Assembly (NCBI RefSeq): GCF_001423845.1 | Contig: NZ_LMPM01000001.1 | Coordinates: 304,001 to 368,000 of the forward strand | Direction: 5' to 3' | Origin: Sphingomonas sp. Leaf357 | GTDB taxonomy: Bacteria > Pseudomonadota > Alphaproteobacteria > Sphingomonadales > Sphingomonadaceae | DNA: 64,000 nucleotides | Shown here: piece after piece, positions 1-64,000 of the stretch | How positions within the stretch are numbered: position 1 is the stretch's first letter | How the letters are laid out: each line of letters starts with the position of its first letter | The notes under the pieces: model-generated | Told to the model about the DNA's origin: nothing | Database searches by the model: none | What the model saw: only the letters and a program-made list of their open reading frames with translations | Translations under genes and position numbers: made by a program

Positions 1-1306
1 CCGGCGCGTCGCCCTCGCGCAGGCGCGGCAGGCGCTTGGCGTCCTCGTCCTGCGTGTCGTCGCTGCCTTCCTCGTAGAGCGCGAGATAGCCGGGGAACAG
101 AACCACCTGCCCGGTCGCACGCAGCCCCGTCCGGCCCGAACCGTCGAGCAGCTCGACCGTCGTCCGCTCCATCCGCGCGCTCGCCATCTGGCTGGCCAGC
201 GCGCGCTTCCAGATCAGATCGTAGAGCCGCGCGAAATCGCCTGACCCCACCTTGTCCTTGCCGAAATCGGTCGGCCGGATCGCCTCGTGCGCTTCCTGCG
301 CGTTCTTCGCCTTCGACGTATATTGCCGTGGCTTGTCGGGCACATAGCTCGCGTCATAGCGGTTCGCGACGGCGAGCCGCGCGGCCGAGATCGCGCTCGA
401 ATCCATCTGCACGCCATCGGTACGCATATAGGTGATCGAGCCGTCCTCGTAGAGCCCTTGCGCGATCCGCATCGTATGATCGGCCGAGAAGCCCAGCTTG
501 CGCGCCGCCTCCTGCTGCAGGGTCGACGTCGTGAAGGGCGGCGGCGGGTTGCGCATCGCCGGCTTGGTCTCGACCGACTGGACCGAGAAGCGCCCCTCCT
601 CGACCGCCGCCTTGGCCCGGAGCGCGGTGCCTTCCTCGCCGATCGACAGGCGATCGAGCTTCTTGCCCTCGAACGTCACCAGGCGCGCCAGGAACGGCGT
701 GCCGTCCTGTTCCAGATCGGCCGTGACCGACCAATATTCCTGCGCCCGGAACGCCTCGATCTCGCGCTCCCGCGACACGATCAATCGCAGCGCGACCGAT
801 TGCACGCGCCCGGCCGATTTCGCGCCCGGCAGCTTGCGCCACAATACCGGCGACAGCGTGAAGCCGACAAGATAATCCAGCGCGCGGCGCGCCCGGTAGG
901 CGTCGATCAGATCGTCGTCCAGTTCGCGCGGATGCTTCATCGCCTCCGTCACCGTCGCCTTGGTGATCGCGTTGAACGTGACCCGCTCGACCTCCTTGGG
1001 CAGCGCCTTCCGCGCGCGCAGCACCTCGCGCACGTGCCACGAGATCGCCTCGCCCTCGCGATCCGGATCGGTCGCCAGGATCAGGCGGTCGGCGGTCTTG
1101 GCGAGATCAGTGATCGCCTTCAGCTGCTTCGACTTGTCGGCGTAATTCTCCCACTCCATCGCGAACCCCTCTTCCGGGTTCACCGATCCGTCCTTCGGCG
1201 GCAGATCGCGGACATGGCCGTACGAGGCGAGAACGCGGTAGTCGCTCCCCAGATACTTTTCGATGGTTTTCGCCTTGGCGGGCGATTCGACGATGACGAG
1301 CTGCAT
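1..1306 (-). CDS. topA: DNA topoisomerase I, N-terminal part (3' end outside window)
   Basis: Type IA topoisomerase that relaxes negatively supercoiled DNA by single-strand passage. The 435 residues present begin MQLVIVESPAKAKTIEKYLG, the start of the TOPRIM domain. The acidic TOPRIM signature DPDREGEAISWH lies at about residues 80-91. The catalytic tyrosine is Tyr293 in GSITYMRTDG, the family's 5'-phosphotyrosine motif. The ATG at 1306 gives the canonical N-terminus. The frame stays open to base 1, so the C-terminal part and zinc fingers lie outside the window. It is transcribed divergently from the membrane protein at 1421. Family identity is certain; completeness cannot be judged. Confidence 0.97.
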   Translation of the reverse strand, partial: MQLVIVESPAKAKTIEKYLGSDYRVLASYGHVRDLPPKDGSVNPEEGFAMEWENYADKSKQLKAITDLAKTADRLILATDPDREGEAISWHVREVLRARKALPKEVERVTFNAITKATVTEAMKHPRELDDDLIDAYRARRALDYLVGFTLSPVLWRKLPGAKSAGRVQSVALRLIVSREREIEAFRAQEYWSVTADLEQDGTPFLARLVTFEGKKLDRLSIGEEGTALRAKAAVEEGRFSVQSVETKPAMRNPPPPFTTSTLQQEAARKLGFSADHTMRIAQGLYEDGSITYMRTDGVQMDSSAISAARLAVANRYDASYVPDKPRQYTSKAKNAQEAHEAIRPTDFGKDKVGSGDFARLYDLIWKRALASQMASARMERTTVELLDGSGRTGLRATGQVVLFPGYLALYEEGSDDTQDEDAKRLPRLREGDAP

Positions 1307-1420
1307 GGGGGTGTGCGAATGTCCTTACGTGTACGCGCGAGGGTGGCAAGCCGGCGCGGGCATCGTCAATAGCCGGGTGGACAGGGTCGGCATAGATACG
1401 GCCGGGCAACAGGGGGCAAT

Positions 1421-2038
1421 GTGGATCACGGGCACAAACAACTCGAACGGATGACGTTCTTTTCCGACGCGGTGTTCGCGATCGCCATGACCTTGCTGGT
1501 GATCGAGGTGCGCGTGCCGGAAGTGCATGTCCGCACCGACCTGGCATTGGCGCAGGCGCTGCTCGATCAACTGCCGAAATATATCGGGTTCGTCGTCAGC
1601 TTCATGGTCGTCGGGCGCTTCTGGGTCGGGCATCACCGGACGATGGGTCTGTTGAAAGGGCTCGACCAGCGGCTGGTGTGGATCAACCTGCTGTTCCTGA
1701 TGGCGGTGGCGTTCATGCCGTTCCCGACCGCGGTGTTCAGCGATTATGTCGAACTGCGCGTGGGCGTCGGCCTCTATGCCGGGTGGCTGATGGTGCTCGG
1801 CCTCATGAACCACTGGCTGATCGTCACCGCGATGCGCGATGCCGACGCGCTGCGCGACGACGCCGATCCAAAAGACGTGCGGATGATGCGCCGGTCGAGC
1901 TGGATCCCGCTGATCATCGGGTCGCTCGCCTTCGCCGTCGGCATGGTGCGTCCGCTGGGGGCGCTGATCGTGCTGACGTTCGGATCGCCGCTGATCGGCT
2001 GGCTGGTGCGGCGCGAGTGGCGTAAGGCCAGGGAATGA
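1421..2038 (+). CDS. TMEM175/DUF1211-family membrane protein
   Basis: A 205-residue integral membrane protein. Near the N-terminus it has FSDAVFAIAMTLLVIE (residues 14-29), the FSD signature of the DUF1211/TMEM175 family, whose characterised members are potassium-selective channels. Further hydrophobic segments follow at about 47-65, 85-105, 120-140 and 165-190, consistent with a six-helix bundle. The start at 1421 leaves only a short hydrophilic leader before the FSD helix, as usual in the family. It ends 12 bases before the arginase-like gene, so the two are probably co-transcribed. Channel activity is inferred from the family only. Confidence 0.85.
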   Translation: MDHGHKQLERMTFFSDAVFAIAMTLLVIEVRVPEVHVRTDLALAQALLDQLPKYIGFVVSFMVVGRFWVGHHRTMGLLKGLDQRLVWINLLFLMAVAFMPFPTAVFSDYVELRVGVGLYAGWLMVLGLMNHWLIVTAMRDADALRDDADPKDVRMMRRSSWIPLIIGSLAFAVGMVRPLGALIVLTFGSPLIGWLVRREWRKARE

Positions 2039-2050
2039 ACTGGTGATCCG

Positions 2051-2887
2051 ATGATGGAGATCGTCATCTACGCCGGCAATGCGGGCGACCGGAACGAGCG
2101 CGGGATGCGCGGCTCCGTCGCACTCGGCACGGCGATCGCCGAGCGATACGGCGTGCCCGCCCGGATCGTCGGCGAAGCCGTTCCGCCGGTGCGCGGCGGA
2201 TGGGCGGAACAGTTGCACGCCGCGATGCCGAACCTGCTATCATTGTCGCAACAGGTCGCCGAACGGCTCGAGCGCGACGATGGCGGCCTGATCCTCACCA
2301 TGGGCCGCTGTGCCGCCAGCATCGCCACGTTGCCGCCGATCGCGCGGCATCACCCCGACGTGGCGATCGTGTGGTTCGACGCGCACGGCGATTGCAACGT
2401 ACCGGCCACGGGCGACGCCGCCGCCGCCAATTATCTTGGCGGCATGGTCCTGACCGGCGCGGCCGGCGAGTGGGACACCGGATTGGGTCGGGGTCTGAAC
2501 CTGGCCAACGTCATCCTCGTCGGAGCCCGCGATCTGGACCCGCCGGAACAGGCACGGATCGATTCGGGACAGATCGTTGCGCTGCCGGTGGGCGACGGGT
2601 TGGCCGCGCGGCTGGAGCAGGCGCTGCGCGGGCGACGCGTGTACATCCACCTCGACTGCGACGTGCTCGACGCAGGTCTGCTGGCGACCGAATATCAGAT
2701 GGCCGGCGGTCTCGGATGGGCCGAACTGCGCGAAGCGTTCGAAATGCTCGCACTGCATCGGCCGGTGGGGTTGGAGATCGCGGAATACGAAGCCACGTGG
2801 CCGGACGGTACGCCGAGCGAGCGTTCCGAACTGCTCGTCGCGATCCACCCGGTTCTGACGGCGCTTCAGGCAGCCGGTCGCACCTGA
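2051..2887 (+). CDS. arginase/agmatinase-fold (ureohydrolase superfamily) protein
   Basis: A 278-residue protein of the arginase-deacetylase fold, whose members hydrolyse guanidino compounds using two Mn ions. The metal motifs DAHGD (110-114, within VWFDAHGDCN) and DCD (202-204, within HLDCDVLDA) are present. The first metal-binding motif, normally GGDH, appears to be MGRC at residues 84-87, so the usual histidine ligand is missing. Substrate cannot be named: arginase, agmatinase and formiminoglutamase-like roles are all possible, and the lost ligand may mean altered activity. Two ATGs are adjacent (2051 and 2054). The gene ends just before the attL repeat of the integrated element. Confidence 0.8.
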   Translation: MMEIVIYAGNAGDRNERGMRGSVALGTAIAERYGVPARIVGEAVPPVRGGWAEQLHAAMPNLLSLSQQVAERLERDDGGLILTMGRCAASIATLPPIARHHPDVAIVWFDAHGDCNVPATGDAAAANYLGGMVLTGAAGEWDTGLGRGLNLANVILVGARDLDPPEQARIDSGQIVALPVGDGLAARLEQALRGRRVYIHLDCDVLDAGLLATEYQMAGGLGWAELREAFEMLALHRPVGLEIAEYEATWPDGTPSERSELLVAIHPVLTALQAAGRT

Positions 2888-2913
2888 CGCGACATTCACG
2901 TTCCATGGGGAAA

Positions 2914-2933
2914 TCGCTGGATGCCCCGTGAGG
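2914..2933. repeat. attL, 20-bp core repeat
   Basis: TCGCTGGATGCCCCGTGAGG, identical to 20408-20427. The neighbouring bases differ on both sides (A versus T before it, G versus A after it), so the perfect match is exactly 20 bp. The copy reproduces the last 16 bases of tRNA-Gln including CCA, plus four downstream bases. The rest of the tRNA is not present here, so this is the element-distal junction. Confidence 0.9.
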
Positions 2934-3415
2934 GCTGGCTCTAAGAGGCAAATTCAACAAGTTAGCGTGTCAAACCGGGCCGAACCGGCGCAACAGTTAC
3001 CGAGGGGGCCGCATCATGAAGTGGCTAACCGTTCTGAGGCTTCCAAGGCCAAACATCGGGGGGTCACCACCGAGTCGGTAACGGCAAGAACGGGCCGTCC
3101 TGACAATTTAAATCGGCAGAACTCCAGTTGGCCTGTTGGTCCCGAAAAATTGCGCGGTCGCGGCTGGTATTCACCGTGCCGCACCGTCCAGCTCATCGAA
3201 CGGGGGAAGCATGAGCGCGGCCCTCGCTTTGTAATCTGGACGTTCTTCGCGAACCGTCGAATCGACTTGCGCTTCCCGCCGATCGGGTGCGCCTCCCGGA
3301 GGCGCGCAGAGTTTTTGGCGCTTCATCGCCTTGCCGATGTTGGAGGTGAACCCGTCACGCTCCCGCGCCGTGGCGGTATCGACCTGGCTCGATCAGGCGA
3401 TGTGATCGGGCTGGA
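2934..3415. other. non-coding left end of element with a terminator-like hairpin
   Basis: About 480 bases between attL and the primase gene with no convincing protein gene. Open frames here lack ribosome sites and have atypical composition. A perfect hairpin, GCGCCTCC/GGAGGCGC at 3289-3305, is followed by a five-T run at 3312-3316, which resembles a rho-independent terminator on the plus strand about 100 bases before the primase. It may end a short leader or regulatory RNA transcribed into the primase operon, comparable in position to the leader-encoded immunity RNA of satellite P4. That comparison is inference. Confidence 0.4.
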
Positions 3416-6400
3416 TTGTTGCCGGTGAGCATTTGCGACGATTTGCTTGCCGCCGCACTGAGCTACGCCGAACGCGGGTGGCCGGTTTTTCCGTGTGATC
3501 CTCGTACAAAGCGGCCGCTATTGCCTCGCGACAGGGACGCGGATGGCACGCCCATAAAAAACTCCGGCGGCGTCAAAAAGGCTTCAACGGACGAGGCGCA
3601 AATTCGGCAGTGGTGGCGGAAGTGGCCGCGCGCAATGATCGGTATAGCGGTCGGCGCGGCTGGCTTGCTGGTGATCGACTTTGATCCACGAACCGATGAT
3701 ATTGTTGACGACGCGACCGGCGAAATCATTGGACAGGAGGTCTGGACGCTCGATCGCTTGAAGGCAGCGCTAGCCGCAGTCACCGACGGCGATCTGCCTG
3801 ATACGCTGATTGGCATCACCCGTTCGGGTGGCGAACATCACTGGTTCAAAATGCCGGCCGGCACGCCGATCGGCAACCCCGGCAGCCTACCGAGACACAT
3901 CGATGTCCGCGGCGATGGCGGATACGTCATCGTTTCCCCCAGCCACTTCGACGGCGACGCTGACAACGCGCCGGGTGATTATCGATGGCTATCGGACGCC
4001 GACGCCTCCCGAATCGCCGAACTGCCGATGGCCGTGGTGGAATTGCTCCGCGCGAAGCCCGGCTCTACTCGCGCCGATCCTTCGCAGGCTAGCATGACCA
4101 CGACATCGTTCGCGGTCGATGTCGATGAAGCGCATCGCCGGTACGCGCTCAACGCGCTCGATCGCGAGATATCAGAGCTGGCGGCAACCCCTAAGGGTGG
4201 CGGCCGACATAACGGCCGCAACCAAGGGGCTTACCATGCGGCGTTCAATCTGGGGCAGTTCGTAGGCGCTGGCGCGCTCTCCGAAACGATCGTCCGGATG
4301 TCGCTGCTGGAGGTAGTAAGGGGTTTCGATCCATCTGCCTATCAGTCCCACGCCACTGCGATCGATAACGGCATCGAAAACGGGCGAGCCAAGCCGCGCG
4401 ACCTATCCTTGATTGGCGCGTCTGCGCGCCGATCGACACACCAGCTCACGCGCCCGCATGATGCGGATCGCCCCTTCGCGCCGATCGATAGCCACGATAG
4501 CCACCCGGCCGCGCAAGCGGGGCGCGCGGTTTCCCACCGTAAACGCGGCGATGATCAATCCTCCCGAGATGGGAAGGTAAGCGACGCTGCTGCGCTGAGT
4601 GTGGCGGATCGGACGCGGGTCATCAACATCACCGAATCGTGGTTCGTGCGACAGCTCGCCGGGTTCGACGGCACGATCGAGGCCGCAACGGCGCTTGCCT
4701 TTGCCATCGGCCGGCGTAGCGCGGCAGGGCTGATGGATCTCTCGGCCGCATCTGGAAAGCTGGCGGCTGCGGCGACAGATATTCCCGGCGCCGACGACGA
4801 AATTCAGCGTTCCATTACCGCCGGCGGGCAACGCGGGTTCGATATCACACCCATTCTCGTGACGCTGGCATGTTCGAGATACCCACTTACCGATTTCGGC
4901 ATCGCAGAGCGGTTCCGCGAACGGTTCGGTGCCAATTACCGTTTCACGACTGCGAAGGGCTGGCTGGGCTGGGACGGCCGTCGATGGAAGGTTCTCGATC
5001 AAGAGGAGAAAACGCCGCCAGCTGAAGTGATCGCAGCTGTCTTCGAGACCATTCGCATGATCCAGGCGGAGGCTAAGGCGATCGCCGGCACGGGCGTGCG
5101 TCACGATCTCGATACCGAACGCAAGGTGATATCTCCCGATGTGAAGGATGCGCACGCGCTCGACCGGTGGAGCCACAAGGGCAAATCGTTTGAGTTGTTC
5201 TCTGAGACAGTGCGCAATTTCGGCCGGCGGTCGGAAACGACGGGCAAACCCGAGAGCGTGGCGAAGCTGGCGCGCCGCTGGCTGACGGTGCCGATCGAGG
5301 ATTTCGATCGCGATCCGCTGGCGATCGGCGTCCTGAACGGCACACTTCGGTTCGATCATGGGCGTCACGCGGACGGCACCGGTTGGGCTAGCGTGGAACT
5401 CTCGGACCATCGTCGCGAGGATTACAATACGAAGCTTGCGCCGATCGTCTACGACCCGGCCGCCACCGCCCCGCTGTACGACTCGATGCTGGAATGGGCG
5501 CAGCCGGACCCGGTCATGCGTAGATACCTCCACCAAGTGGGCGGCTATGGTGCGACGGGCCTAACCGGCGAACACAAGCTCTGGTACAATTACGGGCGCG
5601 GCCGAAACGGTAAATCAACCACGATTGATGCGTGGTGTCACGCGCTGGGCGACTATGCGGCTACAACGCTGATCGAGACGTTCCTCGACCAGGGCATCAA
5701 GAAGCGTGGCGATCAAGCGTCACCGGATCTCGCCCGGCTTGGCGGTGTGCGCATGCTGCGCGCGTCCGAACCAGATCGGGATGCCAAGCTCAACGCAGCC
5801 CTCATCAAGTTCGTCACCGGCGGCGAGCCGATCCCGACGCGCGCCCTACATCGCGGTTTCTTCGAACTATTACCGCGCTTCAAGCTGATCATGAGCGGCA
5901 ACAGCAAACCGGGCATCCCGGATACCGATGACGGTATCTGGAGCCGGATGAAGCTCATCTCATGGCTGAAGAACATCGACCTCGAATTCCACGATGATGG
6001 CACGCCCAAAAAGGATCCGCAGCTCCTCGACAAGATCAAGAGCCGCGAAGCCTCAGGCGTCTTCATGCGCTTGGTTGATGGCCTCCTCGACTATCTCAAG
6101 CATGGGTTGATCGAGCCGGCAACGGTGACAGCGGACACTCAGGCGTACCGCGACGCCAGCGACCCGCTCGCCCGTTTCCTGCGTGAGTGCGTGGTTCCCG
6201 ACGACCAGAGCAGCGTCCAGTCCTCGATCCTTCATGGCGTCTTCGTCGCATGGGCCAAGGCGGCAGGCGAGCGTGAGTGGTCCAACAAGGGCTTCTCCGG
6301 TGCGATGACAGACAAGGGATACCGAAAGCACAAGTCGAACGGGATGCACTGGCTGGACCTTCGGCTGGTCCGTGCCGCTTCCGACTTCGTGGATGATGAG

Positions 6401-6496
6401 GGGCGCGTGCGCGTCCTCGGAGAGGCCCTGCCCACCGCCGCGCCGGCTCCGTCCCCCAGACCCCCGCCGGATTGGGATGATGATGGTCCGCTCTAA
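3416..6496 (+). CDS. bifunctional primase-polymerase/D5-P4-type helicase (replication protein)
   Basis: A 1026-residue replication protein. The N-terminal third is a prim-pol (archaeo-eukaryotic primase-like) domain, with AERGWPVFPCDPRTKRP, the acidic motif GLLVIDFDPR near residue 80, and GEHHWFKMP. After a basic, charged linker (about 340-400), the C-terminal half is a phage/plasmid primase P4-family superfamily-3 helicase. It has the Walker A loop GRGRNGKST at 727-735 and an SF3-style C-terminus. Such proteins initiate and prime replication of P4-like satellites and some plasmids. Start codons TTG 3416 or GTG 3425 are both possible; there is no strong ribosome site. A 21-bp repeat lies inside the linker coding region and a second copy covers the stop codon. 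Confidence 0.9.
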   Translation: MLPVSICDDLLAAALSYAERGWPVFPCDPRTKRPLLPRDRDADGTPIKNSGGVKKASTDEAQIRQWWRKWPRAMIGIAVGAAGLLVIDFDPRTDDIVDDATGEIIGQEVWTLDRLKAALAAVTDGDLPDTLIGITRSGGEHHWFKMPAGTPIGNPGSLPRHIDVRGDGGYVIVSPSHFDGDADNAPGDYRWLSDADASRIAELPMAVVELLRAKPGSTRADPSQASMTTTSFAVDVDEAHRRYALNALDREISELAATPKGGGRHNGRNQGAYHAAFNLGQFVGAGALSETIVRMSLLEVVRGFDPSAYQSHATAIDNGIENGRAKPRDLSLIGASARRSTHQLTRPHDADRPFAPIDSHDSHPAAQAGRAVSHRKRGDDQSSRDGKVSDAAALSVADRTRVINITESWFVRQLAGFDGTIEAATALAFAIGRRSAAGLMDLSAASGKLAAAATDIPGADDEIQRSITAGGQRGFDITPILVTLACSRYPLTDFGIAERFRERFGANYRFTTAKGWLGWDGRRWKVLDQEEKTPPAEVIAAVFETIRMIQAEAKAIAGTGVRHDLDTERKVISPDVKDAHALDRWSHKGKSFELFSETVRNFGRRSETTGKPESVAKLARRWLTVPIEDFDRDPLAIGVLNGTLRFDHGRHADGTGWASVELSDHRREDYNTKLAPIVYDPAATAPLYDSMLEWAQPDPVMRRYLHQVGGYGATGLTGEHKLWYNYGRGRNGKSTTIDAWCHALGDYAATTLIETFLDQGIKKRGDQASPDLARLGGVRMLRASEPDRDAKLNAALIKFVTGGEPIPTRALHRGFFELLPRFKLIMSGNSKPGIPDTDDGIWSRMKLISWLKNIDLEFHDDGTPKKDPQLLDKIKSREASGVFMRLVDGLLDYLKHGLIEPATVTADTQAYRDASDPLARFLRECVVPDDQSSVQSSILHGVFVAWAKAAGEREWSNKGFSGAMTDKGYRKHKSNGMHWLDLRLVRAASDFVDDEGRVRVLGEALPTAAPAPSPRPPPDWDDDGPL
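4557..4577. repeat. copy 1 of 21-bp AATCCTCCCG...TGGGAAGG repeat
   Basis: This site within the primase gene linker region reads AATCCTCCCG, three bases, then TGGGAAGG. It matches 6495-6515 at 19 of 21 positions. The two halves are near-complementary (CCTCCC/GGGAAGG), so it could bind a dimeric protein. Location inside the replication gene suggests an origin or control-site role, not proven. Confidence 0.6.
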
Positions 6497-6764
6497 TCCT
6501 CCCGTGCTGGGAAGGAAGTGGGAAGGTTTTGGGAAGCAGAAACGGGAGTTTTCTGCGGGTTTGGGAGGGTTGGAACGGTTTTGGCGATGTTCCGTACATC
6601 ATGCGCATGCAGGCAGGCGCATGCACAGGACAACATATTCAATAACCCTTCCAACCCTCCCAAACCTCCCATGGAAAGAAACTAAGTTATTAGGAACTAA
6701 GGATATGCCTAAAAACCGGGTCGGGAGGATCGAGGCTTTTGGTGGGAAGGTTGCGGGAGGATCG
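6495..6764. other. candidate replication origin: GGGARG repeats and an 18-bp inverted repeat
   Basis: The region directly after the primase-helicase gene is packed with related purine motifs. Copy 2 of the 21-bp repeat is at 6495-6515, and TGGGAAGG occurs again at 6519-6526. CGGGAGGATCG is repeated at 6722-6732 and 6754-6764, with TGGGAAGG between them at 6743-6750. A perfect 18-bp inverted repeat, GGTTTGGGAGGGTTGGAA and its complement, sits at 6558-6575 and 6649-6666 with a 73-base spacer that includes an AT-richer stretch. P4-type primase-helicases bind iterons at their origin, and clustered repeats beside the replication gene fit that. No binding has been shown. Confidence 0.5.
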
Positions 6765-7159
6765 TTACCGGTGGCTCGGTCTCGACTTCAACCCGCACCG
6801 TCGAGCCGGAACGCAGATGCTGGCGCGGTCGCCAGCGCGTGCGTCGGCGGGCGCGACCGCCAGCCCCCCGGGGGGGGTCAAATCTGGGACGAGGGTCCAG
6901 ACCTAGACCACCTGTACCCGCACGCAGGGACTTTTTTCTCGGTACGCGGATTTTCGGGGGTCGCCTCGGCCAAATCGGCTGCCGTAGCGGCCTCAGAATG
7001 CCTCTCTGGACGTGAGATTGCTTCGGAAGGTCTGACGGCCATCCCGCGCATCACCGGGCATCGTGGGGCTGCCAACCGGCTAGGTGAGATGCGGCCGACC
7101 TTTGGCGGCTCGCGGCCTCAATTGAAGCGAATAAATTCTCTGACCGCTTCGGTGCGCCG
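6765..7159. other. non-coding gap between candidate origin and the first small packaging-type gene
   Basis: About 395 bases without a supportable gene. A run of eight G residues lies near 6870-6880. The open frames through the stretch have poor codon composition and no ribosome sites. The promoter for the 7160 operon is probably here, but no clear -35/-10 pair was found. Confidence 0.4.
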
Positions 7160-7453
7160 ATGAACCTCGGGACGCTCGATGACCTGGGCCGGATCGGCGA
7201 CATGCCGAGCGTTCCATCGATCCGCCGGCTGATCGCGGCGCGGAAGGACTTTCCCGTGATCCAGCGCGGGCAGTACGGCAAGCCGTACATTCTCGATCTC
7301 GATGCCGCTGCCGCATTCATTCGAGAACATTGGCGCGACGGCCGGAACGAACGCCGGCTGCGCCGCCTCGCGGAAAAGCAAGCGGCTGTTATACCGTCGA
7401 AGCAACATGTTTTGCCGGGTCTGTTCGATCTTTCGGACGTGCCCGCAACGTGA
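7160..7453 (+). CDS. small DNA-binding-like protein (possible terminase small subunit/Nu1-like)
   Basis: A 97-residue basic protein beginning MNLGTLDDLGRIGDMPSVPS. The first 60 residues (IRRLIAARKDFPVIQRGQYGKPYILD) look like a winged-helix recognition segment of the kind found in lambda Nu1-type small terminases and excisionase-like proteins. A basic arginine-rich helix (about 65-80) follows. The position, at the head of the morphogenesis operon, is where a small terminase normally sits, but no large subunit follows. The stop overlaps the next ATG by one base. The packaging role is inference; a regulatory DNA-binding role is equally possible. Confidence 0.55.
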   Translation: MNLGTLDDLGRIGDMPSVPSIRRLIAARKDFPVIQRGQYGKPYILDLDAAAAFIREHWRDGRNERRLRRLAEKQAAVIPSKQHVLPGLFDLSDVPAT

Positions 7454-7911
7454 TGGATGCCGGCCGCCTCGACGTGCCTGGCGTGCGCCCAACGGTCGGC
7501 GATCTACGCCGCGCTCGCGACGTGCTTGCGTCTGCCGGCGAGGCGTCTGTCGCGACTGTGGCCGAGGCGATCGGCGCGATCCTCAACGGGCTGGACCCTG
7601 TTACCGCTCTGGGGCTGAAAGCCACGGCCGGACAGCGATCGGCTTTGACTGTGGATCGGATCGCCAGCCGTAATCAGCTCTTGCGCAGCATGGCGCGCCG
7701 CCACTTCGCCGAGATGTGCCCCAGCGCTCAAGCGCGTGAGATCGCCGCTGTTGCCAATACATACTGGCGGCGCGCCGCGCGAGCAGACGCGACGCTTGAG
7801 GAAATGCCAAGCAGCTATGTCGGGATGCCGCGCGAGTTCCTGTTTCATATCGCCCGCCTGCCGACGACCATCCCCAGCGAGCGGACCATCCGCCTAGTGT
7901 TGGCATCATGA
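7453..7911 (+). CDS. hypothetical protein of the element
   Basis: A 152-residue protein starting MDAGRLDVPGVRPTVGDLRR; its ATG overlaps the previous stop (TGATG), implying translational coupling. It is alanine- and arginine-rich and predicted helical, with segments such as TVAEAIGAILNGLDPV and RRHFAEMCPSAQAREIA. No signal peptide or membrane helix is visible. I do not recognise a family. Its place between the Nu1-like gene and the capsid genes suggests a packaging, scaffold or head-completion role, which is only an inference. Confidence 0.6.
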   Translation: MDAGRLDVPGVRPTVGDLRRARDVLASAGEASVATVAEAIGAILNGLDPVTALGLKATAGQRSALTVDRIASRNQLLRSMARRHFAEMCPSAQAREIAAVANTYWRRAARADATLEEMPSSYVGMPREFLFHIARLPTTIPSERTIRLVLAS

Positions 7912-7920
7912 AACGGAAAT

Positions 7921-7953
7921 CCGCTGGCAGCGGAAGGACGCTTTTCGCTGCCA
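7921..7953. promoter_or_regulatory. 33-base stem-loop element, copy 1
   Basis: TGGCAGCG at 7925-7932 pairs with CGCTGCCA at 7946-7953 around a 13-base loop. The same 33-base unit recurs at 10100-10132 with 28 of 33 identical positions, and the TTTTCGCTGCCA half is fully conserved. Copy 1 begins nine bases after the stop of the 7453 gene and ends 58 bases before the ATG at 8012. It may be a protein-binding, RNA-processing or translational control site. Confidence 0.55.
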
Positions 7954-8011
7954 CCATGATCCCCGAAACCACGGCCACTGAATGCGCCGCAACGCACCGA
8001 AAGAGGAAACC

Positions 8012-8698
8012 ATGACGCTCTCCAAAGCATCGCAAGCCGAAAACACCGTCCGCGCCGACGATTGGGAGGATGCTGACGAACCGTGGACCCTCCGCGCCCT
8101 GAAACGGGGTGAGCGCGAAACTTTGCTACGTTGGTCAAAGTACCGCTTACCTAACGTCACGCCGCTCGCAAGTTTCGCGGATTATGCCGCAGCGGCGGAA
8201 AAGCGTGCCGACATTGCTCGTGCGCGGAGCGTGAGTGAGACCGAACTCAGAAAAGCCGTTACCGAAATTGCGCGCGGTATCGCGGCGCGACAGGAAGATC
8301 AGACGGCTAAACAGGCGCAGGCCATTTTAGACGGGCGCGCCAATGAGGCATTCGAAGGATTCGAAGAGCTGAAGAGTCAGCAGGCGCGCCTATCACAACA
8401 GTTGAAGGTCTATGGCGTCGCACTGCGAACACAGGAGGGAGTCGTTGCCGAGATCAGATCGGAGCGCTCGATAGACGCGGCCGATGCTATGCGCCCTGCG
8501 CACCAAGCGGCCGTGGCCGATATCGCTGTCGCTGTCGCGCAACTGCGGGAGGCTTTCGACCGAGAAGAGGCAGCGCGAACGCTGGTGACAAAAGCTGGGT
8601 ACGATGCCCGCCTCCCGAGTTTTTCCCCCGGCACGGCCATGCGGCAGGGTGGCCAGCTCGATGAAATTGAACGCCGCGCCCGCGAGTATACCCGGTGA
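8012..8698 (+). CDS. coiled-coil-rich hypothetical protein (possible scaffold)
   Basis: A 228-residue protein beginning MTLSKASQAENTVRADDWED. The start is chosen because GAGGAAACC precedes ATG 8012; an upstream in-frame ATG at 7982 lacks such a site. It is hydrophilic, with no signal or membrane segment. Residues about 50-185 are alanine-, glutamate- and arginine-rich helices with heptad character (AEKRADIARARSVSETELRK, FEELKSQQARLSQQLK), predicting a coiled coil. Its position before two head proteases and the capsid gene fits a scaffold or head-assembly protein, but the family is not recognised. The stop overlaps the next GTG by four bases. Confidence 0.65.
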   Translation: MTLSKASQAENTVRADDWEDADEPWTLRALKRGERETLLRWSKYRLPNVTPLASFADYAAAAEKRADIARARSVSETELRKAVTEIARGIAARQEDQTAKQAQAILDGRANEAFEGFEELKSQQARLSQQLKVYGVALRTQEGVVAEIRSERSIDAADAMRPAHQAAVADIAVAVAQLREAFDREEAARTLVTKAGYDARLPSFSPGTAMRQGGQLDEIERRAREYTR

Positions 8699-9219
8699 GC
8701 TGGCGGGCCGGCATCCATGGCTACGTGGCCCGCTGGGGTGTCGTCACTGGACCGATCGGCCGGCCGAATGCGCCGCATCTTTCGCGGCCTGCACGCTTCG
8801 AGCGAAACTGTTTCACCTACGACGCCGCCAGCATCGAAATCTGGTTTATGCATCGCAGGGCACAGTCGTACGGAGCCGGTGAGTCTCTCGATCTGCGCAT
8901 CTGGCCTGATGCTTACGGGCTTGCGTTCGCCTTCAGGCCGCCCGCCAGCGCTCACAGTCTCGTGTGTGGAGTCGCGGACGGACGGTACGCACAATGCTCC
9001 GCTGGGTTCGCGATCGAGGCGAATACGGTCGTGAGCCAAGGCGGGGTAGTTTTCGATAGTATTTCGAGGGCAGCGCTGAGCGAGATCAGCATCTGTCCGC
9101 GCGGAGCATGTCCTGGCACCGCGTGCTGGCACGCAGCCAACGTGCCGCACGGGTTGCCGGCGCACGCGGCGGCGGTGTTGCCCCATTGGCTGGGCGGCCG
9201 TGTCGGGTTGGCGGCGTGA
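8695..9219 (+). CDS. HK97-family (S78) prohead protease
   Basis: A 174-residue protein with the herpes/HK97 assembly-protease pattern. It has an N-terminal GIHGYVARWGVVTGP strand pair, a candidate catalytic His53 in FMHRRAQ, Ser102 in QCSAGF, and the conserved strand ALSEISICPRGACPGT at 127-142. These proteases cleave scaffold and capsid N-terminal regions inside the prohead and destroy themselves. The start is GTG 8695 in a GTGA overlap with the preceding stop. Its end overlaps the S49 protease GTG in the same way. The sequence is divergent, so catalytic assignments come from motif position only. Confidence 0.75.
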   Translation: MSWRAGIHGYVARWGVVTGPIGRPNAPHLSRPARFERNCFTYDAASIEIWFMHRRAQSYGAGESLDLRIWPDAYGLAFAFRPPASAHSLVCGVADGRYAQCSAGFAIEANTVVSQGGVVFDSISRAALSEISICPRGACPGTACWHAANVPHGLPAHAAAVLPHWLGGRVGLAA

Positions 9220-10094
9220 TCGCGGATTTCACCGCGCAGACCCAATGGGCCATGCACCCTATGTTCCTCGACGCGATGCTGAAGCGCGCGGCGATTGAGA
9301 CGCTCTTGCCCGAGACGTTGATGCGGCTCGCGGCCGGCTTTTCGGGAGGGAAGGATGCGGCGAAGCCAGCTCAGCCGGTACGGGACGGCGCATTGTTCGT
9401 CCTCCCGGTGGTCGGAGTGCTTGCACCGCAAGGGATGTATGCCGGCGGCACGTCCTATGAGACGATCGCGAACGGCGTGCGCGAGGCGGCTGCCGATAGC
9501 CGGATCGGCACGATCATACTTCATGTGCGCAGCCCCGGAGGCACAGTATGGGGCTGTGCCGAGGCGGCCGACGCCATATTTGCCGCGCGAGCGATCAAGC
9601 CGGTAATCGCGGTCGCCAGCCCCTTTAGCTTTTCGGCGGCATACTGGCTCTCAACTCAGGCATCGAAATTCTACGTAACCAAATCGGGAGAGGTTGGATC
9701 GGTTGGTGTTCGATCGGGCCACACGGATATGTCCGGTTTCGAGCGCCTGTTGGGAATGACAACAACGCTGATCGGCTCCCATCCGGACAAGATCGCGGCG
9801 CATCCCCATGCGCCGTTGTCGGACGAGGATCGCAGCGAGATCCAGTTCGGTGTCGATGAATCTAATCGCAGCTTCATGCGCGCGATTGCGCGCGGCCGGG
9901 GGATGAAGCTTGGCGACGTCGCCATGGTGCATGGCACTGGCAGAACTTTCTCCGCGCGACGTGCGCTAAGTCGGGGCGCGATCGACGGCATCGCCACGCT
10001 GCGCGACGTGATCGGGCACCACGTGTCGCCGCAAGGTCGGCTCGGACTTATGCGGAGGCAGGCCGCTATCGCGGAAATGGCCGCCTCGATCTGA
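9216..10094 (+). CDS. S49-family peptidase (SppA/lambda C-like capsid protease)
   Basis: A 292-residue ClpP-fold protease of the S49 family. Core motifs are GALFVLPVVGVL (58-69), ILHVRSPGGTVWG (101-113), the nucleophile region FSFSAAYWLS with Ser140, GEVGSVGVRSGHTDMSG (158-174) and PLSDED (200-205). Lys192 is a candidate general base. In phage genomes this type processes portal or capsid precursors, as lambda C does. The GTG at 9216 overlaps the prior stop; ATG 9252 is the alternative start. It follows an S78 prohead protease, so this element has two maturation-type proteases in tandem. A stem-loop and the capsid gene follow. Confidence 0.85.
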   Translation: MIADFTAQTQWAMHPMFLDAMLKRAAIETLLPETLMRLAAGFSGGKDAAKPAQPVRDGALFVLPVVGVLAPQGMYAGGTSYETIANGVREAAADSRIGTIILHVRSPGGTVWGCAEAADAIFAARAIKPVIAVASPFSFSAAYWLSTQASKFYVTKSGEVGSVGVRSGHTDMSGFERLLGMTTTLIGSHPDKIAAHPHAPLSDEDRSEIQFGVDESNRSFMRAIARGRGMKLGDVAMVHGTGRTFSARRALSRGAIDGIATLRDVIGHHVSPQGRLGLMRRQAAIAEMAASI

Positions 10095-10099
10095 CGGGG

Positions 10100-10132
10100 C
10101 CGCTGGCAACGGAACGTTACTTTTCGCTGCCA
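10100..10132. promoter_or_regulatory. 33-base stem-loop element, copy 2
   Basis: Second copy of the unit at 7921-7953 (28 of 33 bases identical). The left arm is TGGCAACG and the right arm CGCTGCCA, so one arm base is changed (an A opposite C) while the right half is unchanged. It lies just after the S49 protease stop and 40 bases before the capsid ATG, the same arrangement as copy 1. Two copies each preceding a structural gene argue for a regulatory role. Confidence 0.55.
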
Positions 10133-10172
10133 GTCGAACCGGCCACATCCATCTTCGAAGATGGAGAAAACG

Positions 10173-11279
10173 ATGCGTAAGGCCAATACGATGACTGCCG
10201 CCCGGCGAGCAACACGGTCTCAGGCGGCGACATTCGCTACGAACTATGCCCCGCTCGACAACGACGGTTTCGCGAGCCTTGGCGAGTTTGCGCAGGCCGT
10301 TCGTTTTGCCAATCCGTCAGCCGGAGATCGCTTCCGCTTTGACACTCGCCTTGCGGTGCCGGCCAATGTCCACATGGAAACGGGCGACGCCGCCGGCAGC
10401 TTCCTCGTCCCGGCCGAGTTCCGCCAACAGATCGTCAACCTGGTGTTTTCGGACGGCTCCGATCCGGTGATGGATATGATCGTGCCCGAGGTTACGGCGT
10501 CCAACCGCGTCGTCGGCCTCGGCGACGAAACGACCCCTTGGGGCAACAGCGGCGTCCGGGCGCAATGGCGCTCGGAGGGCGAGCAGATGCTGCCAAGCCG
10601 CATGGCACTGACGCCGCGAGAAGTGAAGCTCGGCGAGCTTTATGCCTTGGTGCTGGTGACGGAAGAATTGCTGGAAGATGCGCCGCGCATCGCCAACTTG
10701 CTGACGACGCATGCCGCTGCCGCCATCCGCTGGAAAGCAGCCGACGCCTTTATGTACGGCGACGGCATCGAAAAGCCGCTTGGGTGGATGAACTCGCCCG
10801 CTACGGTCATGATCTCGAAAGATGCGAACCAGATCGCGGCGACGATCACGGCGACCAACGTATCCCAGATGTGGGCGCGAATGATCAATCCGACGAATGC
10901 AAGCTGGCTTATAAACAGCGACGCCCTGCCGGCATTGATGGACATGAAGAACAGTGCTGGCTTGCCAGTGTGGCAGGGCAATTATCAGGAAGGCCCGGCC
11001 GGAACGCTGCTTGGCCGGCCGGTTTTCACCACCGAGCATTCGCGATCGGTGGGGCAGTACGGCGATATCCAGTTCGTAAATCCGAAGGGCTATGAGGCGT
11101 TTCGCAAGCTGAATGGCGTCAGCTTCGCGGACTCGATCCACCTGTATTTCGACTACAACATTCGGGCCTTCCGCTGGGTATTTCGGGTCGGCGGCCAGCC
11201 GATCCTGTCGAAGCCCGTCACGCCTGCGAATGGCGGCAGCGTGAAGTCCTATTTCGTGACGCTGGCGGAGCGCGCGTAA
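10173..11279 (+). CDS. HK97-family phage major capsid protein
   Basis: A 368-residue major capsid protein of HK97 fold. Recognisable parts are the N-arm/E-loop region with FLVPAEFRQQIVNLVF (about 80-95), WRSEGEQMLPSRMALTPREV, the spine-helix region LVTEELLEDAPRIANLL, the P-domain FMYGDGIEKPLGWMNSPATV, and the C-terminal FDYNIRAFRWVFRVGGQP. It self-assembles into the icosahedral head. The start ATG 10173 is preferred because GGAGAAAACG precedes it; ATG 10161 adds four residues. The first 70 residues may be a cleaved delta-like domain, consistent with adjacent proteases. With its own capsid, the element need not fully depend on a helper head. Confidence 0.93.
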   Translation: MRKANTMTAARRATRSQAATFATNYAPLDNDGFASLGEFAQAVRFANPSAGDRFRFDTRLAVPANVHMETGDAAGSFLVPAEFRQQIVNLVFSDGSDPVMDMIVPEVTASNRVVGLGDETTPWGNSGVRAQWRSEGEQMLPSRMALTPREVKLGELYALVLVTEELLEDAPRIANLLTTHAAAAIRWKAADAFMYGDGIEKPLGWMNSPATVMISKDANQIAATITATNVSQMWARMINPTNASWLINSDALPALMDMKNSAGLPVWQGNYQEGPAGTLLGRPVFTTEHSRSVGQYGDIQFVNPKGYEAFRKLNGVSFADSIHLYFDYNIRAFRWVFRVGGQPILSKPVTPANGGSVKSYFVTLAERA

Positions 11280-11323
11280 CCTCGGCCGTGCCGAGATCCA
11301 TGCATCTTCAGGAGTAAAAGACA

Positions 11324-14300
11324 GTGCAGGACGGTGAAGGCGGCGCAGAACTTTCGGTAGGTTTCACGATCGACGCCGACGGCGCGTTTGGGCAAATACA
11401 AACGCTCGACGACGTGATCGGCACGGCTGCGGCGAACGCCGTTCGCGAATGGCAGCGCGTACAGGCCGTCATGGGCGGCGGCCTGAAACTCGCCAGCTCG
11501 ATGGCTGAAATGACCGCCTATGGCAACGCCTCAACGCGCGCCGCGCTCGATACCGCCAAAGCCCAAGCGGCAGCGGAAAGGGCCGGTGACGGCATGGTCC
11601 GGCAGTTGCAGCGTCAGATCGACACCTTCGGCAAAACGTCGAGCGAGATCCGCAACATGAACGCCGAATTGAAAGCCACGGCGGCGGACTCGTCCGGCCT
11701 CACCGTACTTGCGGCCGACATCCGAAAGCTCAACGGAGAACTGAACCGCCTGGAAGCCGGTGGCGGCCGTGCAGAGGGCAGCGTTCGCAAGACAGGCGGC
11801 GCGATGGCCGCGCTCGCGCCTCAGGCGCAGGACGCGTTCACGCAGGTTTCGATGGGCACGAACGTCCTATCCGTGCTGGCGATCCAAGGCGGGCAGGCAG
11901 CGGGCCAGATGGTCTACCTTGAAGGGGCCGCAGGTTCGTTTGGCCGGTTCATGATGGGGCCGTGGGGGATCGCGCTCACCGGCGCGACACTCGTCGCGGC
12001 TGCGCTCACCAAAGGCATGTTCGACGGCGCGGACGCGGCGAAAACCAAGGAGAAGGCGGCGAAAGACTTGGCCGACGCGGTTGATAAGCTGGCGTCCAGC
12101 ACCGCTGCTGCGACTACGACGGAATGGGAATCGCAGCGCGCCACGCTCGCCTCGGCCGCAGCATATCGGCAACAGGCGCTCGATGCTCGCGCGTTGACTG
12201 TCGAGAAGATCGGCCTTGCCCGCGCCGATCTGGCTGCCGCGCTGGCTGCGAGCGCGAAGCCGGACCCGTCGCGTGGGCAGGATGGCGGGATCGACTTCGA
12301 CCTGGTGCAGGCGGGGCAGATCCAGAACCAGATCAAGACGCTCGATGCGTCTCTCGCGGTGCAGCAGAAGCAGTTAGAGCGCACGACGGTTTCATTCCGC
12401 GAAGCTCAAGCCGTTTACATCGGCGCGAACATCGCCGGCCGGCTCGACAAGGAAACCGGCCTCACCCGCGAATATCAGAAACAGCTTTCCGGGCTGAACG
12501 TCGAGTTTCGCCGAACCGGCGACGTCGATGCTTATGCAGCGGCACGGCTCAAGCTCGAAAAGACGTATGCCGGCGAGCGTGACGCGCTGAAGGAGTCGGA
12601 GAAGGCGCAGCGCTCCGCTGCCGGCGCACACCACGGCCTGACGGACGCGCAGCGGGAGGCCGCGAGCGAGGCGAAGAAAGCTCAGGGGGTGTACGACGCC
12701 TCGGTAAAGACCGCGACGGAATTTGCCGATGCACAGAGGAAGACGGCGGACACGCTCGGCCTGTCGGCGGAACAGTTGCGCGCCTATGCCGACGCGGCCG
12801 CGATCGCCAAGGCTCCGACCGATGCCCTGAAACAGGCCATCCGGGACGCGGCAGCGGCACGCGAGGCCGCGTACAGCGCCAAGGCTGCGACGGATTTCCA
12901 AGCCAACGTCATGAAGCCTCTACAGGACGAATTGGCGCTGTACGGCCTTGTCGGCCCGGCCCGCGCCGCCGCCGCGCTGGAACTGGAAAAGGAGACGTTC
13001 ATCACCAAGAACGGTGCCGACGCGTGGCGTGAGTATCACGCGGCGAAGGCGAACCTGATCGGGAAGGACGCGGCGGCGGCGGCCGAGGCTTCGCAGATCG
13101 CGCAGATGCGCGACGAGATGGATAAGCTGGTCGATGCGGCGCACCGGGCCGGGGACGCGCTGGCGAACGCCTTCGGGCGGGTTGGCGGTGCGATCGGCGG
13201 CGCGCTGGGCGTGCTGGCCGAGTATTCGAAGGCGCAAAAGGCGATCGGGGCCGATACGAAACTTTCCGCCGAGCAGAAACGCGTTGCGATGACAAAGCTC
13301 CAGATCGAAGCGACCGGGGATCTGATCGGTCAGACGAAGAACCTCTTCAAGGAACACAGCACCGCCTACAAGGCGATGGCGGCGGCCGAACAAGTCTATA
13401 GGGTCGCCCAATTCGCCATGTCGGTGCAGGCGATGGCGCAAAACGTCGCCGAAACGCTGGGTTTCGTGGCCAATTCGACGGCGAAGCAGGTCGCGGCCGG
13501 GACGGAGGGCATCGCCAATCAATCGAAGTTGACCTTCCCATACAATCTCGTCGCCATGGCCGCGACCGGCGCGGCGCTGGTCGCTGCGGGCATCTCGGTG
13601 TTCGGCGGCAGCGGCGGCGGCGCTGCGTCGGCACCAGTCTCTAACAAGGGAACGGGCACCGTCCTGGGGGACGGCTCCGCACAGTCGGAATCGATCAAGA
13701 ACGCGATCGATGCGCTGGGTAAGGTGGATACGCTGATGCTCAGTTCCTCGCGCCAAATGGCCGCATATCTGAAGTCGATCGACAGCCAGATCGGCGGCGT
13801 GGCGGCGGTGCTGGTGCGATCGGGCGATGTGGGCGCGGGAACGGTGCAGGCATCGAAGCCGAGCGGCATCCTCGGAAGCCTGTTCGGCTCTCGCATCGAC
13901 GTAAACGCCAGCGGCCTTTACGCTGCCGCGCAATCGCTGGAACAGGTGCTGAGCGGCGGCCTCAACACGCAGGCCTATTCCGACATCACGAAGGTGTCGA
14001 AGTTCCTCGGCATCGTCACGAGCAAGAAAACCTCCACGACGTTCGGCGCGGCCGACCCGGCTGTTGGCGAACAGTTCACGCTCATCCTTCGATCGTTCAA
14101 TGACGCCATCAAGGCGGCGGCGGGTCCGCTCGGGGAATCGACGGCGGCGATCCAAGCCAAGCTCAACGGCTTCGTCGTGAACATCGGCAAGGTCGATTTG
14201 CAGGGCCTCACCGGCGCGGAGATCCAGAGCAAGCTTACGGCGGTGTTCAGCGCGGCGGCCGACCAGATGGCGAACACCGCCTTCCCCGGCATGCAGCAAT

Positions 14301-15445
14301 TCCAGAAAGTGGGCGAGGGCGCGTTCGAAACACTGGTCCGCGTGTCGTCTACGGTTGAAGCCGTGACTTCCGCGTTGGATCAGCTCGCCAGCGCCGGGCC
14401 GCAATTGAGTATCGCGGCCAAGGTCGGGCTGGCGGACCAATTCGAATCCATCTCGGATTTCACCAGCGCCGTCGGTGCCTATTTCGAGGGGTATTACACG
14501 CAGGCCGAGCAGGCGGCGGCAAAGACCGCCCAATTCGGTAAGGTGTTCGATAGCCTCGGCCTGGCGATGCCCACGACCCTCGCCGGCTTCCGGGCGCTGG
14601 TGGAGGCGCAGAACCTCGCTACGGCGGCGGGACAGGCCACCTATGCCACCCTCCTACAACTCGCCCCGGCCTTCGCCGACCTGCAATCTTCACTTGAAGG
14701 CGCGAAGAGCGCGGCCGACATCGCCAGCGAGCGAACGGACCTGCAACGCCAGTTGCTCGAATTGCAGGGCAACACGGCCGAACTGCGAGCGCTGGAACTG
14801 GCGAAGCTCGATCCAAGCAATCGCGCGCTGCAAGAGCAGATCAACGCCATAAAGGATGCGCAGGACGCCGCGAAGGCGGCGGACGATCTGCGGAAGGCGT
14901 GGCAGACGGTCGGAGATACGATCATGGCCGAGGTGAACCGTATCCGAGGGATCACCGGCACCGCGCAGGGCGGCGGGTTCGCGCAGCTTCAGGGTCAGTT
15001 CAACGCGGCCACCACAGCAGCGCGCGGCGGCGATCAGGATGCGGCCAAGCTGCTTCCCGGCTTGTCGCAATCGTTGCTGACGGCGGCGCAAGCGGCGGCC
15101 ACGAGCCGACAGGAACTTGCTCGCGTCCAAGCGCAGACGGCCGCCAGCTTGGAGGCCACATACGGTGTCGTGAGTGCGCTCACCATGGCTAGCACGTCAG
15201 CGACGGCCACGACGACGGCGGATGCGGCGGCAGCGGCCGGTGGCGCGACGACAGGCACCGCTGATCGGACGGCCAGCCTTGAGGCGGCGGTCGAACGGCT
15301 GACGGATGAAGTGAAGCAGCTGCGATCGGAGAACATGGCGACCCAGAGCGCGATCGTCGGCAACACCGGGAAAATTGCGCGGAAGCTCGACGATGTAACG
15401 ATGGAGAGCGGCGGCACGGCCATCTCGACGACGCTCGCGGCATGA
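11324..15445 (+). CDS. tail length tape-measure-like protein
   Basis: A 1373-residue protein with the features of prophage tape-measure proteins. It has long alanine-rich alpha-helical and coiled-coil stretches (for instance residues 60-150, 380-560 and 1120-1200). Hydrophobic segments lie near 205-230 (GPWGIALTGATLVAAAL) and about 740-765 (NLVAMAATGAALVAAGISV). The C-terminal region is rich in Gln, Ala and Thr. Tape measures set tail length and help DNA entry. The start GTG 11324 follows CAGGAG; the stop overlaps the next ATG by four bases. No tail tube or tail chaperone genes accompany it, which is unusual. A role as a head-inserted or tail-remodelling protein is possible. Confidence 0.75.
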   Translation: MQDGEGGAELSVGFTIDADGAFGQIQTLDDVIGTAAANAVREWQRVQAVMGGGLKLASSMAEMTAYGNASTRAALDTAKAQAAAERAGDGMVRQLQRQIDTFGKTSSEIRNMNAELKATAADSSGLTVLAADIRKLNGELNRLEAGGGRAEGSVRKTGGAMAALAPQAQDAFTQVSMGTNVLSVLAIQGGQAAGQMVYLEGAAGSFGRFMMGPWGIALTGATLVAAALTKGMFDGADAAKTKEKAAKDLADAVDKLASSTAAATTTEWESQRATLASAAAYRQQALDARALTVEKIGLARADLAAALAASAKPDPSRGQDGGIDFDLVQAGQIQNQIKTLDASLAVQQKQLERTTVSFREAQAVYIGANIAGRLDKETGLTREYQKQLSGLNVEFRRTGDVDAYAAARLKLEKTYAGERDALKESEKAQRSAAGAHHGLTDAQREAASEAKKAQGVYDASVKTATEFADAQRKTADTLGLSAEQLRAYADAAAIAKAPTDALKQAIRDAAAAREAAYSAKAATDFQANVMKPLQDELALYGLVGPARAAAALELEKETFITKNGADAWREYHAAKANLIGKDAAAAAEASQIAQMRDEMDKLVDAAHRAGDALANAFGRVGGAIGGALGVLAEYSKAQKAIGADTKLSAEQKRVAMTKLQIEATGDLIGQTKNLFKEHSTAYKAMAAAEQVYRVAQFAMSVQAMAQNVAETLGFVANSTAKQVAAGTEGIANQSKLTFPYNLVAMAATGAALVAAGISVFGGSGGGAASAPVSNKGTGTVLGDGSAQSESIKNAIDALGKVDTLMLSSSRQMAAYLKSIDSQIGGVAAVLVRSGDVGAGTVQASKPSGILGSLFGSRIDVNASGLYAAAQSLEQVLSGGLNTQAYSDITKVSKFLGIVTSKKTSTTFGAADPAVGEQFTLILRSFNDAIKAAAGPLGESTAAIQAKLNGFVVNIGKVDLQGLTGAEIQSKLTAVFSAAADQMANTAFPGMQQFQKVGEGAFETLVRVSSTVEAVTSALDQLASAGPQLSIAAKVGLADQFESISDFTSAVGAYFEGYYTQAEQAAAKTAQFGKVFDSLGLAMPTTLAGFRALVEAQNLATAAGQATYATLLQLAPAFADLQSSLEGAKSAADIASERTDLQRQLLELQGNTAELRALELAKLDPSNRALQEQINAIKDAQDAAKAADDLRKAWQTVGDTIMAEVNRIRGITGTAQGGGFAQLQGQFNAATTAARGGDQDAAKLLPGLSQSLLTAAQAAATSRQELARVQAQTAASLEATYGVVSALTMASTSATATTTADAAAAAGGATTGTADRTASLEAAVERLTDEVKQLRSENMATQSAIVGNTGKIARKLDDVTMESGGTAISTTLAA

Positions 15446-15939
15446 CGACGATCAAGGGCCGCGATGCCGTCCGCCGCTATTTGCTTGAGCAGACGCCGAA
15501 GCGGTTGAAGACGCTAATGCGCGGCGCGGCGAAAGCGGGTGCAACAGTAATCGCCGAAGAGGCGAAACAGCGCTCGATATCGCACGTTGTCGATGAAGCG
15601 ATCACTATCAAGGTTCCTCGATCGGACGGCATCACGGCTACCGCTAAAGTGACCATCGAAGGCCGTTGGGCGAATTCGCTCGCGCTCTGGCTGGAATACG
15701 GCACCTCACCGCATTTTATCATGGTCGATGAAAGCCAGCGCGCCGGTCGAAGTGTTAAGGGGATCAATAAGACGGGCGGCCTGGTGATTGGCGGCAAGTT
15801 CGTCGGCGACACGGTGCACCATCCGGGCGCGCGCCCTCACCCGTTCTTGCGGCCGGCGCTGGACTTGAAAGAGGCCGAAGCCATCGCGGCCGCTCAAGCG
15901 TACATTGATGGTAAGCGCGGTGGCAGCGCCGACGATTGA
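15442..15939 (+). CDS. HK97 gp10-like (head-tail joining/minor tail) protein
   Basis: A 165-residue basic protein. The segment VHHPGARPHPFLRPALDL (about 128-145) is the hallmark C-terminal motif of the HK97 gp10 family. The N-terminal RYLLEQTPKRLKTLMRGAAK helix and a central LWLEYGTSPHFI agree with it. Members act at the neck or head-tail connection. The ATG overlaps the tape-measure stop (ATGA), so the two are translated together. In most phages gp10 precedes the tail genes; here it follows the tape measure and is the last plus-strand structural gene. Confidence 0.8.
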   Translation: MTTIKGRDAVRRYLLEQTPKRLKTLMRGAAKAGATVIAEEAKQRSISHVVDEAITIKVPRSDGITATAKVTIEGRWANSLALWLEYGTSPHFIMVDESQRAGRSVKGINKTGGLVIGGKFVGDTVHHPGARPHPFLRPALDLKEAEAIAAAQAYIDGKRGGSADD

Positions 15940-15955
15940 TGCTCCGGCCAAGCCA

Positions 15956-16609
15956 TCAGGCGGTGGGCTTGCGGACAGAAGCAATACGCACATGCACGCT
16001 ACCCTCACCGTGCGGTTTGCAGCCCAATGTAGAAAACAGTTCCTTGCCGTCGCGGCGCAACGGGGTCGCTGACAGCATATCGCGCTGTATCGCTGCGCAT
16101 CGCGCGATCTGGGCAAGATCGGGTTGAGGAAAACCGACCCCGACAGCCAGCGCGCCAAGACCAAACAGGATAGCCGAAGCCCATCCCGCTAGCGGTCCCG
16201 CTCGCCCCAGAGCGGCGACTTTGTCCGGCATCGTGTCGGCGAATTCGGCGTGCTCTTCGTTATAGTCGCCTGTCACCGACACGACTGTCGATCGCGCCAG
16301 AGCCTCGCCTATGAAGACTCCGCCGAGCCGATTAGCCCTTTGATTGAACACTCCGACCAGAAGCGCGCAGAACGCGCCGGCTACAAAAAACAGTCCCGCC
16401 GTCTTGGGATATTCGAGACGGTCGATAGCGTTGAATATCGCAAGCGCTCCGGCGCCATTTACAGCGAGCAGCGACGCCGAAAGCCATCGCCCGATGGCCG
16501 AATGCTCTTCTAGGAGCGCCTTCTGGGTTTCCATCAACGCATCGCGCGTCATCTGTGCGAGCGCGCGCATCGTGGCTGCGGTAAGATCCTCGGGGACAGT
16601 GTCCGACAT
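15956..16609 (-). CDS. membrane protein with conserved C-terminal Cys motif (paralogous partner 1)
   Basis: A 217-residue protein of unknown function. A hydrophilic N-terminus (1-40) is followed by hydrophobic segments at about 44-62, 70-88 and 137-160. A 57-residue soluble tail contains RCAAIQRDMLSA and LGCKPHGEGSVH. This tail (residues 170-206) is 27/37 identical to residues 99-135 of the upstream neighbour, including two cysteines 26 residues apart. The two genes are three bases apart on the minus strand, opposite to the structural operon, and likely form an operon. A role in superinfection exclusion or host-envelope alteration is speculation. Confidence 0.7.
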   Translation of the reverse strand: MSDTVPEDLTAATMRALAQMTRDALMETQKALLEEHSAIGRWLSASLLAVNGAGALAIFNAIDRLEYPKTAGLFFVAGAFCALLVGVFNQRANRLGGVFIGEALARSTVVSVTGDYNEEHAEFADTMPDKVAALGRAGPLAGWASAILFGLGALAVGVGFPQPDLAQIARCAAIQRDMLSATPLRRDGKELFSTLGCKPHGEGSVHVRIASVRKPTA

Positions 16610-16612
16610 GAC

Positions 16613-17038
16613 TTACGGCCTCGCTGGCGCGGCGTGAACGCTGCCTTCACCTTGGGGACGGCATCCAAGCGCTTGAAACAAATCCGGGCCGTCGTTTCGG
16701 TGAGGACGTGCAGACAGCATGTCCCTCTGAATCGCCAAGCATCGTCTATCGTTCGCCCAGCTTGCATGATCGGCTTTGGAAACCTGCCAGCTAAGTTTCA
16801 CGGCGGCTATAGTCAGAAATATTAAAGAGCTTCCCAGAATAAGGTTTACGAGCCAGCGTCGATTTGGTGCCATCGCTCCATTAACAGCAACGATCGCTAA
16901 CCCAAAAAAAATGCCAGCCCCGGATAGCTCCGTTGGATCTGCAAAGCGCGCCTCCCACTGTCCCATTGAGGCGAAAATCACAGCTGCAATTCCGAAAGCC
17001 CAAAAGGTATCGCGTATAAATTCGTGAGGCTTCTCCAT
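16613..17038 (-). CDS. small membrane protein with conserved C-terminal Cys motif (paralogous partner 2)
   Basis: A 141-residue protein starting MEKPHEFIRDTFWAFGIAAV, with hydrophobic segments at about 13-27, 40-56 and 64-82. Its C-terminal tail has RCLAIQRDMLSA and LGCRPQGEGSVH. The membrane part does not resemble the downstream gene product, but the 37-residue tail does. So the tail is a module attached to two different membrane anchors. The segment is visibly more AT-rich than its surroundings. No known family is recognised. It lies between the gp10-like gene and the RHH regulator, in the accessory part of the element. Confidence 0.7.
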   Translation of the reverse strand: MEKPHEFIRDTFWAFGIAAVIFASMGQWEARFADPTELSGAGIFFGLAIVAVNGAMAPNRRWLVNLILGSSLIFLTIAAVKLSWQVSKADHASWANDRRCLAIQRDMLSARPHRNDGPDLFQALGCRPQGEGSVHAAPARP

Positions 17039-17116
17039 GCTTCATCCCCGGTAAGTGGCGGTGTCACACACGACGAGCCGTTCACGCTGCTGACGAGTCG
17101 TCTACGGCGAGGCTTG

Positions 17117-17338
17117 TTACAAGCCTCTGACGTTATCGGCGAAACGCTCGCTGAGAATTGCGCGGATGGCTTCAGGTCGCGAGGGCGTAGGATTTTGAGT
17201 AGCTATCCAGGCATCGAGCGCCGCTAGTTGAGCCGGTTGTAGCCGCACCATGACAGGGAGAGCATCGGTACGCGGACGCCCTCGCTTGGATTTTCCAATA
17301 TCATCTATTGCGCTGTTCACGAATAAACGATATTGCAA
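17117..17338 (-). CDS. ribbon-helix-helix (CopG-like) regulator
   Basis: A 73-residue basic protein. The core KRGRPRTDALPVMVRLQPAQ is a basic arm followed by a beta strand, then LAALDAWIATQ and SRPEAIRAILSERF helices, the ribbon-helix-helix layout of CopG/Arc-type repressors. It is divergent from the two-gene operon at 17403. The 64-base gap carries an inverted repeat, so it may control that promoter and its own. The start is uncertain: ATG 17338 has no clear ribosome site and GTG 17320 is possible. Confidence 0.75.
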   Translation of the reverse strand: MQYRLFVNSAIDDIGKSKRGRPRTDALPVMVRLQPAQLAALDAWIATQNPTPSRPEAIRAILSERFADNVRGL

Positions 17339-17345
17339 AAGGCGA

Positions 17346-17375
17346 ACCGAAGCAAGGAGGCAACCTCGCTTCGGT
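17346..17375 (+). promoter_or_regulatory. inverted repeat in leader of the Tat-like protein pair
   Basis: ACCGAAGC (17346-17353) pairs with GCTTCGGT (17368-17375). An inner GAGG/CCTC pair around CAA extends the hairpin and hides a ribosome-site-like AAGGAGG. It lies between the divergent RHH gene and the gene at 17403, which has its own GGAGG at 17391-17395. It could be an operator for the RHH protein or an RNA control hairpin. Confidence 0.45.
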
Positions 17376-17402
17376 CCTAACTCATCGCACGGAGGTAACC
17401 CG

Positions 17403-17789
17403 ATGCCACAAGCTACCTGCGCTCATAGCGCTCCCGCGTCCTGTACGTCACCGGGAAAAATCCCGAATAATTCCGCCCTGTTGCCGACACGACGCGGCTT
17501 GATAGCCGGGGGTGCCTTGGCGTCCGCCGCGATCGTCCTGCGCCGCACGTCGTGGCATGATCATTTCGATCCGGAAACATGGCTCCTCCGTTGGCACCGT
17601 CTCGGCAACGCCGTCGCTTGGGACGTGAGCGGGCAACCGATGCTCTGCATGAATATGTTGGGCGACGAGGATGCCAGTACAAAGTTGCGCGGCGAACTCG
17701 ATTGGGGTGGCAACAGAAACCTGCTTCGGCGCTGGATGGCCGCGCATCGCCCCGTGAGCGCTTTCGGCCAGATCGGAGCGCGGGCATGA
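17403..17789 (+). CDS. hypothetical protein with Tat-like leader (pair member 1)
   Basis: A 128-residue protein; ATG 17403 is preceded by ACGGAGGTAACCCG, a strong ribosome site, so the longer upstream frame is not used. Residues 31-48 (TRRGLIAGGALASAAIV) look like a twin-arginine or Sec leader, with a long hydrophilic n-region before it. The mature part is short with tryptophans (TWLLRWHRLGNAVAW). Its stop overlaps the next ATG (ATGA). The neighbour has a nearly identical leader core, so both are probably exported together. No family is recognised. Confidence 0.6.
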   Translation: MPQATCAHSAPASCTSPGKIPNNSALLPTRRGLIAGGALASAAIVLRRTSWHDHFDPETWLLRWHRLGNAVAWDVSGQPMLCMNMLGDEDASTKLRGELDWGGNRNLLRRWMAAHRPVSAFGQIGARA

Positions 17790-18406
17790 GCGTGATGATG
17801 CCGACGAGGCGAATGATGATCGGTGCCGTCGCCAGCGCAGCGATTGTGAGCGGGCTTCCGGTTGCTGCCGAAACCTCGGGGGTGCCATCTTCCCGCTGGG
17901 ACGATCTACTGAGCCGCTGGCAAGAGGCAGTACGGGAAGCGGAAGAATATCGGGCGGGCGCTTACCAGCCCTCCTGGGACAGGATCGAAGAGCAATGTGG
18001 CCCCTGTCCGGGCACTTCGTTCTCATCGACCGCGCGGAACGGGCATACAGTGACAATCAGGATGAAGCACGCGGACTTCGACGAGTGGCGCGAGAGTTTC
18101 GTGTGGGGCCGAGAAGCCGCACCGGTTTGCGATACCTTTGATCGATGGATCGCCTCGCGAACCGCCGCTGAAGCTCGGCCGGCACACAGAGCTATTTCCG
18201 ATCGCATGCACTTCCTTTGGGAGGCCGTTGATCGAGCAGAAGAGGCGCTCATGTCTTTCTCCGCGCCCCATGCCTCGGCGCTGGCCGTCAAAGTAGGGAT
18301 CGCGCTGGAAGGCGGCATGACCGACGAGGATATTCGTAGCGATCATCGGGCCGCATTGTTGGCTGACGTCGCCGCTATCGCAGGGCAATCGAATGTGAGT
18401 CCCTGA
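17786..18406 (+). CDS. hypothetical exported protein with Tat-like leader (pair member 2)
   Basis: A 206-residue protein starting MSVMMPTRRMMIGAVASAAI, with a probable cleavage near PVAAE (residues 25-29). The leader shares TRRxxIxGxxASAAIV with the upstream partner. The mature domain begins WDDLLSRWQEAVREAEEYR, is rich in Trp, Arg and acidic residues, and contains a CGPC motif (EEQCGPCPGTSF, about residue 70) resembling a thioredoxin-type CxxC. It is otherwise helical. The CxxC may be redox active or bind metal. It overlaps the previous stop by four bases. Function is unknown. Confidence 0.6.
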   Translation: MSVMMPTRRMMIGAVASAAIVSGLPVAAETSGVPSSRWDDLLSRWQEAVREAEEYRAGAYQPSWDRIEEQCGPCPGTSFSSTARNGHTVTIRMKHADFDEWRESFVWGREAAPVCDTFDRWIASRTAAEARPAHRAISDRMHFLWEAVDRAEEALMSFSAPHASALAVKVGIALEGGMTDEDIRSDHRAALLADVAAIAGQSNVSP

Positions 18407-18455
18407 GGCAATACAGCGCTTCGCCGGATAAATTTACGACTTCTCCAATCGCTCA

Positions 18456-18484
18456 TTGACCCCACGATAAAACGGGCGCATTAG
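18456..18484 (+). promoter_or_regulatory. possible promoter of the MerR-like gene
   Basis: TTGACC at 18456-18461 and CATTAG at 18479-18484 are separated by 17 bases. If used, transcription would start at or just before ATG 18488. That would favour translation from ATG 18518, or a leaderless transcript. The -10 match is weak. Confidence 0.3.
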
Positions 18485-18487
18485 GTC

Positions 18488-19117
18488 ATGACGCTTGCGC
18501 ATAAGGACCATAGACTCATGTGGCAGATACCTGAAGATGTCCCGCTTTTTACGATGGCGACCGTCTCTCGCGCCGCTGACGTAGCGCCGCCGACCATCCG
18601 CGCTTGGTTTCAGCGAAAGCATGTTCGACTCAAGGATGGTGACAGCAAGGCACACATCAACGGGCTGCCGAACAAGTTCACGTTGCGGAGCGTCCTGATG
18701 CTCGCCGTTACGAGCGAGCTGGTCCGGCTGGGAAGCCTGCCAGCCGAAGCGTTCAAATGTGCGGAGCATTGGATGGGCAACGGAACGGTCGATGGACAGG
18801 TTGGTGCGGCAGCGCGTCGTGACGCCGGCGGTCTCTTTGCAGATCCATTCATGACCTATCTTGTCGTTGGAGTGGACACAGCGGTCGAGGCTTCAAGGCC
18901 ATGCCGGATTGAGGGGATCAATCCTCACGACCCTGCTGCCCACTCCGCGTTTTTCAACGCGCTCTTTTTCCGGGGTCGATCGAGCGCGAAGATCGTGTTG
19001 CTGAACATGGTCGATCGTCGTGTTCGGCAAGTCTGCCAGGAGGCCGTATTGGGGGAAGGCGCACCGCCCGAACCGGATTGGGAAGCGGTCGCAGCCGAAC
19101 TTATCGCTCCTGAGTGA
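18488..19117 (+). CDS. MerR-like helix-turn-helix regulatory protein
   Basis: A 209-residue protein. Residues about 21-65 (LFTMATVSRAADVAPPTIRA ... GLPNKFTLRSVLMLAVTSEL) match the winged-helix layout of MerR or AlpA-type DNA-binding domains. The C-terminal 130 residues match nothing I recognise, and may sense a ligand or mediate oligomers. ATG 18488 or ATG 18518 (MWQIPEDVPLF) may be the start. It precedes the 64-aa gene and the integrase, so it likely acts as control or excision factor for the element. The regulatory role is inferred from the domain. Confidence 0.6.
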   Translation: MTLAHKDHRLMWQIPEDVPLFTMATVSRAADVAPPTIRAWFQRKHVRLKDGDSKAHINGLPNKFTLRSVLMLAVTSELVRLGSLPAEAFKCAEHWMGNGTVDGQVGAAARRDAGGLFADPFMTYLVVGVDTAVEASRPCRIEGINPHDPAAHSAFFNALFFRGRSSAKIVLLNMVDRRVRQVCQEAVLGEGAPPEPDWEAVAAELIAPE

Positions 19118-19127
19118 TGGTGCCGAA

Positions 19128-19322
19128 ATGACAAAGAGAACGATGTCCCCCAGCAAAGCCGATGTCGCCCGCGCAGTGAGCGGCGCGATCGAGGGTGGTG
19201 TGCAGATCGGCCAAGTCAGCGTCCTTCGGGACGGAAGCATAGTGATCGTTCCGAAGGGGATGGTCGAACCTGCGATACTCGATGACGAGATCGACGCCAA
19301 ACTAGCGGCGTTTGCGCGCTAA
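19128..19322 (+). CDS. small hypothetical protein upstream of integrase
   Basis: A 64-residue protein beginning MTKRTMSPSKADVARAVSGA. It is short and polar, with a helical N-terminus and a beta pattern VSVLRDGSIVIVPKG; no family is recognised. Its last base is shared with the integrase ATG (TAATG), which argues for real, coupled translation. A recombination directionality factor or regulator is possible by position, but the sequence does not show it. Confidence 0.6.
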   Translation: MTKRTMSPSKADVARAVSGAIEGGVQIGQVSVLRDGSIVIVPKGMVEPAILDDEIDAKLAAFAR

Positions 19323-20401
19323 TGACGAAAAAGCGCCTCCTCTATGTGACTGGCTTCACCGATCGGCACGGCAAGCGCAGATGGCGTTTCCGTCGCAAAG
19401 GCTATCCGCCCTACTCATTCAAGTCGCCTCACGGGACGAAGGAATTCGAGCGCGAATACGCGGCCTGCCTGAACGCCGAGCAAGCCCCCGTCATGTTGCG
19501 GGCGTCTATTCCGGGTAGCATCAATGACGTTATCGCCCGCTATTACAGCGACAATTCGTTTCTCGATCTGCGCCCTTCTACGCAAGGCGTGTACCGAGGG
19601 GTTTTAGAGCGCTTTCGGGACGCTTTCGGCGACGACTCGATCAAGGTGTTCGACGCCGAGCGCATCGCCCGTCTGATGACCGCCATGCGGCATAAACCGC
19701 ATGCAGCTGCCCGGCTTCGGAAATTGCTTGCGCAGCTGCTACGGATCGCGCGCCGGGCGAAGCTGGTCCCGGTTGGCTTCGATCCGATCAAGGATACCAA
19801 GGCACCAAAGGCCGAGAGCGGCGGATATCACAGCTGGACCGAAGATGAGCTGACAGCTTTCGAGAACCACTTTGCCGTTGGCACCAAGCCTCGCTTGGCC
19901 TTCGATCTCCTTCTCTACGGCGCGCAGCGAAGTGGTGACGTTCGGCTCATGACGCCGGCGATGATCGCTGGCGGACGGATTAGGCTTGAGCAGAACAAGA
20001 CCACTAACTCGGTCGATATACCGATCGTCGCACCGCTTCAGGCATCATTAGACAAAGGCCCGGTTGGCCAATTCACGCTGATCGAGACGAAAGATGGCGA
20101 GCCATTCACCGAGAAGGGCTTCTACGGGATGATGAAAAAAGCCTGCGTCAAGGCCGGCATTCCCCATTGCTCCCCGCACGGCCTGCGCAAGGCGGCTGCG
20201 AGGCGGTGCAAAGAGGCGGGTTGCACCAACGAGGAAGGAATGACGATCACCGGGCACAAGAGCGAAAAAGAGTATCTTTATTACGCCGGATCGAACGCGC
20301 GGCCGGAAGTCGCAGACGCCGCCATGGGCAAAGTAATGGCTAACCGATCCCTGAGGTTAGCCAGCGCATCTGCGCAACATACTGAAAAGAGGGCACAATG
20401 A
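19322..20401 (+). CDS. tyrosine-family site-specific integrase
   Basis: A 359-residue integrase. The N-terminal part contains an arm-type and SAM-like region (about 60-160). The catalytic C-terminal domain has Arg203 in LLYGAQRSGDV, HGLRK at 286-290 (His286, Arg289), TGHKSEKEYLYYAG with His312, and the probable nucleophile Tyr321. It carries out recombination between the tRNA-Gln attB and the element attP. It ends seven bases before the attR core, the usual arrangement for tRNA-targeting elements. It is in the same orientation as the structural genes. Confidence 0.95.
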   Translation: MTKKRLLYVTGFTDRHGKRRWRFRRKGYPPYSFKSPHGTKEFEREYAACLNAEQAPVMLRASIPGSINDVIARYYSDNSFLDLRPSTQGVYRGVLERFRDAFGDDSIKVFDAERIARLMTAMRHKPHAAARLRKLLAQLLRIARRAKLVPVGFDPIKDTKAPKAESGGYHSWTEDELTAFENHFAVGTKPRLAFDLLLYGAQRSGDVRLMTPAMIAGGRIRLEQNKTTNSVDIPIVAPLQASLDKGPVGQFTLIETKDGEPFTEKGFYGMMKKACVKAGIPHCSPHGLRKAAARRCKEAGCTNEEGMTITGHKSEKEYLYYAGSNARPEVADAAMGKVMANRSLRLASASAQHTEKRAQ

Positions 20402-20407
20402 CCCCAT

Positions 20408-20427
20408 TCGCTGGATGCCCCGTGAGG
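20408..20427. repeat. attR, 20-bp core repeat within tRNA-Gln 3' end
   Basis: An identical copy of 2914-2933. Sixteen of the 20 bases (20412-20427) belong to the tRNA 3' end (T-arm end, acceptor, discriminator and CCA). The remaining four are just downstream of the tRNA. Integration therefore leaves the tRNA whole. Confidence 0.9.
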
Positions 20428-20485
20428 ATTCGAACCTCAATAGGCGGTATCAGAAACCGCAGTCTTACCATTAGACGACGGGGCA
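20412..20485 (-). tRNA. tRNA-Gln (anticodon CTG)
   Basis: A 74-nt tRNA including an encoded CCA. Acceptor strands are TGCCCCG and CGGGGCA; the anticodon stem GCGGT/ACCGC encloses loop TTCTGAT, giving anticodon CTG; the T-arm contains GTTCGAATC. U1-A72 at the acceptor end is typical of bacterial tRNA-Gln. It is the integration target of the element to its left, whose integrase lies within ten bases. Confidence 0.97.
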
Positions 20486-20672
20486 TCAGCGGGGGTGCGA
20501 GATAGGCGGCGCGCCTGAAGGTGTCAACACGCGTGAGAAGCGCACGTGAAGCGGCCGCATAGGCGGCATGCTTGCCGCTGGCCTGCGGTTACGCTACTTA
20601 TGGATTCAAGCACCGGACGGGACGCACCTTGCGGCCCCGCGACGGCAGAACAGAATTGCGAGTACACACGGC

Positions 20673-21758
20673 ATGGGGGATCAGTCGCCCAGAATGCCGT
20701 ACCGGCAGGGATCGCCCCATGGCCCCCCTGCCCGTCCGGCGCCGGTTTCCGGCAAGGCCCCTGCGTTCGGCAAGGAGGGCGACCGCCCACGCGGGCGCTG
20801 GCCGTCGGCACCGCATTATGCCGCGCTCGATCTCGGCACCAACAATTGCCGCCTGCTGATCGCCCGTCCGCAGGCCGACGGGTTCGCGGTGGTCGATGCC
20901 TTTTCGCGCATCGTGCGATTGGGCGAGGGGCTGGCCGCGACCGGACGGCTGAGCGACGCGGCGATCGAACGCACGCTGGCCGCGCTCAAGATCTGCGCCG
21001 AGAAGCTGAAGCGCCGCAACGTCACCTTGTCGCGATCGGTGGCGACCGAGGCGTGCCGCCGCGCAAGCAACGGGGCGGACTTCATCGCCCGCGCGCTCGC
21101 CGAGACCGGCATTCATCTCGACATCATTTCCGCCGAGGAGGAAGCGCGCCTCGCCGTGCTCGGCTGCCATGCGCTGATCGAGCCGGGCGAGGACCCCGCC
21201 CTGATCTTCGACATCGGCGGCGGATCGACCGAATTGGTGCTGGTCGACACCAGCACGCCGGTGCCGCGGGTGCTCGACTGGCACAGCGCGCCCTGGGGCG
21301 TCGTCTCGCTGACCGAGCATATCGGCTATGCGCAGGATCGTGCCGGGCGGCTCGATGCCTATGCGCGGATGCGCGCCATCGTCGCCGACAGCTTCGCCGG
21401 GTTCGCCGCCCGCCTGCCGCGCGGGATCGCCCGGCCACGCCTGCTGGGAACGAGCGGCACCGTCACCACGCTCGCCAGCGTGCATCTGGAATTGTCGCAT
21501 TACGATCGCAGCCAGGTCGACGGGCTGATCGTACCGGCGGCGTCGATGCGGCGGATCAGCCGCGATCTGTCCGGCATGGATCTGGCCGAGCGCGCGACTT
21601 TGCCGTGCATCGGCACCGAGCGCGCCGATCTGGTCGTGGCGGGCTGCGCGATTCTGGAGACGATCATGGATCTGTGGCCGGCCGAGCGGCTGGGCGTGGC
21701 GGATCGCGGCATTCGGGAGGGAATCCTGCGGCGTCTGATGAACAGGGAAAGATTGTGA
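20673..21758 (+). CDS. ppx: Ppx/GppA exopolyphosphatase family phosphatase
   Basis: A 361-residue protein of the sugar kinase/HSP70/actin fold. Motifs are ALDLGTNNCRLLIA (phosphate loop 1, about residue 50), IFDIGGGSTELVLVD (loop 2) and LGTSGTVTTLAS (adenosine motif). Family members hydrolyse polyphosphate or pppGpp; sequence alone does not separate Ppx from GppA. ATG 20673 is selected, although the frame extends upstream to 20568; the first 45 residues are low-complexity and poorly conserved. The gene ends 10 bases before rlmE, which suggests an operon. Confidence 0.9.
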   Translation: MGDQSPRMPYRQGSPHGPPARPAPVSGKAPAFGKEGDRPRGRWPSAPHYAALDLGTNNCRLLIARPQADGFAVVDAFSRIVRLGEGLAATGRLSDAAIERTLAALKICAEKLKRRNVTLSRSVATEACRRASNGADFIARALAETGIHLDIISAEEEARLAVLGCHALIEPGEDPALIFDIGGGSTELVLVDTSTPVPRVLDWHSAPWGVVSLTEHIGYAQDRAGRLDAYARMRAIVADSFAGFAARLPRGIARPRLLGTSGTVTTLASVHLELSHYDRSQVDGLIVPAASMRRISRDLSGMDLAERATLPCIGTERADLVVAGCAILETIMDLWPAERLGVADRGIREGILRRLMNRERL

Positions 21759-21768
21759 GTAGAGGCGC

Positions 21769-22440
21769 ATGAGCAAGGACGGGGGCGGTCTCCGGGTCCG
21801 GGTGAAGACGGCGCGCAAGCGGACGGCGCAATCGACGCGCTGGCTGGAGCGGCAGTTGAACGACCCGTATGTCCGCCGCGCCAAGGCCGACGGATATCGC
21901 AGCCGCGCAGCGTACAAGCTGATCGAACTCGACGAGCGCTTCGGCTTCCTGAAGGGCAAGAAGCGCGTGATCGATCTCGGCCTCGCGCCCGGCGGGTGGA
22001 GCCAGGTCGTGCGGCGGCAGGCGGCGAAGGCGGCGGTGGTCGGGATCGATCTGCTACCGGTCGATCCGATCGACGGCGTGACGATCCTGCTGATGGATTT
22101 CATGAATGACGCCGCGCCCGATACGCTGATCGCCGAACTGGGCGGCGCGCCCGATCTCGTCCTGTCGGACATGGCGGCGAACACCGTCGGCCATCCGCAG
22201 ACCGACGCGCTGCGCACGCTGGGGCTGGTCGAGGCGGCACTGGCGTTCGCGGTGGAGGTGCTGGAACCGGGCGGCGCGTTCGTCGCCAAGGTGTTCGCGG
22301 GCGGCGCGGATTCGGAACTGGTGGCGGAGATGAAGCGCAACTTCGCGACGGTGAAGCATGCGAAGCCGCCGGCGAGCCGGAAGGGGTCGGTGGAGTGGTT
22401 CGTGGTGGCGCAGGGGTTCAAGGGCCGGCGAGCCGATTAG
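21769..22440 (+). CDS. rlmE: 23S rRNA (uridine-2552 2'-O)-methyltransferase
   Basis: A 223-residue RrmJ/FtsJ enzyme that 2'-O-methylates the A-loop uridine of 23S rRNA late in 50S assembly. It has the SAM loop VIDLGLAPGGWSQV (67-80), catalytic Lys50 in SRAAYKL, Asp in LVLSDMAANTVG, and Lys in AFVAKVFAGG; the K-D-K-E tetrad is complete apart from a Glu near the C-terminus, which I place in SVEWFVV. The basic N-terminus (about 1-40) is longer than in E. coli, common in alphaproteobacteria. A 9-bp hairpin covers its stop codon. Confidence 0.95.
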   Translation: MSKDGGGLRVRVKTARKRTAQSTRWLERQLNDPYVRRAKADGYRSRAAYKLIELDERFGFLKGKKRVIDLGLAPGGWSQVVRRQAAKAAVVGIDLLPVDPIDGVTILLMDFMNDAAPDTLIAELGGAPDLVLSDMAANTVGHPQTDALRTLGLVEAALAFAVEVLEPGGAFVAKVFAGGADSELVAEMKRNFATVKHAKPPASRKGSVEWFVVAQGFKGRRAD

Positions 22441-22454
22441 CGAAGCTAATCGGC
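22432..22454 (+). terminator. hairpin over rlmE stop codon
   Basis: GCCGATTAG (22432-22440) pairs perfectly with CTAATCGGC (22446-22454) around a five-base loop; the TAG stop is inside the left arm. No T-run follows. It may protect the transcript 3' end or terminate weakly, rather than be a classical intrinsic terminator. Confidence 0.4.
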
Positions 22455-22644
22455 GTCTCGCGCCAGCGAGCGCCGAGCCTCGGCCGGCGGGGCGCAGCAC
22501 CCGACCGACGGCGCGGCTTTGCCGCGACGGGGCTCATGCGACTTTCCCCGCGCCGTGAACGGTAAGGCGCACTCGGAAATTTTAGTAGTTCCTACCCGTA
22601 GCGGACATCAAGTGGTCTGCTACTGTAGGATTTGGAGGTGCCTG

Positions 22645-22830
22645 GTGAGTCTGTATCGGAGCTTCCGCCTTTGGACCGATGAGATGCAGGCTGGCTACTC
22701 ATCGGGAAAACTGGTCTACGGGATCGGCACGTTGCCGATGTTCGCGACCCCGATCATCGGAAGGTGGTGGCTGGTGCCCTCTCTCATGTTCGCTGTGGGC
22801 TGGTTTGCATTCTTGCTTTGGCGGTTTTGA
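22645..22830 (+). CDS. small membrane protein, hypothetical
   Basis: A 61-residue product from GTG 22645, preceded by GGAGG about seven bases upstream. An N-terminal polar part (LYRSFRLWTDEMQAGYSSGK) is followed by hydrophobic segments TLPMFATPIIG and WWLVPSLMFAVGWFAFLLW, so one or two membrane helices. Codon use and base composition look AT-richer than the neighbours. No family is recognised. The gene sits alone between rlmE and an orphan secreted protein. Confidence 0.5.
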   Translation: MSLYRSFRLWTDEMQAGYSSGKLVYGIGTLPMFATPIIGRWWLVPSLMFAVGWFAFLLWRF

Positions 22831-23007
22831 GTGATGGCCAAAACAGGTCTCATAGACGGCGACCTGTCGGTTTTTCGTGATGCCGATGCCGATGTGATTA
22901 AATGTAGAGACGATCAGACCGCGAATGATCGCTAACGCCGTTCGGCTCGAACGGGATTGCAAAACACCTCAGCATTAAGATACATTGTATCCTAAGAGGT
23001 GCAGCCA

Positions 23008-24177
23008 ATGAGGATATTTCGAGCGTTTGGGCTGCTGGCGTTGGCTGCAATTTTGACCTCCGTCGCACCGTCGCCTTCCTGTGCCGATAGCTGGATGTTG
23101 CCGACGACCACGACTTACACCTCTTGTGGCGGCCATGCCCGCATCACGGTTCGCCCGCGCGATCTTCAGAGCCAGCTTGGTTATCTCGACGACAAGGTGA
23201 AAAATGTTGCCCCCGCTGGACAGAAGAAAGGCGGATCGCCGGTCTCGCGCGCGCGACTAGAACGATTGGTGGGCAGGCGCTGGCAAGTAGCCTGGGAACA
23301 TCCAATCGCGAACGACGTGGCTCCAGTGTTGGCGCTCGTTCGAGACGATGGCGAATATGCCGTCACATTCGATGACTGGCATGGCACCGGCTACGGGCCT
23401 AACGCTGCCGTAATCTACGGTGCCGGGGGCAAGTTGGTTCGTGCACTCGCCCTATCCGATGTCGTGCCATCCGACTATATCAAGGCATTGCCCCATTCCG
23501 TTAGTTCTATCCACTGGCGTAGCGTTCCGCGCTTCTCATCTGACGGTCAGAAGGTCATCGTTCCCGTCGTGATCCCGGGCAAGAACTTTGTTTCGAATAC
23601 TGCCACGATCGATCTTGCGGTCGATCTCGTTGACGGAAGGGTATCGCCAGTCAATCCGGGCGCTTGGGATGCTGCGCAGGCAACGGCCCGCAAGGTTCTC
23701 GCTGCACAGGTCGCTTACGAGGCATCCGCAAAGGCTGCGTTTCTTGCTCCGCTATTAGGCCCGAAAGCGAATGCCGAACGTGAGTGGCACGGCTATCTGC
23801 GCGAAGCCGTCGGTCGGCTGATTGGTGACGATGAAACGCCCTCCACCACCGTCCTCCGTCTGCCTGGAGCCGATGATTATGCCGTGTCGGAGACATGGGT
23901 CCACGACGCGCTGACCGAAAGCTATGCGGATAAAGTTGCGCTGGCATCACTTTCGGAACCCAACCTCGTAGCTGTGCTGAAAAAGGTGATTTCGAAGCTG
24001 CCGGGTCGGTCCCTTTCGAAAGTGACGGCTTTCATCGCGGTGTCCGACCAGAACTGGCCAGAAGTGGCGGCAGTGATGCAGCGCTCTGGCGCAAAGATCG
24101 TCCAACTCGATCCACTTACGGCCATTCCCCAGCGTCCCGAGCGCATAGCCCGGCGTTACGGTCCTGACGGCACTTAG
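23008..24177 (+). CDS. hypothetical exported protein
   Basis: A 389-residue protein with a signal peptide, MRIFRAFGLLALAAILTSVA to about ADS (residues 1-28), so it is probably periplasmic or secreted. The start ATG 23008 follows AAGAGG at suitable spacing; GTG 22999 would add three residues. The middle part is beta-rich (WQVAWEHPIAND, VLALVRDDGEYAVTFDDWHG, VIYGAGGKLVRAL), recalling a beta-propeller-like protein, though no repeat is clear. The C-terminal 100 residues are alpha/beta. I do not recognise a family. A strong two-way terminator follows. Confidence 0.65.
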   Translation: MRIFRAFGLLALAAILTSVAPSPSCADSWMLPTTTTYTSCGGHARITVRPRDLQSQLGYLDDKVKNVAPAGQKKGGSPVSRARLERLVGRRWQVAWEHPIANDVAPVLALVRDDGEYAVTFDDWHGTGYGPNAAVIYGAGGKLVRALALSDVVPSDYIKALPHSVSSIHWRSVPRFSSDGQKVIVPVVIPGKNFVSNTATIDLAVDLVDGRVSPVNPGAWDAAQATARKVLAAQVAYEASAKAAFLAPLLGPKANAEREWHGYLREAVGRLIGDDETPSTTVLRLPGADDYAVSETWVHDALTESYADKVALASLSEPNLVAVLKKVISKLPGRSLSKVTAFIAVSDQNWPEVAAVMQRSGAKIVQLDPLTAIPQRPERIARRYGPDGT

Positions 24178-24271
24178 ATCGACCTGAGAAAACGGTAGCT
24201 TAGCGGGCAGCGCGCGGAAGCCGCCTGTCGGATCTCCACCCTCAAAAGACATTGCCCAACTGCCCCACGCA

Positions 24272-24309
24272 CGAAAAAGCCCGCGAGGATCACCTCGCGG
24301 GCTTTTTCG
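24272..24309. terminator. bidirectional intrinsic terminator
   Basis: A 17-bp perfect stem: arms CGAAAAAGCCCGCGAGG (24272-24288) and its complement at 24293-24309, loop ATCA. A-run and T-run on the two sides make it work on both strands. It separates the plus-strand exported protein gene from minus-strand rpoZ. Confidence 0.9.
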
Positions 24310-24416
24310 TTTTGGGCGGCGCCGCGCCGAAGCCACGTCGTCGGTCGGGCTATGCCCGCCGGCCGGCATTCGGCTGATCCTCGTTTAACGCGATGCGTTA
24401 GTCTCGGGCCTCATGC

Positions 24417-24761
24417 TCAGCCCTCGTAATCAGCACCCAAATTCTGGTTCCGCGGCGGCGCGGCGGCGGTCAGGCGCAGCGCCTCGGCCGAGGCGGCCAG
24501 GCTGCCGACGGCATCGGCCTCGTCCTCGTCGTCGATCTGCACGCGCTGCAGGCCGGAAATCACCGCCTCCTCGAGATGCGGCGGCTTGACCGTCTGTTCG
24601 GCGATCTCGCGCAGCGCGACGACCGGGTTCTTGTCGCGATCGCGATCGATCGTCAGGTCGGCGCCGCCGGAAATCTGGCGGGCGCGCTGGGCGGCCAGCA
24701 GGACCAGATCGAAGCGGTTGGGGATCTTGTCGACGCAATCTTCGACGGTGACGCGCGCCAT
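24417..24761 (-). CDS. rpoZ: RNA polymerase omega subunit
   Basis: A 114-residue omega subunit that aids assembly of beta' into RNA polymerase. The conserved N-terminal region is [20 protein letters not shown] with [14 protein letters not shown], then [15 protein letters not shown]. The C-terminal extension is acidic and alanine-rich (about 75-114), typical of sphingomonads. It is divergent from the phospholipase D-like gene, with about 115 bases between start codons, and ends at the strong terminator near 24.3 kb. Confidence 0.96.
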
Positions 24762-24876
24762 GAATGGCTTCCTTCGTGAACGGACAATAGGTGAAGCGCC
24801 GCGATCTAGGCCGCGAGGCCGCCGGAGTCAAGAAATCCGGCTTGCGCGGCCGCGCCCGCGCCGCCACAGCCGGGCG

Positions 24877-26052
24877 ATGGCCGAACCGCCCCCGCAGCCG
24901 AGCTTCCTGGTCGATGGCGATCGGCTGACCATGATCGATACCGGGCCGCGCCGGTTGGCCGCGCTGATCGCGCTGATCGACGGCGCGAAATGCTCGCTGC
25001 GCATCCTCTATTACATCTATGTCGACGACGAATCCGGCGTGAAGGTGCGCCAGGCGATGATCGATGCGGCGCTGCGCGGCGTGACCGTGGCGGTGATCGT
25101 CGACGGAATGGGCAGCGCGCCGGCCGCGGCGCAGGATTTCTTCGCCCCCCTCGTCGCGGCGGGCGCGTCGGTGTGCCGGTTCGAGCCCAGGCTCGGACGG
25201 CGGTACCTGCTGCGCAACCACCAGAAGCTGGCGCTGGCCGATGGCGAGACCGCCGATGCCCGCGCGATCATCGGCGGGTTCAACATCCAGGACTCGTATT
25301 TCGGCACGCCGGCCGAGCAGGCCTGGCGCGATCTGGGCCTGTCGATCGAGGGGCCGTCGGCGGCGGCGCTCGGCGGCTATTTCGATACGCTGGCCAAGTG
25401 GATCCGCACCCCCAAGGCGCCGATCCGCGCGCTGCGCCGGTTGCTCGCGCAGTGGAGCCAAAACGAGGGGCAGACGCGCTGGCTGCTCGGCGGGCCGACC
25501 CGGCACCTGAGCCCCTGGGCACGCGCGGTGAAGAACGATCTGCGCAAGGCGCATCGCTTCGATCTGATCGCTGGCTATTTCGCGCCGAACCCGGCCATGC
25601 TGCGGCGGCTCGACCGGATCGGCAAGCGCGGACGGGTGCGGATCGTGCTGCCTTCGACGAACGATCATCCGGCGGCGATCTGGGCCGCGCGCTTCACCTA
25701 TGCCGGGCTGCTGCGCAAGAAGGTGCGGATCTACGAATATCTGCCGACCAAGCTGCACACCAAGCTCTTCGTGATCGATTCGGTGGCGTATGTGGGGTCG
25801 GCGAATTTCGACATCCGCTCGATGTTCCTCAATCTGGAAATCATGCTGCGGATCGAGGACACGGCGTTCGCCGACCACGCTCGCGCCTATGTCGAGGGGG
25901 AGATCGCTCAGTCGGAACTGATCACCAAGGCGCTGTACAAGGCGCGCACGACGCCGTGGCGGCGCGTGAAGCAGGCAGCCGCCTATTTCGTGATCACGGT
26001 GCTGGATTATAACGTGACCAAGCGGCTCAATTTCGGTCGCGAGCGGCTTTAG
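24877..26052 (+). CDS. phospholipase D-like protein (cardiolipin synthase family)
   Basis: A 391-residue protein with two PLD HxK motifs: [10 protein letters not shown] (His115, Lys117) followed by [10 protein letters not shown], and [10 protein letters not shown] (His294, Lys296) followed by [10 protein letters not shown]. Such paired motifs form the active site of cardiolipin synthases, which join phosphatidylglycerol to another phospholipid. No N-terminal membrane helix is visible, so it resembles the ClsB type. ATG 24877 is chosen because the upstream extension is low-complexity arginine-rich sequence overlapping the rpoZ promoter. Substrate is inferred. Confidence 0.88.
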
Positions 26053-26073
26053 GCGCTCAGGTCCGGAAGCGCG

Positions 26074-26538
26074 TTACTCGCCGACCTCGACGATCGCGTC
26101 GATCTCCACCGCCGCGCCGAGCGGCAGGACGGGCACGCCGACCGCGCTGCGGGCATGCTTGCCGGCATCGCCGAACAGGGCGACCATCAGATCCGACGCG
26201 CCGTTGGCAACCTTCGGCTGATCGGTGAAATCGCCGGCGGAATTGACGAACACGCCGAGCTTCACGATGCGCTTCACGCGGTACAATTCGCCGAGCGCCG
26301 CCTTCATCTGCGCGACGAGCATCAGCGCGCACCGCTGTGCCGCCTCCTGCCCGTAAGCGAGGTCCTTGTCTTCGCCGAGCCGCCCGGTCATCAGCGCGCC
26401 GTCCTTGAACGGCAGTTGGCCGGAGATGTGCAGCAACCCGCCCGCCTGGACGGCGGGGACGTAGCTGGCGACGGGGGCGGCCGCGACCGGCAGGTCGAGG
26501 CCGAGTTCGGCGAGCTTGGTGGCGATACGATCGGTCAT
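26074..26538 (-). CDS. RidA/YjgF family protein
   Basis: A 154-residue member of the RidA family. The best-studied members hydrolyse reactive enamine/imine intermediates from PLP enzymes. Recognisable parts are [30 protein letters not shown] and the C-terminal [20 protein letters not shown], which carries the family's G-x-P/E-I-D pattern; the catalytic Arg of the classic RNYG region is less clear, so it may be a RidA subfamily member. The start is ATG 26538. The frame stays open for another 46 codons through an intergenic repeat, which is not coding. Confidence 0.85.
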
Positions 26539-26593
26539 CCGCGCGGGATGCCGTGGCGGCGGTGCCGCGTCAATGCTTTCCGATGCCTGGAAC

Positions 26594-26683
26594 CCCGTCT
26601 GCCCTGAGCTTGTCGAAGGGCTGCCCTTCCTCTCGGCGGTGGAGAAAAAAAGGCAGTGCTTCGACAGGCTCAGCACGGACGGG
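26594..26683. repeat. intergenic inverted repeat, GAGCTTGTCGAAG family
   Basis: A roughly 90-bp imperfect palindrome. The left arm contains CCCTGAGCTTGTCGAAGG and the right arm CTTCGACAGGCTCAG, with CCCGTC and GACGGG outside. The same family recurs at 50078-50177. This is a REP-like element often scattered in sphingomonad intergenic DNA. It lies upstream of the RidA-family gene. Confidence 0.8.
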
Positions 26684-26703
26684 TTTGATGGATTAGGCCA
26701 AAC

Positions 26704-26973
26704 CTAAACCGGCGCGGGGCCCTCGCCCGATTGATCCGGCGTGCGAGGGTACGGTCGGTGGCCCCATTTCACCAGCGACCAGGCGCGTTCGTGGAAGTAG
26801 AACAACAGGATCTTGGTGATCACCTCCGTGCCCGCGATCGACCCGGCGACCTTCGCATTGCCGCCGGTAAAGACCATGCCGAGCACGAACGTGTCGATGC
26901 TGCCCACCGTGCGCCACGACACCGCCTTCACGAACGAGCGTGGATGCGATTCGAGACCCCGCAGCAGGAACAT
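26704..26973 (-). CDS. DUF2061 membrane protein
   Basis: An 89-residue protein. SFVKAVSWRTVGSIDTFVLG (14-33), GTEVITKILLFYFHERAW (48-65) and VKWG are characteristic of DUF2061, small two-helix membrane proteins of unknown role. Its ATG overlaps the aminotransferase stop (ATGA on the minus strand), so translation is coupled. The C-terminal tail (RPYPRTPDQSGEGPAPV) is hydrophilic and variable. Confidence 0.85.
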   Translation of the reverse strand: MFLLRGLESHPRSFVKAVSWRTVGSIDTFVLGMVFTGGNAKVAGSIAGTEVITKILLFYFHERAWSLVKWGHRPYPRTPDQSGEGPAPV

Positions 26974-28193
26974 CAGCCGGCCTTCGACGCTGCCGTCGAA
27001 GGGGGCGTGTTGACGCCCATCGACTGGAGATATTTGCGCACGTTGCGCGCCGCCTGACGCAGCCTCTGTTCGTTCTCGACCATCGCGATGCGCACGAAGC
27101 CCTCGCCGTTTTCGCCGTAGCCCACGCCCGGGGCGACCGCGACCTTGGCATGCGTCAGCATCTGCTTGCTGAACTCGAGGCTGCCGAGATGCGCCAGCGC
27201 AGGGGGGAGTGGCGCCCAGGCGAACATCGACGCGCGCGGGGACGGGATGTCCCAGCCGGCGCGGCCGAAGCTTTCGACCAGCACGTCGCGGCGCTTGTGA
27301 TACAGCATCCGGTTCTTCTCGACGATATCCTGCGGGCCGTTGAGCGCGGCGCACGCCGCCGCCTGGATCGGGGTGAAGGCCCCGTAATCGAGATACGATT
27401 TCACCCGGCTCATCGCTGCGATCAGCGTCTTGTTGCCGACCGCGAAGCCGATCCGCCACCCGGCCATCGAATAGGTCTTGCTGAGCGAGGTGAATTCGAT
27501 CGCGATGTCCTTGGCGCCCGGCACCTGCAGGATCGAGGGCGTCGGATTGCCGTCGTAATACAGTTCCGAATAGGCGAGATCGGAGATGATCCAGACCCGG
27601 TTCTCCTTCGCCCACGCCACCAAGCGTTCGTAGAAGGCGAGATCGACCGCCTCCGCCGTGGGGTTGGACGGATAGTTGACGACCAGGATCGACGGGCGCG
27701 GCACGGTGAAGGCCATCGCGCGCTCCAGGCTTTCGAAATACGCTTCATCCGGCGTGGTCGGCACGGCGCGGATCGTGGCGCCGGCGATGATGAAGCCGAA
27801 CGTGTGGATCGGGTAGGACGGGTTCGGCGCGAGCACGACGTCGCCCGGTGCGGTGATCGCGGTGGCGAGGCTGGCCAGCCCCTCCTTCGACCCCATCGTC
27901 ACGACGACCTCGCTCTCGGGATCGACCTCGACGCCGAAGCGGCGGCCGTAATAGTTCGCCTGGGCGCGGCGCAGGCCGGGAATGCCCTTCGACTGCGAAT
28001 AGCCGTGCGCGTTGGGCTTGCGCGCGACCTCGACCAGCTTCTCGATCACGTGATCGGGCGGCGGCAGATCGGGATTGCCCATGCCGAGATCGATGATGTC
28101 CTCGCCTGCCGCCCGCGCCTGCGCTCGCATCGCGTTTACTTCGGCGATCACGTAGGGCGGCAGGCGCTTCATGCGGTAGAATTCTTCGGACAT
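26973..28193 (-). CDS. aminotransferase class I/II (AlaC-like)
   Basis: A 406-residue PLP-dependent transaminase of fold type I. Features are an N-terminal LPPYVIAEVNAMRAQAR, DIIDLGMGNPDLPPP, VVNYPSNPTAEAV, IISDLAYSELYYDG, and the PLP-lysine region SLSKTYSMAGWRIGF. The pattern (SNPT, DLAYSEL, SKTYSMAGW) is close to alanine-synthesising AlaC and LL-diaminopimelate-like aminotransferases, so the likely reaction is pyruvate plus glutamate to alanine. Substrate is inferred. The stop overlaps the start of the DUF2061 gene. Confidence 0.9.
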   Translation of the reverse strand: MSEEFYRMKRLPPYVIAEVNAMRAQARAAGEDIIDLGMGNPDLPPPDHVIEKLVEVARKPNAHGYSQSKGIPGLRRAQANYYGRRFGVEVDPESEVVVTMGSKEGLASLATAITAPGDVVLAPNPSYPIHTFGFIIAGATIRAVPTTPDEAYFESLERAMAFTVPRPSILVVNYPSNPTAEAVDLAFYERLVAWAKENRVWIISDLAYSELYYDGNPTPSILQVPGAKDIAIEFTSLSKTYSMAGWRIGFAVGNKTLIAAMSRVKSYLDYGAFTPIQAAACAALNGPQDIVEKNRMLYHKRRDVLVESFGRAGWDIPSPRASMFAWAPLPPALAHLGSLEFSKQMLTHAKVAVAPGVGYGENGEGFVRIAMVENEQRLRQAARNVRKYLQSMGVNTPPSTAASKAG

Positions 28194-28302
28194 CGTCTTT
28201 CCCGACTAGAGGAGTGCCGCTCTTACGGCATTCCGCCCCCTCTCGTCATCCGCGCTTTCGCGAGGATGACCGATTGGGTTAGGGTGCCGGCAGGAGAGAC
28301 AT

Positions 28303-30021
28303 ATGGCCGACGCACCGAAGCCGCCGACACTGGAAGACATGCAGCACTGGACCTGGGTGATGGGCCGGGCGCAGCAGATGCTGCTGGAAAGCAATGTGCC
28401 GAGCGCGCCCGCCGCGCTGCCGGTGATCCCTGGCCTCACCGATCCGGCGACGCTCAAGCGCGCGGAGAGTTTCTGGTCCGACAGCCTCGACCTGTGGCAG
28501 CGCTTCCTCGATCCGGCCAAGGCCTCGGACCATGTCGAATCGCCCGAACATGCCCGCGACAAGCGCTTCAAGGATGCGGCGTGGCGCGAGAACCCTTTGT
28601 TCGACTGGATCCGCCAGAGCTATTTCCTGATCTCCGACCACATGATGCAGGGCATCGACGCGCTGGACGGCGTGGACGAGCGCCAGAAGGAGCAGATGCG
28701 TTTCGCCGCGCGCGGATTCCTGGAGGCGATGAGCCCGTCGAACTTCCCCGCGACCAACCCGGTGGTGCTGGAAAGGACGATCGAGACCGGCGGCGAGAAT
28801 CTGCTCAAGGGCCTGCAGAACATGCTCGCCGACATCGCCAAGGGCCAGTTGACGCATACCGACCCGAATGCGTTCGAGCTCGGCCGCAATCTGGCGATGA
28901 CGCCGGGCAAGGTGCTGCACCGCACCGATCTGTACGAGCTGATCCAATATTCGCCGACGACGGAAAATGTGCTGGCGGTGCCGCTGGTGATCTTCCCGCC
29001 CTGGATCAACCGGTTCTACATTCTCGACCTGACGCCGGAGAAGAGCTTCATCCGCTGGGCGGTGGACCAGGGCATCACCGTCTTCATGGTATCGTGGAAA
29101 TCCGCCGATGCCGGACTTAAGCACGTGGTGTGGGACGATTACATCGCCGCGCAGATCGAGGCGATCGACACGGTGCGCGACGCGCTGCAGGTCGAGGCGG
29201 TCCATACGATCGGCTATTGCGTCGCGGGCACCACGCTGGCGGCGACGCTCGCCGTGCTGGCGGCGCGCGATCAGGCCGACAAGGTGAAGAGCGCGACCTT
29301 CTTCACCGCGCAGGTCGATTTCCGGCAGGCGGGCGAGCTGCTCAACTTCATCGACGACGAGCAATTGGAGACGATCGCGAAATTGTCGCCCGACGGGTTC
29401 CTCGACGGACGCTATATGGCGCTGACCTTCAACCTGCTGCGCGGGCGCGACCTGATCTGGAACTACGTCACCAACAATTATCTGCTCGGGCAGGATTACG
29501 CTCCGTTCGACCTGCTGCACTGGAACGGCGACACGACCAACCTGCCGGCGAAATGGCATCTGGCGTATCTGACCGATCTGTACCGCGACAATCTGCTGGT
29601 GAAACCCGGCGCATTGTCCGCCGGGGGCACACCGATCGACCTGACCAGGGTGAAGACGCCGTCCTACATCCAGGCCGGGCGCGAGGATCATATCGCGCCG
29701 GTCGAGAGCGTGTGGGAGATCATGCGGCAGTTCAGCGGGCCGATGACCTTCGTGCTCGCCGGCTCGGGCCATATCGCCGGGGTGGTCAACCCGCCGGCGC
29801 AGGGCAAATATCAATATTGGCGCAATTCGAACCCGGTCGAGAGCCTCGCGGAGTTTGTCGCCGGGGCGACCGAGACCAAGGGCAGCTGGTGGCCGGACTG
29901 GATCGGCTGGCTGCGCGAGCGCGACGACGAGACCGTGCCGGCCACGGGCGCGCGGCATCCCGGCGAGGGGAGCCTGAAGGCGATCGAGGATGCCCCGGGG
30001 AGCTATGTGAAAACGCGCTGA
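28303..30021 (+). CDS. phaC: class I polyhydroxyalkanoate synthase
   Basis: A 572-residue PHA synthase that polymerises (R)-3-hydroxyacyl-CoA into storage polyester on granules. The lipase-box-like sequence GYCVAGT holds the catalytic Cys306. Others are the PhaC N-terminal domain (WDSLDLWQRF-like region, about 60-110), NPFFDW-like NPLFDWIRQSY, FPPWINRFYILDL, and the C-terminal GSGHIAGVVNPPAQGKYQYW with the catalytic His. Length is standard for class I. A phasin gene follows 125 bases downstream, in the usual PHA locus order. Confidence 0.96.
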   Translation: MADAPKPPTLEDMQHWTWVMGRAQQMLLESNVPSAPAALPVIPGLTDPATLKRAESFWSDSLDLWQRFLDPAKASDHVESPEHARDKRFKDAAWRENPLFDWIRQSYFLISDHMMQGIDALDGVDERQKEQMRFAARGFLEAMSPSNFPATNPVVLERTIETGGENLLKGLQNMLADIAKGQLTHTDPNAFELGRNLAMTPGKVLHRTDLYELIQYSPTTENVLAVPLVIFPPWINRFYILDLTPEKSFIRWAVDQGITVFMVSWKSADAGLKHVVWDDYIAAQIEAIDTVRDALQVEAVHTIGYCVAGTTLAATLAVLAARDQADKVKSATFFTAQVDFRQAGELLNFIDDEQLETIAKLSPDGFLDGRYMALTFNLLRGRDLIWNYVTNNYLLGQDYAPFDLLHWNGDTTNLPAKWHLAYLTDLYRDNLLVKPGALSAGGTPIDLTRVKTPSYIQAGREDHIAPVESVWEIMRQFSGPMTFVLAGSGHIAGVVNPPAQGKYQYWRNSNPVESLAEFVAGATETKGSWWPDWIGWLRERDDETVPATGARHPGEGSLKAIEDAPGSYVKTR

Positions 30022-30064
30022 ACGGCCGGCGTTGCGGGATCGTTTCTCCTGCGTGACGGTTATG

Positions 30065-30078
30065 TTGCAGTGCAACAA
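30065..30078. promoter_or_regulatory. operator-like palindrome 1 upstream of phasin
   Basis: TTGCAGTGCAACAA; the core TTGCA-G-TGCAA is a perfect odd palindrome. The identical 14-base sequence recurs 48 bases further, at 30113. PhaR repressors of alphaproteobacteria bind TGCA-rich palindromes upstream of phasin genes, so PhaR is the likely ligand; no binding data exist for this site. Confidence 0.55.
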
Positions 30079-30112
30079 AAAGCTCTTGCATGGCGTGGCC
30101 GCACCGATTATA

Positions 30113-30126
30113 TTGCAGTGCAACAA
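30113..30126. promoter_or_regulatory. operator-like palindrome 2 upstream of phasin
   Basis: Second identical copy of TTGCAGTGCAACAA, ending 20 bases before the phasin start and just upstream of the AGGAGG ribosome site. A 48-base centre distance (between four and five helical turns) could allow co-operative binding around the promoter. Confidence 0.55.
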
Positions 30127-30146
30127 CGAACCATCAGGAGGCCCCC

Positions 30147-30950
30147 TTGGCCAGCACGACGCCCGTCACCGAGCCTGCCGCCAAGGTGGATGCTCCCGCC
30201 GCTCCGGTTGCCGCCCCCGTGACCGCGTCGTCCGCGAAGCCGGCCCCCGAATCCGATAGCGCGCCTGCGCCCAAGGCCGATCCGGTGCCCGCGAAGGTCG
30301 AGGCGCCCGTCGTCAAGGTCGCGCCGAAGCCGGTGGCCAAGGTTGCGGCGAAGCCCGCGCCGAAGGTCGCCAAGCCGATCGCCAAAGCCATCACCGCCCC
30401 GGTCGTCAAGGCCGTGGCCAAGAAGAAGGCGGTCGTGAAGGCCGCCCCCAAGACCGTCGCCGTCAAAGCCATCCAAACCGTCAAGCCGGTCGTCGCGAAA
30501 GCGAAGGCCGTCGCAACCAAGGAAGTGAATATCATGGAAGCCACGATCAAGAACGCCGCCGAGAAGGCCAAGACCCTGTTCACCGACGCCAATTCGAAGA
30601 GCACCCAGGCCTTTGCCGAGATCAACGAATTCTCGAAGGGCAACATCGAAGCGATCGTCGAGAGCAGCAAGATCGCCGCCAAGGGCATCGAAGCACTGGG
30701 CCAGGACGCCGCCGAATACAGCCGCAAGCAGTTCGAAGGCGCGACCGCCGCGCTGAAGAGCCTGTCGACCGTCAAGTCGCCGACCGATTTCTTCAAGCTG
30801 CAGAGCGATTACGCCCGTAGCGCGTTCGATTCGCTGGTCGCCCAGACCTCGAAGAACACGGAAGCGATGATGAAGCTGGCCGGCGAAGTCGCCCAGCCGA
30901 TCTCGAACCGCGTCGCGATCGCGGTCGAGAAGGTGAAGATCGCCGCGTAA
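30147..30950 (+). CDS. phasin with Lys/Ala/Pro-rich N-terminal tail
   Basis: A 267-residue phasin that coats PHA granules. The start is TTG 30147, supported by CAGGAGG five bases upstream. Residues 1-129 are low-complexity Ala/Pro then Lys/Ala-rich, resembling a histone H1 tail. The phasin domain (about 130-267, [20 protein letters not shown] ... [18 protein letters not shown]) is amphipathic helix. An internal ATG 30534 has its own AAGGAAG eight bases upstream and would give only the phasin domain, about 138 residues. The basic tail may bind DNA and tie granules to the nucleoid; that is inference. Two operator-like palindromes precede it and a terminator follows. Confidence 0.92.
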
Positions 30951-30976
30951 CCTCTACGCAAGCGATCGTCGGGACA

Positions 30977-31004
30977 GGGCGGCTCCGCGAGGGGCCGCCC
31001 TTTT
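30977..31004 (+). terminator. intrinsic terminator after phasin
   Basis: GGGCGGC (30977-30983) pairs with GCCGCCC (30994-31000), followed by TTTT. It sits 26 bases after the phasin stop. Confidence 0.8.
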
Positions 31005-31156
31005 CGTTTGCGCCGACGAGACGCTTCGATACCGGGCCGAGACCGCACGCGATGACAGGCCGAAGCGATGCGCCGCGCTGGAAGTGGGGCTTATCCGTCG
31101 TCAGAAGCGCGCGCCCCCTTGCCCTCGGGCCCCGGCATGCCATATTTTGCGGACAC

Positions 31157-31516
31157 ATGATCCAAAAGCACGACATCACGGCCATGGCCGAACGCCGCGA
31201 CGGCGATGGGGACGAAGAAGGCACCGGCCTCGGCATCGCGACCCGCACGCGCGCCAAGACCAAGCAGCCGACGCCGTATCGCGTCCTGCTGCTCAACGAC
31301 GATTACACGCCGATGGAATTCGTCGTGCTCGTCCTGCAGCGCTTCTTCCGCATGGACATGGAGGCGGCGACGCGGGTGATGCTGCACGTCCACCAGAAGG
31401 GCGTCGGCGTGTGCGGCACGTTCAGCTACGAGGTCGCCGAGACGAAGGTCGCGCAGGTGACCGAGTTCGCGCGGCAGAACCAGCATCCGCTGCAATGCAC
31501 GCTGGAGAAGGCGTGA
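31157..31516 (+). CDS. clpS: ATP-dependent Clp protease adaptor ClpS
   Basis: A 119-residue adaptor that hands N-degron substrates to ClpAP. The core [20 protein letters not shown] is the ClpS signature, with the substrate pocket residues of the N-D-D/Y-T-x-x-E/F-V motif. [11 protein letters not shown] and [13 protein letters not shown] follow. Start options are ATG 31157 and ATG 31184 (MAERRDGD); the first is given. No clpA lies next to it in this window; a repeat element and a VOC gene follow instead. Confidence 0.95.
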
Positions 31517-31549
31517 CGCGCTAGCGTTTGGCAGGTGCCCGACATTGCG

Positions 31550-31653
31550 CTTCCCCGGCGGAGGCCGGGGCCCAGTCGCGCAGGTCGAAGTTGCAATGCG
31601 CGGCGCACGATTGCTTCTGCGCCCCGACTGGGCCCCGGCTTTCGCCGGGGAAG
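31550..31653. repeat. intergenic inverted repeat, CTTCCCCGGCG family
   Basis: Arms begin CTTCCCCGGCGGAGGCCGGG and end CCCGGCTTTCGCCGGGGAAG, with CCCAGTCG/CGACTGGG next inside. The same family is at 62187-62293. It fills the gap between clpS and the convergent VOC gene and may also end transcription. Confidence 0.8.
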
Positions 31654-31674
31654 TTTAGCTGATGCTGCCCAGGC

Positions 31675-32067
31675 TCATTTCACCCGGTGGATACCGCACA
31701 ATTTGTTGCCGTCCGGATCGCGAACATAGGACAGGTGCATCGCGCCCATGTTGCTTTCGCGCAGGCCCGGCGCGTCCTCGATCGAGGTGCCGCCATGCGC
31801 GACCGCGACGTCGTGGAATTGCTTCACCTGTTCGGGCGAATCGCATTTGAAGCCGATCGTGCCGCCATTGGCGCTTGTCGCCGCCTCGCCGTTGATCGGC
31901 TCGCTGACGGCGAAGGTGTTGCCGCCATGCATGTAAAACAAGCGGGTCTGGCCCGCATCGCCGACGTGCCGGAACGGCTCGCCCGCACCGAGTACGCCGA
32001 GTACCGCATCGTAGAACGTCTTCGACCGTTCGATATCGTCCGTGCCGACCATCACATGATTCAACAT
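31675..32067 (-). CDS. VOC-superfamily (glyoxalase/bleomycin resistance-like) protein
   Basis: A 130-residue protein starting MLNHVMVGTDDIERSKTFYD, the classic opening of vicinal-oxygen-chelate proteins. Further typical parts are LFYMHGGNTFAVSEPINGE, GGTIGFKCDSPEQVKQFHD and the C-terminal SYVRDPDGNKLCGIH. Metal ligands are probably His4 and a C-terminal Glu/His pair. The reaction cannot be assigned; VOC members include dioxygenases, glyoxalases and antibiotic-binding proteins. The start is the ATG at 32067; the frame runs upstream but without similarity. Confidence 0.85.
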   Translation of the reverse strand: MLNHVMVGTDDIERSKTFYDAVLGVLGAGEPFRHVGDAGQTRLFYMHGGNTFAVSEPINGEAATSANGGTIGFKCDSPEQVKQFHDVAVAHGGTSIEDAPGLRESNMGAMHLSYVRDPDGNKLCGIHRVK

Positions 32068-32168
32068 GCCCGCTCTCCTTCGCTCCCGGCCTGATGCCGG
32101 GTGGCGTCGGATCCGCGCTATTGAAGACGCGCCGCCGCTGCAAGCCATGGCGCGCGCGGTTCCACGAC

Positions 32169-32200
32169 GAAAAAGGGCGGCCATCGCTGACCGCCCCTTT
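32169..32200 (-). terminator. intrinsic terminator after carD
   Basis: On the minus strand AAAGGGGCGG pairs with CCGCCCTTT across a ten-base loop (one bulged G), ending in a run of T. It starts 26 bases after the carD stop codon. Confidence 0.75.
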
Positions 32201-32226
32201 GTCGATCGGATCGCAACCTCGGGCGG

Positions 32227-32760
32227 TCAGGCCGGCGCCTTGTCCTTGTTGTGGATCGCGGCGGCTTTGCGCAGGATGTCGAGGATCTTTTCCTGCGCGG
32301 TCGGCTCGTCGACCTGCTCCATCGCGGCGAGTTCGCGTGCGAGGCGGCTGGTCGCCGCTTCGAAGATCTGGCGCTCCGAATAGCTCTGCTCGGGCTGGTC
32401 TTCGGCCCGGAACAGATCGCGCACCACTTCGGCGATCGACACCAGGTCGCCCGAATTGATCTTCGCTTCATATTCCTGCGCACGACGCGACCACATGGTG
32501 CGCTTGACCCGCGGCTTGCCGGTCAGCGTATCGAGCGCCTCGCGCAATGTCTTGTCGCTCGACAGCTTGCGCATGCCGACGCTTTCCGCCTTGTTGGTCG
32601 GCACGCGGAGCGTCATGCGCTCTTTCTCGAACCGCAGCACATAAAGTTCGAGCTGCATGCCGGCGATTTCCGACTTTTGCAGTTCGATCACACGGCCGAC
32701 ACCGTGCTTGGGGTAAACGACATAATCGCCGACGTCGAAGGATAGGGCTTTTGCAGCCAT
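32227..32760 (-). CDS. carD: CarD/CdnL-family RNA polymerase-binding regulator
   Basis: A 177-residue CarD-family protein that binds the RNA polymerase beta subunit and stabilises open complexes at rRNA and other promoters. The N-terminal Tudor-like RNAP-interaction domain is FDVGDYVVYPKHGVGRVIEL. The C-terminal helical DNA-binding part includes MRKLSSDKTLREALDTL, RRAQEYEAKINSGDLVSIAE and DLFRAEDQPEQSYSERQIFE. The 300 bases between it and fdxA hold no gene I can support and probably its promoter. It ends at a terminator. Confidence 0.95.
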   Translation of the reverse strand: MAAKALSFDVGDYVVYPKHGVGRVIELQKSEIAGMQLELYVLRFEKERMTLRVPTNKAESVGMRKLSSDKTLREALDTLTGKPRVKRTMWSRRAQEYEAKINSGDLVSIAEVVRDLFRAEDQPEQSYSERQIFEAATSRLARELAAMEQVDEPTAQEKILDILRKAAAIHNKDKAPA

Positions 32761-33060
32761 TCCGTTGAGCCTTTCCGTGAACTGGTCCCCGGGTGGAAGC
32801 GTCCAGGCACTTTAGGCCGATGGACGCGCGAGGAGGGGATTTGGGTTTAGGTGTGTCTCCAGACCGGAATAACGCGCGAACACGCCTTCCGTCCCCGCCT
32901 GTTTAGCAGAGTCGTAACAAAATTACCAGCCTGACGTGCCGTTAAGTATCCGTCCCGGGCCGAAATTGGGACCATCGGAGGCGATTTTGGCGCTGCTCGG
33001 CTTTTGAAAACGCGCCGCCGACCATGCCGGCGCCGCACGCTTACGCTCGCATCGTCCGGA

Positions 33061-33402
33061 TCAGTCTCCGGCACCGGCCTCGGGCGAGAAATACTTGTCG
33101 TACTTGCCCTCCTCGCCCTTGTGCTCGTCGGCGTCGGCGGGCGTCTGCCCGGCGTTGCGCGTGACGTTGGGCCATTGCGCGGAGAAGGTGTTGTTGAGCT
33201 CCATCCACTGTTCGAGGCCGGATTCGGTATCGGGCAGGATCGCCTCGGCCGGGCATTCCGGTTCGCACACGCCGCAGTCGATGCACTCGCTGGGGTTGAT
33301 CACCAGCATGTTCTCGCCCTCGTAGAAGCAATCGACCGGGCATACCTCGACGCAATCCATATACTTGCACTTGATGCAGGCGTCGGTGACGACATAGGTC
33401 AT
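33061..33402 (-). CDS. fdxA: ferredoxin FdxA (7Fe-8S/2[4Fe-4S] type)
   Basis: A 113-residue ferredoxin. Cysteine motifs [17 protein letters not shown] (9-25) and [12 protein letters not shown] (41-52) give the seven or eight ligands of a [3Fe-4S] plus [4Fe-4S] (or two [4Fe-4S]) ferredoxin, with a C-terminal helical extension as in alphaproteobacterial FdxA. It transfers electrons; the partner is unknown. The clustering carD-fdxA-S4 protein-helicase is common in alphaproteobacteria. Confidence 0.95.
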
Positions 33403-33457
33403 ACTTGGTCTTCCCGTTAGACGAACGCTGTTCTGCTATGCCCGCCGTTCCGCGCCG

Positions 33458-33763
33458 TCAATCGGATGCGGCTTGATGCGAGGCATTCTCACCCAGCTCT
33501 TCATAGCATCGCTGCGCTTCGGGGGCGGGGCCGCGCCGGGTGGGCAGGGCCGCGACGCGGATCACGCGGACGCGGTCGTTGTACAGAAATGTCAGTATGT
33601 TGCCGATGCGGACCTGGGCATGCGCGCGGTCGATCGCTCGCCCGTCGATGCGCAGGCGGCTATGCGCGGCGATGGTCTGAGCGGCGCTTCTCGTCTTGGC
33701 CAGGCGCACGAACCACAGGAACCGATCGAGCCGCATCGAGCCTGGGTCCCCGCGTTCAGCCAT
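33458..33763 (-). CDS. S4-domain RNA-binding protein (Hsp15-like)
   Basis: A 101-residue protein. MRLDRFLWFVRLAKTRSAAQ, then RLRIDGRAIDRAHAQVRIGN, is an S4 RNA-binding fold, and the basic C-terminus resembles Hsp15, which binds stalled 50S subunits carrying nascent chains. Its ATG (33763) overlaps the helicase stop by eight bases, so the two genes are coupled. ATG 33736 (MRLDRF) is an alternative start. Confidence 0.88.
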   Translation of the reverse strand: MAERGDPGSMRLDRFLWFVRLAKTRSAAQTIAAHSRLRIDGRAIDRAHAQVRIGNILTFLYNDRVRVIRVAALPTRRGPAPEAQRCYEELGENASHQAASD

Positions 33764-36296
33764 GGCGGATATTCAGGTCCGCCAGCGCGGAGAAAGCATT
33801 GTCACGGGGCGGCGGGGCGACGGGCGCAGGCGCACGGCCACGCCATACCCAGTGCGCGACCCTGTCCTCCACCCGGATGATCTTGAAGCCGAGCCCGGCC
33901 ATCAGCCGTTCGAGCGTCGCGGGCTGCACGCCGATCGAGATGGCCAGCGCGGGATCGGGCGCGAACGGCTTGCGCCCGGAGCGCGCCTCGAACGCCGCCT
34001 TGGCGATCCGCTCGACCAGATCGACGCGCACCGCCTGCAACGCGATCGCGCGATAGCCCTGCGACAGATGCGCGCCCGGCGCGGTGCGCGGCAGCACCGT
34101 CGCCCCCTCGGCCGGGGCCGCGGCAACCGGCCGGGCATGGCGCGCGGCGAGCAACGCGCGGCGCCAGCGCGCGGCGACGGGCTTCAGCAGGCGCGGATCG
34201 AACAGGTCGAGCGCGCCGATCGCGATCCCGATCCTGCGCAGCCGCTTGCGCGCGGCGGGATCGAGGCCGTCGATCGCGACGCGGTGGTCGATGCGCGGCA
34301 AAAGCCCGCCCTGATCGATCAATGCCGCCGCCACCGCGCGCAGCGCCGGCCCGGCCCCGGCATCGCGCGTCACCGCCTCCAGCGCGACCAAGGCGGGGAC
34401 GTGCTGCGCCATCCGATCGCCGACCCACGCCGCCAGCCGCGTCTTGATCCGCCCGCGCAACCCGGCGTCGAGGCACTCCAGGGTGCGATCGAGCGCGATC
34501 GCCGGACGGACGAGCGATGGCCCCTGGGTCAAGGTCGCCACCTTCAACCCGTCCCACGCGATCGCGGGAGGCTCGCCCGCCTCGGCCGACAGGACGAACG
34601 CCACATCCGGCGCCTCGACGAGCGCGGTGCCACGCCGCGCGCGCTCGTCCCCCAACCGGCGTTCGGCGGCGGCGAGCAGCAGGCGCTTGTCGCCGGCCCG
34701 CGCATCCGGCGCCACGGTGAAGCCGAAGCCGTGCAGATGTCCGATCATATGGTCCTCGACCATGACCTCCCCCTGCGCCCCAATCGTAACCGGCAGATCG
34801 CGCGGGGAGGCGCCGATCTGGCGCAGCAGCATCGTCGTTCGCTTGTCGACGAAGCGTTGCGTGAGGCTGAGGTGCAGCGCGTCGGACAGGCGTTCCTCGA
34901 CCTGCGCGGCGCGGCCGGCCCAATACGCCGGATCGGCCAGCCAGTCGGCGCGGTTGGCGATATAGGCCCAGCTGCGCGCCGCCGCGATCCGCCCGGCCAG
35001 CACCTCGACATCGCCGGCGACATTATCCAGCCGCGCGATCTCCTCGGCGAACCAGGTGTGCGGAACATGCCCCTGCCCCTCGCTCAGATACCCGAACAGC
35101 TTGGCGCAGAAACGCGCATGCGGATCCAGCCCGACCTTGCGGAAATCGGGCACGCCGCACGCCGCCCAGAAGCGCTTGACCATCGCCGGCCCGCGCGCCC
35201 GATCCCGCACCCAATCCTCCTCGGCGAGGCGCTTCAGCACGAGCAGGTCGAGCGCCTTCGGGGCGGCGCGCAGTTCGCGCATCTCCGGCCGCGCCTCGAG
35301 GCTGTGGATCAGATCGTCCACGCTGGAGAAATCGGGCTGCCCCTCGCGCCAGAACAGGTGATCGAGGCGCGGGAAGCGATGCTCCTCGATCGCCAGCACC
35401 TCCTCCGGCGTGAACGCACCCGGCCCGTCCTCGACCAGCGCGCCGAACGTGCCGTCGCGCTGGTGCCGCCCGGCGCGCCCGGCGATCTGCGCCATCTCCG
35501 CGACGGTCAGGCGGCGCTGGCGCTGGCCGTCGAACTTGTCGAGGCTGGCGAAGGCGACGTGCGCGACGTCCATGTTCAGCCCCATGCCGATCGCGTCGGT
35601 AGCGACGAGATAATCGACCTCGCCGGCCTGGAACATCGCAACCTGCGCGTTGCGCGTGCGCGGCGAAAGCGCGCCCATCACCACGGCCGCGCCGCCGCGC
35701 AACCGGCGCAGCATCTCGGCGACGGCATACACTTCCTCCGCGCTGAACGCCACGATCGCGGAGCGCTTAGGCAGGCGGCTGATCTTCTTGGCGCCCGCGT
35801 AGGAGAGCGTCGAAAAGCGCGGACGGTTGAGGATGTCGATGCCTGGCACCAACGTCTTGAGCATCGGTCGCAACGCCTCGGACCCCAGAATCATTGTCTC
35901 CTCCCGCCCCCGCGCGCGCAGGATGCGATCGGTGAAGACATGGCCGCGCTCGCGGTCCGCGCCCAGTTGCGCCTCGTCCACGCCGACGAACGCCAGATCC
36001 TTGTCCAGCGGCATGCTCTCGGCGGTGCACAGGAACCAGCGTGCATCCTTTGGCACGATCTTCTCCTCGCCGGTGATCAAGGCGACCTGATTGGCGCCCT
36101 TGATCTTCACCACCCGGTCATAGACCTCGCGCGCGAGCAGGCGCAGCGGAAAGCCGATCATGCCGCTCGAATGGCCGCACATCCGCTCGACCGCGAGATG
36201 CGTCTTGCCGGTATTGGTCGGGCCCAGCACCGCAGTGACCGGGCGTTCTTCGCGAGCGTGCATGTCGAAAAGCAACATCGGCGCGGACACGCCCAT
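33756..36296 (-). CDS. SUV3-like superfamily 2 helicase
   Basis: An 846-residue helicase from ATG 36296 (MGVSAPMLLF); a longer 886-residue reading from 36416 would run into the divergent promoter region. Motif I is AVLGPTNTGKTHLA (near residue 23), motif II is VGVDEAQLGAD, motif III is TMILGSEAL, and motif VI is QIAGRAGRHQRDG. The layout corresponds to SUV3-type RNA/DNA helicases. The C-terminal part (about 450-846) is long and ends HWVWRGRAPAP. Its role is probably RNA turnover; it is coupled to an S4 RNA-binding gene. Confidence 0.88.
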   Translation of the reverse strand: MGVSAPMLLFDMHAREERPVTAVLGPTNTGKTHLAVERMCGHSSGMIGFPLRLLAREVYDRVVKIKGANQVALITGEEKIVPKDARWFLCTAESMPLDKDLAFVGVDEAQLGADRERGHVFTDRILRARGREETMILGSEALRPMLKTLVPGIDILNRPRFSTLSYAGAKKISRLPKRSAIVAFSAEEVYAVAEMLRRLRGGAAVVMGALSPRTRNAQVAMFQAGEVDYLVATDAIGMGLNMDVAHVAFASLDKFDGQRQRRLTVAEMAQIAGRAGRHQRDGTFGALVEDGPGAFTPEEVLAIEEHRFPRLDHLFWREGQPDFSSVDDLIHSLEARPEMRELRAAPKALDLLVLKRLAEEDWVRDRARGPAMVKRFWAACGVPDFRKVGLDPHARFCAKLFGYLSEGQGHVPHTWFAEEIARLDNVAGDVEVLAGRIAAARSWAYIANRADWLADPAYWAGRAAQVEERLSDALHLSLTQRFVDKRTTMLLRQIGASPRDLPVTIGAQGEVMVEDHMIGHLHGFGFTVAPDARAGDKRLLLAAAERRLGDERARRGTALVEAPDVAFVLSAEAGEPPAIAWDGLKVATLTQGPSLVRPAIALDRTLECLDAGLRGRIKTRLAAWVGDRMAQHVPALVALEAVTRDAGAGPALRAVAAALIDQGGLLPRIDHRVAIDGLDPAARKRLRRIGIAIGALDLFDPRLLKPVAARWRRALLAARHARPVAAAPAEGATVLPRTAPGAHLSQGYRAIALQAVRVDLVERIAKAAFEARSGRKPFAPDPALAISIGVQPATLERLMAGLGFKIIRVEDRVAHWVWRGRAPAPVAPPPRDNAFSALADLNIRHG

Positions 36297-36483
36297 GCGC
36301 AACCGCCGAATTCGGACAACGTGGCGCAACCCGCTCAATTGGTTGGCAGTTCCACGATCCCCCTCGCTTCGCCGCAGCGCGTGAACGCTTCGCCCGATGC
36401 GAGTCGCGTCGGCCACGCGGTTAATTTGACTTTAGCATTTGCCCCCCACAGTGATTCGACCCACGCCGGGGGGATCGGCGAAC

Positions 36484-37986
36484 GTGACCTTTGGGGGCAC
36501 CTCCGCTTTGTTCTTGCGCAGCGATCATGGACACGATCAGGCCGGTGGCACCGCCACGCTGTCTTTCGGCCGCGCGCCCTTCGTCCCCGTACAGCTCTCC
36601 CCGCTCGACCGGATCCGTGCCCAGATCCGCGAAGGAGTCGCCAGCACCGATTGGGCACCCGATCTCGGTTCGCGCATCGGCTCACGCGAATGGTGGCGGG
36701 GTGCCGCGACCTGCACCGCGCTGATCACCGCGACCTGCGCGCTGTCGCCGGGCCTGAACCGCACGATCCCGGGCAACGTCGCGCCGGCCCTGACGGGCAG
36801 CGAATGGGACGAGGCCCGCACGCAATCGATCGCGCCGCTCGCCTGGGGCGGATCGACCGGACGGCGGATGGCGGCGAACGATCTCGTCGCGCCGCTCGCC
36901 GAGACGCCCGAACGCCCGACGCTGGAGATGACCGCGACGTTCGGCAGCGGCGACAGTTTCTCGCGCCTTCTGCAACGCGCCGGCGTGTCCGCCAGCGACG
37001 CCGCGCGCGCCGCCGACCTTGTCGAAGGCGCGGTGCCGCTGGACGGGATCAAGCCGGGCACGCGGATCGATCTCACGCTCGGCCGCCGCCCCAATCGCAA
37101 CGTCGCACGTCCGCTCGATCATCTTGCCTTCCGCGCGCGCTTCGATCTCAACCTGTCGCTGGCGCGCGCCGGCGACACGCTGGCGATGACGCAGCAACGC
37201 ATCGCGATCGACAATACGCCGCTGCGGATCCAGGGGCTGGCCGGCTCCAGCCTGTACCGCTCCGCACGCGCCGCCGGCGCGCCGGCCAAGGCGGTCGAAG
37301 CCTATATCAAGGCGATTGCATCCCGCGTGTCGATCGGCGCGGTGTCGCCGTCCGACACGTTCGATTTCGTGCTGCGCCAGGCGCGCGCGGCGACCGGCGA
37401 AGTGCAATTGGGCGACCTGATGTTCGCCGGGCTCGACCAGCATGCCAAGAAGACCCAGCTCGTCAAATGGGACGACGGGCAATGGTATGAGGCGAACGGC
37501 CAGAGCCAGCGCCAGGGCTTCATGGGCATGCCGGTCAGCGGGCGGATCACGTCCAATTTCGGCATGCGGATGCACCCGCTGCTCGGCTTCATGCGCATGC
37601 ACAAGGGCATCGATATCGGTGCCGCCTGGGGATCGCCGATCTACGCCGCGATCGACGGCGTGGTACAGTTCGCCGGGCGCAGCGCGGGCTATGGCAATTT
37701 CGTCAAGCTGTCGCATTCCGGCGGGATCGTCAGCGGCTACGGCCATATGAGCCGGATCCTCGTCCGCCCCGGCCAGCATGTCGCGCGCGGGCAGCAGATC
37801 GGCGCGGTCGGATCGACCGGCATGTCGACCGGCCCGCATCTGCATTGGGAAGTGTGGCGCAACGGCGTCTCGGTCAATCCGCGCGGCTTCTCCTTCTCGA
37901 GCGTCGCCACCCTGTCGGGCGAGAAACTGCGCGCGTTCAAGGCGCGGGTTGCGGCGTTGCTGTCGGTCAAACCGGGCCAGCGCTGA
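36484..37986 (+). CDS. M23-family metallopeptidase (LytM-like)
   Basis: A 500-residue cell-wall endopeptidase-type protein. The M23 domain (about 350-480) has SNFGMRMHPLLGF, the zinc ligand set HKGIDIGA (His and Asp), and GPHLHWEVW. N-terminal regions contain an LysM/OapA-like segment (GDSFSRLLQRAGVS) and a hydrophobic helix GAATCTALITATCALS (about 75-90). GTG 36484 has a GGGGGGA site eight bases upstream and is preferred; TTG 36439 or GTG 36451 would add up to 15 residues. It is divergent from the helicase gene. Peptidoglycan cleavage or regulation of amidases is inferred. Confidence 0.87.
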   Translation: MTFGGTSALFLRSDHGHDQAGGTATLSFGRAPFVPVQLSPLDRIRAQIREGVASTDWAPDLGSRIGSREWWRGAATCTALITATCALSPGLNRTIPGNVAPALTGSEWDEARTQSIAPLAWGGSTGRRMAANDLVAPLAETPERPTLEMTATFGSGDSFSRLLQRAGVSASDAARAADLVEGAVPLDGIKPGTRIDLTLGRRPNRNVARPLDHLAFRARFDLNLSLARAGDTLAMTQQRIAIDNTPLRIQGLAGSSLYRSARAAGAPAKAVEAYIKAIASRVSIGAVSPSDTFDFVLRQARAATGEVQLGDLMFAGLDQHAKKTQLVKWDDGQWYEANGQSQRQGFMGMPVSGRITSNFGMRMHPLLGFMRMHKGIDIGAAWGSPIYAAIDGVVQFAGRSAGYGNFVKLSHSGGIVSGYGHMSRILVRPGQHVARGQQIGAVGSTGMSTGPHLHWEVWRNGVSVNPRGFSFSSVATLSGEKLRAFKARVAALLSVKPGQR

Positions 37987-38001
37987 GCCATTCCAATTCT
38001 G

Positions 38002-38112
38002 CCGTCATCCCCGCGCAGGCGGGGATCCAACAGGTGGCTTGGTTCACACGATACTGATTAAGCGTGATCCGTGCGACACGTTGGACCCCGGATCGAGTCC
38101 GGGATGACGGGG
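38002..38112. repeat. intergenic inverted repeat, GTCATCCCCGC family
   Basis: The left part, CCGTCATCCCCGCGCAGGCG, and the right part, GATCGAGTCCGGGATGACGG, form an imperfect palindrome. It lies between convergent M23 and HerA-like genes, where it may also block read-through. Related repeats lie at 49956-50046 and 61176-61258. Confidence 0.75.
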
Positions 38113-38121
38113 AAAGGCGCT

Positions 38122-39774
38122 TTACCGCCCCTGCGAGCGCCAGCGCTTGATCGTGCGTGCGATGATCTGATCTTCGCCGCCCGCCTGGCGCCACAGATCG
38201 GAAAACATCGGATCGTCCGATGCCGGCCGCTTATTGTCTTCCAGCCCGTCGAACGACACGCGGATCGGGATCGCGACGCCTTCGCCGCAGATGATGCACT
38301 CGCGGTTGCGCAGGGCGGGAATCGAATCGAGGAAGCCGCGCGCGCCTTCCGGCATCGCGGCGCGGACGAAGGCCTGATCGCGATCGTTGTTCAGGCGCAT
38401 GGCGATGATCGTGCCGCATTGCGACAGCACGCCCTCGGCTAGATCGGACGGGCGTTGCGTGATCAGCCCGAGCGACACGCCGTATTTGCGCCCTTCCTTG
38501 GCGATACGGCCGAGGATGCGGCCGACCGACGAGGAATCCGCGTTGCGCTCGTTCGGGATATAGCGATGCGCTTCCTCGCAGACGAGCAGGATCGGGCGCT
38601 GCGGCTCGCCGCGCGACCAGATCGCGAAATCGAACACCATCCGGCTGAGCATCGCAACCACGACGGACGTTATCTCGCTTGGCACGCCGGACACGTCGAT
38701 GATCGAAATCGGCTTGCCGTCGCCCGGCAGGCGGAAGATGCGCGCGAGGAAATCGGCCATCGTATCGGCGACCAGCATGCCCGAAAACATGAAGCCATAG
38801 CGCGGGTCGGCCTTGATCTCGTCGATCTTGGTCTTCAGGCGCAGGTACGGCGCGGTGTCGCCTGCACGGTCCATCTTGCCCATTTCGAGGCTGATGATGT
38901 TGGTCAGGTCGCTGAGCAGATACGGAATTGGCGCATCGACCGTCAGCTTGCCGATCTCCTGTCCGAGCCGCCCCTTGGCGCGCGCGAGCAACAGGCATTT
39001 GGCGAGGATGTCGGCATCGACCTGATTTTCCGATCCGTCGCTGGTGACGAACACCTCGCAATGTTCCTCGAAGTTCATCAGCCAGTACGGCATCTGGAGA
39101 TTGCCGACATCGTAGATCGCACCGTTGGTTCTGAACGCTGCGGCATATTCGCCGTGCGGATCGATCATCACGACATGGCCCTGCGGGCTGAGCTCGCAGA
39201 TGCGGTGCAGGATCAAGGCAGCGCTGGTCGACTTGCCGGTGCCGGTCGAGCCGAGCAACGCGAAATGCTTGCCGAGCATGGCATCGACGTACAGCGAGGC
39301 GCGGATGTCGCGGGTCGGATAGACCGTCCCGATCTCGATCGTGGCGCGATCGTCGGCGGCGTAGACCTGCTTGAGGTCGGCGGTGGTGACCGGGAAGACC
39401 TGGCAGCCCGGATTGGGATAGCGCGTCACGCCGCGACGAAATTTGTAGAGCTTGCCGGTCAACCGCTCCTCGTCGCCCTCGCCGAGGAAATCGACCTGCG
39501 CGACGATCCTGTCGTCCGTTCCGTCGATCAGCCGGAGCGAGCGGATGTTGGCGATCAGCCAGGTGGCACCGACGCGCATCTTGATCTGGCTGCCGACCGA
39601 TCCGGCGCTGGCGACCACGGAATCGGGGTTGGCGGCGGTGAGTTCCAGCGCGCGAGCATCGAGCACCACCTGGCTGCTCGATCCGGCGATTTCCAGCACG
39701 ATGCCGATCGGCGCGCCGATCAGCGTGGTCGGTGCGGCTCGTACGAATGCGTCGCTGCCCAGCATCTCGGTCAT
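38122..39774 (-). CDS. HerA-like DNA-translocating ATPase (DUF87)
   Basis: A 550-residue P-loop ATPase. A HerA beta-barrel-like N-terminus (PTTLIGAPIGIVLEIAG) precedes Walker A LLGSTGTGKSTSAALIL (about 190-206), HVVMIDPHGEYAAAF, Walker B ILLVCEEAHRYIPNE (about 400), and the arginine-finger region GLITQRPSDLAEGVLSQCGT. HerA proteins are hexameric DNA pumps that work with the NurA nuclease in archaea and in bacterial repair or defence. No nurA or nuclease gene is adjacent here. The ORF starts at ATG 39774. Confidence 0.88.
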   Translation of the reverse strand: MTEMLGSDAFVRAAPTTLIGAPIGIVLEIAGSSSQVVLDARALELTAANPDSVVASAGSVGSQIKMRVGATWLIANIRSLRLIDGTDDRIVAQVDFLGEGDEERLTGKLYKFRRGVTRYPNPGCQVFPVTTADLKQVYAADDRATIEIGTVYPTRDIRASLYVDAMLGKHFALLGSTGTGKSTSAALILHRICELSPQGHVVMIDPHGEYAAAFRTNGAIYDVGNLQMPYWLMNFEEHCEVFVTSDGSENQVDADILAKCLLLARAKGRLGQEIGKLTVDAPIPYLLSDLTNIISLEMGKMDRAGDTAPYLRLKTKIDEIKADPRYGFMFSGMLVADTMADFLARIFRLPGDGKPISIIDVSGVPSEITSVVVAMLSRMVFDFAIWSRGEPQRPILLVCEEAHRYIPNERNADSSSVGRILGRIAKEGRKYGVSLGLITQRPSDLAEGVLSQCGTIIAMRLNNDRDQAFVRAAMPEGARGFLDSIPALRNRECIICGEGVAIPIRVSFDGLEDNKRPASDDPMFSDLWRQAGGEDQIIARTIKRWRSQGR

Positions 39775-39851
39775 CAGGCATCTTCCTCAGGGAGTATCGG
39801 CCGACCCTGCCCGAGAGAGGTAAAGATTGAGTTCCGCTCGTGACTTAGTGG

Positions 39852-40607
39852 CTAGATGCGCCGGGCGACCCAGCCCGCGGCCCAGCCGAACAACACCGAC
39901 AGCGCCACCGCGACCAGGCCGTAGAGGATCGCGTGATTGTCCGCCGAACGCGCGACGAAGCGCTCGAATCCGGATTTGCGGATATCGATGTCGCGCGTTG
40001 CCGCCGCCAGTACGCGGCCGTCGCGGATCAGGAACGTCTCCGCCGTGAAGCGTCCGACGGGCACGCGCGCCGGGATCGTCACGCGCGCGCGGTAGAGCAC
40101 GCCATCGGTGATCTCGACCGCGCGGGGGGCCTCGTAATACAGGCCGGCGCGGCGCTTGAGATCGACCAGCCCGCGCGCGAAGCGATCCTGTTCGGCCGGG
40201 GGCGCGTTGCTCGCCGGCGAGAGTTGCAGCGAATCGAGGCCGAGCTCGTAGATCGCCTGGGTGCGATCGTCGACGAGGCGCTGGATCGGCTTGGACGAGG
40301 CGATGGCGTAGAAACTCGGCGCGGATTTGTAACGCAGTCGGGCGGAATTGACCCAGATGCCGGCCACCTTCTCCTTCTCGCGCACCAGGATCGACTGGAC
40401 CGGCCCCTTGACGACGATGACCACGTCGGTCGGTTTCTCGTCATCGGGCAGGCGCCCGCCGGGATAGAGGATCGCGCCGAACAGCAGCAGTTCCGCGCCG
40501 GTGAAGGAATAGGCGATCTCGATATTGCGCTGACTGACGTCCGGCACCAGCACCGGCTTGGCCTGCGCCATCAGCAGCGGCGCAAGCAGCAGCAGAAACC
40601 ATCTCAC
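39852..40607 (-). CDS. TIGR02186-family membrane protein
   Basis: A 251-residue protein with an N-terminal signal or anchor (VRWFLLLLAPLLMAQA) and a C-terminal membrane helix (ILYGLVAVALSVLFGWAAGW). The central region SQRNIEIAYSFTGAELLLFG plus GGRLPDDEKPTDVVIVVKGP is the TIGR02186 signature, a family regularly linked to TauE/SafE genes in alphaproteobacteria. Start GTG 40607 overlaps the TauE/SafE stop (GTGA). Function is unknown; the gene pairing suggests a sulfur-compound export accessory. Confidence 0.88.
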   Translation of the reverse strand: MRWFLLLLAPLLMAQAKPVLVPDVSQRNIEIAYSFTGAELLLFGAILYPGGRLPDDEKPTDVVIVVKGPVQSILVREKEKVAGIWVNSARLRYKSAPSFYAIASSKPIQRLVDDRTQAIYELGLDSLQLSPASNAPPAEQDRFARGLVDLKRRAGLYYEAPRAVEITDGVLYRARVTIPARVPVGRFTAETFLIRDGRVLAAATRDIDIRKSGFERFVARSADNHAILYGLVAVALSVLFGWAAGWVARRI

Positions 40608-41518
40608 GAAAGTTCGACCGAAAATATCTCGTCGGGCCGCCATCCGAGGCCGAGGGCGATGCGGACCGCCACCAGCAACACGATCACCGCAAGCGCGAGA
40701 CGGAGATATTCGGGACGCACCTTGCCGGCGAAACGTGCGCCGGCCTGCGCGCCGATCACCGATCCGAGCAGCAGAAGCGCGGCGAGAACGATATCGACCG
40801 CCTTTGTGGTGGTCGCGTGGACCATCGTCGCCGCCGCCGTCACGAACAACGTCTGGAACAGCGACGTGCCGACCACCACCTGCGTGCCCATGCCGAGCAG
40901 ATAGAGCATCGCCGGCACCATCACGAACCCGCCGCCGACGCCGAGAAGGATCGTGAGAATGCCGGTGAAGAAGCCGAGCAGCAACGGCGCCAAGGGCGAG
41001 ATGTACAGGCCGGAGGCGTAGAACCGCGTCCGCAACGGGAGCGCGGCGACCAGCGGATGATGCCGTCGTTTCTTGGCTCGCGGCGGGCGGCCGGCCCGTG
41101 TCGCAGCGATCGCGCCCCAGGATTCGCTCGCCATCAATCCGCCGATCGAACCCAGCATCAGGACATAGACGATGGCGATGACGACATCGATCTGCCCGCT
41201 CGCCTGAAGCAGGCGGAAAATCCACGCACCGGCCAGCGCCCCCAAAATGCCGCCGGCGACCAGCACGCCGCCCATCTTGAAATCCACCCCGCCACGCCGG
41301 ACGTGGGCGAACACACCGGAGATGCTCGCGCCGGTCACCTGGCTGGCCGAGGAGGCCGCCGCGACGGTCGGCGGGATGCCGTAGACGATCAGCAACGGCG
41401 TCGTGAGAAACCCGCCGCCGACCCCGAACATTCCCGACAACATGCCCACCCCGCCGCCGAGCAGCACGATGACGAGCGCATTGACCGAGAGATTGGCGAT
41501 GGGAAGGTAGAGATCCAC
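40604..41518 (-). CDS. TauE/SafE-family permease (sulfite/organosulfonate export)
   Basis: A 304-residue polytopic protein with the paired glycine-rich repeats of TauE/SafE: GMLSGMFGVGGGFLTTPLLI (about 25-44) and LTILLGVGGGFVMVPAMLY (about 190-208). About eight hydrophobic segments are visible. The family exports anions such as sulfite. It is followed with a four-base overlap by the TIGR02186 partner, and both lie downstream of the NfrB/NfrA-like genes on the minus strand. Confidence 0.9.
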   Translation of the reverse strand: MDLYLPIANLSVNALVIVLLGGGVGMLSGMFGVGGGFLTTPLLIVYGIPPTVAAASSASQVTGASISGVFAHVRRGGVDFKMGGVLVAGGILGALAGAWIFRLLQASGQIDVVIAIVYVLMLGSIGGLMASESWGAIAATRAGRPPRAKKRRHHPLVAALPLRTRFYASGLYISPLAPLLLGFFTGILTILLGVGGGFVMVPAMLYLLGMGTQVVVGTSLFQTLFVTAAATMVHATTTKAVDIVLAALLLLGSVIGAQAGARFAGKVRPEYLRLALAVIVLLVAVRIALGLGWRPDEIFSVELS

Positions 41519-41570
41519 GCGGCTGGGTTAGCCCGAAGTGACGTGCGGCGGAAGCGGTTGCGGTACGGGA

Positions 41571-42551
41571 TCAGAAATCCGCCCCGACGCTCAGCACCAA
41601 CCCGGAACCCGGCGTGGCATTGCCGGCGATGCGCTGCCGCCAGTCGAGCGAGAGGCGAACCGGCTGCCGAACGAGCGGAACGTGCGCGACGAGCGATGGG
41701 CCGAGATCGACGCGCGACGCCCCCCTTTGCGCAGCGCCCCAGACTCCCGCGCCGAGGTCGAAGCGGACATCGCCCAGCTTGGCGAGCGGACGGGCCAATC
41801 GCACCGCTCCGTCGGCGAAACCCTCGCCTTCGCCGCGCCCGATCACGCCGGATTGCGCATAGCCTTCGAGCGCGAGGCCTGCGGCGATGATCCTCGGGCC
41901 GAAACCGCCGACCACTCCGATGGTCGGCCCGCCACCCCCGCCGTTCAGGGCAATGCGCTGCTCTGCGACGACCCGCACGGGCAGTCGGGTCGGTTGCCAT
42001 TCGAACCCCAACGCCAATTCCTGCGCGCCCGGCCCGAGCGGCGTGCTGACCCGTGCGGCAAGCGCGAGACGCCGGCTTTCGGTTAGCGCGTAGGTGAGGC
42101 GAGCGCCCGCCTGCGATCCGCCGAGTTGTGCACCGAATATTCCGTCCAACCCGGCGCCATCGCGTGCGACGAGCCAGACGCTGCCGGCGAAGCGCGATCG
42201 CGTCCGGCGTTCCGGTGGGGATGCGAGTGGCGCAGGCAATCCGGGGATGATCGCGGTGTGCGCGATGACGGCGGCAGTCGGGCGGGCTTCTGATCGAGGG
42301 AGAAGGACATTTGTCGGCGCGACAAAGTTCGCAGATGCGGATCGCGCCGAGGGTTCGAGACGCGCGACCGACAAGACCCTGTTCGATCGCTCGATCGCCG
42401 GTGCAGGCGGGACGGGGATGCGAGGTCCGATCGGGGCGACCTCGGCCACCTCCACCGTTAACGAATCCGGCCACCACAGGATCGTCACGCGCATCGCGAT
42501 CCAGCCGCCGACGATCACGCCGAGGAAGCGCAGCGGCCGCCCGACGATCAC
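41571..42551 (-). CDS. NfrA-C-like outer-envelope protein (inferred)
   Basis: A 326-residue protein from GTG 42551, overlapping the glycosyltransferase stop (GTGA). An N-terminal hydrophobic segment (FLGVIVGGWIAMRVTILWW, about 10-28) is followed by a proline-rich linker. The C-terminal 190 residues are alternating beta strands (AGSVWLVARDGAG ... LVLSVGADF) ending in a terminal Phe, like an outer-membrane barrel. This resembles the C-terminal part of NfrA, the E. coli phage-N4 receptor and exopolysaccharide export partner of NfrB. Assignment to NfrA is inference from context and pattern. Confidence 0.6.
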   Translation of the reverse strand: MIVGRPLRFLGVIVGGWIAMRVTILWWPDSLTVEVAEVAPIGPRIPVPPAPAIERSNRVLSVARLEPSARSASANFVAPTNVLLPRSEARPTAAVIAHTAIIPGLPAPLASPPERRTRSRFAGSVWLVARDGAGLDGIFGAQLGGSQAGARLTYALTESRRLALAARVSTPLGPGAQELALGFEWQPTRLPVRVVAEQRIALNGGGGGPTIGVVGGFGPRIIAAGLALEGYAQSGVIGRGEGEGFADGAVRLARPLAKLGDVRFDLGAGVWGAAQRGASRVDLGPSLVAHVPLVRQPVRLSLDWRQRIAGNATPGSGLVLSVGADF

Positions 42552-43942
42552 GGTCGTTCGATGTCGTCGGGAAAGATATGCGCGGTCTTGTCCCAGGTCG
42601 GTGTCGCGCCGCGCAGCATGGCGGTGTAGCGGAACAATGCGCGTTGCGCCGCCACGAGCGCGATGAAATTTCCCACCACCGCCCGCGGCAGGGACAAGCA
42701 GGCCTGGCGCCAGCCATAGGCACGCCAGGTGAACGCGGCACGCACCGCGAGGCGCCAGACCAGCAGCGCCGAATTGATCGTCAGCAGCGTCCCCATTGCC
42801 GGCGACAAAGCGTGTGGCGCGATGCCGATCGTCCAGTGCAGGATCGCCGAGGCTGCCCAGACCAATAGCGCGAGATAGGCAGCGACCAGCACGAGGACCG
42901 CGATCGGCGCGCGGCGATCGCGCATGCGCATCCAATGGTCGCGCCAGTCGCGCGCGCGGCTCCAGCCGACCCGATCCCATCCGGCGAGCGCGATGCCGAT
43001 CATCCAGCGTGTCTTCTGCCGCACCGCCGCCTCCAGGCGGGTGGGGAAGTAGGCGCGAACGGACACCGGCGGCCCGCCAGGCCATTCCGCGACGCGCGCG
43101 AACACGCCGCTGCCGCCCAACGCGGCGATGTGCAGGCCGAGTTCGTAATCCTCGGTCAGGCTGTCGGCATCGAACGGCGCGTTCCGGCGCAGATCGGCGA
43201 GCCGCCCGAGGCAGGTGCGCTCGATCGCGCAACCCACCCCGGCAAGCGGCAATCCCGCACCCAGGGCCTGGCGCGCGACAAGCGTCTTGCCATGCGCTTC
43301 GGCGAATTCGTCGGCATAATGACCCGACACGAAGCGCGAGCGCCGATCGATCAACGGGTGGACCGGCAATTGGACCGCCAGATGCCGCCCGATCAGCGCG
43401 TCGAAAATCCGCAGTTCGGCGGGATGCACAACATCCTCGGCATCGTGCAGCACCACGGCTTTCGCCGTCCAGCCCTCCGCCGCCTCGTCGCGGAGCAGGG
43501 CACGCCAGATCGTGTTGAGACAATCGGCCTTGGTCGTCGGACCGGCCTTGTCGCCGATGATCGGGCGGACCCGCGCATCGCATTCGGCCACCTTTGAAAC
43601 GGCGAGGGTCGTGGCGCGATCATTGGGATATGTGCCGACATAGATCCGGTAATCCGGATGATCGATCCGCGCCAGCGCAGTGCGCAGCATCGGCCCGATC
43701 ACCTCGGCCTCTTCCCAGGCGGCAACGAATATCGCGATACGGCCGCCATCCGCGCAGACCGGAAAATCATCGAGGCTCGGCGGTGATCCGCGACGCAGGC
43801 GATGACGCGCATAGACGAGGTCGATCGCAAGATCGTCGATCCCGCCGATCAGGAGCCCAATCGCCGCGAACAGCATCGTTTCGCGTGCGACGACATCCAC
43901 CACGGCGAGGATGTTCGCCCAATCCCCCGACACGTGCCCCAA
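42548..43942 (-). CDS. glycosyltransferase family 2 membrane protein (NfrB-like)
   Basis: A 464-residue GT2. AIFVAAWEEAEVIGPMLRTA, DYRIYVGTYPNDRAT, VVLHDAEDVVHPAEL (the DxD-type motif) and TEDYELGLHIAALGG, then the processive motif RQKTRWMIGIALAGW (QxxRW), are all present. C-terminal membrane helices lie about 340-420. It probably makes a polysaccharide at the inner membrane. The TTG 43942 start fits a GGAGG seven bases upstream; GTG 43963 and GTG 43933 are alternatives. NfrB naming is inference from the fused neighbour. Confidence 0.85.
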   Translation of the reverse strand: MGHVSGDWANILAVVDVVARETMLFAAIGLLIGGIDDLAIDLVYARHRLRRGSPPSLDDFPVCADGGRIAIFVAAWEEAEVIGPMLRTALARIDHPDYRIYVGTYPNDRATTLAVSKVAECDARVRPIIGDKAGPTTKADCLNTIWRALLRDEAAEGWTAKAVVLHDAEDVVHPAELRIFDALIGRHLAVQLPVHPLIDRRSRFVSGHYADEFAEAHGKTLVARQALGAGLPLAGVGCAIERTCLGRLADLRRNAPFDADSLTEDYELGLHIAALGGSGVFARVAEWPGGPPVSVRAYFPTRLEAAVRQKTRWMIGIALAGWDRVGWSRARDWRDHWMRMRDRRAPIAVLVLVAAYLALLVWAASAILHWTIGIAPHALSPAMGTLLTINSALLVWRLAVRAAFTWRAYGWRQACLSLPRAVVGNFIALVAAQRALFRYTAMLRGATPTWDKTAHIFPDDIERP

Positions 43943-44094
43943 TCGCCTGCCTCCACGTGGCACTCGCGCGCGATTCGCCCATCAAAAATCGCGTTTCCAT
44001 ATAGGATAAGAGTGCGCCTCAGCCATGGTAAAAGGTCGCTGGATCGGGACCGACAAAAGCATTAGCCTCGGCCACAATCAGGAGAGGGACTGCA

Positions 44095-47000
44095 ATGAAG
44101 CTCGCATGGCGCCTCGCGTTGCTCGGCCTTGCAATCGCTCCCGTGGCGGCTTTCGGAGACAATAGCCCGCAGGTCATCATGGCGACGCCGGGCATCGGGG
44201 ATGCCGGTTCGGGCGGAGGCATCGAGCGCTTCACGGTACGCTTCAGCCAGCCGATGGTGCCACTGGGCGATCCGCGCACGGCGGGGCCGTTCGACGTTAC
44301 CTGCCCGGTCGAAGGCGAGGGCCGCTGGGTCGACCCGCAAACCTTCGTCCACGAATTCAAATCGTCCTTGCCCGGCGGCACGATGTGCGAATTCAAGATC
44401 AAGGCGGGCCTGAAGAGCGTCGGTGGCTATGCCGTCACCGGCCAGCAAGATTTCAAGGTCGATGCCGGCGGACCCGTGGCGCGCGCGGTGCTGCCGGCGC
44501 GTTATGGTGGCGAGATCGAGGAGGACCAGGTGTTTCTGGTCGCTGCCAACCTGCCCGCGACGCCCGCCTCGGTCGCCGCCAATGCCTATTGCTCGGTCGA
44601 CGGCATCGGCGAGAAGATCGCCGTCGACGTGTTGCCGGCCGATCTGCCGGGCAAGTTGCTCGGCGAGATGGGCACGACCGGCTGGACGGTGCGCAACTTT
44701 CTGGAAAGCGCTGGCCTGCCCGCCGCGATCCCCGCCAGCGCGGCCGATCGGCAGAAGGCACTGGCCGGCGTAACCGCGCTGAAGTGCCGCCGTCCGCTGC
44801 CCGCCGGGCGCGAGATGGCGCTCGTCTGGGGCGCGAAGATCGCCGGGGCCGGCGGCAAGCTGGCCGGGGCCGACCAGCGTTTCGACTACACCATGCGTAA
44901 GCCGTTCACCGCGCGCTTCGAATGTTCGCGCGTCAATGCGCAGGCGGGCTGCTCGCCGGTGGAAAAGGCGTATGTCCGCTTCACCGCGCCGATCGCGATG
45001 AGCGACGCGCAAAAGATCGGTATCGCCACGCCGGACGGCAAGACGATCGCACCTGTGTTCAGCGACGACGACAAGAAGAAGGCGACGATAAGCGACATCA
45101 GCTTCGCCGCGCCGCTGCCCAGCGCGACGACCGCCAAGCTGAGCCTTCCCGCCGGGATCAAGGACGAAAGCGGCCGCGCGCTGGCCAATGCCGAACGCTT
45201 CCCGCTCGACGTGCGCTTCGACGAAGCGCCGCCGCTGGTGAAATTCGCCGCCAGTTTCGGCATTCTCGAGGCCAAGGAAGGCGGCGTCCTGCCCGTCACG
45301 GTGCGCAACATCGAACCGGCGCTGCAGGGCCGCAACCTCGGCATCGCCGGGCAATCGCTGCGCGTCGATGGATCGGACGGCAAGGTTGCGGAATGGCTGC
45401 GCACCGTCGCTGCCGCCGACCGCTATGCCAGCCACGAGATCAAGCGCGGCGGCGAGACGGTGCGGATCAATGACACCGGGTCCAAGCCGATCCTGACCGG
45501 CGCCATGGCGGGCAGCGCGTTCAAGCTGGGCCTGCCGGGCAAGGGCAAGGATTTCGAAGTGGTCGGCGTACCGCTGGCCAAGCCCGGATTCTATGTCGTC
45601 GAACTGGCCAGTCCGGTGCTCGGCCAGGCGCTGCTCGGGCGGAAGGCACCGCGCTACGTGGCGAGCGCGGCGCTCGTCACGAACATGGCGGTGCATTTCA
45701 AATGGGGCCGCGAACGCAGCCTCGCCTGGGTGACGGCGCTCGACAGCGGCAAGCCGGTCGTCAATGCCGAGGTGCGCGTGACCGACAGTTGCACCGGCAG
45801 ATTGCTCGCGCGCGGCATCACCGACAAGGCCGGCGGGCTGTACGTGCAGCCGGGCCTGCCGCAGGTCGAAACCTATGGCGAATGCGAGAACGGCTCGACC
45901 CCGCCGCTGATGATCTCCGCGCGCGCCGGCGACGATTTCAGCTTCACGCTGACGAGTTGGAGCGAGGGCATCCGCCCGTACGATTTCGATCTGCCCTACG
46001 GTTACGATGCGCGCGAGGAGATCCTGCACACGGTGTTCGATCGGGCGCTCGTGCGGCAGGGCGAGACGATCCATATGAAGCATATCGTGCGCAAGCCGCT
46101 CGGTGCTGGCTTCGCGCTGACCCCGGCATTCACGGGCACCCTCAGGCTGTCGCATCGCGGGTCGGACACGCAGTTCGATCTGCCGCTGAGCGTGGATGCG
46201 AACGGCATCGGGGAATCGACCTGGACCGCGCCGCCGGGCGCGCCGATGGGCGATTACGACCTGCGCGTCATTATCGGCGAGCGCACGATCTACACGAGCC
46301 AGTCGTTCAAGGTGGACGAATACAAATTGCCGACGATGCGCGCGAGCGTGGCCGGCCCGAAGGACGCGGCGGTGCGGCCGAAGGTGCTGCCGCTCGATCT
46401 GTTCGTCGGGTACCTCTCGGGCGGTGGCGCGTCGAACATGCCGGTCGACCTGCGCGTCGGATACAGCCCGCACGACAGCGCGCCGGCCGATTACGAGGCG
46501 TACAGTTTCGGCGGGATCGAGATCGCCGAGGGCGTGAAGCCGCTGAACGGCGACGGCGAGGAGGACAGGACGCCGCTGCCCCCGACCCAGACCCTGCCCT
46601 CGACGCTCGGCGGCGACGGCACCGCGCGCACCACGATCGACGTGCCGCAGACGCTGGCCAACACCACCGACATGCTGGTGGAGATGGATTATCAGGATGC
46701 CAATGGCGAAGTGCTGACCGCGTCCCGGCGCGTGCCGATCTTCACGTCGGCGGTGCAATTGGGCGTCAAGACGGACGGCTGGTTGATGAAGCAGGACGAT
46801 CTGCGCCTGCGCTTCGTCGCGCTGGACACCGAAGGCAAACCGCGCGCGAACCAGAAGATCGACGTCGCGCTCTACAGCCGGCAGGTACTGACCGCGCGAC
46901 GGCGGCTGATCGGCGGCTTCTACGCCTATGACAACCAGATGCGCACGACCAAGCTGGCGGGCAGCTGTTCGACCACCACCGACGCGCAGGGCCTTGCGCA

Positions 47001-49905
47001 ATGCGCGGTCGACCCGGGCGTGTCGGGCGAGGTCTATGCCGTCGCCACGACGACCGACGCGAACGGCAACATCGCACGCGCGACCAAATCGGTGTGGCTG
47101 GCGGGCGACGACGATTGGTGGTTCGGCGGCGACAATGGCGACCGCATGGACATCGTGCCCGAGAAAACCACCTATGCCGCGGGCGAGACGGCGCGCTTCC
47201 AGGTGCGCATGCCGTTCCGCGAGGCGACCGTCCTCGTCACCGTCGAGCGCGAGGGCGTGCTCTCGAGTTTCGTCACCGATCTGTCGGGCAAGGATCCGGT
47301 GGTCGAGGTGAAGATGCCGGGCAGTTACGCGCCCGACGTATTCGTGTCCGTCATGGCAGTGCGCGGGCGCGTGCAGGGCGGCTTCTGGAGCTGGCTGAGC
47401 GGGATCGGGCAGAAATTGGGGCTGGTCGATGGACCGCCCCAGGCGAGCGAGCCGACCGCTTTGGTCGACCTCGGCAAGCCGGCCTATCGCCTCGGCATCG
47501 CCAAGGTGAAGGTCGGCTGGGAAGCGCACAAGCTTCAGGTTGCGGTGAAGGCCGATCGCGAACGCTATGCCGCGCGCGATACCGCCCAGGTCGACGTTCA
47601 AGTGAAGACGCCGGACGGCAAGCCCGCCGCCAGCGCGGATGTCGCTTTCGCGGCGGTGGACGAGGCCTTGCTGCAACTCGCCCCGAACGAATCGTGGGAC
47701 GTGCTGACCGCGATGATGGGCGAACGATCGCTCTCCGTGCTCACCTCGACCGCGCAGAGCCAGGTCGTCGGCAAACGGCGCATCGGGCGCAAGGCGGTGG
47801 AGGCCGGCGGTGGTGGCGGCGGCGACTCGTCGGGGCTGAACCGCGAGAATTTCCAGCCGGTGCTGCTGTGGAAGGGGCGGGTCGCGCTCGACGCACAGGG
47901 CCATGCGCGGATCGCGGTGCCGCTGTCGGATGCCTTGTCCTCGTTCAAGCTGGTCGCGATCGCGACGGACGGCGCGCAATTGTTCGGCACCGGCATGGCC
48001 GATGTGCGCACCGCGCAGGATCTGTCGATCTTCGCCGGCATGCCGCAACTGGTGCGATCGGGCGATTTCTACGCCGCGGGCTTCACGCTTCGCAACGGAT
48101 CGACCAAGCCGATGAAGGTAACTGCGACCGTCGATGTGTTCCCGCGCGTGGCGCAGGGCAAGCCGCTGACCGTGACGATCCCGGCGGGCGGGGCCGCGCC
48201 GGTGGCATGGAACCTGACCGCACCAGAGCATGTCGCGGGCCTGCGCTGGCAGGTCAAGGCGGTGGCCGAGGGTGGGAAGGCCAGCGACCAGATCACCGTC
48301 TCGCAGGAGGTGATCCCGGCGATCCCGGTCGAGGTATGGGCCGGCACGCTGGCGCAAATCGGAGCCAGTACGACGATTCCTATCGCGCCGCCGGCAGGGG
48401 CGTTGCCGGGGCGCGGCACGGTGGATATCCGTCTCAGCGATACGCTCGCGCCGCCGCTGGCCGGCGTGCGGCTGTTCATGGCGGCCTATCCCTACACTTG
48501 TTTCGAACAACGACTGTCGACCTCGGTCGCGCTCGGTGACGCGGGGGCGTGGAACCGGCTGGCGGGCGAGATCCCGACCTATCAGGCTCCGGACGGGCTG
48601 TTGCGGTACTGGCCGTCGCAGAGCCTGACCGGATCGGAATCGCTGACCGCCTATGTCCTGTCGCTGACGGCCGATGCCGGCCTCGCCATCCCCGAGGGGC
48701 CGCGCACGCGGATGATCGAGGCGATGAAGGCGGTGCTCGACGGGCGCCTGCGGCACGAGGATTATGGCGATGTCCGCCTGCAGCGCGTCGCAGCGTTCGC
48801 CGCGCTGGCGCGACAGGGGGCGGCGACGCCGGCGATGCTCGGGCAGATCGGCATGACGCCGGCCGACATGCCGACCTCGACCCTGTCCGACTATCTCGTC
48901 GCGCTGGACCGCGTGGCCGGCCTCGCCAATGCGCAGGCGTTGAAGACGAGTGCGGAGAGCGTGCTCCGGACGCGGCTGGTGTACGAAGGCACGCGGCTCG
49001 ACCTGTCGGACCAGAACACCGCGCCGTGGTGGCTGATGTCGTCGGGCGACGAAGGCGCGATCAAGGCGGTGATCGCCACGCTCGGCCGGCCCGGCTGGCA
49101 AGACGATGCGCCGAAGATGATGGTCGGCGTGAGCCTGCGCCAGTCGCGCGGGCATTGGGATACGACCACCGCCAATGCGTGGGGCACGATCGCGGCGAAG
49201 AAATTCGCGTCGATCTATCCGGCGAGCGCGATCACCGGCGCGACGACGATGTCGCTGGGCAGTGCGACGGTCAGCCGCGCATGGCCGCTGGCGGTGAACC
49301 TGCGGCAGATCGGCTTTCCGCTGCCGGCGGTGCAGACGCCGCTGCGCCTGGCGCAGGCGAGCGGCGCGGGGCCGTGGGCGAACGTGTCGGTCTCCGCCGC
49401 CGTGCCGCTGACCCAGCCATTGTTTGCCGGATACCGCATGGCGAAGAAGACCGAGGTGATGCAGGCGCGCACCAAGGGCATATTGACGCGCGGCGACGTG
49501 GTGAAGGTGACGATCACGGTCGAAGCCTCGGCCGAGCGCAACTGGGTGGTGGTCAACGATCCGATACCCGCCGGGGCAACGATCGTCGGCGATCTTGGCG
49601 GCCAATCGAAACTGCTGAATGCCGATGCCAAAGCCGGCGACGGCACCGAATTCGCGGCGGTCGACGGCGACGGCAAGGCTTGGGACGTGCAGGTCGGCGT
49701 GCAGCCCGCCTATATCGAACGCCGCAACGATGCGTGGCGCGGCTATTTCAGTTGGGTGCCGCGCGGGCGCTTCACGATCGTCTACGTCATGCGGCTGAAC
49801 GGGGCGGGCCGGTTCTCGCTGCCGCCGAGCCGGGTCGAGGCGATGTATTCACCCGCGATCCGCGCGGCGGTGCCGAATGCGCCGGTGAGCGTGGCGCAGC
49901 GGTGA
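44095..49905 (+). CDS. bacterial alpha-2-macroglobulin (YfhM-like)
   Basis: A 1936-residue protease-trapping protein. A signal peptide (MKLAWRLALLGLAIAPVAA) lacks a lipobox cysteine, so it is a soluble periplasmic form, unlike the E. coli lipoprotein. The thioester motif CFEQ (Cys1469 in YPYTCFEQRL) covalently traps proteases after bait cleavage. MG-type domains and the bait region come before it, and an alpha-alpha thioester domain follows, then a receptor-binding-like end (RGRFTIVYVMRLN). It is longer than E. coli YfhM. Its partner pbpC follows after two repeats; the pair is thought to guard and repair the envelope after attack. Confidence 0.93.
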   Translation: MKLAWRLALLGLAIAPVAAFGDNSPQVIMATPGIGDAGSGGGIERFTVRFSQPMVPLGDPRTAGPFDVTCPVEGEGRWVDPQTFVHEFKSSLPGGTMCEFKIKAGLKSVGGYAVTGQQDFKVDAGGPVARAVLPARYGGEIEEDQVFLVAANLPATPASVAANAYCSVDGIGEKIAVDVLPADLPGKLLGEMGTTGWTVRNFLESAGLPAAIPASAADRQKALAGVTALKCRRPLPAGREMALVWGAKIAGAGGKLAGADQRFDYTMRKPFTARFECSRVNAQAGCSPVEKAYVRFTAPIAMSDAQKIGIATPDGKTIAPVFSDDDKKKATISDISFAAPLPSATTAKLSLPAGIKDESGRALANAERFPLDVRFDEAPPLVKFAASFGILEAKEGGVLPVTVRNIEPALQGRNLGIAGQSLRVDGSDGKVAEWLRTVAAADRYASHEIKRGGETVRINDTGSKPILTGAMAGSAFKLGLPGKGKDFEVVGVPLAKPGFYVVELASPVLGQALLGRKAPRYVASAALVTNMAVHFKWGRERSLAWVTALDSGKPVVNAEVRVTDSCTGRLLARGITDKAGGLYVQPGLPQVETYGECENGSTPPLMISARAGDDFSFTLTSWSEGIRPYDFDLPYGYDAREEILHTVFDRALVRQGETIHMKHIVRKPLGAGFALTPAFTGTLRLSHRGSDTQFDLPLSVDANGIGESTWTAPPGAPMGDYDLRVIIGERTIYTSQSFKVDEYKLPTMRASVAGPKDAAVRPKVLPLDLFVGYLSGGGASNMPVDLRVGYSPHDSAPADYEAYSFGGIEIAEGVKPLNGDGEEDRTPLPPTQTLPSTLGGDGTARTTIDVPQTLANTTDMLVEMDYQDANGEVLTASRRVPIFTSAVQLGVKTDGWLMKQDDLRLRFVALDTEGKPRANQKIDVALYSRQVLTARRRLIGGFYAYDNQMRTTKLAGSCSTTTDAQGLAQCAVDPGVSGEVYAVATTTDANGNIARATKSVWLAGDDDWWFGGDNGDRMDIVPEKTTYAAGETARFQVRMPFREATVLVTVEREGVLSSFVTDLSGKDPVVEVKMPGSYAPDVFVSVMAVRGRVQGGFWSWLSGIGQKLGLVDGPPQASEPTALVDLGKPAYRLGIAKVKVGWEAHKLQVAVKADRERYAARDTAQVDVQVKTPDGKPAASADVAFAAVDEALLQLAPNESWDVLTAMMGERSLSVLTSTAQSQVVGKRRIGRKAVEAGGGGGGDSSGLNRENFQPVLLWKGRVALDAQGHARIAVPLSDALSSFKLVAIATDGAQLFGTGMADVRTAQDLSIFAGMPQLVRSGDFYAAGFTLRNGSTKPMKVTATVDVFPRVAQGKPLTVTIPAGGAAPVAWNLTAPEHVAGLRWQVKAVAEGGKASDQITVSQEVIPAIPVEVWAGTLAQIGASTTIPIAPPAGALPGRGTVDIRLSDTLAPPLAGVRLFMAAYPYTCFEQRLSTSVALGDAGAWNRLAGEIPTYQAPDGLLRYWPSQSLTGSESLTAYVLSLTADAGLAIPEGPRTRMIEAMKAVLDGRLRHEDYGDVRLQRVAAFAALARQGAATPAMLGQIGMTPADMPTSTLSDYLVALDRVAGLANAQALKTSAESVLRTRLVYEGTRLDLSDQNTAPWWLMSSGDEGAIKAVIATLGRPGWQDDAPKMMVGVSLRQSRGHWDTTTANAWGTIAAKKFASIYPASAITGATTMSLGSATVSRAWPLAVNLRQIGFPLPAVQTPLRLAQASGAGPWANVSVSAAVPLTQPLFAGYRMAKKTEVMQARTKGILTRGDVVKVTITVEASAERNWVVVNDPIPAGATIVGDLGGQSKLLNADAKAGDGTEFAAVDGDGKAWDVQVGVQPAYIERRNDAWRGYFSWVPRGRFTIVYVMRLNGAGRFSLPPSRVEAMYSPAIRAAVPNAPVSVAQR

Positions 49906-49955
49906 TGCGTGGCTGAGCAAGCAGGCCCTCCCGAAGATGCGGAGGCCGCACCAAT

Positions 49956-50046
49956 CCCCGTCATCCCAGCGAAGGCTGGGATCTCAGGCGGTGAAGGCGG
50001 GACAGAAGCCGCACGAGACCCCAGCCTTCGCTGGGGTGACGGTGGG
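49956..50046. repeat. intergenic inverted repeat, GTCATCCCAGC family
   Basis: Arms CCCGTCATCCCAGCGAAGGC and CAGCCTTCGCTGGGGTGACGG in inverted order around a 35-base middle. The same family as 61176-61258 and 38002-38112. It lies between the macroglobulin and pbpC. Confidence 0.8.
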
Positions 50047-50077
50047 GGTTGGCGCAGCGGTGAGGTGGTCAAGCTAA

Positions 50078-50177
50078 TCCCAAAACACCCGTTCGCCCTG
50101 AGCCTGTCGAAGGGCGTGTCCCAAGCGCTGCGCTTGCGGCACGTGCTTCGACAGGCTCAGCACGAACGGGTTTGGGA
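50078..50177. repeat. intergenic inverted repeat, GAGCCTGTCGAAG family
   Basis: Left arm ACCCGTTCGCCCTGAGCCTG, then TCGAAG; right arm CTTCGACAGGCTCAG then CACGAACGGG, nearly perfect palindrome. It matches the 26594-26683 element. It ends five bases before the pbpC ATG and carries the pbpC upstream region. Confidence 0.85.
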
Positions 50178-50181
50178 GAGG

Positions 50182-52308
50182 ATGTTTACCCGACAAGGAG
50201 TCACGCTTCTCGGACTGACCCTGATCATCCTCACTTTCGCCGGCGTCGATTATGCCACCCTGCCGCCGCCCCTCCCCGATTACGCCCGGACGCGCGCCGC
50301 CTGGCATCCCTCCGAAGCGTGGCTCTACGATCGCCACGGCCAGTTGATCGATTCGGCGCGGGTCGATTTCGCCGCGCGTCGACTGGCCTGGACGCCGCTC
50401 GACGCCGTCTCCTCTGTCACGCGCGAGACGATCGTCGCGGCCGAGGACCGGCGCTTCTACAGCCATTCTGGCGTCGATAGCCTGGCCTTGCTCGGGGCGC
50501 TGCGCGATCGCGTCCGGGGGCGGCAGCATCGCGGCGCGAGCACGCTGTCGATGCAGGTCGCCGGCTTTCTCGCGCCCGAACTCGCCGCGCCGGGCGCGCG
50601 CGGGATCTGGGACAAGGTGCGCCAGTTGCGCGCCGGCTGGGGGCTCGAGAACCAGTGGAGCAAGGACCAGATTCTCGAAGCCTATCTCAACCTCGCCGGG
50701 TTTCGCGGGGAGGCGCAGGGGATCGGCGCGGCGGCGCTCGGCCTGTTCGGCAAGACGCCGGATGCCTTGTCGCGCGACGATGCGGTGCTGCTGGCGGCGT
50801 TGCTGCCGGAGCCGCAGGCCGCATCCGCCGCCGTCGCTCGGCGGGCCTGCGCCCTATCACGCAAGGCATCGCACGAGGCGGATTGCTCGCGCTTCGCCGG
50901 CGAGGCGGCATCGATGCTCGGCCCGGCGCGCAGCCTCGCGCTCGATCCGGGGCTGGCCCCGCATCTCAGCCAGCGCCTGCTGACCAAGGCAGGATTGAAG
51001 GTGACGACCACGCTGGACGCGACCATCCAGCGCGCGGCGATCATCGCGCTGCGCCGCCAGTTGCAGGGGCTGGGCGGTGCCCGCGCGCGCGACGGGGCGG
51101 TGGTCGTCGTCGACAATGCCAGCGGCGACGTGCTCGCCTATGTCGGCGGGATCGGTGGCGCATCGACCGCCGCCGCAGTGGACGGTGCGAACAGCTATCG
51201 CCAGGCCGGATCGACGCTGAAGCCGTTCCTCTACGCGCAGGCGATCGAGAAGGGCTATCTCACCCCAGCCTCGATCCTCGAAGACTCGCCGGTGCAGCTC
51301 GACACCGCCTCCGGCTTGTACGTGCCGCAGAATTACGACCACGCCTTCAAGGGGCCGGTGTCCGCTCGAAGCGCGCTGGCCGGATCGCTCAACGTGCCGG
51401 CCGTGCGCACGCTGCTGCTGGTCGGCGTCGAGCCGTTTCGCGACCGCCTGTGGGATTCGGGCTATCGTGGCCTGGTCGAGGACGGGCAATATTACGGCTT
51501 CTCGCTCGCGCTCGGCTCGGCCGAAGTGACGCTGCTGGAACAGGCCGATGCGTACCGCGCCCTCGCCAATGGCGGCGGATGGACTCCGCTCCGGCTGACG
51601 CGCGACGATCCCCGCCCGCTGCCGCGCCGCATCACCAGCCCCCAGGCGGCGTGGCTGGTGGCGGACATGATCGCCGATCCCGATGCGCGGGCGCAGACCT
51701 TCGGGCCGGACAGCGCATTGCGCCTGCCGTTCTGGGCGGCGGTGAAGACCGGCACGTCCAAGGCGATGCGCGACAATTGGTGCATCGGTTTCTCGGATCG
51801 CTACACCGTCGCGGTATGGGTCGGAAATCTCGAGGGCGATCCGATGCGTGCCGTCTCCGGCACGAGCGGCGCGGCACCGGTGTGGCGCGACCTGATGCTC
51901 GCGCTGCACGCAGGCCGCGCCGGGCAGGCACCGAAGCGGCCGGACGGGATCGAGCAGCGGGCGATATCGTTCGGTTCGGCGCTCGAACGGCCACGTCGCG
52001 AATATTTCCTCGCCGGCACCGGGCAGGCCCAGATCGCCGCCGCGCCGCCCGAATCGCGCCGCCCGCGCATCGTCAATCCGGTGTCGGGCAGCGTCTACGC
52101 GCTCGACCCCGATATCCCGATCGCGCGGCAGCGGCTGGCGATCGGCGTGTCGGGCGAGGTGACGGCGCATCGGCTGATGCTCGACCGGCGCGATCTCGGC
52201 GCGGCGGACGGCAAGCCGCTGATCCTGGCCGGGCCGGGCCGGCATCTGTTGCGGCTGATCGATGTCGCCGGGCGCGTGGTGGATCAGGTGATGTTCACCG
52301 TGCGCTGA
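50182..52308 (+). CDS. pbpC: penicillin-binding protein 1C
   Basis: A 708-residue class A PBP of the PbpC type. A signal anchor (about 8-25) is followed by GT51 transglycosylase motifs, IVAAEDRRFYSHSGVD and GASTLSMQVA. The transpeptidase has Ser in GSTLKPFLYA, SLN in AGSLNVPAV and KTGTSKAMRDNW. A C-terminal BiPBP_C-type domain follows. It polymerises and cross-links glycan strands during repair. The start is ATG 50182 (MFTRQGVTLL); the frame continues upstream through two repeats to 49909 but that part is repeat-encoded. It follows the macroglobulin gene, a widespread pair. Confidence 0.92.
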   Translation: MFTRQGVTLLGLTLIILTFAGVDYATLPPPLPDYARTRAAWHPSEAWLYDRHGQLIDSARVDFAARRLAWTPLDAVSSVTRETIVAAEDRRFYSHSGVDSLALLGALRDRVRGRQHRGASTLSMQVAGFLAPELAAPGARGIWDKVRQLRAGWGLENQWSKDQILEAYLNLAGFRGEAQGIGAAALGLFGKTPDALSRDDAVLLAALLPEPQAASAAVARRACALSRKASHEADCSRFAGEAASMLGPARSLALDPGLAPHLSQRLLTKAGLKVTTTLDATIQRAAIIALRRQLQGLGGARARDGAVVVVDNASGDVLAYVGGIGGASTAAAVDGANSYRQAGSTLKPFLYAQAIEKGYLTPASILEDSPVQLDTASGLYVPQNYDHAFKGPVSARSALAGSLNVPAVRTLLLVGVEPFRDRLWDSGYRGLVEDGQYYGFSLALGSAEVTLLEQADAYRALANGGGWTPLRLTRDDPRPLPRRITSPQAAWLVADMIADPDARAQTFGPDSALRLPFWAAVKTGTSKAMRDNWCIGFSDRYTVAVWVGNLEGDPMRAVSGTSGAAPVWRDLMLALHAGRAGQAPKRPDGIEQRAISFGSALERPRREYFLAGTGQAQIAAAPPESRRPRIVNPVSGSVYALDPDIPIARQRLAIGVSGEVTAHRLMLDRRDLGAADGKPLILAGPGRHLLRLIDVAGRVVDQVMFTVR

Positions 52309-52314
52309 TCGCGC

Positions 52315-52353
52315 AAAAAAGCCCGGACGGATCGCTCCGCCCGGGCCAGTTTT
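52315..52353. terminator. intrinsic terminator between pbpC and RcnB-like gene
   Basis: GCCCGGACGGA (52321-52331) pairs with TCCGCCCGGGC (52336-52346), one A/C mismatch, loop TCGC. An A-run precedes and CCAGTTTT follows, so it can stop transcription from both convergent genes. Confidence 0.8.
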
Positions 52354-52364
52354 CTACCGAGCAA

Positions 52365-52880
52365 TTACCAATAGAAGTTGCGGATCACGTCGATCACGAT
52401 GCCGCGCCGCGTATCGACCAGCAGCACGTCGTTGTAATGGCGGATCCAGCGCTGGTTCCAGCCCGGATTGGGCAGACGATAGCGCCACGGATCGGCGATG
52501 TAGTAACGCGAGCCGTAATAGTTCGGTGCGATGCGGATCCCGCTGCGAAACGCGGTATAGCGGAACGGCGCGTTCCAGTTACCGCGGGCGTAGAGGCCCC
52601 GATTGCTGTCGCGGTAACCGCGCCAATCGTTGCGGCCCCAGTTGCGGCGGTCGTCACGACGGTCGCGCACGTCTTCGCGCAATTCCTGCCGCGCCTCGCG
52701 CACGTCGCGGCGCTGTTCGCGAATGTCGTGGCGGTCGCCACGGCGATACGCATCGTTCAACTCGCGCTGCTCCTGGCGCACGTCGCGCCGGTCGCGGCGG
52801 ATTTCGCCGTTGGATTGCGCGCCGGCTACGGCGGGGAATGCCGTGGCGGCGATCAATGCGGTGATGATCAGTTTACGCAT
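52365..52880 (-). CDS. RcnB-like periplasmic protein
   Basis: A 171-residue protein from ATG 52880 (MRKLIITALIAATAFPAVAG), a clear signal peptide with cleavage around residue 21. A middle part (about 25-80) is charged and Arg/Asp-rich (RDRRDVRQEQRELNDAYRRG). The C-terminal region WRYRLPNPGWNQRWIRHYND-VLLVDTRRGIVIDVI matches the RcnB/YcgT family, whose E. coli member tunes nickel and cobalt export. The charged repeat region differs from E. coli RcnB and is common in sphingomonads. The metal role here is inferred. Confidence 0.8.
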   Translation of the reverse strand: MRKLIITALIAATAFPAVAGAQSNGEIRRDRRDVRQEQRELNDAYRRGDRHDIREQRRDVREARQELREDVRDRRDDRRNWGRNDWRGYRDSNRGLYARGNWNAPFRYTAFRSGIRIAPNYYGSRYYIADPWRYRLPNPGWNQRWIRHYNDVLLVDTRRGIVIDVIRNFYW

Positions 52881-53005
52881 GATGAACTCCATTTCTTGTC
52901 CGGCGGCAGATCGGGGGGAACCGCCGATATCCGGATCTATGGAGTCGCAGCACTGAACGGTATGCGAACGCGTTGGTCAGCAAATTGTAAGGGTTGCGCC
53001 CGACT

Positions 53006-53488
53006 TCACGGCGTGTCGCGATCGCCGCCGCCCTGCCCGCCGCCGATCGCGCCGACCGTGCCGATATTGCCGAACAATTCGTCGAAGAATCCGCGATGGC
53101 GCCCGAGGGTGGGGGTGGTCTTGCCCCAGGGGTTGATCGAGGCGACCTGCTCGACGCCGCCCTTGGAGATCGACGTGACCGTGCCCGACGGGCTGAACGA
53201 GATGCGCAACGTCACCTGCGTCTTCGCCTTGGGATTGTTGTAGGCGAAATTCCGCGAATCGCGCGAGATATAATACCAGTCGCCCTGGTTGAACTGGCTG
53301 GTGAAGGTCGGCTTGCCCAGCGTCTGCAGCACCGAGGCACGGTTATCGACCCCAATCTGCACCGAATTCACCAGATCGACGTCGATGATATAGCCCTGAT
53401 GCGACTTGAGCGGCGTGCAGCCCCCGGCGGCGATGGCCGCAAGCCCGAGGGCGGCGATCGTCATCAGCCGGATTTTCGTGACGCTCAT
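53006..53488 (-). CDS. bamE: outer-membrane assembly lipoprotein BamE (SmpA/OmlA)
   Basis: A 160-residue lipoprotein with lipobox AAGGC (Cys24) after MSVTKIRLMTIAALGLAAIA. The SmpA/OmlA domain shows VQIGVDNRASVLQTLGKPTF, then GDWYYISRDSRNFAYNNPK. BamE stabilises the BAM complex that inserts outer-membrane barrels. A glycine-rich C-terminus (GNIGTVGAIGGGQGGGDRDTP) is specific to this group. It is divergent from the bc1-chaperone gene. Confidence 0.93.
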   Translation of the reverse strand: MSVTKIRLMTIAALGLAAIAAGGCTPLKSHQGYIIDVDLVNSVQIGVDNRASVLQTLGKPTFTSQFNQGDWYYISRDSRNFAYNNPKAKTQVTLRISFSPSGTVTSISKGGVEQVASINPWGKTTPTLGRHRGFFDELFGNIGTVGAIGGGQGGGDRDTP

Positions 53489-53599
53489 CGAACAATCTCC
53501 AAGGCCCGTCGCGACACTACACATTGCACCGGCAGGCGATCGCCTCAATATGCCGGGGATCGCGGCCAAACAAGGGCAAGCGCGGGGCACGGAGCATAC

Positions 53600-54106
53600 A
53601 TGGGCTGGTTGGCGAAGATTCTGGGGCGCAAAAGCGAGGAGGCGCTGCCGCTCTACACCGCGGTGGTGGCGCGTGCGCGCGCCCCGCATTGGTATCTGGA
53701 CGGGCAGGTGCCGGACAGCGTGGACGGGCGATTCGACATGATCGCCGCGATCCTGGGCTTCGTGGTGCTGCGGCTGGAACAGGAGCCGGAGGGCGCGGCG
53801 ACCTCCGCCGTGCTGACCGAGCGGTTCGTGGACGACATGGACGGGCAGTTGCGCGAGATCGGCATCGGGGACGTCGTGGTCGGCAAGCATATCGGCAAGA
53901 TGATGGGGATGCTCGGCGGGCGGCTGGGCGCGTATCGCGCGGGTCTGGCCGGGGACGGGATCGACGCGGCGCTGGTGCGCAACCTGTATCGCGGCGCGGC
54001 GCCGGCCCCCGCCGCACTGGCGCATGTGCGTGACGGGCTGCTGGCGTTCCGGGCGAAGCTCGACGCGACGCCGATCGCCGACCTGGCCGAAGGGCGCCTG
54101 CCATGA
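53600..54106 (+). CDS. ubiquinol-cytochrome c chaperone (CBP3-like)
   Basis: A 168-residue protein. It starts MGWLAKILGRKSEEALPLYT, and the core APHWYLDGQVPDSVDGRFDM with AILGFVVLRLEQEP is the CBP3/ubiquinol-cytochrome-c chaperone family, which supports cytochrome bc1 assembly. The start ATG 53600 has GGAG five bases upstream. Its stop overlaps the DUF177 ATG by four bases; the pairing is conserved in alphaproteobacteria. Confidence 0.9.
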   Translation: MGWLAKILGRKSEEALPLYTAVVARARAPHWYLDGQVPDSVDGRFDMIAAILGFVVLRLEQEPEGAATSAVLTERFVDDMDGQLREIGIGDVVVGKHIGKMMGMLGGRLGAYRAGLAGDGIDAALVRNLYRGAAPAPAALAHVRDGLLAFRAKLDATPIADLAEGRLP

Positions 54107-54627
54107 TCGCCCCGGAATTTTCCCGCCCCGAGCGGATCGACACGTTCGGCGCGGGCGAGCGCGTGGTGGAGATCACTGCCGATGCGACCGAACGCGCAGC
54201 GCTGGCGACGCGGTTCGGCTTGCTGTCGCTCGACCTTCTGACGGCCAGCTTCAGGGTGCGGGCCGAGGCCGCCGGGATCGTCGCGCGCGGCACCGTATCG
54301 GCGTCGGTGGTGCAGGCCTGTTCGGTGACGGACGACCCGATCCCGGTCGAGATCAGCGAAGACGTCGCGCTGCGTTTCATCGAGGAGGATGCGGTGGACG
54401 ACGAGGAGATCGAACTGTCCGAGGATGCGCTCGATACGATGTTCTATACCGGATCGGCGGTCGATCTGGGCGAGGCGGCGGCGGAGACGGTCGCGCTGGC
54501 GCTCGATCCCTTCCCGCGCGGGCCGAATGCCGAGGCGGCATTGAAGGCGGCGGGGGTGGTGGCCGAGGACGAGGTGAAACCGCTGGGCGCGCTCGCCGGA
54601 CTGAAGGGACTGCTGGAGAAGAAGTGA
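54103..54627 (+). CDS. DUF177 family protein (YceD-like)
   Basis: A 174-residue acidic protein. VVQACSVTDDPIPVEISEDV and the central EIELSEDALDTMFYTGSAVD, then DLGEAAAETVALALDPFPRGP, match DUF177/YceD. In most bacteria the gene is next to rpmF and acts in 23S rRNA or ribosomal large-subunit metabolism; here it is coupled with the bc1 chaperone instead. ATGA overlap. Convergent with the TetR gene; two bases separate the stops. Confidence 0.92.
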   Translation: MIAPEFSRPERIDTFGAGERVVEITADATERAALATRFGLLSLDLLTASFRVRAEAAGIVARGTVSASVVQACSVTDDPIPVEISEDVALRFIEEDAVDDEEIELSEDALDTMFYTGSAVDLGEAAAETVALALDPFPRGPNAEAALKAAGVVAEDEVKPLGALAGLKGLLEKK

Positions 54628-54628
54628 G

Positions 54629-55303
54629 TCAGCGCGGGGCGATGCCGGTCGCCAGGAGATCCGCGATTACGTCCGCCACCTCCGCCGGTGACCGATCCTG
54701 CTCCCACACGCCGTAGCGCAGGCCGAGAAAGACGTTGATCCCCATCAGTGCCCAGGCATGTACTTCCGACACGTCGGCACGCACCTCGCCGCGCGCCGCC
54801 GCTGCTTTCAACCGGGCGGCAATGCGATCCGCGGTGGTGGCGTAATGCAGGCGGAAGCTGTCGGGATCGACGAATTCCGCCTCGTCGATGATGCGGTACA
54901 ATTCCTTGTGGCCGCGGACGAAAGCGATGAAATCGCGCAGGCCGGCATGTTCGGCCGCCAGTTGGTTGGGCGCGGCGCGAATACCCGGCGCGACGTGATC
55001 GCGCACCTGATCCGACATGTCGCGTACCAGCGCGCGGAACACCGCGTCCTTCGAATCGAAATAGGTATAGAAACTGCCCAGGGCGACGCCGGCGCGGCGG
55101 GTTATGCCGCTGATCGACGCCTCGTGAAAACCGCGTTCGCCGAATTCCAGCGCGGCGGCATCCAGAATCGCGCGCATCGTCTTGCGCCCGCGTTCGGTGC
55201 GCGGCGTCTTGCCGGCGCTGGCGGCATCGGCATGTTCGCGCGGGGACCCCTCCGACGCTGCTCCAGCGGGCGGCGTTGCCGATTGGACACGCTGCTGCGT
55301 CAT
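54629..55303 (-). CDS. TetR-family transcriptional regulator
   Basis: A 224-residue regulator from ATG 55303 (MTQQRVQSATPP), supported by GAGGTGAAATA just upstream. The HTH region TMRAILDAAALEFGERGFHE, then SISGITRRAGVALGSFYTYF, is a standard TetR N-terminus. An N-terminal Ala/Pro-rich extension (about 1-45) is variable. The C-terminal ligand domain (about 90-224) is unassigned. It faces the TonB receptor gene across a region holding a palindrome; it probably controls that gene. Confidence 0.9.
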   Translation of the reverse strand: MTQQRVQSATPPAGAASEGSPREHADAASAGKTPRTERGRKTMRAILDAAALEFGERGFHEASISGITRRAGVALGSFYTYFDSKDAVFRALVRDMSDQVRDHVAPGIRAAPNQLAAEHAGLRDFIAFVRGHKELYRIIDEAEFVDPDSFRLHYATTADRIAARLKAAAARGEVRADVSEVHAWALMGINVFLGLRYGVWEQDRSPAEVADVIADLLATGIAPR

Positions 55304-55330
55304 TATTTCACCTCCCCGCATCGCCCAAGT

Positions 55331-55351
55331 TGAAACCTGGTTCATGTTTCA
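55331..55351. promoter_or_regulatory. palindrome between TetR and TonB receptor genes
   Basis: TGAAAC (55331-55336) and GTTTCA (55346-55351), spaced nine bases. It lies 28 bases upstream of the TetR start and 78 bases before the receptor ATG, where a shared operator or promoter would be. The TetR protein is the natural candidate to bind it. Confidence 0.5.
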
Positions 55352-55428
55352 TTATAGCGGCTCCACACGGCGCACAACCCGGCTTCGACCGGGGGCATGA
55401 TGCAGGCGCCAAGGAGGGGATCATCACC

Positions 55429-57801
55429 ATGTCACGCACGGTATCCACGCGCACGTTCCTGAACGCCAGTGTCGCGTTCGCCGCCGTCATCGCCACGCCC
55501 GCTTTTGCGCAGGACGCGACGCCGGCCGCGACCGCGCAAGCGGCGGACGAGACGGTGCAGGACGACAGCGCCGATATCGTCGTCACCGCGCGCCGTCGGC
55601 AGGAGACCTTGCTCACCGTGCCGATCGCGGTCACCGCGTTCAGCGCGGCGAAGCTGGAGGCGGCCGGCGCGGTCGATCTGACCGACCTGCAGAACATCAC
55701 CCCCAACACCACGCTGAAGAGCGCACGCGGCACCAATTCCACGCTGGCCGCGTTCATTCGCGGCGTCGGCCAGCAGGATCCGGTGCCCGGGTTCGAATCT
55801 GGCATCGGCATCTATCTCGACGACGTCTATCTCAACCGCCCGCAGGCCGCGGTGCTCGATATCTACGATGTCGAGCGGATCGAGATCCTGCGCGGGCCGC
55901 AGGGCACCCTGTACGGCCGCAACACGATCGGCGGCGCGGTGAAATACGTGACGCGCAAGCTGCCCGACCATTTCGAGGCGAACCTGAAGGGCTCGTACGG
56001 ATCGTACAACCAGGCCGACGGCGTGATCAGCGCCTCCACCCCAATCGGCGACATGCTCCGCATCGGCGTCTCGGGCGCTCGGCTGACGCGCGACGGGTTC
56101 GGACGCAACCTCAACCTCGGCATCGACAATTACAACAAGAGCATCTGGGCGGCACGCGGCACGATCGAATTCACCTCGCCCGACACCCGCCTGTTCGTGC
56201 GCCTGACCGGCGATTACACGCACGACACGTCGAACCCGCGCAACGGCCATCGGCTGATCCCCGGGCTGGTGAGCGGCACGCCGGTGCTGAACAACGTGTT
56301 CGATACGAATGCCGGGCTGAACTTCCCCAAGCAGGACATCAAGGCCGGTGGCGGATCCATGTCGGTAACGGCGCAACTGACCGATCACGTCACGTTCCGC
56401 AGCATCAGCGCGTATCGTGCCGACCGCTCGTTCACGCCGATCGATTTCGATTCGACGCCTTTGGTCGATGTCGACGTGCCGGCGGTGTATCGCAACAATC
56501 AGACCAGCCAGGAATTCCAGCTGCTGTACAACAGCGACAAGCTGAACGGACTGATCGGCTATTATTACCTGGGGGCCGAGGCATCGACCCGGTTCGACGT
56601 GTTGCTGAACACCACGCTCGCCAATCTGAACGGCAACACCGCCGGCGACGTGAAGACCGAGACGAGCTCGATCTACGGCGATTTCTCCTACGACTTCACC
56701 CGGCAGATCAGCCTGTCGCTCGGCGGCCGCTACACCTGGGACCAGCGCAAGTCGTTCGTGTTCAAGCAGAACTATCTCGGCGGACCGCTGAACGGGGCGA
56801 GCGCGGAATTCGGCGGCAACCCGATCCCGTTCGGCGCGCCGGCGACCAACTTCCGCGGCGAGGCCAATTTCAAGCGCTTCACGCCGCGCGCCTCGCTGAG
56901 CTTCAAGCCGACCCCCGACCACATGCTGTACGCGTCCTATTCGGAGGGCTTCAAGGGCGGCGGGTTCGATCCGCGCGGTTCGGCGACGCAGGCCCCCAAC
57001 AGCGCATCGTACCAGTCGGTCTACGATTATCTGTCGTTCGATCCGGAGACGGTGAAGAGCTACGAGATCGGCTATAAGGGGTCGCTGCTCGACCGCCGCC
57101 TGACGCTGGCACTCGACGGCTTCTATTCGAACTATGACGACGTTCAGGTACCCGGCTCGTCGGGGTGCACCGTGGGCGGCGTGGCCAGCTTCTGCGGCAT
57201 CACCACCAACGCCGCGAAGGCGACGATCAAGGGCGTGGAGGCGGAAACCACCGCCGTACTGGCCCGCGATTTCGCCGGCACCGGATCGCACGTCACGTTC
57301 AACGGCACGCTCGGCTATCTCGATGCCAAGTACAAGACGTTTCTGGGCAGCGTGACGGCGGGTGCCGCACCGAGCAACATCGCGCAGTTCCGCGTGTTTC
57401 AGAACACGCCGAAATGGACCGTCTCGGGCACGCTGAGCGCCGCCGCGCCGGTGGCGGGCGGCCTGCTGACCGCATCGGGCGTCGCCTCCTACCGCAGCCT
57501 GACGCATCAGTTCGAATTGGCCAGCCCGTTCCTCGACCAGCCCGGCTACACCTTGTTCGACGCGCACCTGACCTATGCGATCGGCAGCGAAGGCCGCTAT
57601 TCGATCGGCGTGCACGGCAAGAATCTGACCGACAAGCGCTACAAGACCGGCGGCTATCAGTACATCAACGTCAACGTGGCGGGCACGCCGATCCTGACCG
57701 GCACCGGCGGTTACACGCCGACCCTGGGCAAGGAGGGCATCGCCACCGCCTTCTACGGCAATCCGCGCCAGGTGTTCGCGACCTTCACCGCGAAGTTCTG
57801 A
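55429..57801 (+). CDS. TonB-dependent outer-membrane receptor
   Basis: A 790-residue receptor. A signal peptide (about 1-28, ending PAFAQ) precedes a TonB box DDSADIVVTARRRQETLLTV-type region (about 45-60). The plug domain (AVTAFSAAKLEAAGAVDLTD ... ERIEILRGPQGTLYGRNTIG) follows, then a 22-strand barrel ending NPRQVFATFTAKF, with terminal aromatic residue. AAGGAGG precedes ATG 55429. The substrate is not visible; downstream MFS and upstream TetR form a probable uptake locus. Confidence 0.93.
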   Translation: MSRTVSTRTFLNASVAFAAVIATPAFAQDATPAATAQAADETVQDDSADIVVTARRRQETLLTVPIAVTAFSAAKLEAAGAVDLTDLQNITPNTTLKSARGTNSTLAAFIRGVGQQDPVPGFESGIGIYLDDVYLNRPQAAVLDIYDVERIEILRGPQGTLYGRNTIGGAVKYVTRKLPDHFEANLKGSYGSYNQADGVISASTPIGDMLRIGVSGARLTRDGFGRNLNLGIDNYNKSIWAARGTIEFTSPDTRLFVRLTGDYTHDTSNPRNGHRLIPGLVSGTPVLNNVFDTNAGLNFPKQDIKAGGGSMSVTAQLTDHVTFRSISAYRADRSFTPIDFDSTPLVDVDVPAVYRNNQTSQEFQLLYNSDKLNGLIGYYYLGAEASTRFDVLLNTTLANLNGNTAGDVKTETSSIYGDFSYDFTRQISLSLGGRYTWDQRKSFVFKQNYLGGPLNGASAEFGGNPIPFGAPATNFRGEANFKRFTPRASLSFKPTPDHMLYASYSEGFKGGGFDPRGSATQAPNSASYQSVYDYLSFDPETVKSYEIGYKGSLLDRRLTLALDGFYSNYDDVQVPGSSGCTVGGVASFCGITTNAAKATIKGVEAETTAVLARDFAGTGSHVTFNGTLGYLDAKYKTFLGSVTAGAAPSNIAQFRVFQNTPKWTVSGTLSAAAPVAGGLLTASGVASYRSLTHQFELASPFLDQPGYTLFDAHLTYAIGSEGRYSIGVHGKNLTDKRYKTGGYQYINVNVAGTPILTGTGGYTPTLGKEGIATAFYGNPRQVFATFTAKF

Positions 57802-57828
57802 CGACCGGAACGTCGTTTAGGGGATGGA

Positions 57829-57860
57829 ACCGGACGCTCGACGCGGTACGAGCGTCCGGT
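57829..57860. terminator. hairpin between receptor and MFS genes
   Basis: ACCGGACGCTCG (57829-57840) pairs perfectly with CGAGCGTCCGGT (57849-57860), 12-bp stem, eight-base loop. No T-run follows and the MFS ATG is 20 bases on, so it may tune expression between the genes, or be an mRNA stability element, rather than fully terminate. Confidence 0.5.
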
Positions 57861-57879
57861 CAAGTGTTGTGGGAGAGAG

Positions 57880-59148
57880 ATGATGGCGACGCGTGCAGCG
57901 ACCGGACGGTCGCGCTCCCCCGCATTGGTGCTGGCGATGCTGCTGCTCGTCTACACCTTCAATTTCCTCGACCGGCAGATCCTCGGCATCCTGGTGCAGC
58001 CGATCAAGGCCGACCTGCATCTGAGCGATACGCAGATGGGGCTGCTCGGCGGCACGGCGTTCGCCATCCTCTATTCGACGCTCGCCATTCCGCTGGCGCT
58101 GATCGCCGACCGGACCAGCCGGAGCTGGGTGATCACCGTCAGCCTCAGCGTGTGGAGCCTGTTCACCGCCTTGTGCGGCGCGGCCACGGGCTTCTGGCAA
58201 TTGTTCCTGTTCCGGCTCGGCGTGGGTGTGGGCGAAGCGGGCGGCGTCGCGCCGTCCTACGCGCTGATCGCGGATTACTTCCCGCCGGAACGCCGCGCCC
58301 GGGCGCTCGGCATCTATTCGATGGGCATCCCGATCGGGCTGGCGATGGGCACGTTGCTCGGCGCGTTCATCGCGACCTATATCGACTGGCGCGCGGCGTT
58401 CGTCGCGGTCGGCGTGGCGGGCCTGATCATCGCGCCGATCTTCCGCTGGCTGGTGCGCGATCCGGTTCGGGTCGCGGCCCCGGTCGGCCGGGCGCCGGTG
58501 AGCGCGGTGTTCGCGATCCTGGCGAAGAAGCCGAGCTTCTGGCTGATGGCGTTCGCCGCGTCGATGAGCAGCCTGGCGGGCTATGGCCTCGCCTTCTGGG
58601 TGCCGTCGCTGATGATCCGGTCCTACGGCTTCGACCTGCAGACCACCGCCTTGTATTTCGCATCGCTGTTGCTGGTGGGTGGTGCGAGCGGCGTGTTCCT
58701 GGGCGGCGTGCTGGCCGACCGGATGGGCAAGGCCGATCGCGGCACCTATGCCAAGATCCCGGCCTTCGCGTGGATGATCACCGCGCCGCTGTTCGTCGCC
58801 GGCTTCCTGTCGCCATCCCCGGTGCTGGCCTGGTTCCTGTTCGTGATCCCCAACGCGCTCAACATCCTGTGGCTCGGGCCGCTGACCACCGCCGTGCAGC
58901 ATCTGGTGCCGCCGCACATGCGCGCCACCGCCTCGGCCAGCTTCCTGCTGATCAACAACCTGATCGGGCTGGGCGTGGGATCGTTCGCGATCGGCGCGCT
59001 GTCGGACGGGCTGACGGCGCGGTTCGGGACCGAGGCGCTGCGCTATTCCGCCGTCGTGGTGGCGTGCTTCTACGTGCTGGCGACGATCCTAGCATTCGTC
59101 GCGGTGAAGCCGTTGCGCAAGGATTGGGTGGACGAACCGGCCGCCTGA
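57880..59148 (+). CDS. MFS transporter (spinster/hexuronate-like)
   Basis: A 422-residue transporter with twelve hydrophobic segments. The N-terminal half has LLVYTFNFLDRQILGILV and the MFS motif LALIADRTSRSWVI, then RLGVGVGEAGGVAPSYALIA, which is like the spinster-type and hexuronate subfamilies. The C-terminal half contains GGVLADRMGKADRG. It moves an unidentified small molecule across the inner membrane. GGGAGAG precedes the ATG pair 57880/57883. Co-transcription with the TonB receptor suggests outer- to inner-membrane relay of the same substrate. Confidence 0.9.
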   Translation: MMATRAATGRSRSPALVLAMLLLVYTFNFLDRQILGILVQPIKADLHLSDTQMGLLGGTAFAILYSTLAIPLALIADRTSRSWVITVSLSVWSLFTALCGAATGFWQLFLFRLGVGVGEAGGVAPSYALIADYFPPERRARALGIYSMGIPIGLAMGTLLGAFIATYIDWRAAFVAVGVAGLIIAPIFRWLVRDPVRVAAPVGRAPVSAVFAILAKKPSFWLMAFAASMSSLAGYGLAFWVPSLMIRSYGFDLQTTALYFASLLLVGGASGVFLGGVLADRMGKADRGTYAKIPAFAWMITAPLFVAGFLSPSPVLAWFLFVIPNALNILWLGPLTTAVQHLVPPHMRATASASFLLINNLIGLGVGSFAIGALSDGLTARFGTEALRYSAVVVACFYVLATILAFVAVKPLRKDWVDEPAA

Positions 59149-59405
59149 TACCGGCCGCCGCCGGCCCGAAGTTCACACAAGTTCACGCGATATGTGTCTG
59201 CGCGCCCGATCCGAACGTAGCGAGCATCGATCGCAATGAGAAAGATCGTCGGCGAGGTTTTCAGACAAAACCCAACATTGCAAGCGAGCGATTGCGGTGT
59301 ACGGGCGTGTTCGGGGAATGCGCTTCGACGGCTCGGCGCGAACGGGGGTGACATTGATCGAAAGCGAGCATGGCGCAGGAATCTGTTGAGTGAATCGCAC
59401 TTTCT

Positions 59406-59483
59406 CCGTTCGTTTCGAGCGTAGTCGAGAAACAGCCTCGCCACGCCCGGTCGCGGTTTCTCGACTGCGCTCGAAACGAACGG
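59406..59483. repeat. 28-bp inverted repeat between MFS and prfC
   Basis: Arms 59406-59433 and 59456-59483 (CCGTTCGTTTCGAGC...) are complementary at 27 of 28 bases around a 22-base middle. This is a third repeat family. It sits in a 388-base gap (59149-59536) with no other supportable feature. Confidence 0.8.
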
Positions 59484-59536
59484 GGCCTGAAACGGGCGGG
59501 GTTCGAAACGAAGGGGAAAGGTGAAGTCGTTCGCCT

Positions 59537-61108
59537 CTAGCGCTCGCGCGTCGCGGCGAACTTCACCTTCGGATAGCGATCCGCGACATAGCCGACGTCC
59601 CACGCGGTCTTGGCCATGTAGACCGGGTTGCCGTCGCGATCCTTGGCCAGCGACGAGCGGTTGAGATCGGTGAACGCCTTCAGGTCGGCGGGGTCTTCCG
59701 CCGTCACCCAACGCGCGGTGTCGTACGGGGCCATTTCCAGCCCGGCGTCGACCTTGTACTCGGCATCGAGACGCGACAGCAGAACCTCCAGCTGCAGCTG
59801 GCCGACGACGCCGATGATCAGGTTCGATCCGATCTCCGGATAGAAGACCTGGGTCACGCCTTCCTCGGCCATGTCGTCGAGCGCCTTGCGCAACTGCTTG
59901 GTCTTGGTCGGATCCTTCAGCGCCACGCGGCGCAGGATTTCGGGGGCGAAATTGGGCAGGCCGGTGAAGCGCACGTCGGCACGCTCGCTCATCGTATCGC
60001 CGACGCGCAGCGTGCCGTGATTGGGGATGCCGATGATGTCGCCGGGAAACGCCTCGTCGGCGAGTTCGCGGTTCTGCGCGAAGAACAGGATCGGCGAGTG
60101 GATCGCGATCGGCTTGCCGTGACCGGTCGGCGTCAGCTTCATGCCGCGCTTGAACGTGCCGGAACACAGCCGCATGAAGGCGATGCGATCGCGGTGGTTG
60201 GGGTCCATGTTCGCCTGGACCTTGAAGATGAAGCCGGTGACGTCGGGCCGGTCGGGCGTGACGGGGGCCGGTTCGGCGGGCTGCGGGCGCGGCCCCGGCG
60301 CGTGCCGGCCGAGCGCGGCGATCAGTTCCGCCACGCCGAAATCCTTGAGCGCGGAACCGAAATAGACCGGGGTCAGATCGCCCGCACGGTACGCCTCGAC
60401 ATCGAACGCGGCATAGCCGCCCATCGCCAGTTCGGATTCGTCCTTGAGCGTGGCGAGGCCGGGGGCGGAGATCGTCGCGGCGAGCCTCGGGTCGTCCATG
60501 CCGGTGAACTGGATCGCCTTGCCCATGAATTCGCGGCTCGGCCCCTCGGGCTGGCTGAGCGCATTGGCGTGGAGATCGTAGACGCCCTCGAAATCGCTGC
60601 CCATGCCGACCGGCCAGCTCATCGGGCACACGTCGAGCTGCAGCATGTCGGCGATCTCGTCGAGCAGCTCGAACGGGGGCCGGCCCTCGCGATCGACCTT
60701 GTTGACGAAGGTGATGATCGGCACCGAACGCAGGCGGCAGACCTCGAACAATTTGCGCGTCTGCGCCTCGATGCCGCGCGCCGCGTCGATCACCATCACC
60801 GCGGAATCGACGGCGGTCAGCGTACGATAGGTGTCCTCGCTGAAATCCTCGTGGCCCGGCGTGTCGAGCAGGTTGAAGGTGAGGCCGTCCTTTTCGAACG
60901 TCATCACCGAGGAGGTGACCGAGATGCCGCGCTGCTGTTCGATCTTCATCCAGTCGGAACGGGCGCGGCGGTTCGCCCCGCGCGCCTTGACCTCGCCGGC
61001 GAGATGGATCGCGCCGCCGAAATAGAGCAGTTTCTCGGTCAGCGTGGTCTTGCCGGCATCGGGATGGGAGATGATCGCGAAGGTGCGGCGGTCGGATATC
61101 TGGGACAT
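59537..61108 (-). CDS. prfC: peptide chain release factor 3
   Basis: A 523-residue GTPase that removes RF1/RF2 from the ribosome after peptide release. G1 is FAIISHPDAGKTTLTEKLLY, G3 is LLDTPGHEDFSEDTYRT, G4 is FVNKVDREGR, and RGISVTSSVMTFE is the switch-type segment. The C-terminal RF3 domain includes VVGQLQLEVLLSRL. Length is normal. The ATG at 61108 begins MSQISDRRTF, typical. Confidence 0.96.
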   Translation of the reverse strand: MSQISDRRTFAIISHPDAGKTTLTEKLLYFGGAIHLAGEVKARGANRRARSDWMKIEQQRGISVTSSVMTFEKDGLTFNLLDTPGHEDFSEDTYRTLTAVDSAVMVIDAARGIEAQTRKLFEVCRLRSVPIITFVNKVDREGRPPFELLDEIADMLQLDVCPMSWPVGMGSDFEGVYDLHANALSQPEGPSREFMGKAIQFTGMDDPRLAATISAPGLATLKDESELAMGGYAAFDVEAYRAGDLTPVYFGSALKDFGVAELIAALGRHAPGPRPQPAEPAPVTPDRPDVTGFIFKVQANMDPNHRDRIAFMRLCSGTFKRGMKLTPTGHGKPIAIHSPILFFAQNRELADEAFPGDIIGIPNHGTLRVGDTMSERADVRFTGLPNFAPEILRRVALKDPTKTKQLRKALDDMAEEGVTQVFYPEIGSNLIIGVVGQLQLEVLLSRLDAEYKVDAGLEMAPYDTARWVTAEDPADLKAFTDLNRSSLAKDRDGNPVYMAKTAWDVGYVADRYPKVKFAATRER

Positions 61109-61175
61109 TGCGCTCCCCTATCGATCCTGGCCGCGTTCGTCACCCCGGCGCGCATCCTTCACACCCCCGCACATC

Positions 61176-61258
61176 CGTCACCCCAGCGCAGGCTGGGGCC
61201 TGCCGGTTGGCGGGCGGGTGCCATCCCCACAAAGACCCCGGCCTGCGCCGGGGTGACG
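61176..61258. repeat. intergenic inverted repeat, CGTCACCCCAGCGCAGG family
   Basis: Arms CGTCACCCCAGCGCAGGCTG and CGGCCTGCGCCGGGGTGACG, a near palindrome around a 43-base middle. It belongs to the same family as 38002-38112 and 49956-50046. It separates prfC from the epimerase gene. Confidence 0.8.
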
Positions 61259-61287
61259 ATTGCGGTTATTGAGGGCAACGGTCACCG

Positions 61288-62169
61288 TCAGACGGTGAGC
61301 GTCACGCTCATCGTGATAATCTTCTCGCCGCCGACCGGCACCTCGAACACGCCGGGCTTGTCGCGGAATTCGCCGGCATAGCCTTGCGGGTCGGCGATGC
61401 CGTGCCAGGGTTCGACGCAGACGAACGCGGCGCCGGGCTTGGTCCAGATGCCGAGTCTGGGCGTATCGGGGAAGGCGATGTCGAGCGTGGGGGCGCCGAA
61501 CGCGCCATAGGTGACGGCCTGCGAAGCGACCGGATCCCAGATCAGCGCATCGTCGACGAACAGATCGTCGCGCAGGCGCAGCGTGCGGCCGTCGAGCGGG
61601 CTCTCGCGGGTGTCGGGCGCGATCGTGCCGTCGGCGGCGATCGTCTCGAGCGCTCCCGGCTCCTGCCGGCCGAACAGGATGCGATGCTTGTCGCGCTGCT
61701 CGCCGTACGGCAGCGGCCAGGCGAAGGCCGGGTGGAAGCCGAAACTGGCGGGCAGCGGCACGTCGCCGCGATTGGCGATCGTCGCGGTGATCGTCAGCGT
61801 CGCGCCTTCCAGCGCGTATTTCAGGTCGAGCGCGAAGGCGAAGGGGTAGCTCTTGCGGGTCGCGTCGCTGTCGGTGAGGCGCAGGACGACGTGATGCGCC
61901 TGATGCTCGATCACCTCGAAATCGCTGCGGCGGGCGAAGCCGTGCTTGTCCATCCTGTAGCTCTTGCCGTCGACCCGCAGCGTGTTGCCGCTGAGCGCAC
62001 CGACGATCGGGAACAGGATGGGGGCGTGGCCGGTCCAGAAAGCCGGATCGGCGTCCGTCATCAACTGCTTGCCGGACCTGTCGGTGAGCGAGGTGAGTTC
62101 GGCGCCATGATAGTTGATCCCGGCGGTGAGCTTGGGGGATTTGATCGTGATGAGGTTGGGTTCAGTCAT
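61288..62169 (-). CDS. aldose 1-epimerase family protein
   Basis: A 293-residue galactose-mutarotase-like beta-sandwich protein. The parts GAELTSLTDRSGKQLM, APILFPIVGAL, KHGFARRSDFEV, LPASFGFHPAFAWPL and VCVEPWHGIADPQGY follow the family layout, with His of GFH and HGFA positions as catalytic candidates. It would speed alpha/beta interconversion of a hexose; substrate is unassigned. The start is ATG 62169 (MTEPNLITIK); ATG 62175 adds two residues. It lies between repeats on both sides. Confidence 0.88.
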   Translation of the reverse strand: MTEPNLITIKSPKLTAGINYHGAELTSLTDRSGKQLMTDADPAFWTGHAPILFPIVGALSGNTLRVDGKSYRMDKHGFARRSDFEVIEHQAHHVVLRLTDSDATRKSYPFAFALDLKYALEGATLTITATIANRGDVPLPASFGFHPAFAWPLPYGEQRDKHRILFGRQEPGALETIAADGTIAPDTRESPLDGRTLRLRDDLFVDDALIWDPVASQAVTYGAFGAPTLDIAFPDTPRLGIWTKPGAAFVCVEPWHGIADPQGYAGEFRDKPGVFEVPVGGEKIITMSVTLTV

Positions 62170-62186
62170 GGGCATGGCCTAAAATG

Positions 62187-62293
62187 TGCTTCCCCGGCGA
62201 AGGCCGGGGTCCAGTCGCGATGCAGAAGGAAACGGCTGCTGCGCCCGATCATATCCACCTTTCCGACCGGGCCCCGGCCTTCGCCGGGAAGCA
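62187..62293. repeat. intergenic inverted repeat, CTTCCCCGGCG family
   Basis: GCTTCCCCGGCGAAGGCCGG and CGGCCTTCGCCGGGAAGCA face each other, with GGTCCAGTCG and CCGACCGGGCC inside. It matches 31550-31653. It lies between pheT and the epimerase gene on the minus strand. Confidence 0.8.
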
Positions 62294-62310
62294 GCCTCGG
62301 AGAGTTGGAA

Positions 62311-64000
62311 TCAGCCCCGCAACGTCGCCCCCAGCTTGACCGCCGCGGCGACGACCTTATCGGAGACCGCCTTCAACTCCTCGTCGGTGAAGCTCTTCGC
62401 GGTCGGCTGGAGCGTGATCTCGACGGCGAGGCTCTTCTTGCCCTCCATGCCGGCACCGGTGAAGACGTCGAACAGGCGGGCCGCGACGATATTCGTCTTG
62501 TCGGCCCCCTTGATCGCGCGGACGAGAGCATCGGCGGCGAGATCGGCGGGGACGACGAAGGCGAAGTCGCGCGTCACCGATTGCAGCGCGGGCGGCGTGT
62601 AGGCCGGGCGCATGAAGCCCCCCCCTTCCTTCAATGGCGCGCGTTTCGCAGGAAGCGCATCGAGATAGAGTTCGACCGCGGCGACCGGGCCGTCGAGGTC
62701 GAACGCCTTCAGCACGCTGGGGTGGACCATGCCGAAGGCGGCCAGCACCGTCTTCGGGCCGAGGCGGAGCGTGCCGGACTGGCCGGGGTGCCAGGCGTCG
62801 CCAGCTTCGCCCATCACCTGCAGGTTCTCCACCGGTGCTCCGGCGGCGGCGAGCAGGGCCAGCGCCTCGCCCTTGGCGTCGAACGCGTCGAATGCCGCCG
62901 CCTTGCCGCCGCGCCAGCCGCGCGGGCGGGACGATCCGGCGAGGACGACGCCCAACGTCGCGCGCTCCTTGTCGGCGAGATAGCGGCGGCCGATCTCGAA
63001 CAGGCGGACGCTGGTCGCGCCGCGCTTGAGATTGCGTTCCGCCGCCGCGAGCAGACCCGGCAGCAGCGACGGGCGCATGACCTTCAATTCCTCGCTGATC
63101 GGATTGGCGAGCGTCCAGGCCCCGCCACCGAACGGAGCGGCCTGCGTGTCGGACAGAAAGCTCCACGTCACGGCTTCATCGAGACCGCGCGCGGCGGCGG
63201 CGCGGCGGGCGCGGCGTTCGAGCTTCTGTTCGGGCGTGGCGGTAGGCTTGGCGACGCCGGGCAGGCGGGCAAGCGGGATCGACGGCACCTTGTCGATGCC
63301 TTCGATACGGATCACTTCCTCGACCAGATCGGCCGGGCCGTCGACGTCGCGACGCCAGGTCGGGACGGTGACCTGCCAGTTGCCATCGACGGTGAAGCCG
63401 AGGCTTTCGAGGATCGCCTGCTGCCGATCGGACGCGATGGCGAGGCCACCCAGGGTTTCGGCCAGCGACGGATCATAGGAGACGGTGCGCTGGTCCGTCG
63501 GCGGCGTGCCGGCGCGCGTGACTCCGCTCGCGGTGCCGCCGCAATGATCGAGTACGAGGCGCGTGGCGATGGCCAGACCGTCCTTGAGGAAGGCGGGATC
63601 GACGCCGCGTTCGAAGCGCTGCCGCGCATCGCTGGTGAGCGCGAGTTTCTGGCCGGTACGGGCGATCGCGTCGGGATCGAAGAAGGCGCATTCGATCAGC
63701 ACGTCGGTGGTCGCATCCGATACGCCGGATTCCTCGCCGCCCATGATCCCGCCGATATCGTGCACATGGGCGTCGTCGGCGATGACGGTCATCGTCGGAT
63801 CGAGCGTGTAGGTCTTGCCGTTGAGCGCCAGCACCTGTTCGCCGGCGACCGCCTTGCGCGCGACGAGGCCACCGCTGAGCTTGGCGCGATCATAGACGTG
63901 CAGCGGGCGACCGAGATCGACCGAGACGAAATTGGTGATGTCGACCAGCACCGAGATCGGCTTCTGCCCGATCGCGGTGAGATAGCGCGCCATCCAGGCC
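62311..64000 (-). CDS. pheT: phenylalanyl-tRNA synthetase beta subunit, C-terminal part (5' end outside window)
   Basis: The 563 residues present cover most of the B3/B4, B5 and catalytic-like modules. VLVDITNFVSVDLGRPLHVYDRAKL is the B3/B4 editing-domain start, VHDIGGIMGGEESGVSD follows, then LALTSDARQRFERGVDP, and ARARRAAAARGLDEAVTWSFLSD for the class II-like core. The anticodon-binding FDX-ACB domain ends TFTDEELKAVSDKVVAAAVK. The 5' end runs off the window, so no start is given. It charges tRNA-Phe together with pheS, presumably just outside. Confidence 0.96.
   Translation of the reverse strand, partial: AWMARYLTAIGQKPISVLVDITNFVSVDLGRPLHVYDRAKLSGGLVARKAVAGEQVLALNGKTYTLDPTMTVIADDAHVHDIGGIMGGEESGVSDATTDVLIECAFFDPDAIARTGQKLALTSDARQRFERGVDPAFLKDGLAIATRLVLDHCGGTASGVTRAGTPPTDQRTVSYDPSLAETLGGLAIASDRQQAILESLGFTVDGNWQVTVPTWRRDVDGPADLVEEVIRIEGIDKVPSIPLARLPGVAKPTATPEQKLERRARRAAAARGLDEAVTWSFLSDTQAAPFGGGAWTLANPISEELKVMRPSLLPGLLAAAERNLKRGATSVRLFEIGRRYLADKERATLGVVLAGSSRPRGWRGGKAAAFDAFDAKGEALALLAAAGAPVENLQVMGEAGDAWHPGQSGTLRLGPKTVLAAFGMVHPSVLKAFDLDGPVAAVELYLDALPAKRAPLKEGGGFMRPAYTPPALQSVTRDFAFVVPADLAADALVRAIKGADKTNIVAARLFDVFTGAGMEGKKSLAVEITLQPTAKSFTDEELKAVSDKVVAAAVKLGATLRG

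Follow-up and report, generated by a model that had tools for sequence, protein, structure and literature searches.

A putative cos-hijacking satellite in a Sphingomonas chromosome carrying phage-related capsid, tape-measure and neck genes

How could an integrated element travel when it encodes a major capsid protein (MCP) but no recognizable terminase or portal? The question is raised by a 17.5-kb element in a Sphingomonas chromosome, which lies in a window of 64,000 nt (the whole stretch of DNA analysed) and which a preliminary description had taken for a capsid-forming satellite. Comparison of its genes makes its status as a satellite well supported. The element is probably a cos-hijacking satellite of cos-type HK97-like temperate phages that borrows portal, terminase, tail tube and lysis functions, and we infer that it remodels the head and tail of its helper.

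Boundaries and gene content

The element is bounded by perfect 20-bp repeats (TCGCTGGATGCCCCGTGAGG) at 2914–2933 (attL) and 20408–20427 (attR). The right copy overlaps the 3' end of the tRNA-Gln(CTG) gene (20412–20485, reverse strand), which is the integration target. Features are on the forward strand unless stated otherwise. Profile matches identified a tyrosine integrase of 359 aa (19322–20401) at the tRNA side, 78% identical to the integrase of genome G615 that adjoins the same tRNA, and a P4-type primase-helicase of 1026 aa (3416–6496) with Prim-Pol (PF09250) and D5_N domains. The preliminary description was right about the repeats and about both of these genes.

The element is smaller than a phage, has its own integrase and replication gene, and lacks a full virion set. 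As had been proposed, no large terminase, portal, tail tube or lysis gene was found among its ORFs with PHROG profiles and tblastn; the TerS, TerL, portal, adaptor, Hc1 and tail-tube proteins of prophage L036 gave only chance-level tblastn matches to the element (lowest E 0.09). The ORF set comprised 100 ORFs of at least 60 aa. The scans covered 19 and then 79 further ORFs, the latter without any PHROG match at 1e-3, and the remaining two lie mostly outside attL. The S49 protein has a side match to a portal profile, at only 0.0034. The supposed lack of tail genes is contradicted by a tape-measure protein (TMP) and a Neck1 protein, and a cos-like site had also been overlooked.

Towards the integrase lie a 217-aa protein (15956–16609, reverse strand), by eye a putative membrane protein with no family above the cut-off, and a 141-aa protein (16613–17038, reverse strand), likewise a putative membrane protein by eye, whose C-terminus resembles that of the former. 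They are followed by a 73-aa protein kept in sister elements and judged by eye a possible repressor (17117–17338, reverse strand), a 275-aa ORF without family match (17579–18406), the putative regulator g209, also assigned by eye (18488–19117; 61–67% identity in G518 and G615), and g100 upstream of the integrase (19020–19322; 45% in G615).

A satellite backbone shared with sister elements

Comparison with sister elements defined three conserved satellite genes. The gene g97 (7160–7453) stands where prophages have terS, and a DNA-binding role, suggested by eye, is a guess; g193 (7330–7911) overlaps it. The product of g238 (7982–8698) is a long-helix coiled-coil protein that shows only a generic coiled coil and, as a guess from its position, is a candidate scaffold or size factor. 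Profile matches then reveal an S78-type prohead protease (8695–9219) and an S49 head maturation protease (9108–10094), both reported previously. In an S78 alignment of 32 rows, H53 and S102 are nearly invariant and E130 is invariant; we take these to be the catalytic residues. In a tree of 43 rows, the S49 proteins of three satellites form one clade (support 99/99) separate from phage S49s.

The block g97-g193-g238-S78-S49 is colinear in IMG/VR contig 3300045942_000167 (71/68/63/77/71% identity) and in genome G518 (68/60/55/59/59%). The G518 element lies at tRNA-Cys between 55-bp repeats 17,196 bp apart, whereas the IMG/VR satellite (~16.7 kb) splits a phage genome; contig L149, from the same metagenome, carries this phage genome unbroken, with a 10-bp overlap. 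Further members of the S78/g238 family have the named hosts Sphingomonas sp. CFBP9019, CV7422 and Leaf10. The backbone, from the primase through the cos-like site to S49, is thus found complete at further sites, which upholds the earlier view that the locus is not simply a decaying prophage. All three satellites keep a size of 16.7–17.5 kb despite unlike cargo. Downstream of S49, the IMG/VR sister carries a PDC-S06 AAA ATPase and a TIR protein, and the G518 sister a PDC-S32/AbiJ-NTD4 gene and an O-acetyltransferase; in contrast to these defence-type genes, the slot of our element holds MCP-TMP-Neck1.

A satellite-specific hairpin was also found by comparison, at 7921–7953 before g238 and again at 10100–10132 directly before MCP. 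It is present in all three intact satellites and absent from the phage loci compared, with one copy in each sister and two in our element. The IMG/VR copy folds no better than shuffles (z +0.72).

A cos-like site shared with related prophages

The site GGGGGGGGTCAAA..CCTAGACC..TTTTTT at 6870–6937 is arranged as before terS of related prophages. Its pattern matched once in the window and in none of 100 shuffles. In IMG/VR the prophage form occurs in 29 stretches, 26 of them with a TerS and/or TerL match; that exact pattern, CCTAGACCGC, is not matched by the element's site, CCTAGACCAC, while the pattern used for the genus admits both. The latter was found in 13 of 295 genus genomes, and a reversed-pattern control gave 0. 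Among 14 distinct sites in the genus, 11 precede TerS-TerL, two belong to S78 satellites and one is that of G659. The element and its candidate helper family thus have a cos-like site in common as a putative packaging signal. G518 carries a satellite together with a cos-TerS-TerL prophage; the 14.5 kb taken of this prophage contain no S49 or MCP match, so its head differs. As a search of the host genome, run without a positive control, yielded no TerL relative, no resident helper of the cos-TerL type is seen there.

Capsid, tape-measure and neck proteins

The HK97-type MCP (10161–11279), correctly noted before and confirmed by profile match, has an intact ORF of 1116 nt preceded by a Shine-Dalgarno-like sequence; its start is likely at 10173, with GGAG at 10163–10166. 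In a tree of 63 rows it is nested among phage MCPs. Its nearest kin with a named host are mostly from Sphingomonas genomes, and the longer IMG/VR contigs among its nearest kin are mostly 36–45 kb. The delta domain is present in all 49 loci with at least 60% MCP identity (34 distinct N-termini) and in 73 of 76 MCP loci overall, but was not found in the element MCP. Residues 1–45 gave self-matches only among 5.8 billion proteins, in a search that depends on common words of five residues. The MCP branch of the element is long (0.24), and 85 of its 151 changes fall at third positions (p=6e-9). The ratio of first/second- to third-position changes is 66:85, versus 13:43 on a phage branch (Fisher p=0.0096), an excess that would also be expected from relaxed selection; part of the branch may predate capture. 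The sequences suggest that the MCP derives from phages of the related prophage family and changed under constraint.

The TMP (11324–15445; phrog_7740, 1.3e-38) has an intact ORF of 4119 nt, again with a Shine-Dalgarno-like sequence ahead, and its branch shows the same third-position bias (p=2e-6). At 1373 aa it is 14–20% shorter than the products of seven closed phage ORFs (1603–1711 aa), the main gap falling after residue 134; the TMPs of two phages at greater distance are even shorter (1324 and 1045 aa). The gp10-like Neck1/tail-completion protein (15442–15939; phrog_5, 1e-10) overlaps the end of TMP by ATGA and follows it, whereas phage Neck1 genes lie upstream of TMP. MCP, S49, TMP, Neck1 and the primase have relatives of 29–81% identity in prophage loci. 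The preliminary description had envisaged that close relatives might be full prophages; this is true of MCP, TMP and Neck1, which are most closely related to prophage genes, but untrue of the element, since its backbone relatives are satellites. No second element with the MCP-TMP-Neck1 block is known.

Discussion

As the element lacks a terminase motor, its transfer probably depends entirely on seizing and remodelling helper particles; and since an MCP without the delta (scaffold) domain occurs here without portal or terminase, it probably joins or redirects the helper capsid rather than forming a lone shell. Upon helper induction or infection, the element would excise and replicate, and the helper terminase would recognize its cos and package its DNA. 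MCP, TMP and Neck1 would have been taken from phages of the helper's kind. The delta-less MCP likely co-assembles with or redirects the helper capsid protein to give small heads, perhaps aided by g238, S78 and S49, while the TMP, being shorter, likely assembles with helper tail-tube protein into chimeric tails of reduced length and Neck1 would join the altered head to the altered tail. The helper would supply portal, terminase, tail tube, fibres and lysis, and its own yield would be expected to drop. A more specific version, which we advance tentatively, is that captured and edited helper genes reprogram both ends of the virion (the scaffold-less MCP making small heads with the help of the satellite's coiled-coil factor and a second protease, the shortened ruler and neck protein making short tails), with packaging through the shared cos and capture into the lineage's defence slot. 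Structural piracy and anti-phage defence would then be interchangeable cargo.

P4-like and Gram-negative PICI satellites have an integrase at a tRNA, a primase-helicase and defence cargo. Our element resembles them in its integrase at a tRNA, primase-helicase and cos-like site, and its sisters in their defence cargo; no Sid-, Rpp-, Psu- or AlpA-like name occurs among its general profile matches. We know of no g97-g193-g238-S78-S49 block in either family. Cos packaging of such satellites by the helper terminase is described in PMC10690885, which also gives cf-PICIs as encoding portal, connectors, TerS, TerL and HNH; putative tmp genes are reported in some of them (PMC12987554, Extended Data Fig. 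10 legend). Like a cf-PICI, the element combines a capsid protein and head maturation protease in an integrated element of PICI size, but portal and both terminase subunits were not found in it. It is therefore not a cf-PICI by definition, and of the earlier proposal "satellite" stands (the backbone recurs at several sites, the cos-like site is shared and the sisters carry defence-type cargo) while "capsid-forming" in the published sense does not (no portal or terminase, MCP without delta domain).

Closer in function are the cos-type SaPIs. The Ccm of SaPIbov5 is described as homologous to the helper capsid protein and of HK97 fold, thought to be phage-acquired, with a shorter delta region (mature Ccm begins at residue 88, the helper protein at 129; PMC8569155). 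As described, these SaPIs share with our element a helper-type cos, no terminase found and a capsid homologue with a reduced delta domain. The likeness is one of working, not of kinship: in our element the delta domain is wholly missing rather than shortened, two proteases, TMP and Neck1 are added, and the replicase is PrimPol/D5. The PLE satellites of Vibrio cholerae, reported to build chimeric tails with a satellite-encoded TMP (PMC12987554), likewise encode a TMP, but ours is a shortened homologue of related-prophage TMPs and is accompanied by MCP. PLEs are also described as encoding a tail assembly chaperone (TAC) and some a baseplate hub, neither found in the element; for the chaperone this means no PHROG match among its ORFs, and short chaperones can escape profiles.

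Other readings accept the satellite but not the role of its structural genes. MCP-TMP-Neck1 could be anti-phage cargo whose defective capsid and ruler proteins poison particle assembly by helper or competitor phages and act outside the satellite particle. The defence-type genes in the same slot of both sisters fit this, as do satellite systems reported to inhibit tail assembly (Tai, PMC11364771), but the nearest precedents, Ccm and PLE TMP, are described as working in satellite particles, and the S49 and S78 genes beside MCP fit processing; we consider it unlikely. Still less probable is that a satellite backbone recombined with a prophage and kept the three genes as non-functional remnants. 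The block is a singleton with a long MCP branch, its head and tail set is incomplete and its Neck1 is out of phage order; yet the 4119-nt and 1116-nt ORFs are intact, with Shine-Dalgarno-like sequences and the ATGA overlap, both branches retain third-position bias, a hairpin copy is set before MCP, and the missing delta domain parallels Ccm.

It is very unlikely that the element is simply a prophage reduced by deletions that removed terminase, portal and tail genes, although five of the genes have prophage-locus relatives and S. hankookensis L053 has primase and MCP fragments adjoining, as deletion would leave. S78, g97, g193 and g238 had no tblastn match (1e-4) in MCP-bearing loci (pieces up to 21 kb, many partial) except L054, which is the element itself, and they keep their order in the tRNA-Cys element and in the one lodged in a phage. 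This extra block, together with Neck1 after rather than before TMP, departs from a full-prophage order with deletions only, and S49 falls in the satellite clade. That the element is a small autonomous phage or a cf-PICI whose terminase and portal escaped detection seems barely credible: about 87% of PHROGs and several element genes have no known function, but, apart from the S49 side match, neither PHROGs nor tblastn with L036 proteins gave a match to TerL, TerS or portal.

The cos-hijacking satellite favoured here adds a lineage for Sphingomonas, a genus for which a literature search gave no satellite study. The lineage offers a matched phage family with a shared cos-like site, a natural example of a satellite sitting within the genome of a related phage, and a capsid protein whose delta domain is naturally deleted. 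The element is ~0.44 of a 40-kb helper (0.39–0.48 for 44.6–36.4 kb). The volume ratio between T=4 and T=7 heads, T numbers that we infer, is similar at 0.43. This similarity and the constant element size make redirection of capsid size and tail length directly testable.

Gene content of the element

The element is bordered as the preliminary description had it, by a perfect 20-bp repeat at 2914–2933 and 20408–20427, and the right copy lies on the 3′ end of the claimed target, a tRNA-Gln(CTG). Between the repeats we recovered the genes claimed for it: a PrimPol/D5 primase-helicase, S78 and S49 proteases, an HK97-type major capsid protein (MCP, 10161–11279) and a tyrosine integrase. The same description denied the element any packaging or tail set. 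This holds for terminase, portal and tail tube, which were not found, but two genes had been overlooked. The 1373-aa ORF after the MCP (11324–15445) is a tape-measure protein (TMP; phrog_7740, 1.3e-38), and the ORF directly after it (15442–15939) is a Neck1/tail-completion protein (phrog_5, 1e-10). The terminase, portal, adaptor, head closure and tail tube of the L036 prophage matched the element at chance level only (lowest E 0.09), and a PHROG scan of 79 further element ORFs gave no match at 1e-3. On the minus strand at 15956–17038, two adjoining proteins appear membrane-like by eye and have similar C-terminal sequences; neither had a family match above the cut-off.

A small satellite lineage

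IMG/VR contig 3300045942_000167 and the genus genome G518 share with the window the gene order of S78 and of three genes between it and the cos-like site (g97, g193 and g238). A tblastn search of the MCP-bearing loci, in pieces no longer than 21 kb of which many are partial, matched the four genes nowhere but in L054, which is the window element itself in IMG/VR (MCP 100%). The G518 element lies at tRNA-Cys between 55-bp repeats 17,196 bp apart. The IMG/VR satellite (about 16.7 kb) is embedded in a phage genome: contig L149, which comes from the same metagenome, carries its two flanks (1–85 and 16775–22881; 100% and 96%) joined, with an overlap of 10 bp. The insertion (L121/L059, 86–16774) is close upstream of the host phage's own cos site and interrupts a frame that is HNH-like by eye. 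A fourth, decayed copy in G615 (C19, C21) has a frameshifted S78 and, on another contig, a broken g193; its integrase is intact, 78% identical to that of the window, and adjoins tRNA-Gln.

S78 is present in three of the 295 genus genomes and g193 in the same three, and a draw of 298 family genomes yielded the element itself and four partial, weak matches interrupted by stops. A search of 5.8 billion proteins gave, with the window's own counted in each, 32 members of the S78 family and 22 of the g238 family; for g238, scoring was limited to the 7999 best candidates. In a tree of 43 rows, the three intact satellites group together by their S49s (99/99), and this clade lies within phage S49s.

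A cos-like site common to satellites and prophages

A blastn search with the gap after the primase gave short matches to prophages, between their primase and terS. A G-run followed by CCTAGACC and a T-run makes up the common core; this pattern has one match in the window (6870–6937) and none in 100 shuffles. The form with CCTAGACCGC, from which the window departs by having CCTAGACCAC, occurs in 29 IMG/VR stretches. TerS and/or TerL was matched in 26 of them (two weakly, TerL 21% and 23%); the remaining three are L147, L154 and the IMG/VR satellite. L147 and L154 carry the pattern without a TerS/TerL match, and L154 encodes a 597-aa protein that is ATPase-like by eye.

With either base allowed, the pattern occurs in 13 of 295 genus genomes (reversed-pattern control, 0). 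The 14 distinct sites comprise 11 before TerS-TerL, two in S78 satellites and one in G659. This last locus (L211, G659:C257) has a primase and the same cos-like site without TerL or the S78 block; the site is followed by genes for a 1308-aa protein and a KAP-like NTPase and by others that resemble type I restriction genes, all named by eye. No borders were found for this locus, which is perhaps another cos-using defence island. In G518 a satellite coexists with a cos-TerS-TerL prophage (TerL 67%), the latter with a different head. In the window's host genome, a search run without a positive control found no TerL of matching type, and no helper was seen.

Phage structural genes in a cargo slot

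In one sister satellite the slot downstream of S49 encodes an AAA protein, assigned to candidate defence family PDC-S06, and a TIR protein; in the other it holds PDC-S32/AbiJ-NTD4 and an O-acetyltransferase. In the window element it holds MCP-TMP-Neck1, a block known from this element only. An MCP search matched 19 loci in species genomes and 61 in IMG/VR, L054 counted among the latter; the longer IMG/VR contigs of the nearest kin (identity at least 60%), which may be incomplete, measure 33–45 kb, all but one 36–45 kb. Prophages have the order primase, cos, TerS, TerL, portal, S49, MCP, adaptor, Hc1, Neck1, tail tube, TMP. The window has Neck1 after TMP, the two overlapping by ATGA, an arrangement that deletion from the prophage order alone cannot explain. 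L053 (Sphingomonas hankookensis CN3), in which an N-terminal primase fragment adjoins a C-terminal MCP fragment at 9383–10396, is probably a deleted prophage, an example of simple decay.

The window MCP is placed among phage MCPs (tree of 63 rows). The N-terminal coiled delta domain was matched in each of the 49 loci whose MCP is at least 60% identical (34 distinct N-termini), among them L038 and its copy L071, where the open frame in the delta region spans just about 52 aa; overall it was matched in 73 of 76. The domain is absent from the window MCP and was not found anywhere else in the element. Reading upstream from 10161, an in-frame stop is met after about 22 codons; a start at 10173 is preceded by GGAG. 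Searched against 5.8 billion proteins by a method that depends on shared 5-residue words, the new N-terminus found no match other than itself. Of the 151 MCP changes on the window branch, 85 are at third positions (p=6e-9), which indicates that the MCP evolved under constraint; first/second-position change exceeds that of a phage branch (p=0.0096).

Third-position changes number 164 of 364 for TMP (p=2e-6) and 23 of 45 for Neck1 (p=0.01). As the donor is distant for these two genes, much of their change may predate capture. At 1373 aa the window TMP is shorter than seven phage TMPs whose ORFs are closed (1603–1711 aa when the first start codon is used); the main alignment gap falls after residue 134. 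Two more distant phage TMPs, L110 (1324 aa) and L037 (1045 aa), are shorter than the window's.

Proposed working and known systems

Judging from gene content, the element would excise and replicate, and the common site suggests that a helper terminase may package its DNA at a putative cos. SaPIbov5 Ccm, a capsid homologue with a shorter delta region, is known to co-assemble with the capsid protein of its helper into small shells, and alone it cannot form capsids (PMC8569155). PLE satellites of Vibrio cholerae build chimeric tails with a TMP that they encode (PMC12987554). The window element unites a capsid homologue of the Ccm kind and a TMP, as in PLE. The terminase and portal by which capsid-forming PICIs are defined (PMC10690885) were not found in it. 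Element length is in keeping with this working: the three satellites span 16.7–17.5 kb, and that of the window amounts to about 0.44 of 40 kb. Our literature searches found no study on phage satellites or PICIs in Sphingomonas or Sphingomonadaceae.

A hairpin precedes g238 in all three intact satellites and was in none of the phage loci compared; the window has a second copy directly ahead of MCP. Under a stricter pattern, to which the first window copy does not conform, two of 290 genus genomes have a match (G000 and G518). Compared with shuffles, the RNA of both window copies folds better (z -3.2 and -2.9); that of the IMG/VR copy does not (z +0.7). Structure comparison of g238 gave no informative fold match. 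The protein is predicted confidently as a long-helix protein (mean pLDDT 84.6, pTM 0.62), and from its gene position our guess is a scaffold.
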